Shown: positions 1 to 35,065 of the stretch, piece by piece | Layout of the letters: the number at the start of each line of letters is the position of its first letter | How positions within the stretch are numbered: the first letter of the stretch is position 1 | IMG/VR virus record: IMGVR_UViG_3300005537_000643 | Span: 1 to 35,065 of that record | Reading direction: 5' to 3' (one strand) | Origin: a virus | Length of the DNA: 35,065 nt | Translations under genes and position numbers: made by a program | Notes under the pieces: generated by a model | What the model was told of the DNA's origin: nothing | Databases searched by the model: none | The model's input: the letters and a program-made list of their open reading frames with translations, nothing else

Positions 1-13
1 GAGGAGCGAAGCG

Positions 14-232
14 ATGAAGGAAGGGACGATGGGGCGGCGGGTGTCGATCGTGTTCGAGGAGACCGGCGGTGCCGGCTTCAACGTCTACCTCGACGGCCAG
101 ACCAAGGGCATCCGGCTCGACGACCCGGGGGACGACCTCTCGCCGGCCGACTTCTACGCGACGCGCATGCTCAACATCGTCGTCGCCCACCTGCAGAAGG
201 TCGGCGCCTTCAAGGTCTCCCGGCGCGACTGA
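14..232 (+). CDS. Small hypothetical protein (72 aa)
   Basis: A 72-residue protein on the opposite strand from nearly everything else. GAGGAG at 1-6 lies seven bases before the ATG at 14, a good ribosome binding site; a second in-frame ATG at 29 is also possible. The protein is soluble-looking, with a beta-type start (RRVSIVFEETGGAGFNVYLD), an acidic middle and a helical end containing MLNIVVAHLQKVGAF. No family was recognised. It ends four bases before the stop codon of the gp25-like gene, so the two are convergent. It may be the last gene of a rightward unit beginning outside the window. Codon third positions are mostly G or C, which supports it being real. Confidence 0.6.
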   Translation: MKEGTMGRRVSIVFEETGGAGFNVYLDGQTKGIRLDDPGDDLSPADFYATRMLNIVVAHLQKVGAFKVSRRD

Positions 233-236
233 GCGT

Positions 237-1121
237 TCAGGTCGCCGGCCAGCTCCCCTGCCACTTCACGACCTGTCCGGTCTTCAGGCGGATCGCGAGC
301 GCGAGGCCGAAGAAGCCGGGCTGGGTGCTCGTGAGCACGGTGCACACCACCTTGCTCACCTCCGGCTCGAGCGAGACCTGCGACTCGACGGCGGCGGCGA
401 GCTGGTTGCGGCGCGCGGCCGTCCCGAGCTTCTTGCCGTAGCGGGTGATGCCGACGCCGTAGTTCTCCCCGAGGTGCACGAAGCCCCCGGGCACGGTGAT
501 GAGGCGCCGGTAGACGCGCTTCTTGAACCCCTGGATGCCCGCCGAGAAGGCGTAGTCGCCGGTGTCGTCGACGGGGAAGGTCCCGAGCACGAGCGGGTCG
601 CCCGGGTTGGGGAGCGGGTCGCTCGCGCCCGCGAAGGTCTGCGGGTTGGAGAGGTCGCGCCCGGGCGTGGGCAGCGAGGCGTTGGGTCGCACGAGCACGC
701 GGTACAGGCCGTCGAAGGGCAGGGTGGTCGGGTTGGGCGCGAGCGGGACGCCGCCCGCGAGGCCCACGACGCCCGTGACCGTCACCGAGTAGCGCGCGGG
801 GTAGGGGGTCATCGGGCGGTCGAGCGAGACCAGGAGGTAGCTGCCCTGCGGCTGCCCGTCGCCGACCGCCACCGCGACGACGCTGACCGGGCGCGAGGGG
901 ACGCCGTTCTCGCCGACGCCCCCGATGGGCTGCACCGCGTAGCGCTGCGGGACGCTCGCGTCGTTCGCGTCGAGCACGCCCGAGAAGTAGACGGGGGCCG
1001 AGAACTGGAGCTGCACGACGTTGTCGCTCACCGCCCTCGCCGCGAGCAGCGAGATCGTCGAGTAGCCCCCGAAGGGGAGGAAGCCGAAGCCCCCCGCCGT
1101 GCCGCCGCCGAAGCCGCCCAT
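237..1121 (-). CDS. Baseplate wedge protein: Ig-like domain fused to a gp25/GPW domain
   Basis: A 294-aa protein starting with a Gly/Phe-rich segment (MGGFGGGTAGGFGFLPFGGY). Residues about 20-150 look like a bacterial Ig-like domain (SDNVVQLQFSAPV, then PYPARYSVTVTGV). The last third matches the pattern of T4 gp25/P2 gpW wedge proteins: GDYAFSAGIQGFKKRVYRRLIT, then GENYGVGITRYGKKL, then VESQVSLEPEVSKV and a final beta hairpin. In that family the domain helps build the baseplate wedge. The EPR motif of classical gp25 reads EPE here. Typical gp25 proteins are about 100-140 aa, so this is at least twice the usual length. The start overlaps the stop of the preceding gene as TGATG, suggesting coupled translation. 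The gp25 call is from pattern only. Confidence 0.6.
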   Translation of the reverse strand: MGGFGGGTAGGFGFLPFGGYSTISLLAARAVSDNVVQLQFSAPVYFSGVLDANDASVPQRYAVQPIGGVGENGVPSRPVSVVAVAVGDGQPQGSYLLVSLDRPMTPYPARYSVTVTGVVGLAGGVPLAPNPTTLPFDGLYRVLVRPNASLPTPGRDLSNPQTFAGASDPLPNPGDPLVLGTFPVDDTGDYAFSAGIQGFKKRVYRRLITVPGGFVHLGENYGVGITRYGKKLGTAARRNQLAAAVESQVSLEPEVSKVVCTVLTSTQPGFFGLALAIRLKTGQVVKWQGSWPAT

Positions 1122-2170
1122 CAGCCGAACATCCTTCCCATCATCCCGGCGATCTCGCTCCCGAGCGAGTTGACGTTGCCGTAGAACTGGCCGCCGCCCG
1201 CGCCCCACTCCAGCCACACGACCGTGTGGAAGCCGATGCCCGGGACGCCGTCGTAGTTCGCGGTGGTCGGCAGGCCCGCCGAGTTCTGGGCGCCGCTGCC
1301 GTAGATCGTGCAGTCGGCCGAGGGCGACGTCGTGCTGTCGACGCCGACGGCGACGCTCATGTTGGTCGCCGCGCTGCTCGCCGACTCCATCGCCGAGACC
1401 CGCGCCTCCACGCGCTCCCACGGCATACCCAGCACGCACGTGAACTGGTGGTTGGGCGCCGTGCCCTGCGCCTGGCGCCACGCGGCCGTCGTGTAGCTCC
1501 ACGACGAGGTGCTGTCCTGCACCGCCAGCTTGCGCGGCTGCTGGTGGTAGAAGTTGTAGAGCAGCCGGTTCGCGAGCGAGTCCTCGGTCTGGTTGGTCGC
1601 GTTGGCGTAGAAGGTCCCGATGTAGCGGCGCGTCGGGTCGGTGCTCTTGACCCACACGCCGTCCTGCTGCCCGAGCGCCACCGCGCGCGTCGTCGTCGTC
1701 GACCACGCGAGCTGCTCGACCGCGACCACGCTGCCGTTCCAGAACGCGAAGAGGTCGTAGACCGTCCCGCTCGTGACCGTGAGCGGAAACGCGATCTCGC
1801 TCGTGCTCTTCAGGGTCCACGCGCTGCTGATGAAGAGCGAGACCTGGTTGCTCTTGAAGGGGGTCCAGTAGATCGTCCCCGCGCCCGTGACGTCGGCCGT
1901 CGTGACCCCCACGCCGCTCGTGAGCGTGAGGCGCAGCCCGTTCGTGTCGTTGACGGTGACCCCGCCCCCGGTGTCCCCCGCGTCGACGTACGCCTTCGTC
2001 GCGAGGTCGTTCGCGCCCACGGGCGTCGCGCCCCGGTGCACCGCGAACGCGCTGTTGGCCGCGTTGCGCGTCTCCAGGGCGCCCGCGTTCGCGTTGAGGC
2101 CGGGCCCCGCCGGCCCCCCGATCTGGAGGAAGGTGCCGACGATGCCAGCGATGCGGGAGTAGAGGCTCAC
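1121..2170 (-). CDS. Putative tail fibre/collar-like virion protein
   Basis: A 349-aa protein with a GTG start preceded by GAGGG. Residues 52-66 read VGANDLATKAYVDAG. The DLATKAYVD type of sequence is common in the shaft regions of phage tail fibres. The middle is beta-rich (GLRLTLTSGVGVTTADVTGAGTIYW onward) with a likely lectin- or fibre-like fold. The end is glycine-rich, with VWLEWGAGGGQFYG and a Met/Gly tail. The gene lies between the tandem paralogues and the gp25-like gene, in the baseplate block, so a fibre or baseplate-attached adhesin role is inferred. The exact fold cannot be named from sequence alone. Confidence 0.5.
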   Translation of the reverse strand: MSLYSRIAGIVGTFLQIGGPAGPGLNANAGALETRNAANSAFAVHRGATPVGANDLATKAYVDAGDTGGGVTVNDTNGLRLTLTSGVGVTTADVTGAGTIYWTPFKSNQVSLFISSAWTLKSTSEIAFPLTVTSGTVYDLFAFWNGSVVAVEQLAWSTTTTRAVALGQQDGVWVKSTDPTRRYIGTFYANATNQTEDSLANRLLYNFYHQQPRKLAVQDSTSSWSYTTAAWRQAQGTAPNHQFTCVLGMPWERVEARVSAMESASSAATNMSVAVGVDSTTSPSADCTIYGSGAQNSAGLPTTANYDGVPGIGFHTVVWLEWGAGGGQFYGNVNSLGSEIAGMMGRMFG

Positions 2171-2177
2171 GTGTCCC

Positions 2178-3020
2178 TCAGGGGTTGGGGGTGCAGTAGT
2201 CGACGGTGACGGTGCCCGCGCCCGCGCCCGGCGCGCCGCCCACCGTGACCAGGACGGGGAGCGCGCTCCCGCCCCACGGGGTGTCCTGCTCCGCCTCGTA
2301 GAGCGCGCCCGTCTGGGGCGTGTTGTCGCCCGTCGCCATGAGCAGCGCGGCCGAGCCGGTTTGCCCGACCGAGATGGTCGCGCCGCCCGAGTAGGGGGTC
2401 GTCACGTCGAGCACGACGCGGCTCACGACCGCACCCGCGGGGATGCTCGTGACGCTGCTCTGCGAGGCGCCGACGCCGACGGCGAAGCGGATGCGGGTCA
2501 CCGCTCCCGGGGTGCTGCCCCCGCTCGCCGTGTCGAGCGCGATCGCCCACGCGACGAGGTCGGGCATCCACCCGCGCGGCTGCGGGGTGCCGGCGACGGC
2601 GGGGATGGGGTAGTTGTGGCCCGCGTTGTCCGAGAGGTAGCTCGGGATGAGCAGGCCCTTGTTGTACGTGGGCACCGTGACGTCGCGCACGTCGCTGACC
2701 GTGTCGCCGAGCGCGTCGTGCACCGTGAGGCCGACGCGGTAGGTGCCCTGGACGACGGGGGTCTCGCCGATGGTGAAGGTCGGCGTCGAGCCGTCCTGCG
2801 CCGGCGTGACCGAGCTCGATGCGAGCGCGCTGCCGACTGGGACGTCGAGCAGGTAGTAGGTCCAGCGGACGACGTTCGTGTTGTTCCCGTTCGCGACGAC
2901 GATGCGCGAGGGCGTGTCGCTCGGGCCCGTCGGCTGCTTGGCGACGTACGCCGCGCCGATCTGCCCGACGGCCGGCGTGTTGCCGACCTGCGAGAACTGG
3001 ATGAGGGCGACGAGGCTCAC
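2178..3020 (-). CDS. Virion-type protein, paralogue B (shared N-terminal domain)
   Basis: A 280-aa protein with GTG start at 3020, with AGGAG eleven bases upstream; GTGA overlaps the stop of paralogue A. Residues about 7-165 are closely related to the gene upstream: FSQVGNTPA, WTYYLLDVPVGSAL, GTYRVGLTV, SDVRDVTVPTY, KGLLIPSYLSDN and NYPIPAV are shared, with few changes. The C-terminal third differs completely and carries a beta-rich IPAGAVVSRVVLDVTTPYSG-type segment seen in many phage minor structural proteins. The layout suggests a common attachment domain with an exchangeable outer domain. Role (fibre, decoration or baseplate appendage) is inferred from context. Confidence 0.6.
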   Translation of the reverse strand: MSLVALIQFSQVGNTPAVGQIGAAYVAKQPTGPSDTPSRIVVANGNNTNVVRWTYYLLDVPVGSALASSSVTPAQDGSTPTFTIGETPVVQGTYRVGLTVHDALGDTVSDVRDVTVPTYNKGLLIPSYLSDNAGHNYPIPAVAGTPQPRGWMPDLVAWAIALDTASGGSTPGAVTRIRFAVGVGASQSSVTSIPAGAVVSRVVLDVTTPYSGGATISVGQTGSAALLMATGDNTPQTGALYEAEQDTPWGGSALPVLVTVGGAPGAGAGTVTVDYCTPNP

Positions 3021-4303
3021 TGGACGATCGGCTCCTGCGGCGAGCAGGCCTGGTCGGTTCCCTGGGGGAAGAAGTCGCCGACCCCGCTGCTCTCCAGCCC
3101 CGCCCAGAAGTAGTGCTCGCCCGTCACGCCCGTCGCGACGTCCGCGAACTCGAGCCAGGGCGAGCCCCAGACCGGCGCGTTGTTCGCGTACATGTTGCCG
3201 CACGACTGGTCGACGCCCGTGCTGTTGAACTGCGTGGCGCCGAGGACGCAGAGCCCCATCCCGCCGCCGCTGCCGCCCGTGCACGGCCCGATGTCGACGA
3301 TGCTGACCGCATAGGGCCGCCCGGCGACGAGCGTGTAGGGCGTCCCGAACGTGCACGCGTACTCGTGGGCCGCGTCGACCGCGAGGGTGCCCGTGGCGAC
3401 CGAGGTCCCCGGGCTGCGGAAGTCCCAGAGGCGGCAGCGCACCGTCGTGTGGGGCTCCCACACCGGGTCGCCCTGCCACCAGAAGCGCACGCCCGTGCAG
3501 AGGTGCCCGACGTCCGTCACCCAGAAGCCGACGCCGTGCGTGTTCTCGCAGTGGGTCCCTCCCCGGTTGCAGCCGAAGTAGTGGCCGCCGCCGTTGAGGT
3601 TGTCCCCGTTCGCGTTGATGAGCTCCGTGGTGCTCACCGGCGAGAAGAGGGGCAGGCCCGTCGGGTTGCTCGTGTTGCCCTGCAGGCCCGCCGAGAGCGT
3701 GTCGATCGCGAGCGCCCACTTCTGCAGGTCGGGCATCCAGCCGCGCGTCTGGGGCTGACCCCCCACCGCGGGGATGGGGTAGTTGTGCGTGCCGTTGTCC
3801 GAGAGGTAGCTCGGGATGAGCAGCCCCTTCGCGTAGGTCGGCACGACGACGTCGCGCACGTCGCTCGCCTGGTTGCCCCGGTTGTCGAAGACGGTGAGGC
3901 CGACGCGGTAGGTGCCCTCGATGACGGGCGTCTCGGGGATCGTGAAGGTGGAGAGGGACCCGTCCTGCGCGGGGACCAGCGAGCTCGAGGTGAGCGCCGA
4001 GCCCACGGGGACGTCGAGCAGGTAGTAGGTCCAGCGCGCGACGCCCGTGTTCGTGCCGTTGCCGGCGACGATGTTGGCGGGGGTCGCGCTCGGGCCGGTC
4101 GGCTGGATCGCCACGTACGCGGCGCCCGATTGCCCCGTCGCGGGGGTGTTGCCGACCTGCGAGAACTGCAGGTGCGCCGCGATGGGCGCGAGGCCGAAGG
4201 TCCGGGGCGCGGGCGACGGCGACGCCGAGGGCCCGCACGACTGGACGCTCAGGTCGACGGCGACGAGTAGGGCCTGGAAGAGCAGCAGCACGCGCGCGTT
4301 CAT
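3017..4303 (-). CDS. Virion-type protein, paralogue A, with DUF4082-like C-terminus
   Basis: A 428-aa protein. The ATG at 4303 has GAGGGA upstream. It begins with a hydrophobic signal-like stretch (MNARVLLLFQALLVAVDLSV) followed by QSCGPS, a weak lipobox candidate. Residues about 48-215 form the domain shared with paralogue B. The C-terminal half is different: VTDVGHLCTGVRFWWQGDP, TVRCRLWDFRSPGTSVATGTL and YTLVAGRPYAVSI resemble the DUF4082 domain, a beta-sandwich found in surface and carbohydrate-related proteins, with added cysteines (CRLW, YACTF, GPCTGG). A signal peptide on a phage structural protein is odd. Either the start is further downstream, the protein is exported, or the segment is a membrane/hydrophobic anchor. 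Confidence 0.6.
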   Translation of the reverse strand: MNARVLLLFQALLVAVDLSVQSCGPSASPSPAPRTFGLAPIAAHLQFSQVGNTPATGQSGAAYVAIQPTGPSATPANIVAGNGTNTGVARWTYYLLDVPVGSALTSSSLVPAQDGSLSTFTIPETPVIEGTYRVGLTVFDNRGNQASDVRDVVVPTYAKGLLIPSYLSDNGTHNYPIPAVGGQPQTRGWMPDLQKWALAIDTLSAGLQGNTSNPTGLPLFSPVSTTELINANGDNLNGGGHYFGCNRGGTHCENTHGVGFWVTDVGHLCTGVRFWWQGDPVWEPHTTVRCRLWDFRSPGTSVATGTLAVDAAHEYACTFGTPYTLVAGRPYAVSIVDIGPCTGGSGGGMGLCVLGATQFNSTGVDQSCGNMYANNAPVWGSPWLEFADVATGVTGEHYFWAGLESSGVGDFFPQGTDQACSPQEPIVQ

Positions 4304-4313
4304 GGGGGTCCCT

Positions 4314-4649
4314 CTAGGTGGAGTCGTCGAGGTCGGGGTCGGCCGGCGCGTTGCTCGCGCGCCCGCCCCCGAACGATACACCGGCGGAGACCGAGAGCGG
4401 GTTGGAGAGGTCGCAGTTGAGCGCGAGGCCCACGTGCACCTTCGGCAGCGGCGGCGGGAACTGGAAGGGCAGCGGCGGCAGGACGAAGCCGAACTTGAAG
4501 AAGACGGTCGGCGGGAACTTGAAGCCGCAGAGCTGCGCCGCGGTCGGCGGGGTGGTCACGCCGGCGCCGACGCTCGGGCCGAAGCCGGGCGGCGCCGCGG
4601 GAACCGGCAGGCTCGGGTCGGGGCCGGCGGGGGGCGGGGGGAAGCCCAT
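4314..4649 (-). CDS. Small proline-rich protein next to the spike gene
   Basis: A 111-aa protein whose ATG overlaps the stop of the spike gene (ATGA). It is extremely rich in proline and phenylalanine (GFPPPPAGP; KFPPTVFFKFGF; PLPFQFPPPLPK), has two cysteines (LCGFKF and LNCDL), and ends with an acidic tail (PADPDLDDST). Its position directly after the gpV-like gene and its beta/proline character fit a spike-tip or spike-associated baseplate protein, but no PAAR motif was identified, so this role is inference from gene order. It is likely translationally coupled to the spike gene. Confidence 0.55.
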   Translation of the reverse strand: MGFPPPPAGPDPSLPVPAAPPGFGPSVGAGVTTPPTAAQLCGFKFPPTVFFKFGFVLPPLPFQFPPPLPKVHVGLALNCDLSNPLSVSAGVSFGGGRASNAPADPDLDDST

Positions 4650-5638
4650 CAGAGCAGGACCCCCAGCCTGGCGAGACCCGGGGCGAGCCCGGTCGGGTCG
4701 GGCTCCTGCAGCTTGAGCGCCGCGGTGAGCGCGTCGGTGAAGGCCGCGATGCTCCCCGTCGCCGCCGCGGGCAGCGCCGCGATGACGGCGGCCTGCACGA
4801 GCAGCGGGGTGAGGGGGACGCCGGGCGAGCTGGTCACCGCGCTGATGGCCGGCGCGAGCGCGACGAGCACCTGGTAGACGAGGCCGACGACCTCCTCGAC
4901 CGTGACCGCGTGGCCGGGCGCGTAGCCCCCGCCGTTCGCCACGACCGAGAGGGTGCCCGAGGTCATGAAGGCGCTCGAGGAGTCGTCGAGCACGAGGGAG
5001 GTCGACTTGGCCTGGAGGCTCGTCTGCGAGGTCGACGGGTTGACCTGCACGCTGCAGCTCGTGTCCGCGGTCTGCAGGCCGAGCAGGTCCGGGCCGAGCG
5101 CGAGGTAGTGGCCGTCGCCCGTCGTGAGCGAGATCGCCCCCGTCTTGTCGATGGCGAAGAACGCCCCGGTGAGCGCGCTGCGCACCGTGTAGCTCGACGC
5201 GGTCTCCAGGACGTAGGGCGCGCGCATGCGCCGGAAGCCGAAGGTGTTCGTCGTCGGGTCGTTGCCCGCGACGCTCGTGGGGAACGTGTCGAGGCCCTGG
5301 TTGAGGCGCCCGATGATGACGGCTCCCCCTCGCTCGTCGCCGTCGGGCAGGGCCACGAGGACCTCGTCGCCGGGGACGAAGGGGTACCACTCGCCCTCGC
5401 CCTCGCCCGCGACCGCGCTCGCGACGCGGCAGGGGAGCACGACGCCGCTGGAGACGAGCTTCACCATCACGGTCGGGAAGGGCAGCGCGGCGCCCGTCTC
5501 GTCGTCGGTGAAGAGCACCGAGCGCTGGCCGTCGCCCGTGTCGGGCTCCACCAGGCCCGTCGCGACCCAGAGGCGGTCGTCGGTGAAGCCCTGGGCGACG
5601 CTCGCCCAGTCGACCGTGCCCCCGTGCATCCGCCTCAC
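4649..5638 (-). CDS. Baseplate spike protein, gpV/gp5-like
   Basis: A 329-aa protein. The N-terminal region looks like the OB-fold of P2 gpV/T4 gp5 spike proteins: PTVMVKLVSSGVVLPCRV, then YPFVPGDEVLVALPDGDERG and AVIIGRLNQG. This is followed by repetitive beta segments (GHYLALGPDLLGLQ, SCSVQVNPSTSQTSLQAKSTSLVLDD) expected for a trimeric beta-helix. The C-terminal 90 residues are Ala/Leu/Pro-rich and helical. In contractile tails this protein forms the central membrane-puncturing spike. GTG at 5638 overlaps the hub gene stop (GTGA) and has GAGGAG five bases upstream; ATG at 5629 is the alternative. Confidence 0.75.
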   Translation of the reverse strand: MRRMHGGTVDWASVAQGFTDDRLWVATGLVEPDTGDGQRSVLFTDDETGAALPFPTVMVKLVSSGVVLPCRVASAVAGEGEGEWYPFVPGDEVLVALPDGDERGGAVIIGRLNQGLDTFPTSVAGNDPTTNTFGFRRMRAPYVLETASSYTVRSALTGAFFAIDKTGAISLTTGDGHYLALGPDLLGLQTADTSCSVQVNPSTSQTSLQAKSTSLVLDDSSSAFMTSGTLSVVANGGGYAPGHAVTVEEVVGLVYQVLVALAPAISAVTSSPGVPLTPLLVQAAVIAALPAAATGSIAAFTDALTAALKLQEPDPTGLAPGLARLGVLL

Positions 5639-7371
5639 TTCGGCTCCTCCCCCGGGGCGAGGGCCTGGTCGGCGCGGACCTCGATGTAGTTCACGCCCTC
5701 GACCTTGAGGCTGACGCCGTCCTCGACGTTGCCCTCGATCTTGATCGCCCGCGTGCGGAAGGTCGTCTGGAACGCGCTCGCCGTGTAGACGCGCGCGTAG
5801 GTGGCCGCGAAGTCAGGGGAGAAGCCGAGCGCCTGCATGAACTCGACGTTCTGCTGGAACGCGCTGAGGTTCTTCTCCATGCGCGTGAGGGTCGTCGGGT
5901 CGGCCGGGTCGTCGCTGCGGTTCACGAGCAGGTCGAAGGAGTCCCCGAACTTCATGTCGAGGATGTCGGGGTCGGCGTTGCCGGCGCCGAAGCTCGCGAG
6001 GTTCTTGGTCTCCAGCTCCACCCCCAGCTCGTTGCGGCCGACGACCTCGTAGTAGGTCTGGGCCACGCGGCGCAGCGTCGCGCGGTCGGTGACGCCGGGC
6101 ACGCGGATGACCGTCCACTTCTGGTCGGGCGTCGCGCCGCCGGGGATCGCGTACGCCAGGCGGTCGGCCTTGAGCGGGAAGCGCTCGACCAGGATCTCCT
6201 TGCGCGCCGGGTCGTAGCTGCGCACCTCCACGTTGGTCGGCTGCTTGCGCGTGAAGTTGCGCTCGACGCTCATCTTCTTCAGGTTGCGCCCGTAGATGAA
6301 CCGGCGGACCGAGAAGGTCTGCCCGTCGACCGTGCGCGACTGGAAGGGGTCGTCGGTGCGCGACTGCACGTTGCTGCTCGTGAGCGTGCGCGGGAGCTGG
6401 ATGACGACCGTCGAGCCGTCGAGGAAGATCGCGTGCCCGAGGCTCCCGCACACGTCGGTGAGGTAGTCCCACACCGAGAGCTTCGACCCGTTGGGGGCGC
6501 CGCCGCCCTTGGGCTGCGGACCGAGGTGTGGGCGGAACGCGGAGTGCGAGAGCACGCCGCTGAGGGTCGGGGGCGTCGCGCCGGCCGGGCGGTACTCCAC
6601 GGTGAGGCCGTCGAACTGCGGGAAGTGCGAGAGGTAGACCGCGACCGCGCGGTCGATCGGGTCCTTCATGCCGATGACCAGGCGCGGCGGCGCCTCCTGG
6701 TCGATGAGCAGCCGCGTGTTGTCGACGCAGTCGAGCTCGATGTAGGGCTCGTTCTCGTCGTCCCACTCGATGCGCCACTTGTCGACCCACCCCTGGAACC
6801 GCAGGTTGGTCCTCTGCTTGCCGCTGTCGTCGAGGTAGGTGTCGGCGACGAGGTTGAGCGGCTCGAACGCGTTGGGCGTGCCGCTGCCGAAGAGGTCCCC
6901 GCGCGTCTGCCCCGCGATGCCGGAGGCGTACTCCTTCGCCGTGACCGTGCCGAGGTAGAACTCGATGGCGCACGAGCGGATGACGCGCGGGTCGACCGGG
7001 CAGTCGATGTACTTGATGCGGCAGGTGAGCGTGTCGGCGGTGCGGAGGCCGTTCTGGCTCCAGGAGAACTCGCGCGGGATGACGCCGCCGACCTGCTGCG
7101 TGAGGCCGTCGGGGCTCGAGGTCTGCTGCTGGGCGGGGCCGACGGCGCCCGAGTCGCTCGCGGTGAGGAGGAACCGGTGCACGCCCGGCGGCGAGCTCGG
7201 GTCGTCCTTCACGACGAGCGCGCCGCGGTCGACCTTCACGCCGTCCAGGTTCTTCGTCGTCTTCTGCGGGACGCGCGCGGTGAGCTTGGTGACCTGCCCG
7301 TACTCCTCGAACCGGATCGAGAGCCGGACCTTCCACGAGGGGAAGTAGTCCTGGAAGACGGGCGCACTCAC
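5635..7371 (-). CDS. Baseplate hub protein, gpD/gp27-like
   Basis: A 578-aa protein starting at GTG 7371, overlapping the previous stop as GTGA. It contains the features expected of gpD/gp27-type hub proteins, which form a ring that holds the spike: FQDYFPSWKVRLSIRFEEYG at the start, PREFSWSQNGLRTADTL, a beta-barrel segment (LRFQGWVDKWRIEWDDENEP, IELDCVDNTRLL), and a helical WDYLTDVCGSLGHAIFLDG followed by VIQLPRTL. The second half has TYYEVVGRNELGVELETKNLAS and a final beta region before an acidic tail (ALAPGEEPK). Position between LysM protein and spike supports the call. Longer than P2 gpD (about 390 aa), so extra domains are present. Confidence 0.7.
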   Translation of the reverse strand: MSAPVFQDYFPSWKVRLSIRFEEYGQVTKLTARVPQKTTKNLDGVKVDRGALVVKDDPSSPPGVHRFLLTASDSGAVGPAQQQTSSPDGLTQQVGGVIPREFSWSQNGLRTADTLTCRIKYIDCPVDPRVIRSCAIEFYLGTVTAKEYASGIAGQTRGDLFGSGTPNAFEPLNLVADTYLDDSGKQRTNLRFQGWVDKWRIEWDDENEPYIELDCVDNTRLLIDQEAPPRLVIGMKDPIDRAVAVYLSHFPQFDGLTVEYRPAGATPPTLSGVLSHSAFRPHLGPQPKGGGAPNGSKLSVWDYLTDVCGSLGHAIFLDGSTVVIQLPRTLTSSNVQSRTDDPFQSRTVDGQTFSVRRFIYGRNLKKMSVERNFTRKQPTNVEVRSYDPARKEILVERFPLKADRLAYAIPGGATPDQKWTVIRVPGVTDRATLRRVAQTYYEVVGRNELGVELETKNLASFGAGNADPDILDMKFGDSFDLLVNRSDDPADPTTLTRMEKNLSAFQQNVEFMQALGFSPDFAATYARVYTASAFQTTFRTRAIKIEGNVEDGVSLKVEGVNYIEVRADQALAPGEEPK

Positions 7372-8660
7372 GCGGACCTCGTCGCTCCCCCGAGCGCCGG
7401 GATGACGAGCACCTGCCCGCGCGGGAAGGTCGCCTGGTACCACGGCAGCCTGTTGGCCTTGAGGATGTCGACGCCGTGGTCGGGCGTCCGGTAGAAGCGC
7501 TGCGAGATGCGCTGCGGGGTGTCGCCGTCCTTGGTGACGTACATGGCGACGACGTCGTTGACCGTGGCGTTGCTCGTCGACTGCGGGCTGGTCTGCCCGG
7601 AGAGGCCGGGCGGGAAGAGCTTCTTGCGCAGGGCCGCGTCGATGGCCTGCGCGTTGGCCGCGATCTGCTGCGCGCTCTCCGCCGTGCGCCCGAAGTAGTT
7701 CGCCGCTCGCAGCATGTCGGTCACGCTCGCCTTGAGCGCGAGGGTCTCGGGGGGCGTGCGCGAGAGCTGGTCGACGTACGTGTTGACCAGGCCGACGGCG
7801 TTGCGCGCGAAGTCGACGGCGTTCGCCGCGATGGCCTCGGGCTCGGTGACGACGCCCGTGGCGATGTCGGCGACGCGCTGCACGCTCGTGGCGATGCGCT
7901 GCAGCGAGCGGGTGAGCGACTTGAACGCGACGAACGGCGCGTTCGCGAGCGCCTCCAGTTGCCCGAGGGTGAGCGCCGAGGCGGAGAGGCGCGCGAGCGT
8001 GTTCGAGCTGAGGAAGCTCGGGCTGTTCGCCAGGGAGACGAGGTTGGTGACGGCGACGTTGAGCGCGGCGGCCGCCGCGACCAGGCTGTCGTCGCGCACG
8101 GCCGCCGCCTTCTGGGTGCGCGCGCCGCGCCCGACCCAGTGCCACTCGACCTCCCACTCGATGTCCTGCAGGCGCGTGACCTTGACGTTGAGCTTCTTCG
8201 CCCGGCCCTCGCGCACGACCTTGCCGCGCTTGTCGCTCGAGGAGCCGTCGACCGCCCAGGTGACGCGCAGGCGCTGGCCTCCGCGCACGATCGACTCGAA
8301 CGCGAGCCAGAGCTGGTAGGGGTCGACGATGGTGGAGGGCGTCCCCGTCTCGTCGGTGAACGTGGCCGGGGTGCGCCCGAGCATGGGGCGGCGCCACTCG
8401 CCGGTCCACGAGGAGGGGAGCTCCTTGGGGACGAGGATCTGCTGGGTGCCCTCGTCGCCGTTGCCGGGGTACCAGGTCGTGTCGAGCGCGTTCTCCACGC
8501 CCCAGTTCGCGCCCTGCAGGGGCAGCCCGCCGCCCTGCAGCAGCAGGGACCGCGCGACCGAGCCGCTCGCCGCGTCCAGCTCCTCGATGGTGAGGGTGCT
8601 GGAGTAGGACCCCGACGCCGTCGCGGGGGTCGGGGTCAGGGACGAGAACGCGGACGGCAT
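7368..8660 (-). CDS. Baseplate protein with C-terminal LysM domain
   Basis: A 430-aa protein with a strong GGAGGAGG ribosome binding site before ATG 8660. Residues about 1-165 form a beta-rich domain (WGVENALDTTWYPGNGDEG; QRLRVTWAVDG; DIEWEVEWHWVGRG). Residues 175-350 are alpha-helical and alanine-rich, probably coiled coil. Residues about 373-425 form a LysM-like fold (MYVTKDGDTPQRISQRFYRT, ILKANRLPW, FPRGQVLVIPAL). Tail LysM proteins (P2 gpX, T4 gp53 and relatives) lie at the same position between tape measure and hub and link tail tube to baseplate. A copy of the 22-bp palindrome ends 29 bases upstream of its start codon. Confidence 0.7.
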   Translation of the reverse strand: MPSAFSSLTPTPATASGSYSSTLTIEELDAASGSVARSLLLQGGGLPLQGANWGVENALDTTWYPGNGDEGTQQILVPKELPSSWTGEWRRPMLGRTPATFTDETGTPSTIVDPYQLWLAFESIVRGGQRLRVTWAVDGSSSDKRGKVVREGRAKKLNVKVTRLQDIEWEVEWHWVGRGARTQKAAAVRDDSLVAAAAALNVAVTNLVSLANSPSFLSSNTLARLSASALTLGQLEALANAPFVAFKSLTRSLQRIATSVQRVADIATGVVTEPEAIAANAVDFARNAVGLVNTYVDQLSRTPPETLALKASVTDMLRAANYFGRTAESAQQIAANAQAIDAALRKKLFPPGLSGQTSPQSTSNATVNDVVAMYVTKDGDTPQRISQRFYRTPDHGVDILKANRLPWYQATFPRGQVLVIPALGGATRSA

Positions 8661-8688
8661 GCGCTAGGCCTCCTCCAAGGCGGCGGGG

Positions 8689-8710
8689 CGCCGCACACCG
8701 GTTTACGGCG
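8689..8710. repeat. Dispersed 22-bp palindrome, copy a
   Basis: Reads as the consensus (CGCCG, CAGACCGGTTTA, CGGCG) with a single change: the G at position 8 is C. The site is intergenic, between the 61-aa gene and the LysM gene, 29 bases before the latter's start codon. Confidence 0.85.
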
Positions 8711-8729
8711 GGCGAGCGCCCGCGGCGCG

Positions 8730-8915
8730 CTAGGCCCCCCGCTTCTTCATCCAGGCCTGCAGCCCGGACGCGGCCGAGCTGCCGCCGCTGCTGCCGCCGC
8801 TGGCGCCCGAGGACGCCATCTCCGACGACGCGCCTTCGCTCTCGCCGGTCTCTCCGCGGTCCGCGCTCTCCGGGGTCGAGGTGGCGCTGTCGTCGACGGG
8901 CTTCTTCGTGGCCAT
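8730..8915 (-). CDS. Small Ser/Gly/Ala-rich protein (61 aa)
   Basis: ATG at 8915 has GAGGAG ten bases upstream. The protein has a lysine-containing start (MATKKPVDD), a low-complexity Ser/Glu/Gly middle (SSGASGGSSGGSSAASG) and a basic end (LQAWMKKRGA). It looks disordered, with a possible short terminal helix. It sits just after the tape measure. Small proteins at this place are common in phage tails but the family was not recognised. A TTAGACA element lies upstream at about 8941-8947 and may be a promoter, but it does not fully match the TAGNNT pattern. Confidence 0.6.
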   Translation of the reverse strand: MATKKPVDDSATSTPESADRGETGESEGASSEMASSGASGGSSGGSSAASGLQAWMKKRGA

Positions 8916-8972
8916 GGCTTTCGATCTCCTCTCCACGTGTCTAACAGACTCGCGCGGGCGGTCCAAGTGGGG

Positions 8973-10826
8973 CTACAGGCCGAAGGGAGTCGAGTTGCGC
9001 GCCTGCCGCCGGTTCATCGCCTGGTTCACGAGGTCCTTGCGGAAGACGACCATCACGCGGTCGGGGTCGGCCTCGCGGAAGTCCTGCTTGATGTTGAAGG
9101 TCTGCCCCCCGAACATGTTGACGCTCGGGCCCTGGCCCTTGATGTCGCTGGGGGTCAGGCCCTTCGCCATCGTCTTGAGCTTCTCCGCGAGCTCGGGCGA
9201 CTTCTCGTCGAGCATCTTGAGGAACTCGCCGAAGCCGCCCTCGACCTTGATCGACCCCTCGACGAGGGCCTGCTGCATCGCGCTCGAGCCCTGCAACAGC
9301 GAGATCGCGTACATGAGCGAGCCCTCGTTGTGGCTCTGGATCGCGCGGTTCAGGTAGCCGGTGAAGTTGGACGTGTCGCCCTGGTCGGCGGCCGCCTTCG
9401 CCTCGGCCGCCTGGCGCTCGAACTCCGCGTGCCACTCCTGCATCGACTTGATCGTCCGCTCGATCGACTCGGGGGTCGCCTCCGCCTCGGTCGCCAGCTT
9501 GCGGAACTTCTCGACGGCCTGCGAGAACGCCTCCTCGCCCTCGCCCGTCACGCCGCGCGCCGCGGTGCGCGCCTGCTCCTCCGCCGCGCTCACCCCGGCG
9601 CGCTGGCGCGAAGTATCGAGGATGGGCGTCAGGAACTCGTAGACCGAGCGCATCGTCTTGGCGACCGTCTCGGTCGCCTGCACGAGCCACTTCGCCGCAC
9701 CGATGATGTCGGACGCGACCTCCTTGAAGGTGTGCGCGATGACGTCCTTGTGGCTGAGGATGAACTCCCACGCCTCGTGCAGGGGCCGGCTCGCCGCCTC
9801 GGCCACCTCCTTCACCGTGTCCCAGTTCTCGTGGAACGCGTCGTAGACGTTCGACGCGACCGAGGACACGACGTCGATGGCCTCGCCGAAGCCGGTGCCG
9901 ATCTGCTCGCCGATGCGCTTGATGTCCTCCGAGTGCGACGCGAGGAAGTCGCGCACCTTGATGAGCGGGGGCATCAGGTGCGCGAGCATCGGCGTGCCGA
10001 CCGACTCGAGGAACGACTCGCGGATGGTGCCGAGGCTCTTGTTGATCTCGCCGAGGCTCGGGGTCATCGCGGCGGCCCCGCCCTTCTGCATGATCTGGTA
10101 CTGCCGCTCGATGGCCGCGCGCGCGGCCTCCATCTGCTTCTCGGGCGTCATCTTCTGGAGCTGCGCGGCGACCGCGTGCGCGTTGCCGTGCAGGGTCCCC
10201 GTCGCCGCGATGAGCTGCACGATGGGGTTGCGGGCGCGGATGACGCCCAGCTCGATCATCGAGAAGCCCTCGGCGATGCCGCGCGTGCCCGCGGGCACGA
10301 TCTTGCCGACGGTCGCCATCTGCTCGGTGAGCTCGCGCGCCTTGTTCGCCGAGACCCCTCCGCGCTCGATGATCGACTCGTACATGTCGGTCACCTCCTT
10401 CATCGTGAGGCCCGCCTGGATGGCCGTCTTCTCCAGCTCCTCGCGCGTGTTCATCGCAAACGCGCCGATCTCGGCCGACCCGTGCTGCCCCCGATCCATG
10501 AAGGTCAGCAGGCCGCTCATCGCGCGGACCTGCAGGTTCATCTCGTCGGCCGCCTCCATGGCCGCCTCGCCGAACTTCACCGCCATCTCGAACGCCTGCT
10601 CGAAGCCCTCGGCGATGAGGTGCGCGCCCTTCTCGACGAGGTGCGCGTGGATGTTGCCCTTGGCGACGGCGCCTGCCAGCCCCTCGGCGCTGTCCTTCGC
10701 CTTCTCGGTCGCGCCGTGCGTCCCGTGCATCGCCTCCTTCATCTGGGTGACGGTGCTCGCCGCACTGTCGTCGATGACCAGGCGGATCTTGACGTCGGCG
10801 TTTCCGGCGGTCCCTTCCTCGGGCAT
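8973..10826 (-). CDS. Tape measure protein
   Basis: A 617-aa, mostly alpha-helical protein with heptad-like and Ala/Glu/Lys-rich stretches (residues 25-110, 145-260, 310-410, 450-520) and hydrophobic helices, as expected of a tape measure, which sets tail length and is held inside the tube. It lies directly after the chaperone pair with its likely frameshift, the standard order. At roughly 0.15 nm per residue it would give a tail near 90 nm (a family rule, not measured here). The ATG at 10826 has no Shine-Dalgarno sequence; instead TAGGAT lies seven bases before it, suggesting a leaderless transcript. Confidence 0.8.
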   Translation of the reverse strand: MPEEGTAGNADVKIRLVIDDSAASTVTQMKEAMHGTHGATEKAKDSAEGLAGAVAKGNIHAHLVEKGAHLIAEGFEQAFEMAVKFGEAAMEAADEMNLQVRAMSGLLTFMDRGQHGSAEIGAFAMNTREELEKTAIQAGLTMKEVTDMYESIIERGGVSANKARELTEQMATVGKIVPAGTRGIAEGFSMIELGVIRARNPIVQLIAATGTLHGNAHAVAAQLQKMTPEKQMEAARAAIERQYQIMQKGGAAAMTPSLGEINKSLGTIRESFLESVGTPMLAHLMPPLIKVRDFLASHSEDIKRIGEQIGTGFGEAIDVVSSVASNVYDAFHENWDTVKEVAEAASRPLHEAWEFILSHKDVIAHTFKEVASDIIGAAKWLVQATETVAKTMRSVYEFLTPILDTSRQRAGVSAAEEQARTAARGVTGEGEEAFSQAVEKFRKLATEAEATPESIERTIKSMQEWHAEFERQAAEAKAAADQGDTSNFTGYLNRAIQSHNEGSLMYAISLLQGSSAMQQALVEGSIKVEGGFGEFLKMLDEKSPELAEKLKTMAKGLTPSDIKGQGPSVNMFGGQTFNIKQDFREADPDRVMVVFRKDLVNQAMNRRQARNSTPFGL

Positions 10827-10833
10827 GGCTCAC

Positions 10834-10839
10834 ATCCTA
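10834..10839 (-). promoter_or_regulatory. Predicted -10 element (leaderless), tape measure gene
   Basis: On the minus strand TAGGAT is followed by seven bases (GTGAGCC) and the ATG. This spacing places the transcription start at the start codon. No recognisable -35 box was seen. Confidence 0.5.
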
Positions 10840-10846
10840 GCGCGTC

Positions 10847-11760
10847 TCAGCGGTCGACCGCGGAGGTCGTCGCGCTCTCGTCGTCGAGCACGCCCTGGAC
10901 CGCCTCGGTGAGCTCGCGCAGGCGGTGCACGTCGACCTCGTCCCACCCGAGCAGGTCGCCCGGGCTGCCGACGCGCGCGTGGCGGGCGACCGACACGATC
11001 TGGCGGTCGCGGTTGTAGCGGACGTCGCGCGGGTCGAGGTCGAACAGGTGCTGCCAGAGGGCGTCGACCACGCTGTCGGTGTGCGAGACGACCAGTTTCG
11101 AGAGTCCCAGTGCTTCGACGTCTGGGTCGGGGGTCTCCCAGAGGAGCCTCAGCCGCTCACCACTCGAGCGACGACGAAGCACTTCAGAAAAAACTCGGCG
11201 AGCTGCTCGGCGTTGAGCGCGTGGCTCTTGCTGTACCAGTTGATGATCATCTGCCGGCACTTCGCGCCGATCTCGTCCCAGAAGTGCGGGACGTAGAAGT
11301 AGTTCCCCGGCTCCTTGCGGAAGAGGGTCATCGTCCAGTCGGCGCGCTTGCCGTCCGCGGCGCGGATGCTCTGCATCGCCAGCTCCGCGAGCGTGCGCGT
11401 CGCCTTGCCCATCGTGCGGTCGAGCGCGAGCTTCTCGTCGCCGACGTTGAGGGGCCATAGCAGGCAGTGGCGGTCGCCCTTCTCCGGGCGGTCGGTCCAC
11501 TCGGCCCGGAAGCGCATGAAGCAGAGCTCCTTGTTGGGCAGGTGCAGGCCCGAGGGCGCCACGAACCAGTCGGGAACCTGGACCTCGGTGAGGGCCGCCT
11601 GCGGGTTCTCCGCCGCCTCCTCCAGGGGGTGCGGCTTGCGCTCCTCCTCCCCGGGCTCGCCGCCGAGCATGCGCCTCTCGGCCTCGCTCGCGCTCACCTC
11701 CTCGAACGCGTCGTCGAACGTCTTCGCCTTCGGCTTGGGGCCGGGCGCCTGCTGCGTCAT
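10847..11760 (-). CDS. Tail assembly chaperone, frameshifted long form (G-T type, 304 aa)
   Basis: A -1 shift inside the shorter chaperone gene at 11188-11194 would continue translation in a second open frame to the stop at 10847, giving a 304-aa fusion. The extension (SEVLRRRSSGERLRLLWETP then LVVSHTDSVVDALWQHLFDL and LGWDEVDVHRLRELTEAVQG) reads as a plausible folded protein, and it has no obvious own start with a ribosome binding site. It lies between the chaperone and the tape measure, exactly where lambda-type gpG-T fusions and their functional equivalents occur. In that family both forms bind the tape measure during tail assembly. The shift itself is inferred. Confidence 0.65.
11149..11760 (-). 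CDS. Tail assembly chaperone, short form (G type, 203 aa)
   Basis: ATG at 11760 has AAGGAGGAG close upstream. The N-terminal 60 residues are polar and probably disordered (PKPKAKTFDDAFEEVSASEA). The rest is folded: VPDWFVAPSGLHLPNKELCF, MRFRAEWTDRPEKGD, LALDRTMGKATRTLAELAMQ and a helical end NWYSKSHALNAEQLAEFFLKC. Codons 190-191 are TTT TTT, in a genome where Phe is nearly always TTC, which marks the slip site for the long form. The gene lies between tube and tape measure, the normal site of tail chaperones. Sequence identity to a known chaperone family was not established. Confidence 0.65.
   Translation of the reverse strand: MTQQAPGPKPKAKTFDDAFEEVSASEAERRMLGGEPGEEERKPHPLEEAAENPQAALTEVQVPDWFVAPSGLHLPNKELCFMRFRAEWTDRPEKGDRHCLLWPLNVGDEKLALDRTMGKATRTLAELAMQSIRAADGKRADWTMTLFRKEPGNYFYVPHFWDEIGAKCRQMIINWYSKSHALNAEQLAEFFLKCFVVARVVSG
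11188..11194 (-). other. Putative -1 ribosomal slippery site
   Basis: The minus strand reads GAG TTT TTT CTG in the frame of the short chaperone. Pairing G_TTT_TTT allows both Phe tRNAs to move back one base with little loss of pairing, into the downstream frame. The run of six T is unusual in DNA this GC-rich. It is not a perfect X_XXY_YYZ heptamer, so efficiency is uncertain; slippage during transcription is an alternative. Confidence 0.55.
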
Positions 11761-11810
11761 GGGTCTCCTCCTTCAAGCTCGCGCGGGGTCGGCTCCCCGC
11801 GCTCGCGGCT

Positions 11811-12248
11811 TCAGCTCAGCGTGTCGACGGGCTCCCCGACGGCCCCGGTGAACTTGTTGGTCTTGTAGTCGCCGCGCGACCCGACCTTGTCGCCGATGGG
11901 CCCGAAGTGGCAGTCGGGCAGCAGGCGCGTCGGCGTGTCCCCGTTGGGGTACGAGAACACGGCGGTGATGTTGAAGATCGTGTCGGGGGTCTTGCGCTGT
12001 GCGCGGTCGCGGATGGCCTGCGTGAAGGCGAGGTAGTCCTGCGAGTGGGTGTGAATCTCGAAGTCGAACTTCGTCCCCTTGAAGACCTCGTCGTAGCGGT
12101 CCGAGGGCTCGCCGAGGTAGCCCTTCTGGATCAGCTCGATGTCGTCCTCCATGTTGAAGTTCTGGATGTCGGTGAGCGTGTCCTCGAGCGACCCGTCGCG
12201 CACGATGACGATCTGGACCTCCTGGCCCTTGATCCTCTGAGCGGGCAT
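11811..12248 (-). CDS. Tail tube protein
   Basis: A 145-aa protein with GAGGAG eight bases before ATG 12248. It is beta-rich with short strands (EVQIVIVRDGSLEDTL, NFNMEDDIELIQKGYLGE, GTKFDFEIHTHS, IFNITAVFSYPNGD, THRLLP-type and FGPIGDKVGSRGDYKTNKF), typical of the 140-170 aa tube proteins of contractile phages that stack as hexamers. It follows the sheath gene directly, the conserved sheath-tube order. There is no clear alternative for a protein of this size and place. Confidence 0.75.
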   Translation of the reverse strand: MPAQRIKGQEVQIVIVRDGSLEDTLTDIQNFNMEDDIELIQKGYLGEPSDRYDEVFKGTKFDFEIHTHSQDYLAFTQAIRDRAQRKTPDTIFNITAVFSYPNGDTPTRLLPDCHFGPIGDKVGSRGDYKTNKFTGAVGEPVDTLS

Positions 12249-12281
12249 TGCGTCTTCTCCTCAGGCTCCGGTGGGGGCGTC

Positions 12282-14891
12282 TTACGCGGCGTTCGCGAGC
12301 TCGACGACGTTGGTGACGGTGGGACCGATGGTCGTCGCGAGCACGATGCTGTCGAGCGACGAGAGCGTCCTCACCGCGATGACGACGCGGTAGAGGCCCT
12401 GGCCCAGCGTGGTCGCGCTGTTCTGCTTGTCGCTGAGCGCGTAGGAGTCGATGCGCTGGTTGTTCGGGTTGTCCTTGCCGAGCAGGCCGTCGAGGAACTG
12501 CCGGATCTCCGAGACCAGGGCCTTGCGCCGCGCGACGGTCGCGAGCTTCTTGCCGAAGGTCTTCGCGCGCAGCGCGAGCGAGTCCTGGATGTAGTCGGCC
12601 ATGCGCCGGCGCGCGATGGTGACCAGGCCGGGGTTCACGTTCGGGTCGACGCTCGTGACGCCCGACTGGAAGATGGCCGTCCCGTCGTCCATTCGCAGCG
12701 CCGCGATGCCCGCGGCCTTGAACAGCTCGTAGTCGGCGATCGTGAAGTTCTGGACGTTCGCGCCCGACTCCAGCCCGTTGATCGCGCCCGCGAACGGGGT
12801 CTCCTGGCCCGGGTTCTCCTCGGGCGGGAGCTGGCTCATGAAGCTCGCCAGGAGAGAGTCGCTCCCCACGTCGACCGCGCCGTCGGGAGTGAAGCCGGCG
12901 CCGCCCGCGCTGCCCACGCTCGCGATGATGGGCACCGTGACGTTGCTGCCGATGTAGCAGTAGATGACCCGGTCGCTGCGGTACGCGCCCACGCCCGGCT
13001 CGGCGGTCGTCGAGAGGGCGACGCTCTCGGGGGTGTTGAGCGGCGGGCGGATGCACGCGACGCGACCGAACAGGCCGTTGCTCGACGCGGAGAGGGCCGT
13101 CGCGCGGAGGTTCTTGCGCACCGAGTTGCTCTGGCGCGCGGAGAACATGATGTTGGTCTGCTTCGCGACCGTGCTCGGGTTGAGCGTCGCGGTCATCGCG
13201 CTCTGGTAGGCGACGTCGAGCTGCGTCTCGGTGAGCGCCGCGGAGATGGGCGTCAGGTTGACGACCGAGAACGCGCCGAGGTCGGGCGGGTTGGTCACCT
13301 GCGTGACCGCGCCCGCGATCGCGCTGACGCCCGTGCCGTCGTCGAGCGCGGGGCGGACCTTCACGCTGTAGGGGCCCGCGAGCGGCTGCAGGACGCCGCC
13401 CTGCGCGATGCTGGGCGCGCCCGTGAAGACGGCCGGGCCGACGAAGTCGATGTCCTGCATCGTCACGTAGGCCTGCCCGTTGGGCACCTGGACGACCGTG
13501 CCCGCGGGGATGCTGCCCCGGGCGGTCGCAGTGCCGAACACCGTGCCGACGGTGAGGCCGAGGGCCGTGAGGATGGCGGGGCCGCCGATGCCGCCCGAGG
13601 CAGAGACGACCGAGACCGAGTCGGTCGGCCCGGTGCCGAGGCCCTGGATGTAGAAGCGCGTCGCGCCGTCCGCGACGGCCGGGGCGCCCTGACCCGCGGC
13701 GGTGAACGCGGCGTTGATCTTCGTGAGGACGTTCGCGAGCGTCGTGTCGGTGTTCGCGAACGTCGTCGTGACCTGCGGCTTGCTGCCGATCTGCAGGACA
13801 AGCGTCTCGCCGCCCGACGGTGCCCAGGGGTAGGTGCCCGGGCCCGAGATGAGGATCGCTTGGCCGTTGCTCGTGGCGAGCGCGCCCGGCGCGAACCCGA
13901 GGTTCGCCGCCGTCGTGCCGCTGCCGACCGCGAGGAACCCGCTCGCGCCCGTGTTCGAGAGGCGCAGGCGGCCCGCGGAGTCGACCTCCACCTTGCTGTT
14001 GCTGACGGCCGCCTGGACGATCGTCGCGACCTCGGTGGGCGCCACGGCCGCGATGTTCTGCACGTTGCCGCCGCCCAGGGTCGTCGCCGCCGTCAGGCCG
14101 AGGGTCGTGAGCACGCCCGCGCTCCCGCTGACCACGCGCACCTGCCCCGCGAGGCCCGCCACCAGGCCCGTGAGGCTGATGACGGTGCCCGACACCGAGG
14201 CCGCCATCGGGAAGCCGGCGTACTGGTTGATCCGTGCGATGACCTGCGCCTGGCTCTGGTCGGCGGCGAGGAAGGTCACCGTGAAGTTGGGCTGGCCGTC
14301 GACGCCGAGGACGAGCGTCTGGCCGCCCGTGAAGGTCGTGGGGTAGGTGCCCGCGCCCGAGTTGACGCTCGCCGCGGTGCCGGTGAAGGTCGCGCTCTGC
14401 GGCCCGCTGCCCGAGTCGACCTGCAGCACCTGCCCGCTCGCGAGCGCGTAGCGGAAGCTCGCGAGCCCGGTGAGAAAGGCGAGGCGCGTGAACTGCACGG
14501 CCCCGACGCTCGTGTCGACGCGGCAGATGAAGAGGCGCGCGTACTGCTTGCCCTGGAGCTGGACGAAGCCGTTGCCGTTCCAGAACTCGGGGAAGAGCGC
14601 CCCGTCGGCGCTGCGCTGGCGCGCGCACGGGTTGTTCGCGGGGACCGACCCATACTGGAAACCGAGCGTCCCGAAGGTCGTCGCGAGGTCGGTCGCGCTC
14701 GTGACCTCGAAGACGCCGCCCGACTGGGTGGAGAACGGCCCGTTCTCGAACTCGCCGACGATCAACGTCGCCCCCGTGCCGATGCCCTTGATCGGCGACG
14801 GCGGCTCCAGGTCGAGGATGTTGACGCTCTCGATGTTGAGCAGCACGTCCGTGCCAGGGTCGAACGTGAAGCGGCGGATGAAGACCGACAT
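12282..14891 (-). CDS. Contractile tail sheath protein with large insertions
   Basis: An 869-aa protein, longer than most phage sheaths (about 390-660 aa). The N-terminal 150 residues contain GIGTGATLIVGEFENGPF and FEVTSATDLATTFG, typical of sheath domain I. The C-terminal domain has YELFKAAGIAALRMDDGTAIF, TIARRRMADYIQDSLALRAK and a helical region ending in VRTLSSLDSIVLATTIG, as in other sheaths. Residues about 151-450 are an insertion with two similar blocks (GTYPTTFTGGQTLVLGVDG at about 181 and GTYPWAPSGGETLVLQIGS at about 352), each followed by a short helix (ARINQY/TKINAAF) and VVSxSxG...LTxLGLT. GAGGAG precedes ATG 14891. Confidence 0.85.
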   Translation of the reverse strand: MSVFIRRFTFDPGTDVLLNIESVNILDLEPPSPIKGIGTGATLIVGEFENGPFSTQSGGVFEVTSATDLATTFGTLGFQYGSVPANNPCARQRSADGALFPEFWNGNGFVQLQGKQYARLFICRVDTSVGAVQFTRLAFLTGLASFRYALASGQVLQVDSGSGPQSATFTGTAASVNSGAGTYPTTFTGGQTLVLGVDGQPNFTVTFLAADQSQAQVIARINQYAGFPMAASVSGTVISLTGLVAGLAGQVRVVSGSAGVLTTLGLTAATTLGGGNVQNIAAVAPTEVATIVQAAVSNSKVEVDSAGRLRLSNTGASGFLAVGSGTTAANLGFAPGALATSNGQAILISGPGTYPWAPSGGETLVLQIGSKPQVTTTFANTDTTLANVLTKINAAFTAAGQGAPAVADGATRFYIQGLGTGPTDSVSVVSASGGIGGPAILTALGLTVGTVFGTATARGSIPAGTVVQVPNGQAYVTMQDIDFVGPAVFTGAPSIAQGGVLQPLAGPYSVKVRPALDDGTGVSAIAGAVTQVTNPPDLGAFSVVNLTPISAALTETQLDVAYQSAMTATLNPSTVAKQTNIMFSARQSNSVRKNLRATALSASSNGLFGRVACIRPPLNTPESVALSTTAEPGVGAYRSDRVIYCYIGSNVTVPIIASVGSAGGAGFTPDGAVDVGSDSLLASFMSQLPPEENPGQETPFAGAINGLESGANVQNFTIADYELFKAAGIAALRMDDGTAIFQSGVTSVDPNVNPGLVTIARRRMADYIQDSLALRAKTFGKKLATVARRKALVSEIRQFLDGLLGKDNPNNQRIDSYALSDKQNSATTLGQGLYRVVIAVRTLSSLDSIVLATTIGPTVTNVVELANAA

Positions 14892-14931
14892 GGGCAGCGC
14901 TCCTCGGTGGGTGCGGGGGTCCTTGGGTCGG

Positions 14932-14937
14932 AGACTA
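14932..14937 (-). promoter_or_regulatory. Predicted -10 element upstream of sheath gene
   Basis: TAGTCT on the minus strand, about 41 bases before the sheath ATG, in an intergenic region. The expected transcript would have a leader of roughly 33 bases with GAGGAG as its ribosome binding site. The 22-bp palindrome copy b lies 27-48 bases further upstream. Confidence 0.4.
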
Positions 14938-14963
14938 CGCGAGGCGCGCGCGGATCGCTAGGA

Positions 14964-14985
14964 CGCCGCAGACCGGTTTACGGTC
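14964..14985. repeat. Dispersed 22-bp palindrome, copy b
   Basis: Matches the consensus in 20 of 22 positions, with the last two bases TC instead of CG. It contains the TAA stop codon of the gene at 14978-15748 (bases 15-17 of the palindrome) and lies upstream of the sheath promoter candidate. Confidence 0.85.
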
Positions 14986-15748
14986 CGCCGAAGCCCTGGG
15001 TGCTCCCCGGCCCGCTCTGCGCGGTGGGGTCGTTCGTCAGGTCGACGGCCACGCCCGTGTCCTCGTCGACGTCGACGTTACTGCGCACGAGCGGGGAGAA
15101 CGGCGCGTAGCGCACGAGCGCGACGATGTTGAAGCGCATCTCGAGCTCGATCTGCGCGCGGCGCCGGTTACGCGCGGCGTCCGGCTCGTCGAAGAGGGCG
15201 CGGTTCCAGAGCGTGAAGCACACCAGCTCGTTGAAGTAGTCGGGCATCTTGAAGCGCACGCCGCTCATCTGCTCGGTCGGCGAGAAGGCGGTCTCCAGCG
15301 CCGCGACGATCGACCGGCGCTCGGCGCGCTTGCTCGCGCGCACCTCGAGCTTGATGTGCTCGTTGTACTCGGCCTGCCACTGCAGCACCGTGCCCTGGCC
15401 GTACTTGTCGCGCGTCGACTCCTCGACGTACGCGGTCAGGCCGATGACGTCGTAGCTCGCGGTGTTCGACAGCACCGTGATGCTCGGGAAGAGCTGGTCC
15501 TGCTCGTAGTCGGGCCACTCGATGAAGAAGCGGTCGGGCGTGATGCGGAAGGGTCGCGGCGGCCGGCCCTCGCCCATGGGCAGGAAGAAGACGAGCGCGC
15601 ACACGTACTGCTGCAGGATGCGCAGGGCGACGGTGCGCCCGTCGACCGCGAGCGGCGGGGGCGCCGGGCGCGGCGGGTAGAGGCGCCCGAAGGGTGTGCC
15701 GAACAGGATGCTGGCCAGGTTCTGCGGGAGGTCCGCCACGGTCGTCAC
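14978..15748 (-). CDS. Putative tail terminator/neck protein
   Basis: A 256-aa protein with GTG start at 15748, overlapping the preceding stop as GTGA. The N-terminal half has ASILFGTPFGRLYPPRP, VALRILQQYVCALVFFLPMG and RFFIEWPDYEQDQLFPSITV; the middle has LQWQAEYNEHIKLEVRASKR, AERRSIVAALETAFSPTEQ and FNELVCFTLWNRALFDEPD. The alpha/beta layout and position immediately before the sheath fit a tail terminator, which caps the tail and joins it to the head. The ending is acidic and disordered (DVDEDTGVAVDL onward). The stop codon TAA lies within palindrome copy b. The family was not identified, so the role is inference from position. Confidence 0.5.
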   Translation of the reverse strand: MTTVADLPQNLASILFGTPFGRLYPPRPAPPPLAVDGRTVALRILQQYVCALVFFLPMGEGRPPRPFRITPDRFFIEWPDYEQDQLFPSITVLSNTASYDVIGLTAYVEESTRDKYGQGTVLQWQAEYNEHIKLEVRASKRAERRSIVAALETAFSPTEQMSGVRFKMPDYFNELVCFTLWNRALFDEPDAARNRRRAQIELEMRFNIVALVRYAPFSPLVRSNVDVDEDTGVAVDLTNDPTAQSGPGSTQGFGGP

Positions 15749-16329
15749 CTCATCGCCTTCTTGAGCTCCGCGAGGATCTCCTTCACCAGGATAGCCGGGG
15801 CCCGCTTGGACGCGCGCTCGGCGATGCGCAGGCCCTTCTTGCCGTCGCGGTTGAAGATGCCGCGGTCGAAGCCCGACTGCCGCGCGCCGTAGCCCTGCAT
15901 CGCCCGCGCGATGGCCCACGCCATCTGGCGGGAGGCGACGACGACGTCGGGCGTGTTCGCGCGCGCCGCCTTGCCCGTCTTGCCGAGCGAGGCGCCGGCG
16001 ATCCCCTTGCGCCTCGCCCAGTCCGCGAGCGCGTCGATCATCGCGCGGCCGATCTTGATGTTCTCCTGCCGAGCGCCCCACTCGATGACGGGAGCGTGGG
16101 GCGCGGTGTTCGTGACCTCGGCGCCGCTCTGGGTCGCGCGCGGCTGCCACGAGTTGCGGTACGCGCTGTCGAAAACGGGCGGGAAGCGCTCGCCGGGGAT
16201 GAGGTCGTTCTGGATGACTCCCACGAGCTGCAGCGCGGCCGAGAGCGCGCCGGCCATCGCCGACTTGCGCGCCGCCTCGGTGAGCCACTTCTCCAGCTTG
16301 TCGCCCTCGCTGATGTCGAACGAGGGCAC
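15745..16329 (-). CDS. Neck/tail completion protein, HK97 gp10-like
   Basis: A 194-aa protein with GTG start at 16329. The pattern FDSAYRNSWQPR, GAEVTNTAPHAPVIEWGARQE (residues about 54-88) resembles the HK97 gp10/P2 gpS virion morphogenesis family, where Y-R-x-S-W and V-x-N-x-A-x-x-A-x-x-x-E-x-G are recurrent. The C-terminal half is basic and helical (ARRKGIAGASLGKTGKAARA; AWAIARAMQGYGARQSGFDR; ILVKEILAELKKAMR). These proteins help complete the tail and join it to the head. The next gene overlaps it by GTGA. Confidence 0.6.
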   Translation of the reverse strand: MPSFDISEGDKLEKWLTEAARKSAMAGALSAALQLVGVIQNDLIPGERFPPVFDSAYRNSWQPRATQSGAEVTNTAPHAPVIEWGARQENIKIGRAMIDALADWARRKGIAGASLGKTGKAARANTPDVVVASRQMAWAIARAMQGYGARQSGFDRGIFNRDGKKGLRIAERASKRAPAILVKEILAELKKAMR

Positions 16330-16330
16330 C

Positions 16331-16885
16331 CTACTGGTCCCCCGTCGTGTACGCGCTCGAGCCGTCGCGGTTGCGGTCCTCGCTGACGCGGCTGAGGACG
16401 ACCACCCACTCGACGTTCTCCGCGTTGCGGTGCGGCTCGCTGAAGAGCGAGAACTTCATGCGCCGGGGAGGGTCGTCGCCGCGCCCGTCCTCGCGGACCT
16501 CGTAGAAGAACTCCCAGGGCTCGGGCACGTGGTCGACGTGCGGCTGGGGGTACATGCGCCCGGTGAGCTGGTCGTAGGTGAGCGAGGTCGAGACCTCCGT
16601 CAGCCTCACGCTGCCCACGGGGAGCACGCCCGTCGAGATCGGCGACAGCGCCAGGCTGTCGAGCGAGCGGACGTTGGGCGTGGGGAGGATCTCGAGCTCC
16701 TGCACGACCTGCTCGCGGCCCTGGCCGCGCTCGCCGCCGTCCCACCGCGTCCACACGAGGAAGACGCGGTAGGGGCGGATGCCGAACTTGGTGCCGAGCT
16801 GCCGCAGGCGGTCCGCGACGCGCGTGAAGCGGTGCGCGAGCGTCCGGCGCGCCTGCTGCGGGGTCAGCGGCTTCGGCGTCGGCAC
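16331..16885 (-). CDS. Hypothetical neck-region protein (184 aa)
   Basis: The GTG at 16885 lies eight bases after the stop of the lipoprotein gene, with GAGG upstream; no better start was seen. The start is helical and basic (ARRTLAHRFTRVADRLRQLG). It is followed by a beta-rich body (RPYRVFLVWTRWDGGERGQG, GVLPVGSVRLTEVSTSLTYD, EPWEFFYEVREDGRGD, MKFSLFSEPHRN, VEWVVVLSRVSEDRNRDG). Its place between the capsid block and gp10-like gene suggests a head-closure or connector protein. No family was recognised. Confidence 0.5.
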   Translation of the reverse strand: MPTPKPLTPQQARRTLAHRFTRVADRLRQLGTKFGIRPYRVFLVWTRWDGGERGQGREQVVQELEILPTPNVRSLDSLALSPISTGVLPVGSVRLTEVSTSLTYDQLTGRMYPQPHVDHVPEPWEFFYEVREDGRGDDPPRRMKFSLFSEPHRNAENVEWVVVLSRVSEDRNRDGSSAYTTGDQ

Positions 16886-16892
16886 GGCGGCC

Positions 16893-17189
16893 TCACTGCG
16901 AGCAGTGACCGGCCGCCATCGCCTTCGCGAGGGCCTCGCGCTTCGCCTTGCCGAAGTTGGAGAGGATGGCCTCGACGACGGGCGTGAGCGTCTGGTCGAC
17001 GTTGCACGTCGCGATGACCGCGCTGCTGCTCGGCAGGTCGGCGTTCGCGATGATGCAGGCATACTGCGCGACGTCGAGCACGGTCTTGACGACCTGGGTG
17101 GGGGTGACGGGCTGCGCGCAACCGGTGCTCGCGTAGATGACTCCCGCGAGGCCACTGGCGCAGACGAGACGACGGATGTTCTTGGTCAT
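16893..17189 (-). CDS. Small predicted lipoprotein (98 aa)
   Basis: AAGGAGG lies nine bases before the ATG at 17189. MTKNIRRLVCASGLAGVIYA is a signal-peptide-like stretch with basic start and hydrophobic core, and STGC (Cys24) is a plausible lipobox. The mature part has three further Cys (near residues 44, 62 and 96), a likely helical segment (VVKTVLDVAQYACIIANADL, VVEAILSNFGKAKREALAKA) and ends AGHCSQ. A lipoprotein among neck genes is unexpected. It may be a superinfection-exclusion or host-envelope protein carried as an extra gene; this is inference. Confidence 0.6.
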   Translation of the reverse strand: MTKNIRRLVCASGLAGVIYASTGCAQPVTPTQVVKTVLDVAQYACIIANADLPSSSAVIATCNVDQTLTPVVEAILSNFGKAKREALAKAMAAGHCSQ

Positions 17190-17204
17190 GGTGCTGTTCC
17201 TCCT

Positions 17205-17621
17205 TCAGTGCTGGACCGGGACGTTCATCCCCCCGCCGCTGCTGCCGTAGCCCGCCCCGCAGTAGGGCCGCTGGTCGAACGGGTTGGGGGGGACCTGGAG
17301 CATGTTCGCGAGCGCGCCCTGCCAGTGGATGTACTGGCTCATGAGCTGCTTGAACTCGTCGGTGTTGATCTCGATGGTGCCGACCTTCTTAGCGGCGAGG
17401 TTCTCCTGGTCGCCGAGGATCTGCGCCTCGATGCCGTCGAGGCGCGCGAGCAGGTCGCGGAAGAAGCCCTCGCTCTGGGGCATGAGGCGGTTGAGCGCGC
17501 CCTCGATCATGAACGCGGTCTGCACGCCCGCGGGCACGCCGAGGACGAAGGTCTGCGCCTGCTGGACTCCCCCGTACCCCATGTGGTGCCGGGCGCGGAC
17601 CTTCTCTCCCTCGGTGAGCAC
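17205..17621 (-). CDS. Conserved-looking phage protein (138 aa), role unknown
   Basis: GTG at 17621 has GGAGG six bases upstream. Helical text with conserved-looking stretches: ARHHMGYGGVQQAQTFVLGV, QTAFMIEGALNRLMPQSEGF, FRDLLARLDGIEAQILGD, INTDEFKQLMSQYIHWQGAL and NMLQVPPNPFDQR. Similar short proteins occur in the connector region of other phages, from memory of their pattern only. The final 15 residues are Gly/Ser-rich (YGSSGGGMN). Expected to be a connector or virion component from position between capsid and tail genes. Confidence 0.5.
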   Translation of the reverse strand: MLTEGEKVRARHHMGYGGVQQAQTFVLGVPAGVQTAFMIEGALNRLMPQSEGFFRDLLARLDGIEAQILGDQENLAAKKVGTIEINTDEFKQLMSQYIHWQGALANMLQVPPNPFDQRPYCGAGYGSSGGGMNVPVQH

Positions 17622-17633
17622 GGTGGGCCTCCG

Positions 17634-18059
17634 TTACGCGGTCTCGTCGATCTGCGGCGCGGGGATGGGCGGGACGCCGCTCATGTCGTCGGCGGGAGCC
17701 TCGTCGTCCTTCACCTCCTCGAGCCGGATGCCCTGGCGGCGCAGGAGGGCGAGGTCGTGGGTGAGGGCGGTGACCTCCTTGCCGAGGGGCCACTCGCTGC
17801 GCGCGCCCTCGTACATGACGCTGACGCGCCCGGGCTGGCGCTGCGGGCCGCCGACGACCCGGAAGCGCGTCGGCGGGACGCCCGGGGCGTGGTCGAGGGG
17901 GTCGCTGCGCGCGCTGCCCGCGAGGGACGGGCCGATGGGCAGGGTCGGCGCCTTCGCCTCGGGGACGCCCAGGGCGCCCCCCTGGATGGGGGCCTGGTCG
18001 CCCGCGCCGACGTCGTTCTTGGCGTCCTGCGCCTGCTTGCTGAGGGTGTGACGGGCCAT
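17634..18059 (-). CDS. Hypothetical protein (141 aa) after the capsid gene
   Basis: ATG at 18059, with AAGGAGG twelve bases upstream. Residues 1-50 are Lys/Gln/Gly/Pro-rich and disordered. Residues about 60-115 form a compact part (PTRFRVVGGPQRQPGRVSVM, YEGARSEWPLGKEVTALTHD, LALLRRQGIRLEEVKDDEAP) and the end is acidic and proline-rich. A head-related role is suggested by position, but no family was recognised. It is preceded by its own -10 candidate and by a terminator, so it may begin a separate transcript. Confidence 0.5.
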   Translation of the reverse strand: MARHTLSKQAQDAKNDVGAGDQAPIQGGALGVPEAKAPTLPIGPSLAGSARSDPLDHAPGVPPTRFRVVGGPQRQPGRVSVMYEGARSEWPLGKEVTALTHDLALLRRQGIRLEEVKDDEAPADDMSGVPPIPAPQIDETA

Positions 18060-18085
18060 GGTGTCTCGTGTCCTCCTTGCCCACG

Positions 18086-18091
18086 AGCCTA
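18086..18091 (-). promoter_or_regulatory. Predicted -10 element downstream of the capsid terminator
   Basis: TAGGCT on the minus strand, about 26 bases before the ATG of the gene at 17634-18059, followed by CGTGGGC and the AAGGAGG ribosome binding site. It lies just after the terminator hairpin, so it would restart transcription of the neck and tail genes. Confidence 0.45.
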
Positions 18092-18094
18092 GCG

Positions 18095-18143
18095 CAGAAA
18101 AGGAGAGAGGCGCGAGTGGGTGCCGTGCCCGCCCGCGCCTCTC
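18095..18143 (-). terminator. Rho-independent terminator after the capsid gene
   Basis: A perfect 10-bp stem (GAGAGGCGCG at 18105-18114 pairing with CGCGCCTCTC at 18134-18143; 19-base loop) is followed on the minus strand by TCCTTTTCT. It sits 53 bases downstream of the capsid stop codon. Between them a 14-bp perfect palindrome (GACCCCCGGGGGTC, about 18172-18185) may add to it. Confidence 0.65.
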
Positions 18144-18196
18144 GGTGTCGATCCCCCCGGTGGAAGGAGGAGGACCCCCGGGGGTCTCGAACTCGG

Positions 18197-19588
18197 TTAC
18201 AGCGCGTGCTCGAGCACGATGGCGCGCTTGAAGCGCTCGGGCCCGCTCGGCGCCGTGATGTCGCTCGGGATCGGGAACGAGGTCGAGATCGACCACGTCG
18301 CCGTGACGAGCTGCTGCAGCTTGTCGAGCGGAGCGCGCAGCACCAGGCGGATGCGCTCCGTGAGGATCGAGATGTTGTTGTTGACCACCTCGAACTCGCC
18401 GATCTTGCCCGTCGTGCCGGCCTCGGTCACGTACGAGCCCTCGTCGAGGTACTTCTCGTAGACGACGCCGCGCCCGGTGATGAGCACGCGGCCGACCTGC
18501 GTGCCGCCGCCGTTGACGATCTCCGCCCCGAGCTCGTCGGCGAAGAGGCCCGACTGCGCGGTCGCGATGAGGTTGCCCGAGTTGAAGCTCTCGGGCGACT
18601 CCGTGTTCATGAAGAACATGATCCCGGCCATGTAGCCGAGGAAGCCCTCCTTGTAGATCACGTGCTCGGGCAGCGACTGGTTGAGTCGCTGGAACACGGG
18701 GTCCGCGAAGAGCTGCGCCATCGAGAGCGGCGAGATGTGTGCGTGGTAGAAGCCGTCGTCGTGCGGCTGCACGTTCGCGCGGCGCAGGAACGCCACCGCG
18801 TTGATGCACTGCTGGAGCGTGAGGGTGTCCGCCGGGCCGATGGCGTCGATCGACGCGCCGGCCGCGCTGCGCAGGATGCGCGGCGCGAAGGCGCTCTTGA
18901 CGGGCACGCGCGAGCTCGCGAACGCGGTGCCGATGGCGGCCGACAGGATGAGCGTGCCCGGGCCGATGGGGTCCGTGGGGTCGTCGGGGATGAAGCCGAC
19001 GACGCTCGCCGAGGCCGTGGGTCCGGCGCCGACCGTGATGGGCAGCGGGAAGGCCACGCTGACCGGCTGGGGCTTGACGTTGCCGCCCGGGATCACGACG
19101 TCGGTGAAGCCGTTGAGGGCCGCGACGCGGATGGCCGTGTCGGTCGACGCGATGGTCGTGAGCGAGACGGTCTGACCCGAGAGGTACGCCTGGAAGAGCG
19201 AGTTGCGCGCGATGCGGTTCACCGACTGACCGGCCTGGAGGCCGAGCTGGTGGATGTTGCGCAGCAGCAGGTTCGCGTTCGCCGTCGCGCTCGTCGGCAT
19301 ATGGGTGTCGATCGAGTCGGCGAACTGGTTGAGGGTCGCGACCCACTGCTCGTAGGGGACGACCTGACCGATGGGGTCCGTGCCGGGCGTGATCGGCTTC
19401 ACGTTCGGCTTGAGCAGACCCGCCCGGGTCTGGAACATCTCGTTGCCCGTGTTCTCGGGCCACTCCTCGGGCATGGCCTCCGCGCGGAACGCCAGGTTGG
19501 GGTACAGGCCGTCGTGGAACGCGCGCTCGAGCAGACCCTTCTGGTTCAGCTCGATGACGGCCGGCGGGACGCCGACGATGAGAGTCAT
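18197..19588 (-). CDS. Candidate major capsid protein
   Basis: A 463-aa protein just after the scaffold in the order of transcription, which is the normal place. It has an N-terminal arm-like part (PPAVIELNQKGLLERAFHDG), a long helix-containing region (LLLRNIHQLGLQAGQSVNRI), and a later segment YHAHISPLSMAQLFADPVFQ, LPEHVIYKEGFLGYMAGIMF and NNNISILTERIRLVLRAPLD. These are compatible with an HK97-fold capsid subunit (P22/N4 type). GGAGG lies nine bases before ATG 19588. Hairpins on both sides suggest separate transcript ends. Assignment rests on place, size and pattern; no mature cleavage site was seen. Confidence 0.7.
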   Translation of the reverse strand: MTLIVGVPPAVIELNQKGLLERAFHDGLYPNLAFRAEAMPEEWPENTGNEMFQTRAGLLKPNVKPITPGTDPIGQVVPYEQWVATLNQFADSIDTHMPTSATANANLLLRNIHQLGLQAGQSVNRIARNSLFQAYLSGQTVSLTTIASTDTAIRVAALNGFTDVVIPGGNVKPQPVSVAFPLPITVGAGPTASASVVGFIPDDPTDPIGPGTLILSAAIGTAFASSRVPVKSAFAPRILRSAAGASIDAIGPADTLTLQQCINAVAFLRRANVQPHDDGFYHAHISPLSMAQLFADPVFQRLNQSLPEHVIYKEGFLGYMAGIMFFMNTESPESFNSGNLIATAQSGLFADELGAEIVNGGGTQVGRVLITGRGVVYEKYLDEGSYVTEAGTTGKIGEFEVVNNNISILTERIRLVLRAPLDKLQQLVTATWSISTSFPIPSDITAPSGPERFKRAIVLEHAL

Positions 19589-19743
19589 GGGTGGGAACCT
19601 CCGGTACGAAGACGTTGGCTTCGCAAACCGAGTCCGCTCTCCCTGTTGACCGCCCGATTACCGATGGGCGTACCCTCGTGGCGGGGTCGCTGCTCGTTGC
19701 CCTCTGAGAACTACGCGAGAGATCGCGCCCCGTCAAACGAGAC

Positions 19744-19783
19744 GCGCCCCGCGGTTCCCGGGAGGGGGAGGGCCGCGGGGCGC
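19744..19783 (-). terminator. Strong GC-rich hairpin between scaffold and capsid genes
   Basis: An 11-bp perfect stem (GCGCCCCGCGG at 19744-19754 with CCGCGGGGCGC at 19773-19783; 18-base loop) lies in the 235-base gap upstream of the capsid start. No T tract follows on either strand, so it may be a weak terminator, a pause or an RNA processing site rather than an intrinsic terminator. Apart from this hairpin and the -10 candidate at 19821-19826, I see nothing in the gap. Confidence 0.4.
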
Positions 19784-19820
19784 CAAAGCGGAGGAGGGGA
19801 GAGTCGCCTCCTCGACAGTC

Positions 19821-19826
19821 AGCCTA
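19821..19826 (-). promoter_or_regulatory. Predicted -10 element for the capsid gene
   Basis: TAGGCT on the minus strand overlaps the TAG stop of the scaffold gene. A transcript from here would have a leader of about 225 bases, containing the GC-rich hairpin, before the capsid ATG. Weakly supported because TAG is also needed for the stop. Confidence 0.3.
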
Positions 19827-20711
19827 CCAGCGCAGGCCCGACTTCGCCGCCTCCGCCTTCGCCTCGCGGCTCGTCATGCTGTTCGCCTGGCCGGGGCGCA
19901 TCGTCTTCTCGCCCGCGGTGCCCTGGGCCGTCTTCTTGCCGTTCGTGTCGGCGCCGTTGGTGATCGGCTTCCTCTCGACCGTCTCGGTCTTGGTCTCCGC
20001 GGTCTCCTTCGCGAGCTTCGGCTTCCGCTTCACGAGGTCCTTGAAGTAGTCGTCGATCCCCTTGCGCAGGTCCTTGCTCTCCAGGCCCTTCGCGATCTGC
20101 TTCTTGTCGAAGTTCTTCTTCAGGTAGCGCGCGAGGCCGGGGAGCGAGTCCTCGACGTAGTCGGGGTCGAGGTACTTCTCGCCGATGCCGAGGATCTGGC
20201 GGTCGACCTTCTCGACCTCCTGGCTCGTGCGCAGCTCTCGCTCGCGCGCGTTCGCTGCGTCGAGGTCGGCCTTCAACTTCTTGTTGTCGTCCTCGAGCTT
20301 CTGCTCCTTGGTGAGGCCCTCCTGGCGCTTCTTCTCGTTGTCCGCCTTGAGGGCCGCGAGCTCGTCGAGCTGCTTCTTGATCTCGTCGGGGTCGTCGGTG
20401 CCGAAGCGGTCCTTCAGCACCTTGTTGGAGTGGCGCGTCAGGCGGCTCTTGAGCGCGCGCGGCGTCATCTCGATGAGCGCGACGTCGTCGGGGAGCTTCT
20501 CCGGGTCGTCGTCGTCCTTGAGCGTCGCCCGCTTCTCGCCGCCGCCCGCGGAGCCCTCGACCTCCGTCTCGGTCTTGGTCTCCGTCTTGGCCGCCGCGGG
20601 CTTCTCGACCTTCGTCTCGGTCTTGGTCTCCGTCTTGGCGGCGGTCCCGCCCGCGGCAGCGCCGCCCTCGGTCTTGGTGGCCGTCGTCGTGTCCTCTGCC
20701 TCTGCGCCCAT
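19824..20711 (-). CDS. Putative capsid scaffolding protein
   Basis: A 295-aa, highly charged protein. AAGGAGG is nine bases before ATG 20711 and only three before an earlier ATG at 20717, so 20711 is preferred. Residues about 25-55 have a Lys/Thr/Glu repeat (AKTETKTETKVEK and again AAAKTETKTETEVE). Residues 106-172 form a predicted coiled coil (DEIKKQLDELAALKADNEKK; QKLEDDNKKLKADLDAANAR). The C-terminus is disordered with a basic short end (AKAEAAKSGLRW). Scaffolding proteins are helical and charged, lie directly before the capsid gene and bind it through their C-terminus. The call is by these features, not by sequence family. Confidence 0.65.
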   Translation of the reverse strand: MGAEAEDTTTATKTEGGAAAGGTAAKTETKTETKVEKPAAAKTETKTETEVEGSAGGGEKRATLKDDDDPEKLPDDVALIEMTPRALKSRLTRHSNKVLKDRFGTDDPDEIKKQLDELAALKADNEKKRQEGLTKEQKLEDDNKKLKADLDAANARERELRTSQEVEKVDRQILGIGEKYLDPDYVEDSLPGLARYLKKNFDKKQIAKGLESKDLRKGIDDYFKDLVKRKPKLAKETAETKTETVERKPITNGADTNGKKTAQGTAGEKTMRPGQANSMTSREAKAEAAKSGLRW

Positions 20712-20758
20712 GGTCATGTTCCTCCTTCAGGTCCTGACGTGACTGCGCCCCGCTCGCC

Positions 20759-20780
20759 CGCCGTAAACCGGCTTGCGGCG
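20759..20780. repeat. Dispersed 22-bp palindrome, copy c (inverted)
   Basis: Reads as the consensus on the minus strand with two changes (positions 8-9, AG instead of GA). Intergenic, about 48 bases before the scaffold start codon and 35 after the preceding gene's stop. Confidence 0.85.
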
Positions 20781-20814
20781 GGGCGCCGGCCTCCCTCGGC
20801 GGGGAGGCTCTGAC

Positions 20815-21510
20815 TCAGATGATCGTGCTCGGCGCCTCGAGCAGCGCGTCGACGTCGATCTTGCTGGCGACGCCGTACTTCACGCGCGCCTGCGTGAAGT
20901 CGCCCGCGTGCGTGACGAGGTTCGCCTTGCCGAGGTCGAGCGAGGCGTGGCTGCCCGCCGCCGCCGTCCCGGGCAGGTCGACGATGAGGTTCGCGTCGCC
21001 CGCGATGCCCGGGTTGCCCTCGCACTCCGCGATGAAGACGATGCCGTTCGCGACGTCCGCCGCGGGCAGCGGGGTGACCCCGGAGGCGAGCACCGGGATG
21101 GTCACCTCCTTGATGTCGTACTTCATCGGCTCGTACGCGACGTCGACGCTCGTGTACGCGTCGGCCGCGTGGAACTCCAGGTCGCCCGTCGGCGTGATGA
21201 CGATCGAGTGCGCGCCCGGGTCGCCCGCGTAGCTGTCGCTCGCGACGATGGTGAGCGGGCCCTTGGTGCCGGTGCCGGCGCGCGCGTACGCGCGGCCGAT
21301 GGTGTCCGCCTTCGCGTCGTCGGGCAGCGTGAGCACCTGCCCCGAGCCCACGTAGGGGTTGGCCGGCGCCGCGTTCGGGCTCTTGTTTCGGAGCTGCGTC
21401 CGCAGGGCGCGCACGACGCTGCCGATCCCGATGGCGCGGAAGGCGTCGGCGAGCTGCGCGGGGAGCGCGCCGTTCATCGCAATGACGAGAGTCGTGGTCG
21501 TGCTGAGCAT
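20815..21510 (-). CDS. Putative virion protein, head-decoration-like (231 aa)
   Basis: ATG 21510 has AGGAG nine bases upstream. The N-terminal third is helical (GALPAQLADAFRAIGIGSVV, RALRTQLRNKSPNAAPANPY). The remaining part is beta-rich with repeats of strand-turn-strand text (GSGQVLTLPDD, GPLTIVASDSYAGDPGAHSI, VITPTGDLEFHAADAYTSVD, IKEVTIPVLASGVTPLPAAD, VKYGVASKIDVDALLEAPST). The mixture, and position beside scaffold and capsid genes, suggest a head decoration or minor structural protein. No family was identified. Confidence 0.5.
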   Translation of the reverse strand: MLSTTTTLVIAMNGALPAQLADAFRAIGIGSVVRALRTQLRNKSPNAAPANPYVGSGQVLTLPDDAKADTIGRAYARAGTGTKGPLTIVASDSYAGDPGAHSIVITPTGDLEFHAADAYTSVDVAYEPMKYDIKEVTIPVLASGVTPLPAADVANGIVFIAECEGNPGIAGDANLIVDLPGTAAAGSHASLDLGKANLVTHAGDFTQARVKYGVASKIDVDALLEAPSTII

Positions 21511-21540
21511 CGTCGGGTTCTCCTGTCGTGGATGAGGCCG

Positions 21541-21546
21541 AGCCTA
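21541..21546 (-). promoter_or_regulatory. Predicted -10 element upstream of the 231-aa virion gene
   Basis: TAGGCT on the minus strand, about 30 bases before ATG 21510, in the 61-base gap between genes. The leader would be about 23 bases and includes an AGGAG ribosome binding site. Confidence 0.4.
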
Positions 21547-21571
21547 CACCCGTCACGTCGCGCGCGTCACG

Positions 21572-21994
21572 CTACTGAATTCCCCACACGTGGTACTCGA
21601 CCGTCGCGCTGCCCTCCAGCTCGAGGAGCTTCAGGTAGCCGTTGGGCGGGAACTGGATGAGCATCGGGCCGTTGAGGGGCACGATGCTGACGATGTCCGA
21701 GCCTCCCCCGGGGTCCGCCATCGTCATGCGCACCTTGATCGGCACGTTCACCGAGAGCAGGAGCGCGAGCCCCTGGGTCACGGGCCCCGGCGCGGCGCCG
21801 ACGCCGGGGACGGTCACGAACGCGCTCGGGCTCTGGAGCTGCAGGACGTCGCCCGTCTCGACCGAGTAGCCGAGCGGGTCGGGGTTGAAGGGGAGCTGGA
21901 TCGTCTTGACCCCGGTCGGGAAGCTCCCGCCCCCCGACGCCTGGGGGCCGCCGACGACCTGCGCCCCGCTCGTCGTGACCTGCAGGTTGCCCAC
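21572..21994 (-). CDS. Hypothetical virion-type protein (140 aa)
   Basis: GTG at 21994 with AAGG upstream. A beta-rich protein with Gly-rich start (TSGAQVVGGPQASGGGSFPT), TIQLPFNPDPLGYSVETGDV, LQLQSPSAFVTVPGVGAAPG, LLSVNVPIKVRMTMADPGGG, IVSIVPLNGPMLIQFPPNGY and KLLELEGSATVEYHVWGIQ. The form is that of a small beta-sandwich, like many phage head or tail decoration proteins. Located four bases after the stop of the next upstream gene. Confidence 0.5.
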   Translation of the reverse strand: MGNLQVTTSGAQVVGGPQASGGGSFPTGVKTIQLPFNPDPLGYSVETGDVLQLQSPSAFVTVPGVGAAPGPVTQGLALLLSVNVPIKVRMTMADPGGGSDIVSIVPLNGPMLIQFPPNGYLKLLELEGSATVEYHVWGIQ

Positions 21995-21998
21995 GAGC

Positions 21999-22316
21999 TC
22001 AGACCTTGAAGGGCTTCTTGCTCACGCCCTGCACGCCGCCCGTCTGCGACGAGAAGCCTCCGGGCGTGGGGTCGGCCTTGAGGATCGTCCCGCCGCGCGG
22101 GACCTCCTGCTGGTTGGGGACGACCTCGCGCTTCGCCTCGGTCTGCGGTCGGCTCTCCTTGGTGAAGTCGCGGCCTCCCGTCGCCGGGCCGCTGCCCTTG
22201 GGGTCCTCCAGGAAGTCGTGGGCTCCCGTCGCCCCGCTCCCCTGGTTCGCGGGCTTGCCCTGCGAGGTCGCGAACGGGGGCGCGGCGGGGCTGCTGCTCT
22301 TTCCGGTCTGGGCCAT
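21999..22316 (-). CDS. Small disordered hypothetical protein (105 aa)
   Basis: ATG 22316 preceded by AAGGAG. Low-complexity and hydrophilic, rich in Gly, Pro, Ser, Thr and Lys (GKSSSPAAPPFATSQGKPAN; GATGAHDFLEDPKGSGPATG; SSQTGGVQGVSKKPFKV). No folded domain is evident. It belongs to the leftward run between portal and scaffold. Coding is supported by the ribosome binding site and close gene packing. Function unknown. Confidence 0.5.
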   Translation of the reverse strand: MAQTGKSSSPAAPPFATSQGKPANQGSGATGAHDFLEDPKGSGPATGGRDFTKESRPQTEAKREVVPNQQEVPRGGTILKADPTPGGFSSQTGGVQGVSKKPFKV

Positions 22317-22338
22317 GGCTCTACTCCTTCGCGCTCGG

Positions 22339-22575
22339 CTACTTGCCGAGCTTCATCGGCTTCTTGCGGTCGTCGGGGCCGCCCGCGGGCGGCCAGTCGA
22401 TCGGCGTCGAGTGCCCGTGGTAGCGGGACTGCAGGTCGCTCGGCGTCGGCAGGGGCGAGCCGGTGTCGCGCGAGGTGACGATGCCCTTGCCCGGTGCCGG
22501 AGTCGCGCTCTCCTCCGCGCGGGGCGCGGGAGTCGCGGGAGTCGCGGGGCTCGTGATGCGGAACGGCTTGGGCAT
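22339..22575 (-). CDS. Small proline-rich hypothetical protein (78 aa)
   Basis: GGAGG lies nine bases before ATG 22575. The sequence is Pro/Ser/Thr/Lys-rich (KPFRITSPATPATPAPRAEE; GKGIVTSRDTGSPLPTPSDL; DDRKKPMKLGK) and probably disordered. It starts the leftward series after the inverted gene at 22654-23049; the two genes diverge from a 78-base gap. Function unknown. Confidence 0.5.
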   Translation of the reverse strand: MPKPFRITSPATPATPAPRAEESATPAPGKGIVTSRDTGSPLPTPSDLQSRYHGHSTPIDWPPAGGPDDRKKPMKLGK

Positions 22576-22653
22576 CGGCGTCGACCTCCACCCAAGGACT
22601 ATCAGCCGGCGCAGGGGGGCGCAACGTGGCAGCCTGCGAGGCATAAGGGCGCC

Positions 22654-23049
22654 GTGGCCGGAGAGATCGTCAAGAGGGGTCCCGGGGAGGTCGAGCCGGG
22701 CGAGGGCGAGTCGTCCTCGGCGCTCGCGCCCGCGGGCTTCGACCTGCAGAACGTGGGCTACGCGGGCGTCGCGTCGTGCCCGATCTGCCTCGGCTCCCAC
22801 AAGGTCACCAAGAACACGCTCGACGGGATGCCCGTGTTCGTCATGGTCTGCCCCTACGCCGGCAGGAAGGGGATCCGCATGCTCGGCGTCCCCGCCGACG
22901 CCATCCGCACCGGGGGCCACTCCCTCACCGAGGCGTTCCGCCGCCAGCTCCAGGTGGAGCAGGAGCGCGAGAGGCTACTCGCCGCTCCCGCCGTCGTCGC
23001 CGGCTCCCTGCCCCCCGCCGAACCGGGAGAGGGGGACGGTGGTCATTAG
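22654..23049 (+). CDS. Inverted small gene: putative zinc-binding protein (131 aa)
   Basis: A + strand gene inside the leftward head block. GTG at 22654; AAGG and a CATAAG hexamer lie just upstream. It contains YAGVASCPICLGSHKVTKNT (a CPxC pair) and FVMVCPYAGRKG (a third Cys), with a final helix SLTEAFRRQLQVEQERERLL, so it looks like a small zinc-ribbon-type protein. Third codon positions are nearly all G or C and the text looks like protein, while the antisense frame does not. Its last 75 bases overlap the end of the Mu F-like gene. Small genes in reverse orientation often are additions (morons). The exact start is unsure because no stop lies just upstream in frame. Confidence 0.6.
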   Translation: MAGEIVKRGPGEVEPGEGESSSALAPAGFDLQNVGYAGVASCPICLGSHKVTKNTLDGMPVFVMVCPYAGRKGIRMLGVPADAIRTGGHSLTEAFRRQLQVEQERERLLAAPAVVAGSLPPAEPGEGDGGH

Positions 23050-24057
23050 GGGGCGCTCGGGAGGGCGGCCCTTGCGCCCCTCGCGCCTCCACGCCGCCGC
23101 GATGGCGCCCGCGTCGCGCCACGCGAGGTAGGGCGGGATCGGCCACGCGACGCGGTGGGGCACGACGACCTCGCGGTCGTTGGGGCGGTTGGGCGGGTGC
23201 ATGTACGCGCCGAACCAGGACTCGAAGGGCTCCTCGACGAGGCGGATCTGGCCGTGCACCGCGTAGCTGTCGGCGCCGGTGCGGTCGTCGAAGGTCGCCG
23301 ACAGGATCTTCACCATGTCGCCGAGGTCCTGCTGCGCCGCGCGCATCGTCTCCCACCCCGCGCGGTTGTAGGCGCCCATGACCTCCGTGCGCACGATGCG
23401 CGTCGCCCAGTGCGCCGGGGCGGCCTGCAGGAAGGGGCTCTGCTCGGTGATGTCCTCGCGCATCTCCGCCCACGACTTGCGCGCGACGAGCCCCTTCTGC
23501 AGCTCGCGCTCGAAGTGGCGGATGGTCTCGACGCCGTAGCGCTGCAGCACGCCGAGCTTCGCGGGGTGCGGGCGCGAGACCTCCGTGGCGCGCGCCGCGG
23601 GCGTGCCGCTCGACGCCAGGCGGCGCAGCATGCTCGCGCGCACGCCCTGGGTCGCGGCCGAGAGCACGCTCGCCTCTCGCAGGGCGAGGGGCTGCACGCC
23701 GGCGCCGCGGAACGCCCGGTCGGCCGCGGTCATGTACCGCACGGTGTCCTGGGCCGAGCGCTCCGCCGCCTTGCCGCCCGCGTCGACGAGCGCGCCCCTC
23801 ATGCCCCGGGTGAGGTCGACGATCGTGTGGCGGACCTGCGCGAGGGTCGTGCGCATCTGCGCCACGGAGAAGGTCTCCCCGCCTCGCGCCTGCAGCCCCT
23901 CGGCGCGGTCGATGCGCCGCTCCAGGTCGCGCGCCGCGCGCTCGAGCAGCGAGCGCACCTCCTTGAGGCCCGAGCCCTGCGCGTAGGAGCGCGCGGCGTC
24001 GCGGTTGAGCGAGAGCGCGGTCCGGGCCTCGCGCGCGGCGCGGTCGGCCGACGCCAC
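22975..24057 (-). CDS. Head morphogenesis protein, Mu F/SPP1 gp7-like
   Basis: A 360-aa protein following the portal gene by three bases. The helical N-terminal half (LERAARDLERRIDRAEGLQA; LAQVRHTIVDLTRGMRGALV; ASADRAAREARTAL) is followed by the Mu F pattern: ELQKGLVARKSWAEMREDI, HWATRIVRTEVMGAYNRAGW, SATFDDRTGADSYAVHGQIR and ESWFGAYMHPPNRPNDREVV. The R-T-E-x-x-x-A-Y-N and D-D-R-T-x-A...H-G motifs are typical; the usual PPxHPxCRC ending is replaced by PPNRPNDRE. In this family the protein joins the portal in the procapsid and may enter with the DNA. The 3' end overlaps the inverted gene. Confidence 0.75.
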   Translation of the reverse strand: MASADRAAREARTALSLNRDAARSYAQGSGLKEVRSLLERAARDLERRIDRAEGLQARGGETFSVAQMRTTLAQVRHTIVDLTRGMRGALVDAGGKAAERSAQDTVRYMTAADRAFRGAGVQPLALREASVLSAATQGVRASMLRRLASSGTPAARATEVSRPHPAKLGVLQRYGVETIRHFERELQKGLVARKSWAEMREDITEQSPFLQAAPAHWATRIVRTEVMGAYNRAGWETMRAAQQDLGDMVKILSATFDDRTGADSYAVHGQIRLVEEPFESWFGAYMHPPNRPNDREVVVPHRVAWPIPPYLAWRDAGAIAAAWRREGRKGRPPERPLMTTVPLSRFGGGQGAGDDGGSGE

Positions 24058-24060
24058 GGG

Positions 24061-26130
24061 TCACTTCTCCTTGCTGCTGCCCGCGTCGTCGCTCTCGTCG
24101 TCGAACGGGCTGCCGCTGCCCTTGCCGCCCTTGGCCCCCGGGGGAGCGATGACGGGCGGCGGGGGCTTGGGCGCCGCGGTGTGCGTGATCTTGCCGCCGC
24201 CCGGGAACTCCTGCTCGTGGGTGACGGTGTGCTGCATCTCTCCGCCGCCCTTGCCCCCGCCGGGCGCGCCCGGGGCGCCGCCGCTCGGCGCGTCGCTGCC
24301 GGCGTCGCTCCCCGCGTCGTCGCCGCCCGGCTCCGGGGGCTTGCCGCCCTTGCCGGCGCCGGGCGCCTGCTTGCCGCCCGCGTCCTCGAACATCTGCGCC
24401 TGCTTGTCCTCGACCTGGGCCTGCGCCTGCTGCACGCGGGTCCACTCGTCGGCGCCCTCCTTGCCGAACGCGCCCATGACAATCTCGGTGGCCGTCTGCT
24501 GGCTCATGATCGGCGCCTGCGCGACCGCCGTGGAGAGCGTGGTCACGATCATCTGCTGGTCGGTCGGCGTCGGCGGGAAGTAGTCGGGCCACTGCAGGTC
24601 GATGTCCCCGCCCTCGCCCGGCGTGCGCTCGATGAGCGTGACGGTCTCCTCGCCCGTGGGCCGGCCGTCCTCGTCGAGCACCGGCTCCTTCTCGACGCGC
24701 TTGGGGAGGTTGAAGCCCATCTGGGCCTTCTTCGTCTTGGGCAGCTCCTGCGACTCGCCCGCGTCGTCGCCGCTCGAGGAGCCGTCGAGATCGTCGGGGA
24801 CGTCGACCATCTTGCCGTCGAGCGCGTGCGCGACCTGCATCATCGCGTCGAGCGTGCGCACGATGCCGTCGCCGTACTGCTCGCGCAGGCCGTCGGCCTT
24901 GCCGAGCATCGGCTTGAAGATCATCTTCTGCGCGACGCTGCTCGTGCCCTGGGCGGCGAGCTTGTCGGGGTCCGCGAGGACGCATTCGCCGACCTCCAGG
25001 ATCGAGCGGCGCATCTCGTTGACGATCTTGAGGCCGACCTCCATCCCCGCGCCCTGGAGCTCCAGGTACTTCGCGTCGCCGTCCTTGTCGGCGATGAGGG
25101 CGTTGTCGCTGCCCTTCTTCACGCCGAACCGCTGGATGAAGTCGCGGTCGCCCTTGATGACGAGCGTGGGGTCGAGGTTGAGGGTCGCGCCGCGCACGAC
25201 GACCGAGAGGGTCGTGTCGAGGGCGTCGAAGTTCTCCCAGAGCCCCTCGCAGTCGGCCTGGCCGTCGTCGTCCTCGTCGGGGATGTTCTGCACCCAGGTG
25301 AAGTGGCAGACGCCGTCGTCGTGCCGGATGCTGCGCTTGTCGTCGACCACCCAGCTCGCCGGCTCCTTGCCCGCGACGACCGGCACCTCGACGTAGATGA
25401 GGTCCTCGTCGGGAGTCCAGTCGCGCCGGTACCAGTGCGGGACCCTCTCCATCCTCTCGCGCTGGGCGTTCCAGATGTCGCGGTGGAACTGGTAGCACTC
25501 GGTCACGTAGCGCGGGATGAACTGCGAGCGGTCCTCCCACTCGTGGACGTACACCTGCTTGGCGTTGTGGACCTCGAACCGCGGGCGGCCGTTGACGTAC
25601 GCCCACGACCACACCGCGGTGCCCGTAGCGCCGCCGAGGTTGCGCGCCTGCATGAGGCGCGATCCCATCTTGCCCACGCGCACGAGCGTCTGGATGAAGT
25701 CCTGGGTGTCGGTGTCGCCCGCGACGCGCGTCATCGGGAAGCGGTTCTCGCCGAACACCATCGAGGTGAACGCCTTCACCATCGCGCGGCAGAGGCGGTA
25801 GGGCGCGCTCGGCCGGCGGTTCCGCAGGGGGACGTAGTTCGGGTACTTCTCCGCCGAGATGAGGGGCTGGGTGACCGCGATGCCCGGGCCCGCACTGATG
25901 ATGCGGCCGTCGAAGTCGAAGCGCTTGTAGTCGTGCTGCGTGCACTCGAAGTAGGCCTGGCGGCGGTCGAGCTCGCGGTAGCGCGGCGAGTCGATGAAGG
26001 CGCGCGCCTTGAAGTCGTTGGGGTTGCCCGCCGTGCTCCCGAGGCGCACGGGCGCGCCGCTCACGCTCGGGCCCTGGGGCCCGCCCCAGTTGCCCGTGCC
26101 GACCTGCCGCATGTTCGCGGTGACCGCCAC
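24061..26130 (-). CDS. Portal protein
   Basis: A 689-aa protein, GTG at 26130 with AAGGGG upstream. Portal-like features: YVPLRNRRPSAPYRLCRAMV, KAFTSMVFGENRFPMTRVAG, TAVWSWAYVNGRPRFEVHNA, YRRDWTPDEDLIYVEV, FTWVQNIPDEDDDGQADCEG and FDALDTTLSVVVRGATLNLD, then a helical KLAAQGTSSVAQKMIFKPML. Order (portal then Mu F-like protein) is canonical. The last 110 residues are Gly/Pro/Lys/Asp-rich and disordered with repeats (APGAPGGGKGGGE; AGSDAGSDAPSGG), an unusually long tail. The portal makes the dodecameric ring for DNA entry and exit. Confidence 0.8.
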   Translation of the reverse strand: MAVTANMRQVGTGNWGGPQGPSVSGAPVRLGSTAGNPNDFKARAFIDSPRYRELDRRQAYFECTQHDYKRFDFDGRIISAGPGIAVTQPLISAEKYPNYVPLRNRRPSAPYRLCRAMVKAFTSMVFGENRFPMTRVAGDTDTQDFIQTLVRVGKMGSRLMQARNLGGATGTAVWSWAYVNGRPRFEVHNAKQVYVHEWEDRSQFIPRYVTECYQFHRDIWNAQRERMERVPHWYRRDWTPDEDLIYVEVPVVAGKEPASWVVDDKRSIRHDDGVCHFTWVQNIPDEDDDGQADCEGLWENFDALDTTLSVVVRGATLNLDPTLVIKGDRDFIQRFGVKKGSDNALIADKDGDAKYLELQGAGMEVGLKIVNEMRRSILEVGECVLADPDKLAAQGTSSVAQKMIFKPMLGKADGLREQYGDGIVRTLDAMMQVAHALDGKMVDVPDDLDGSSSGDDAGESQELPKTKKAQMGFNLPKRVEKEPVLDEDGRPTGEETVTLIERTPGEGGDIDLQWPDYFPPTPTDQQMIVTTLSTAVAQAPIMSQQTATEIVMGAFGKEGADEWTRVQQAQAQVEDKQAQMFEDAGGKQAPGAGKGGKPPEPGGDDAGSDAGSDAPSGGAPGAPGGGKGGGEMQHTVTHEQEFPGGGKITHTAAPKPPPPVIAPPGAKGGKGSGSPFDDESDDAGSSKEK

Positions 26131-26141
26131 GCGTCAGCCCC

Positions 26142-26528
26142 TTAGCGGCGCGAGGCCGCGATGCGAGAGGCGGCGCTCCCCGCCGCGGGGCCCTCGGGGA
26201 CTGGACGCTCGCGGGGGGTCTGGGCCATGCCCTCTTCTACCATGCGCCGCGCCTCGTCGGTCAGGACCACGGAGGGGTGGTGCCGCGCGCCGAGCGCGAC
26301 GATGTTGGGCAGCGCGTAGTCCGGGTCGTCCTCGAGCCGGCGCCGGAGCGCGTCGGTGAACGGTGCGAGGCCCCCGCAGCGGATGCCGTCGGGCGCGGGG
26401 TCGCCCCCGTCCTCGTCCGTAAACCGGTCTGCGGCGGGCACGTCGAAGCCGGCCACGCGCATCCCGAGGCGGATGATCGCGGTGCCGGCGCGCACGCGCG
26501 CCCACTCGATGCGGTCGAGGAGGCTCAC
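26142..26528 (-). CDS. Hypothetical protein (128 aa) before the portal gene
   Basis: GTG at 26528 overlaps the preceding stop as GTGA. Helical start (LLDRIEWARVRAGTAIIRLG, MRVAGFDVPAADRF), then DGIRCGGLAPFTDALRRRLE, DYALPNIVALGARHHPSVVL and TDEARRMVEEGMAQTP, with a basic end (AASRIAASRR). Palindrome copy d lies inside the gene at 26415-26436 and encodes part of VPAADRFTDED, so the protein sequence may be constrained by the DNA site. No family identified. Confidence 0.5.
   Translation of the reverse strand: MSLLDRIEWARVRAGTAIIRLGMRVAGFDVPAADRFTDEDGGDPAPDGIRCGGLAPFTDALRRRLEDDPDYALPNIVALGARHHPSVVLTDEARRMVEEGMAQTPRERPVPEGPAAGSAASRIAASRR
26415..26436. repeat. Dispersed 22-bp palindrome, copy d (inverted, within a gene)
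   Basis: Reads as the consensus on the minus strand, with 20 of 22 bases matching (last two AC). Unlike the other five copies it lies in coding sequence, 285 bases upstream of the portal start codon. Confidence 0.85.
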
Positions 26529-26992
26529 GGGAAGGTCGTGAGGTCGGGGCCCATGGCGAACGTGTAGGTGCCCCCGGGGTCCGCGCCCCCGGACGAGATC
26601 ACGAGCGCCTGCGCGATGCTCCCGCTGTTGGGCGGCCCCTCCAGCACGCCCCCCTCCGCGCTCGACGCGTGCGGCAGGTCGAGCAGCGCCACGACGTCGA
26701 CGAACGTCACCACGTTCGGCTTGAGGGTCGCCGCCGCGCCGATGGCGTGCCAGGCCTGCGTCGCGTCGTCCCACATGTACGGCTGCGCGGGCAGGTTCAG
26801 GGCACCCACGGGACCGGTGTAGAGGATCGCGACGCGGTGCACGGGCCAGCCGTTGATGTTCGCGAAGCGACTGAACAGGACGTTGTCCATGCTCGTCGTC
26901 GGGGCGGTCGTCGGCACCGCGTCGGCGCCGAGCACCTTCCCGCCCGCGGGCACCGTGGTGACGTAGCGCTTGAACGAGCAGGGGAACCTCAT
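26525..26992 (-). CDS. Hypothetical virion-type protein (155 aa)
   Basis: ATG 26992 has no ribosome binding site; TAGGCT lies seven bases before it. A beta-rich protein: MRFPCSFKRYVTTVPAGGKV, FANINGWPVHRVAILYTGPV, YMWDDATQAWHAIGAAATLK, PNVVTFVDVVALLDLPHAS and AQALVISSGGADPGGTYTFA. The pattern of repeated strands suggests a small virion protein. No family recognised. The following gene overlaps it by GTGA. Confidence 0.5.
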   Translation of the reverse strand: MRFPCSFKRYVTTVPAGGKVLGADAVPTTAPTTSMDNVLFSRFANINGWPVHRVAILYTGPVGALNLPAQPYMWDDATQAWHAIGAAATLKPNVVTFVDVVALLDLPHASSAEGGVLEGPPNSGSIAQALVISSGGADPGGTYTFAMGPDLTTFP

Positions 26993-26999
26993 GCCCGGC

Positions 27000-27005
27000 A
27001 GCCTA
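27000..27005 (-). promoter_or_regulatory. Predicted -10 element (leaderless) of the 155-aa gene
   Basis: TAGGCT on the minus strand is separated from the ATG by seven bases (GCCGGGC); no Shine-Dalgarno sequence fits. The TGA stop of the previous gene directly precedes it (TGATAGGCT). Confidence 0.5.
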
Positions 27006-27599
27006 TCAGGTGACGGTGAGCGACGCAGCGACCCACGCGACGCGCAGGCCCGGGGCCGTGCCGTACACGCCGAAGCCGTAGTGGCCGTTCTGGGGCACGT
27101 TCACGACGCCGCTGCTCTGCAGCGTCCAGCCGTTCTGCTCGTCGGGAGGCCCGATCTCCTCGGCGAGGACGCCCTTCTCCCCCGAGACGCCCGTGAAGAA
27201 GGGCGTCTGCTGGCTGCGGTCCGCGGCGAAGCGGATCATCCCCGAGAAGCGGTCGCCCCCGCGCACGCGCTCCGCGTACTCGGGTGAGGTCACCAGGCGG
27301 ATCGCCCAGTGGATGCCCTTCATCGAGCGGTCGCAGAAGAGCGTGAGCGGGGCGATGAGCCGCGGGACGGCGGAGTCCAGGGGCCAGCCCGCGCCCCACG
27401 CGCGCTTCGCGTAGCCCCCGACGCCCGACGCGTGGAACATCTCCGGCACGCACGGCAGCACCGCGACGCCGCGCTGCACGAGCTGGCGCGCGCGGGCGCT
27501 ATCGATGAGGGAGCCCTCCCAGAACTCCCCGGTGGGGTCCCACACGACGATGTTCGACTGCCCGACGGCCGCCACGTGACCGGGGTCCACACTGCTCAT
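27006..27599 (-). CDS. Hypothetical virion-type protein (197 aa)
   Basis: AAGGAGG lies eight bases before ATG 27599. A possible -10, CATACT, lies upstream. The protein has PGHVAAVGQSNIVVWDPTGE, VQRGVAVLPCVPEMFHASGV, APLTLFCDRSMKGIHWAIRL, TSPEYAERVRGGDRFSGM and WTLQSSGVVNVPQNGHYGFG. The C-terminal part (GVYGTAPGLRVAWVAASLTV) is beta-rich. Role unknown; a head or tail component is possible from position between lysin and portal. Confidence 0.5.
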   Translation of the reverse strand: MSSVDPGHVAAVGQSNIVVWDPTGEFWEGSLIDSARARQLVQRGVAVLPCVPEMFHASGVGGYAKRAWGAGWPLDSAVPRLIAPLTLFCDRSMKGIHWAIRLVTSPEYAERVRGGDRFSGMIRFAADRSQQTPFFTGVSGEKGVLAEEIGPPDEQNGWTLQSSGVVNVPQNGHYGFGVYGTAPGLRVAWVAASLTVT

Positions 27600-27637
27600 G
27601 GTCTCATCCTCCTTCGGCGAGTCGAGTATGCGGGGGG

Positions 27638-28108
27638 CTACGGGTGGCGCGCAAGCCACCACTGGGCGCGCGAGGCCGCCGACCTCCAGGTCGTCCACGC
27701 GCGGGGGTTGCGGCGGTAGAGGGCGACGGCCGCCGCCGCGTTGTCCTGCGGGCTCGCGCCCACGAGCTCGTGGGCGTCGAGGATCTGCCACGGCCCGACC
27801 GCGCGCCCGTAGTCGCACACCTTGTCCTTGCCGTGCTCGCGCCTCCACGCGGCGTCGTTGCACGAGTAGTCGACGACCCACTGCACGAATCGCGACTCCT
27901 CGAACGCGAGCGCGGCGACCGTGATGCACTCGGTCCTCGAGCCGCAGTTCGTCGTGATCGCGGCGGCCCAGTCGTCAGCGCTCTCGCGCGGCCACCCGGT
28001 CCACGTCGCGAGCGCGTTGCCGACGTCATCGAGGTCGGTCGGCTGCGCGCTCGCGGGTGCGGTGATGGTGACTACGGCGAGGGCGAGGATCAGGGGGAGA
28101 ATTCGCAT
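27638..28108 (-). CDS. Secreted lysozyme/transglycosylase-like lysin (156 aa)
   Basis: The first 21 residues (MRILPLILALAVVTITAPASA) form a signal peptide with AXA cleavage. The mature part is a lysozyme-like domain of the SLT type: AALAFEESRFVQWVVDYSCN has the ES pair (candidate catalytic Glu71) and YGRAVGPWQILDAHELVG the conserved G-x-W-Q-I motif. Such enzymes cut the glycan chains of peptidoglycan. Four cysteines (55, 61, 83, 98) may form disulphides, fitting an extracytoplasmic place. A lysin with a signal peptide can reach the wall without a holin. The next upstream gene encodes a second lysin. Confidence 0.65.
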   Translation of the reverse strand: MRILPLILALAVVTITAPASAQPTDLDDVGNALATWTGWPRESADDWAAAITTNCGSRTECITVAALAFEESRFVQWVVDYSCNDAAWRREHGKDKVCDYGRAVGPWQILDAHELVGASPQDNAAAAVALYRRNPRAWTTWRSAASRAQWWLARHP

Positions 28109-28120
28109 CCCCCCGGAGTG

Positions 28121-29152
28121 CTACGCGGTCCCGAGCTTGTCAACCGCGGCCTGGAGCGCGGCGCGCGTCTGGGGACCCGGGTCGCCGTCGACCGCGATCT
28201 TCGCGAGCACCTGGAAGGCCTGCACCGCGGCGCGCGTCTTGGGGCCGAGTACCCCATCGACGTCGAGCGGTGTGCCGAGACCCTTGAGAGCGTTGAGCGC
28301 GCGCTGCACGTCCGCGATCGAGACCACCGTGCGCACCGGCGTCGGGGGAGCGGGCGTCGGCGGCGCCGGAGGGACCGCACCCGGGGTCCAGGAGGCGAGC
28401 GCGCTCGCGATGCCCGGGGCGAGCCGGAGGAGCGCGCCCGCGTAGTCGTCGATGTTCCTCTGCCGGCCCGCCGGCGTGCGTGGGTCGTTGACGCCCTCGT
28501 AGTAGCGGCTCGCGTAGAGGGCCGCGGAGAACGACTCGCACTCGGGCGACCAGTCTCCCGTCGCCTGGCTGAGGATCTGGCAGCACGCGGGGCGGTTCAC
28601 CGTGATCTGCCGCGTGAACAGCTCGGCGCCCCCGAGGTCGTCGGGGAACGCCCAGAAGAACATCCAGTACCAGCGCGGCGGCGGGAGCAGGGGCGAGCTG
28701 TCGACGTGGAGCGCGCAGTGGTCGGGCGCGGGGACGCTGCCCGCGGCGACGGCGTCGGAGAGGAGCTTGCGCGCGGCGGCGACGGTCGACGGCGACGGCG
28801 CGAGGCCGGCGAGGATGGCCAGCTCCGCGGCCGTCGGGCGGCGGTGCTGCACCGCGCCCCAGTTGTGCTCCCCGGGCCACGCGTCGCCGCAGAGCGTCTC
28901 GTGCTGCGCCTGCGCGAGGCCGAGAGCGACCGCGGGCAGCGAGGCCGCGTGCCCCACGTCCTTGAGCCAGCCCGCGGCGAAGGCGTCGGCCTTCTCCCAC
29001 CACCGCGGCTGCGGGGACGGCGCCGCGAGGTCGTGGAGGGCGGGGTAGACGAGAGTGCCGAAGGAGTCGACCGAGTAGATCGGCCTCCCGGCGCTGGTGA
29101 GGGTGTCGGTGTCCGGCGACGGCGGCGCCGGGATGGTCTCGGGCTGGGTCAC
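28121..29152 (-). CDS. Endolysin-like protein with peptidoglycan-binding domain
   Basis: A 343-aa protein, GTG start with AGGAGGAG upstream. Residues about 50-240 resemble a muramidase/glucosaminidase-type domain: PAVALGLAQAQHETLCGDAW followed by HNWGAVQ (Glu85 a candidate catalytic residue). A second region has FSAALYASRYYEGVNDPRTP. A proline-rich linker (PPAPPTPAPPTPV) leads to a C-terminal peptidoglycan-binding domain at about 277-340 (SIADVQRALNALKGLGTPLD, VDGVLGPKTRAAVQAFQ, VDGDPGPQTRAALQAAV). No signal peptide is seen. This may be the lytic enzyme or a tail-associated wall hydrolase. Confidence 0.6.
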   Translation of the reverse strand: MTQPETIPAPPSPDTDTLTSAGRPIYSVDSFGTLVYPALHDLAAPSPQPRWWEKADAFAAGWLKDVGHAASLPAVALGLAQAQHETLCGDAWPGEHNWGAVQHRRPTAAELAILAGLAPSPSTVAAARKLLSDAVAAGSVPAPDHCALHVDSSPLLPPPRWYWMFFWAFPDDLGGAELFTRQITVNRPACCQILSQATGDWSPECESFSAALYASRYYEGVNDPRTPAGRQRNIDDYAGALLRLAPGIASALASWTPGAVPPAPPTPAPPTPVRTVVSIADVQRALNALKGLGTPLDVDGVLGPKTRAAVQAFQVLAKIAVDGDPGPQTRAALQAAVDKLGTA

Positions 29153-29174
29153 GGTCTCCTCCTCGGGGGTCGCG

Positions 29175-29579
29175 CTACTTCGGGGGCTTCTTCACCACGC
29201 CCGAGGTCGGGCAGCACGAGACCGACTGCGGGCACGTCGCGCAGAGCTGCGCGAGGGTCGTCGCGTTCTTCATGCACGGCACGTTGAAGGGGAAGACGCC
29301 GCGCACGAGGTTGTGGGTGAGCACCGCCGCGCAGCCGCTCGAGCCGCCGTCGTCCTCGCCGTCGGCGCAGCCGAGGACCTGCAGGTTCTTGCACGCGGCG
29401 AGCGCGTCGGGGCTCGTGGGCGGCGGCGCGATCTCGGGCGCCGAGGCGTCGAAGATGGGCGCGGGCATCGCGTCGGCGTCGGTCTGGGGCGTGACCGGGC
29501 CGGGCGCCGGGGGGCAGCCCGCGAGCAGGACGAGCGCGAGCGCCGCGCCGTAGAAGAGGGACGATGCGATGGCCTTCAT
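29175..29579 (-). CDS. Cysteine-rich lipoprotein (134 aa)
   Basis: ATG 29579 with GAGG upstream. MKAIASSLFYGAALALVLLA followed by GC gives a textbook lipobox LAGC (Cys22). A Pro/Ala/Asp-rich linker (PPAPGPVTPQTDADAMPAPI) is followed by a Cys-rich globular part (ACKNLQVLGCADGEDDGGSS, GCAAVLTHNL, NVPCMKNATTLAQLCATCPQ, SVSCC). The linker style resembles lipoproteins of myxobacteria. Being between a lysin and a peptidase it might act in host-envelope modification or superinfection exclusion, as known phage lipoproteins do; this is inference. Confidence 0.65.
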   Translation of the reverse strand: MKAIASSLFYGAALALVLLAGCPPAPGPVTPQTDADAMPAPIFDASAPEIAPPPTSPDALAACKNLQVLGCADGEDDGGSSGCAAVLTHNLVRGVFPFNVPCMKNATTLAQLCATCPQSVSCCPTSGVVKKPPK

Positions 29580-29587
29580 GGTGGTCC

Positions 29588-30430
29588 TCACTGCGCCGCC
29601 GCGCTGACGGTGCACACGTAGATGTCGCCCGCGTTCTCGTCCTCGAGCCAGGCGGGCGTCGCCCAGAAGAAGCCCTTGTCGCCCCACCCCTCGCTCCACG
29701 AGTTGACGCCGCGGAAGAGGAGCTCGCGGCTGACGCTCCCCGTCTTGGTCGTGTAGCCGGTGAGCGGCAGCATGTGGCCGCCGAGCAGACCGGCGGGGTT
29801 GGGGGCCGTGACAGGCGCGTCGCCCGAGTAGTCCTCGAACGCCTGGTCGACCTGCACGCCGAGCATGACGGGGAACTTGTTGTCGAGCGCCTGCTGGACG
29901 GCGGCCACGCGCGACGCGCCCACGAGGTCGATACGGTAGATCCCGCTGAGGATGAAGCTCGCGGCCTCCTCCGCCTTGCGAAGGGTCGGCTTGTCGTTGA
30001 CCGTCGCGGGGTCGAAGGGGAAGTCGGCGTCGCTCGGGATGCCCCACTCCTGCATCCCCTGGACGGCGAGGTAGGGCTGGCTCCCGCTGTCGGAGAGCGC
30101 GTCCTCGGGATGCGCGAGCGCCTGCATGCGCGCGAGCGCGTAGATGAACGCGGTGGAGGGCCAGGCGATGCGCGTGCCCATGATCGCGCACCGCATGTGC
30201 ACGATGCGCGCGCTCGCGAAGCCCACGCACTCGCTCGTCGTCGACTGGTCGCGCACCACGTCGACGTAGGAGTCGAGGATCGACTCGGTGCCCAGGCCCC
30301 GCACCGCGCCGAAGAGGTGCCGCGACTGCGGCACCAGGCCCCCGGTGACGTCCGGGTGCAGGTCCCTGTTCCAGCCCTTCGCGTACCGCTTGTGCGACTT
30401 GCTCTCCACCGGCGCGGCGTCGTCAGTCAT
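29588..30430 (-). CDS. Papain-like (C1-type) cysteine peptidase
   Basis: A 280-aa protein with all three elements of the C1 active site: VRDQSTTSECVGFASA (Gln62, Cys68; oxyanion Gln then catalytic Cys at the start of a helix), GGHMLPLTGY (His219) and RGVNSWSEGWGDKGFFW (Asn243, in the NSW..GWG..GFF pattern). The middle has PSTAFIYALARMQ and GMQEWGIPSDADFPFD. No signal peptide, no pro-domain and no extra domain are seen, although the first 45 residues could be a short pro-like region. Likely a thiol endopeptidase; possible roles are virion maturation or attack on host proteins. ATG 30430 lacks a ribosome binding site but is preceded by TAGTCT. Confidence 0.75.
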   Translation of the reverse strand: MTDDAAPVESKSHKRYAKGWNRDLHPDVTGGLVPQSRHLFGAVRGLGTESILDSYVDVVRDQSTTSECVGFASARIVHMRCAIMGTRIAWPSTAFIYALARMQALAHPEDALSDSGSQPYLAVQGMQEWGIPSDADFPFDPATVNDKPTLRKAEEAASFILSGIYRIDLVGASRVAAVQQALDNKFPVMLGVQVDQAFEDYSGDAPVTAPNPAGLLGGHMLPLTGYTTKTGSVSRELLFRGVNSWSEGWGDKGFFWATPAWLEDENAGDIYVCTVSAAAQ

Positions 30431-30437
30431 GCGCTGC

Positions 30438-30443
30438 AGACTA
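30438..30443 (-). promoter_or_regulatory. Predicted -10 element (leaderless) of the cysteine peptidase gene
   Basis: TAGTCT followed by seven bases (GCAGCGC) and ATG. Palindrome copy e begins at the upstream edge of this hexamer and runs to about -33, in the place of a -35 region, so the protein that binds it could activate or repress. Confidence 0.55.
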
Positions 30444-30463
30444 CGGCAGACCGGTTTACGGCG
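30442..30463. repeat. Dispersed 22-bp palindrome, copy e
   Basis: The last 17 bases match the consensus exactly; in the left arm three of five bases differ (TACGG for CGCCG). Intergenic, ending next to the TAG stop codon of the preceding gene (30464-30466) and overlapping the promoter of the cysteine peptidase gene. Confidence 0.85.
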
Positions 30464-30880
30464 CTAGGAGCTGCGCGTGGAGCCGGGCCACACGGTGATG
30501 GTGCCGAAGTCGATCGTCTTCGCGTTGCCCGCGGGGTCCTCGGCGCGCACGTCGTACACGAGGTCGACCGGCCCGTCGGGGAAGTTCTGCGTGGCGCCCG
30601 TGGGGAACGTGACGATCGCGATGCCCGAGAGCGGCTGCACGAACACGATGCCCCCGCCCGTCTGCGTGACCTGCGAGACCGCGCGCACGTCGGGGTCGGA
30701 GAGGTAGAACTTGAGCGTCGCCCACATCTTCCAGCCCGTGATGTTCGCGGGTACGAGCGGGGAGTTGGGCAGCGAGGGCACCGCAGGCGTGAGCACCTGC
30801 ACCGGGAAGGAGAGCGCGTCTCCGCGGAACATCGTGCGCTGCGTGTTGATCGGGGGGACGAGCGTCGCCGACTGGGTCAT
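30464..30880 (-). CDS. Hypothetical virion-type protein (138 aa)
   Basis: AGGAGG lies nine bases before ATG 30880. A beta-rich protein (TMFRGDALSFPVQVLTPAVP, NITGWKMWATLKFYLSDPDV, IVFVQPLSGIAIVTFPTGAT, VDLVYDVRAEDPAGNAKTID, TITVWPGSTRS). The DALSFPVQVL...ITGWKMWATLKF form resembles small phage baseplate/upper-fibre attachment domains (BppU-type), from memory only. Role unproven. Confidence 0.5.
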   Translation of the reverse strand: MTQSATLVPPINTQRTMFRGDALSFPVQVLTPAVPSLPNSPLVPANITGWKMWATLKFYLSDPDVRAVSQVTQTGGGIVFVQPLSGIAIVTFPTGATQNFPDGPVDLVYDVRAEDPAGNAKTIDFGTITVWPGSTRSS

Positions 30881-30893
30881 GGTCCGGGGCCTC

Positions 30894-31697
30894 CTACAGG
30901 GACGGGTTGAGGTCGAGGGTCGTCGTGTACGCGCCCGTGTCGTCGCCCCACTTGACGAAGTACGTGGTCGGCGCGTTGGGGGCCGAGACGACCGCGGGGT
31001 CGCTGCCCGAGTCGGGCACGCCGAGGTTGTGGCCCGAGGTCACCTGCGTCGTCCACACCGCCTGCGTCCCGCCGCGCAGCGACAGGGTCACCGGGTCGAG
31101 CGGGCGGAAGCCCGTCGCGGTGACCGTGCCCGGCTGCATGACCACGAGCGCGGGCACCTTGCCGACGACGCTGCCCTTGGTGACCACGCTGCGCGCGGTC
31201 TCGATGCGCCGGAGCGAGAGGCCGAAGGTGTAGGCGCCCGGCATGCCGGCGCTCTCCAGGTAGACGAACACCGCGTTGCTCACGCTCACCGAGCTCGGGG
31301 GCGTGTCGGGCGGGACCGCCGCGGGCGTCGCGACCACGCGGCTCATGAAGCCGAAGGACGCCGCGACGCCCGCGTCGGCGGTGCGCATGGGCTGGCCCCA
31401 GGGGTCGAGCTGCGGGCGGCGCGCGTAGCGGACCGCGTTCAGGGGGAAGACGGGGCCGCCCGCGGGGCCGGGGAAGTCCACGAAGCCCCCGAGCGGCACG
31501 GTGAAGGAGTCGCCCTCGTCGACCCAGGTGGGCTGGGGGAGGGTGAAGAAGCGGAAGAGGCGGATGCGCACCGCGCGCGCCGACGGCCCCGAGGCGAACG
31601 TGAGGCGGTACTCGCCCGGGTCCTGGATGACCTCGTTGGGGCGCAGCAGGATGGTGTTCGCGGCCTCGGGCGGCAGGTCGGGGAAGCGCTTGAGCAC
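30894..31697 (-). CDS. Hypothetical beta-rich virion-type protein (267 aa)
   Basis: GTG at 31697 has no ribosome binding site; TAGGCT lies seven bases upstream. Beta-rich text throughout (ILLRPNEVIQDPGEYRLTFA, VRIRLFRFFTLPQPTWVDEG, FTVPLGGFVDFPGPAGGPVF, VFVYLESAGMPGAYTFGLSL, LVVMQPGTVTATGFRPLDPV, YFVKWGDDTGAYTTTLDLNP). It may belong to the same class as the 138-aa protein downstream. No family recognised; probably a virion protein. Confidence 0.5.
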   Translation of the reverse strand: MLKRFPDLPPEAANTILLRPNEVIQDPGEYRLTFASGPSARAVRIRLFRFFTLPQPTWVDEGDSFTVPLGGFVDFPGPAGGPVFPLNAVRYARRPQLDPWGQPMRTADAGVAASFGFMSRVVATPAAVPPDTPPSSVSVSNAVFVYLESAGMPGAYTFGLSLRRIETARSVVTKGSVVGKVPALVVMQPGTVTATGFRPLDPVTLSLRGGTQAVWTTQVTSGHNLGVPDSGSDPAVVSAPNAPTTYFVKWGDDTGAYTTTLDLNPSL

Positions 31698-31704
31698 GCC
31701 CCCG

Positions 31705-31710
31705 AGCCTA
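31705..31710 (-). promoter_or_regulatory. Predicted -10 element (leaderless) of the 267-aa gene
   Basis: TAGGCT followed by seven bases (CGGGGGC) and GTG. A second TAGGCT lies eight bases upstream (31713-31718), overlapping the stop of the lipoprotein gene, so the actual -10 may be either. Confidence 0.5.
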
Positions 31711-31715
31711 GCAGC

Positions 31716-32147
31716 CTACGGGCACTCGGGAGGGCCGCACGGCGAGACCTCGCCGCCGCAGTGGACCTCGCCCGCCGTCCAGCCGTTGATCTGGCACGTC
31801 TCGACGTTCGCGCAGTGCGGGGCGCCCGCGTCGTCGCAGCTCACGTAGACGCTCGCGCCCGTGGCGGTGGCGGTGGCGCTGGAGCCCTGGCACGTGCGCG
31901 TGGCGGTCCACGCCACCTGCCCCGGGCTGCAGCCGGGCGGCGCCGCCTCGGGGGCGCCCGCGTCGGGAGCGGGGGTGCCCACCGCCGCCTCCTGCGGGGC
32001 CGCCTGCGCGTCCGCCGCGTCGCCCGGGACCTGCGCCGCCCCGCCCTCCGCCGGAGGGTCCTGCGGCCCGCTGGAGGGCGCGCTGAAGGCCCCTCCGCCG
32101 CACCCCGCCAGGACCGCACACGCCAGGACCGCCAGTGTCGCTCTCAT
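31716..32147 (-). CDS. Lipoprotein with cysteine-rich C-terminus (143 aa)
   Basis: GAGGAG lies seven bases before ATG 32147. MRATLAVLACAVLAGCGGG is a short signal peptide with lipobox LAGC (Cys16). An Ala/Pro/Gly/Asp-rich linker of about 60 residues (SSGPQDPPAEGGAAQVPGDA) leads to a C-terminal part with eight or so cysteines (PPGCSPGQVAWTATRTCQGS, VYVSCDDAGAPHCANVETCQ, GEVHCGGEVSPCGPPECP), probably disulphide-linked. Style resembles host lipoproteins of myxobacteria. Function unknown. Confidence 0.6.
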   Translation of the reverse strand: MRATLAVLACAVLAGCGGGAFSAPSSGPQDPPAEGGAAQVPGDAADAQAAPQEAAVGTPAPDAGAPEAAPPGCSPGQVAWTATRTCQGSSATATATGASVYVSCDDAGAPHCANVETCQINGWTAGEVHCGGEVSPCGPPECP

Positions 32148-32160
32148 GGGACCGCTCCTC

Positions 32161-32529
32161 TCACTTTCTGCCCGCGCGCTCGCGGGCGCGGATCGCCTCG
32201 ATCTGCTCGTCGCTCAGGGGCGCCGCGTAGAGGCGGCGCGTCGGGCGGTGCCGCGGGGGCACCTGCACCCCGAGCGCCGCGAGGTCGACCGGCCGCGCCG
32301 GGGCCTCGCACTCGCTCGGCGGGTAGCTGTACTCGTCCTCGACCGGGGACTGCAGCGTGTCGCGCCCCTCGGGGGTGAGGTCCAGGCCGTTGCCCCCGCG
32401 CTTCCACTGCGCGAGGCCCTCGGCCCGGAGCGCGTCGCCCTGGTCGAGGGTGCACGTGCTCGGGCCGTACTCGAACACGTGGGGCTCGCTCGCGACGTAG
32501 CGCAGGGCCCGCATGGTCTCGGCGTTCAT
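32161..32529 (-). CDS. Hypothetical protein (122 aa)
   Basis: ATG at 32529 follows the stop of the zinc-type gene by four bases; weak GAGG precedes it. Start MNAETMRALRYVASEPHVFE, a helix-turn type text DQGDALRAEGLAQWKRGGNG, LDLTPEGRDTLQSP and an end rich in Arg and Glu (LSDEQIEAIRARERAGRK). The region LRAEGLAQWKRGGNGLDLTP could be part of a winged-helix-like DNA-binding fold (LTPEGRDTL resembles the wing of such proteins), but this is a guess. No family call. Confidence 0.45.
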   Translation of the reverse strand: MNAETMRALRYVASEPHVFEYGPSTCTLDQGDALRAEGLAQWKRGGNGLDLTPEGRDTLQSPVEDEYSYPPSECEAPARPVDLAALGVQVPPRHRPTRRLYAAPLSDEQIEAIRARERAGRK

Positions 32530-32533
32530 GGCC

Positions 32534-32818
32534 TCAGCCGACCTTCTGCGCCGGGGGCGCTTCCAGGGCGAAGCCGTGGTTGCAGCCCCCGAACAGGGGC
32601 ATGCACACGTGGGTCGTGCCGTCGGTCTGCTTGGCCAGCTCCGGGGGCGGCAGCTCGGTGACCGCGTGCTGGAAGCACATGGGGCAGTGGCGCGCGAGCA
32701 CGCGCACGTCGTAGCTCGTCTCGCCGACGATCCAGCAGACCAGGACCTCGCCCGCGGGGAGCTTCATGACCTCGGTCTGCCGCCGCCCGCGACCCTTGCG
32801 CACCTTGACCGCGTTCAC
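32534..32818 (-). CDS. Putative zinc-binding protein (94 aa)
   Basis: GTG start at 32818 overlaps the previous stop (GTGA). Contains LARHCPMCFQHAVTELPPPE and HVCMPLFGGCNHGFALEAPP: CPMC followed by C...CNH suggests a zinc site. Start is basic (VNAVKVRKGRGRRQTEVMKL). Located in the right-hand accessory group, it may be a small regulator or structural zinc protein. No family identified. Confidence 0.5.
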   Translation of the reverse strand: MNAVKVRKGRGRRQTEVMKLPAGEVLVCWIVGETSYDVRVLARHCPMCFQHAVTELPPPELAKQTDGTTHVCMPLFGGCNHGFALEAPPAQKVG

Positions 32819-33054
32819 GACTGCACCTCGCCCATGAACTGCTCGGCGAGCATGACGAGCGACTCCTCGACCTCGGCCGCGCCGTCGACCGCGCGCACGC
32901 ACACGTCGACCACGCGGTGCGAGCGCGTCACCTCGTAGTCCAGGCTCGCCTCGGCGGCGAAGCGCTCCGCCTGCTCGGGGCTCGGGAACTCGAACGTCGC
33001 GTAGGAGGACGCGTCCTCCGCCACTTCCGCCATCGGGACCATCATGCTTGTCAT
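32815..33054 (-). CDS. Small hypothetical protein (79 aa)
   Basis: ATG 33054 is preceded by AGGAGC and by the strong promoter at 33061-33088 (TATATT six bases before ATG). Text: YATFEFPSPEQAERFAAEAS, LDYEVTRSHRVVDVCVRAVD, VEESLVMLAEQFMGEVQS. It looks like a ferredoxin-like alpha/beta fold (beta-alpha-beta-beta-alpha). The start may alternatively be a downstream ATG. Role unknown. Confidence 0.5.
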   Translation of the reverse strand: MTSMMVPMAEVAEDASSYATFEFPSPEQAERFAAEASLDYEVTRSHRVVDVCVRAVDGAAEVEESLVMLAEQFMGEVQS

Positions 33055-33060
33055 GCTCCT

Positions 33061-33088
33061 AATATAAGCCGGTTCGCATGCCTGTCAA
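33061..33088 (-). promoter_or_regulatory. Strong sigma70-type promoter
   Basis: On the minus strand TTGACA (33088-33083), 16 bases, TATATT (33066-33061), then six bases and ATG 33054. The -35 box is perfect and the -10 box matches TATAAT in 5 of 6, by far the clearest promoter in the window, and probably drives the 79-aa gene and onward. Confidence 0.7.
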
Positions 33089-33090
33089 CA

Positions 33091-33120
33091 GGGCCCGTTT
33101 TTGCAGCCCTTTCCGGGCCC
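33091..33120. other. Hairpin between the promoter and palindrome copy f
   Basis: A 7-bp stem (GGGCCCG at 33091-33097 with CGGGCCC at 33114-33120; 16-base loop). It lies between the stop of the upstream gene and the promoter. No T tract follows on the minus strand, so it may end upstream transcripts only weakly. Confidence 0.35.
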
Positions 33121-33141
33121 GCCGCAGACCGGTTTACGGCG
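33120..33141. repeat. Dispersed 22-bp palindrome, copy f (consensus)
   Basis: Exact consensus: CGCCG, CAGACCGGTTTA, CGGCG. Contains the TAA stop codon of the gene at 33134-33739 at the same place (bases 15-17) as copy b. It lies 32 bases upstream of the -35 box at 33083-33088. Confidence 0.9.
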
Positions 33142-33739
33142 CCGCGGGGCGGGCGCGCTTGCGCGCGGCGCCGACCAGGATGTCCGCCACGCGGATGTCC
33201 AGGTAGGGCCCGGACCCGTCGAGCATCGCGTAGCCGTTCGAGTGCGCGATGACCTGCAGCGACCCGAGCTTCTCCCCGCCGTCCCGGTCGCGCACGCGCA
33301 GCCAGAGGTCCCCGTTCGGCAGGTACCCCGCGTCGGTGAGCTGCCCTCCCATCCTCTCGACCCGGCCGCGCACGCGGGCGACGAAGAGGCGGTCGCCGGG
33401 CTCGAGCCGCGCGTCCTCCGCTCGCTCGACGCGCGCCGGCGCGCCGGGGGGCTTGGGTCCGCCGGGCATCTCGTTGTCCTTCCACCCGTGACCGAGCAGC
33501 CGCGCGCCGACGTCGTGGGGCGCGAGCGGGTTGCCCGTGTCCGACTCGCCGTGGGTGCCGTGCATGCTCACGAGCACCGACAGCTCCCGGTCCGGCCCGT
33601 ACTGGCCGCCCGCGGTGATGAGGACGCGGTCGCCGATCTTCTCGACCGACACCCAGCGCCCCCGCCTCGCCTCGACGTAGCGCCTCACGCTCTCGACGAA
33701 GACCGCCTCGACCTCGCTCAGCCCCGTCCGCACCTGCAT
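33134..33739 (-). CDS. Hypothetical protein (201 aa)
   Basis: ATG at 33739 with GGAGG nine bases upstream; a possible -10 (TAGGCA) precedes. MQVRTGLSEVEAVFVESVRR, YVEARRGRWVSVEKIGDRVL, GPDRELSVLVSMHGTHGESD, LEPGDRLFVARVRGRVERMG, YLPNGDLWLRVRDRDGGEKL and LQVIAHSNGYAMLDGSGPYL suggest an alpha/beta-rich soluble protein with a conserved ALGEP-like turn absent. Ends basic (AARKRARPAAP). TAA stop within palindrome copy f. No family recognised. Confidence 0.5.
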   Translation of the reverse strand: MQVRTGLSEVEAVFVESVRRYVEARRGRWVSVEKIGDRVLITAGGQYGPDRELSVLVSMHGTHGESDTGNPLAPHDVGARLLGHGWKDNEMPGGPKPPGAPARVERAEDARLEPGDRLFVARVRGRVERMGGQLTDAGYLPNGDLWLRVRDRDGGEKLGSLQVIAHSNGYAMLDGSGPYLDIRVADILVGAARKRARPAAP

Positions 33740-33774
33740 GGCCTCAGCCCTCCTGCTGCCTACCTCATGCCGCG

Positions 33775-33939
33775 CTAGTCGCACTCCTCGGCCTCGACCT
33801 CCTCGAGCGGCCGGCTGCTGACCACGTGACCCTGATCGTCGAAGACGGTGACCACGGTGTCGTCGCTGCCGAGGGCGAGGTCGACGCCCACGCGGAAGCT
33901 GGGAGGGGGGCACGGGATGGTGTCGTCGGGGTCTCTCAT
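33775..33939 (-). CDS. Small protein with RNase H-like first strand (54 aa)
   Basis: ATG overlaps the preceding stop (ATGA). The text FRVGVDLALGSDDTVVTVFD matches the first beta hairpin of the RNase H/RuvC superfamily, as in terminase nuclease domains (V-G-V-D then D-x-T-V). The rest (DQGHVVSSRPLEEVEAEECD) is acidic. At 54 aa it is too short for a complete nuclease, so it is either a small protein of its own family or a remnant. Coupling with the ParB-like gene suggests a real gene. Confidence 0.4.
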   Translation of the reverse strand: MRDPDDTIPCPPPSFRVGVDLALGSDDTVVTVFDDQGHVVSSRPLEEVEAEECD

Positions 33940-34400
33940 GGCTGCTGCTTCCTCATGGCGTCGACGTCGACCAGGCGCACGCTCATGCTGCGCACGCCCT
34001 CCAGGTAGGCCGCCGTCGCGCGGTGGTTGCCGTCGTGAAAGTAGCGGTCGCCCCCGGCCTGCATGACGACGGGGATGTCGGCGGGCGTCTGGGTGGTCTC
34101 GTTGACGCGCCCCTCGGCGAGGTCGGGGTCGTCGATGTACTCGCGCACGCGCTCGGGCGAGACCGAGTGCTGGATGCTGTAGAGCCTCGGGTCGTCCAGG
34201 CGGATGCGCACCACGGGAGCACTGCGGATGGCCTGCCGGATCTGCGCGGAGGTCAGGCCCCGCTTGTACTCGCGGCGGTCGCGGAAGGTCCACGGTACCT
34301 TCGCCCCGTGTCGCGTCTCGCTCTCGGGCAGGCGCGCGAGCTCGCGCTTCGCGCTCGTCGCCGGGTCCGTGACGCTCGCCATCCACGCCGCGAGGCTCAT
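33936..34400 (-). CDS. ParB/sulfiredoxin-like domain protein (154 aa)
   Basis: ATG overlaps the preceding stop (ATGA). Residues about 60-150 resemble the ParB N-terminal/sulfiredoxin fold: VRIRLDDPRLYSIQHSVSPE, RVREYIDDPDL, TPADIPVVMQAGGDRYFHDG, NHRATAAYLEGVRSMSVRLV. The DGNHRATAA text corresponds to the conserved G-x-H-R nucleotide-binding motif (GNHR at 124-127). No helix-turn-helix DNA-binding domain follows, so it is not a complete ParB. Phages often carry such short forms beside head genes; role unknown. Upstream part (ARLPESETRHGAKVPWTFRD) is basic and unassigned. Confidence 0.55.
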   Translation of the reverse strand: MSLAAWMASVTDPATSAKRELARLPESETRHGAKVPWTFRDRREYKRGLTSAQIRQAIRSAPVVRIRLDDPRLYSIQHSVSPERVREYIDDPDLAEGRVNETTQTPADIPVVMQAGGDRYFHDGNHRATAAYLEGVRSMSVRLVDVDAMRKQQP

Positions 34401-35023
34401 TCGTGGCCGTGCTCCCCGTGGCCTCCGCCGTGCTCGCCGCCCTCGTGGCCCTCGTGGCCCTCGTGGCCCTCGTGCTCCTCGTGGCCGCCGTGGAGCGCGC
34501 CCGCGGCGGCGCCGACCGCCGCCTCCGCGCCCTTGGCCGCGAGCTCGGTCGGGTCGTCGTGCAGCGCGTGCTCCTCCGCCGCGTTCGCCGCGCGCCCCGC
34601 GCTCTCGACCTTCTCGGTCGCGTGCTCGAGCTTCTTGCCGAGCCACGCCGCGACGCCCTTGTGCTCGGGGGCGCCGGGGGCCTTGCCCTTGTGGTCCTCC
34701 GCCGCCTTGCCGTGCTCGTTCGCGGCGGCCTCGTGGTGGCTCGCGGCGGCCTCGTGCTCCGACTTGCGGACTGGGTCGTGCTCCTTGTCGGCGGCCTTGG
34801 AGTGCGCGTCGGCTGCGGCCCCATGCGCCTCCTTCGCCGCCGTGTGCGCCGCCGCCGCGTGCTCGTGCTCGGAGCGCGTCGTCGCCGTGGCGCTCGCCGC
34901 GTGGGCCTCCCTGGTGGCCGCGCGCGCCTCGCGCCTCGCCCCGCCCGTGTGCTCGGCGCCGCCCCCGGCCGTGAACTTCCCGTGCTCGCCGCGCGGGTGC
35001 GCTTCCTCGTTGAACTCGCCCAC
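34397..35023 (-). CDS. Ala/His/Glu-rich protein with head-type N-terminal motif (208 aa)
   Basis: GTG at 35023 lacks a ribosome binding site and has TAGTCT six bases upstream. The N-terminus FNEEAHPRGEHGKFTAGG resembles the HPR..GKF segment found in many phage head and protease proteins. The middle is helical and Ala/His/Glu-rich (THEAHAASATATTRSEHEHA-type; HEAAASHHEAAANEHGKAAE). The C-terminus has a His/Glu/Gly repeat (HEGHEGHEGHEGGEHGGG) that could bind metal. It overlaps the ParB-like gene. Function unknown; may be a head-associated or DNA-condensing-type protein, though no evidence fixes this. Confidence 0.45.
   Translation of the reverse strand: MGEFNEEAHPRGEHGKFTAGGGAEHTGGARREARAATREAHAASATATTRSEHEHAAAAHTAAKEAHGAAADAHSKAADKEHDPVRKSEHEAAASHHEAAANEHGKAAEDHKGKAPGAPEHKGVAAWLGKKLEHATEKVESAGRAANAAEEHALHDDPTELAAKGAEAAVGAAAGALHGGHEEHEGHEGHEGHEGGEHGGGHGEHGHE
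34440..34484. repeat. Tandem 9-bp repeat encoding GHE units
   Basis: Three perfect copies of CCCTCGTGG in a row (34440-34466), then two degenerate copies (CCCTCGTGC and TCCTCGTGG). On the minus strand this encodes the Gly-His-Glu repeats near the C-terminus of the 208-aa protein, so length can vary by replication slippage without a frame change. Confidence 0.8.
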
Positions 35024-35029
35024 GCCCGC

Positions 35030-35035
35030 AGACTA
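35030..35035 (-). promoter_or_regulatory. Predicted -10 element (leaderless) of the 208-aa gene
   Basis: TAGTCT on the minus strand, six bases (GCGGGC) before GTG 35023; no Shine-Dalgarno sequence in the gap. The region further right in the window holds no recognisable gene or -35 box. Confidence 0.45.
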
Positions 35036-35065
35036 CGCGAACGGCGGCAGGGGCGCGAGGACCGC

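Follow-up and report, generated by a model that had tools for sequence, protein, structure and literature searches.

Arrays of lineage-private palindromes in uncultured tailed phages and a candidate ParB/Noc-like protein that may bind them

The window analyzed here, a stretch of 35,065 nucleotides, is a fragment of an uncultured myovirus in which six near-palindromes are dispersed among leftward genes, with portal, major capsid, sheath, neck, baseplate and endolysin genes among their neighbors (Table 1). All six were recovered where a first-pass annotation had placed them. A search of the window with GCAGACCGGTTTACGG, allowing up to three mismatches, returns exactly six matches (four with 0 mismatches, one with 1 and one with 2) where 0.18 are expected, and six or more matches were obtained in 0/100 shuffles of the window. 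Chance is thus excluded as the source of the sites, as the annotation had argued. The runners-up in a matrix scan of the window are mostly the reverse strands of the same six sites, at far lower scores.

Table 1. Positions of the six palindromic sites and of three structural genes in the window
Feature	Position	Strand	Details
Site 1	8689..8710	+	Core 8691-8708, CCGCACACCGGTTTACGG; 28 bp before start of ORF 7368-8660
Site 2	14964..14985	+	Core 14966-14983, CCGCAGACCGGTTTACGG; TAA is stop codon of ORF 14978-15748; sheath-like gene begins 75 bp further on
Site 3	20759..20780	-	Core 20761-20778, CCGCAAGCCGGTTTACGG on - strand; between ORFs 20815-21510 and 19824-20717; one gene upstream of major capsid gene
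Site 4	26415..26436	-	Core 26417-26434, CCGCAGACCGGTTTACGG on - strand; upstream of portal gene, within weak ORF 26142-26528
Site 5	30442..30463	+	Core 30444-30461, CGGCAGACCGGTTTACGG; short gap between ORFs 30464-30880 and 29588-30430
Site 6	33120..33141	+	Core 33122-33139, CCGCAGACCGGTTTACGG; TAA is stop codon of ORF 33134-33739
Tail sheath-like gene	12282..14891	-	Downstream of site 2; PHROG 23 tail sheath, E 4e-5
Major capsid protein gene	18197..19588	-	PHROG 1357, E 6.8e-13
Portal gene	24061..26130	-	Downstream of site 4; PHROG 64 portal, E 1.1e-9

The conserved unit in the window is an 18-bp core, CCGyArrCCGGTnTrCGG. The sites had been described as 22-bp palindromes bounded by CGCCG and CGGCG; the sites are real, but these outer arms vary among the copies and are not kept at 14964, 26415 and 30442. 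Self-complementarity is broken at two half-site pairs, as originally stated. The sites are mostly between genes: 3/6 are strictly intergenic, two reach into the end of the gene upstream (the TAA within CCGTAAACC terminates ORF 14978-15748 in one case and ORF 33134-33739 in the other), and the site at 26415 falls inside the weakly supported ORF 26142-26528. The spacing of the six sites is more even than that of random gaps (CV 0.27, p = 0.007).

Relatives were collected via the capsid gene of the window (62-76% identity, with further ones down to 38%), and the family is apparently one of lytic, uncultured large tailed phages. A tyrosine integrase was not found in 15 near-complete genomes, and a ParA-type ATPase (PF13614) scored over the cut-off in 0/15 of them, compared with 14/14 control genomes. 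Neither the window DNA nor its sheath protein has a match in the cultured-phage collection, while the capsid protein matches only distant Streptomyces and Komagataeibacter phages; two of these showed no such palindrome array within their first 50 kb. Because the cultured-phage collection searched holds no close family member, the system considered below would be unseen in isolates. As weak evidence on hosts, MAG contigs that contain relatives share bins with a proteobacterium, Armatimonadetes and Methylocystis.

The window motif was not found in these relatives; most of them have a dispersed palindrome of their own, with a sequence unlike that of the window. In each of 13 near-complete genomes (77-100 kb), we observe 14-26 copies of one near-invariant palindrome of 18-30 bp. 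CCCAAACCCGGGTTTGGG occurs as 26 perfect copies in a 99.9 kb genome, with none at 1-2 mismatches, CGAAAAGCGCTTTTCG occurs as 13 exact and 4 near copies in a 99.6 kb genome, and another 11 genomes have 14-22 copies each. A central CG, which parS and NBS sites also have, is found in 25/26 distinct cores versus 53% of background palindromes, and the CCCGGG center of NBS recurs in several of these phages. When two of the palindromes were scanned in 2.9 million viral contigs, each was confined to the phage that carries it and a single close relative; the one exact match of the window motif falls within the beginning of an unrelated gene and is attributed to chance. A relaxed palindrome search gave nothing in five relatives (G016, G007, G011, G009 and G002). 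The first-pass annotation had proposed that failure of relatives to keep the sites at the same gaps would refute it. The sequence is indeed not kept and the gaps used by the sites are weakly shared among genomes, but this test would have misled because relatives retain the system and use another palindrome for it.

Across the 13 genomes, 179/251 site centers are intergenic where 32 are expected, and about one quarter fall inside predicted ORFs. The sites recur every 3.4-6 kb along arrays that span the whole genome, replication and early-type genes included, with a mean spacing CV of 0.54 versus 0.89 +- 0.05 for random gaps, a value unmatched in 4,000 sets. The gene that follows a site is weakly conserved (99 shared pairs versus 65 +- 12, or 76 +- 14 when length-weighted). 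Changes in the palindrome copies are single-sided in 100 cases and compensated in 12, and pairing in the flanks is 0.39 versus 0.40 in shuffles. Because the changes are uncompensated and there is no pairing into the flanks, the sites are recognized by a protein as DNA and are not RNA hairpins, which supports the original suggestion of a dimeric DNA-binding protein.

Our candidate for this protein is Z386, a conserved protein of 315-477 aa that is absent from the window fragment. In complete relatives, the candidate gene is flanked by those of a sigma factor and DNA polymerase B, which makes it probable that the binder is encoded beyond the fragment, a possibility that the annotation had raised. 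Z386 is found in 13/13 palindrome genomes and is missing from 4/6 relatives without palindromes, while G016 and G022 have the protein and no detectable palindrome array. This co-occurrence is confounded by phylogeny because the whole replication module is present or absent together with Z386, and the covariation between palindrome and Z386 sequences is nothing special (third of 32 families, and weaker for the helix-turn-helix alone). In the phage collection, Z386 has no tblastn match.

The protein consists of a zinc-ribbon-like N-terminus (a Cys4 segment with four invariant cysteines and zinc-ribbon-type Pfam matches), a predicted DNA-binding domain of ParB/Noc type in the center and a beta domain at the C-terminus. 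The fold assignment is based on second-look structural alignments, in which the top ten matches to the model of the DNA-binding domain (pLDDT 97.2) belong without exception to ParB or Noc (Z 8.7-9.4), followed by SopB (Z 4.6) and then by unrelated rows at 3.3 or below. Plain Foldseek E-values were weak and not significant, profile searches against PDB sequences gave chance matches only, and Pfam HTH_ParB was matched in one member only (E 8e-5 to 2e-3). From the structural alignments we predict a ParB-type helix-turn-helix domain in Z386, and we regard the protein as a likely binder of the palindromes. A Pfam scan found no ParB_N CTPase domain in Z386; ParB_N sits in separate proteins.

Other helix-turn-helix proteins encoded in these genomes are also potential binders. 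Genes that occur in several palindrome genomes and are absent from the first motif-less relatives did not yield the binder; G004 78728, the initial choice among them, looks structural. An XRE protein of genome G004 (68165-68416) has no clear counterpart in most other genomes, and the ParB_N proteins are widespread, mostly lack a helix-turn-helix and are present in the palindrome-less G007. The family of G004 96594 (27006-27599 in the window) is the best tracker of palindrome distance; it looks like a structural beta protein, and its correlation is therefore mainly phylogeny.

Among alternative explanations, the one that survives best, though we judge it unlikely, is that a repressor for immunity or silencing uses the sites as stoperators or operators and blocks phage transcription from many intergenic positions. 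Phage P1 C1 is such a repressor bound at many sites, as in the cluster A mycobacteriophage case. In cluster A genomes, stoperators number up to about 30, the majority are not associated with promoters, and their motifs are phage-specific (PMC6550527). Our phages resemble these genomes in that some 20 sites are scattered over each of them, for the most part in short gaps between genes directly past stop codons, with a private specificity reminiscent of heteroimmunity. However, these stoperators, at about 20-30 sites per genome (PMC6550527, PMC9283540), are 13-bp, asymmetric, oriented along transcription, bound by a monomeric repressor of temperate phages and similar among relatives, whereas the palindromes are symmetric and wholly different among relatives. 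The asymmetric copies in the window are split 4 on + and 2 on - even though all genes are leftward. With neither an integrase nor ParA in the 15 genomes, there is no sign of lysogeny, which weakens the repressor option raised at first pass, although homology searches may miss a repressor. The candidate binder is instead of ParB/Noc type.

It is rather improbable that the sites are operators of an activator or repressor for particular operons, following a T4 MotA-like or P2 Ogr-like logic. Many sites do lie 20-60 bp before a gene, and in G004 several are followed, after 3-15 bp, by a promoter-like GCGGCATAAGGG element, but the distance between palindrome and -10-like element in that genome ranges between about 8 and 30 bp, whereas a class II activator of the MotA/Ogr kind would keep it fixed. 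Further points against particular operons are the centers within ORFs, the terminators that follow some sites (G001 7508 and G004 8681) and the weak conservation of the following gene, with regularity seen in the spacing instead. The late-gene activator put forward by the annotation is disfavored by this variable distance and by the extension of the arrays through replication and early-type genes.

Sites of a host DNA-binding protein, with each phage matched to its own host, would explain why the palindrome is private to each phage lineage, but we consider this very improbable, as hardly any copy deviates from the palindrome, a ParB/Noc-like candidate is encoded by the phages themselves, and the two scanned motifs are confined to their own phage lineages within the 2.9 million viral contigs covered. 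Mobile REP-like elements or RNA hairpins (terminators or processing sites) can be set aside almost entirely: the sites are intergenic and often immediately past stop codons, but they have no loop, pair only within the core, show no excess of compensated changes, are regularly spaced and, in the window, of mixed orientation, and our searches found neither terminators linked to sites nor a Y1 transposase (TnpA-REP) in the 13 genomes.

The explanation we favor, with modest confidence, is that the window sites belong to a genome-wide array for a phage-encoded dimeric ParB/Noc-like protein, likely Z386, with genome-private specificity. In the infected cell, Z386 would dock on the 14-26 sites, which are 3.4-6 kb apart, and thereby assemble a nucleoprotein scaffold of even spacing on the phage DNA. 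Its action would resemble that of Noc at the scattered NBS sites or of KorB at its dispersed operators. With each family genome having its own palindrome, the specificity of the protein would change along with it. Palindromes private to a phage would also shield co-infecting relatives from one another, in the way that distinct centromeres do for plasmids. The scaffold could organize, tether or segregate replicating DNA and/or damp read-through transcription, and either genome organization or silencing may be the function of the array.

The closest parallels share a DNA-binding domain of this type and differ in other respects. In Bacillus nucleoid occlusion, Noc binds CG-centered palindromes of about 16 bp scattered over one replicon (PMC7383237, PMC8429893), and the CG center is common to NBS and parS (PMC7383237); unlike Noc, Z386 has a zinc-ribbon-like N-terminus in place of the CTPase domain, and the phage sites are denser, longer and distinct per lineage. 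KorB achieves long-range silencing from scattered palindromic OB operators of plasmid RK2 (PMC11790492), but it uses a CTP clamp together with KorA, and the phage motif, unlike OB, varies between genomes. ParABS likewise combines a CG-centered palindromic centromere with a ParB-type helix-turn-helix, whereas here no ParA was detected, the sites are genome-wide rather than clustered, and the ParB_N proteins of many of these phages are separate. Thus, the partition-like option of the annotation gains from the ParB/Noc-like candidate and the CG center, while a full partition mechanism is unlikely because Z386 lacks the ParB CTPase domain and there is no ParA.

More tentatively, and with somewhat less than even confidence, we suggest that the arrays confer identity: a CTPase-less, ParB/Noc-derived protein on about 20 evenly spaced, lineage-private palindromes would organize, tether or segregate the genome of an apparently lytic phage, with a specificity that diversifies between relatives as in plasmid centromeres. 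Such a self-specific, centromere-like or silencing system in lytic-looking phages may not have been described before; if true, it would extend the ParB/Noc world by a branch carried by viruses and suggest that lytic phages mark and organize their own DNA by a private code. The many natural palindrome-protein pairs are a ready data set on the diversification of DNA-binding specificity, and could yield new orthogonal pairs for DNA labeling. Such diversification has been studied in depth with the ParB/Noc pair. When residue 184, a position of ParB specificity, was mapped by hand in 13 related genomes, it seemed to be basic in CCCGGG phages and small in ATCGAT phages, which we treat as a lead only.

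Searching the 35,065-bp virus record with GCAGACCGGTTTACGG at up to 3 mismatches, we recovered all six sites reported in the first-pass annotation and no others (6 vs. 0.18 expected). Conserved across the copies is an 18-bp core, CCGyArrCCGGTnTrCGG; one of its halves is perfect (GGTTTACGG) and the other deviates at two bases, and the outer arms are variable. By the gene calls, the sites lie at gene boundaries, with three intergenic, two overlapping the upstream stop codon and one inside a weak ORF. The asymmetric copies occur in both orientations, although all flanking genes are leftward. The gene content is that of a contractile-tailed phage (portal, capsid, sheath, neck, baseplate, endolysin, papain-like protease).

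A capsid protein search returned 11 relatives, and a capsid profile 69 loci. The window motif was found in none of the first 11 relatives by motif search (0/11), whereas a de novo search turned up dispersed palindromes of other sequence in several of the 11 and at many of the 69 loci. The relatives keep the system with a different palindrome sequence, as seen in whole-record readings of G004, G005 and eleven more near-complete genomes with one palindrome each. When two of the palindromes were scanned across the whole collection, each matched only its own phage and one close relative. Because some relatives have the same core (G001 and G005; G012 and G014), the palindrome code is private at the level of the lineage, not of the single contig. 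The array itself is certainly real.

Features of the window and of relatives recruited via its capsid gene (G numbers)
Feature	Source	Position	Copies or remarks
Palindrome site inside weak ORF	window		upstream of portal gene (gene calls)
300-nt direct repeat	window	2529-2828, 3698-3997	77% identity; two adjacent tail-region genes
Two tandem 48-bp units	window	20546-20641	88% alike; within ORF 19824-20717, one gene upstream of capsid gene
Possible + strand gene	window	22463-23049	by codon usage; between ORFs 22339 and 22975; others leftward
CCCAAACCCGGGTTTGGG	G004, 99.9 kb		26, all perfect; none with 1-2 mismatches
CGAAAAGCGCTTTTCG	G005, 99.6 kb		17
ATTGGAAACCCGGGTTTCCAAT	near-complete relative		18
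TGGGAACCCGGGTTCCCA	near-complete relative		20
TCGGAAGATCGATCTTCCGA	near-complete relative		15
GACCGACATCGATGTCGGTC	near-complete relative		19
ACGGATGATCGATCATCCGT	near-complete relative		17
GACGCCGGATCGATCCGGCGTC	near-complete relative		17
AAATCCAATTGGATCGATCCAATTGGATTT	near-complete relative		22
AGTCGAGGCCCGGGCCTCGACT	near-complete relative		18
ACCGCGCCGCGCGGCGCGGT	near-complete relative		14
GAGATAACACCGGTGTTATCTC	near-complete relative		16
GGAAACCCGGGTTTCC	near-complete relative		17
GCGGCATAAGGG	G004	e.g. 76527, 81278, 75296 of record	~14 exact; directly upstream of start codons
CCTAGAGGCTCCTAGGAGC-like near-palindromes	G005	near 65380, 70080, 98060 of record	20-40 bp upstream of some sites
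GCAGACCATAAACCGAAACCCGAACCC-like non-palindromic repeat	G016	26.5-38 kb of record	~6-8, dispersed over 11 kb; genome without palindrome array
Tet/JBP oxygenase, amino acid:DNA transferase, P-loop nucleotide kinase 3, N6/N4 methylases	G005	~36-48 kb
Additional ParB-like protein with both ParB_N and HTH_ParB	G020	51688-52257
Additional ParB-like protein with both ParB_N and HTH_ParB	G021	4861-5349

Across the 13 genomes, site centres are largely intergenic (179/251 vs. 32 expected), at a median of 29.5 bp past the upstream stop codon, and their spacing has a mean CV of 0.54, compared with 0.89 ± 0.05 for equal site numbers in random gaps. Sharing of the occupied gaps between genomes is weak: 99 shared pairs vs. 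65 ± 12 for random and 76 ± 14 for length-weighted gaps. Sites recur at three places, directly ahead of the UvsW-like helicase gene, ahead of the capsid gene and following the small terminase gene, and all modules carry sites, including replication. In G004, the distance from some sites to GCGGCATAAGGG, a separate promoter-like element, varies. Given this regular spacing, weak sharing, use of all modules and varying promoter distance, evenness seems to outweigh the identity of the next gene.

An RNA hairpin is contradicted by uncompensated changes within cores (100 single-sided vs. 12 compensated), absent pairing beyond the core (0.39 vs. 0.40 in shuffles), no association with terminators and the mixed orientation in the window. 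Judged from sequence, the palindromes act as DNA, and their reader is almost certainly a dimeric DNA-binding protein.

The protein families common to all 13 genomes are structural and replication proteins plus Z386, a fast-evolving protein (315-477 aa) with four invariant Cys near the N-terminus, encoded between a sigma factor and DNA polymerase B. Its full-length model is confident at residues 125-252 and, in a second-look structural alignment, matches seven ParB/Noc entries (Z 7.0-8.9) ahead of unrelated rows (3.9). Modelled alone (pLDDT 97.2), the domain aligns with ten ParB/Noc entries (Z 8.7-9.4), followed by SopB (4.6) and unrelated rows (≤3.3); Noc-NBS and ParB-parS complexes are among the matches. 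Sequence-level support for this assignment is weak. Independently of Z386, 25/26 distinct cores have a CG centre, compared with 53% of background palindromes; parS and NBS also have CG at the centre. Against Z386, G016 and G022 encode it with no array found, and palindrome-protein covariation does not single it out. We consider Z386 the likely reader, and its absence from view on the window agrees with the earlier suggestion that the binder lies elsewhere.

Noc/NBS, with scattered sites and a ParB-type domain (PMC8429893, PMC7383237), and KorB (PMC11790492) are the closest systems in working, while stoperators resemble the arrays in layout (PMC6550527). Unlike Noc and KorB, Z386 has no CTPase domain, and it lacks the ParB-CTPase fold common to the proteins that a survey from 2025 covers (PMC12704722); unlike partition systems, the phages have no detected ParA; and unlike stoperators, the sites are symmetric and unoriented. 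We therefore assign the array to none of Noc/NBS, KorB or stoperators, and we found no account of dispersed phage palindromes in the open-licence literature. For the role of the array, we somewhat favour genome organisation or tethering over transcriptional silencing, on data that do not decide between them. Binding by a lysogeny repressor is argued against by the search for a tyrosine integrase, negative in 15 near-complete genomes, and a plasmid-type partition system by the equally negative search for a ParA-type ATPase in the same genomes; all controls gave hits. The phages, which carry DNA polymerase B, DnaB- and UvsW-like helicases, RecA and gp46/47-like genes, look lytic, short of proof, and this too counts against both readings.

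In G004, which has a gene for a sigma-70 region 2 protein, GCGGCATAAGGG resembles the -10 element of a phage promoter. The listed G005 genes are of DNA hypermodification type and suggest modified DNA. In the window, the 300-nt direct repeat probably reflects duplication of a domain of a fibre or baseplate protein.
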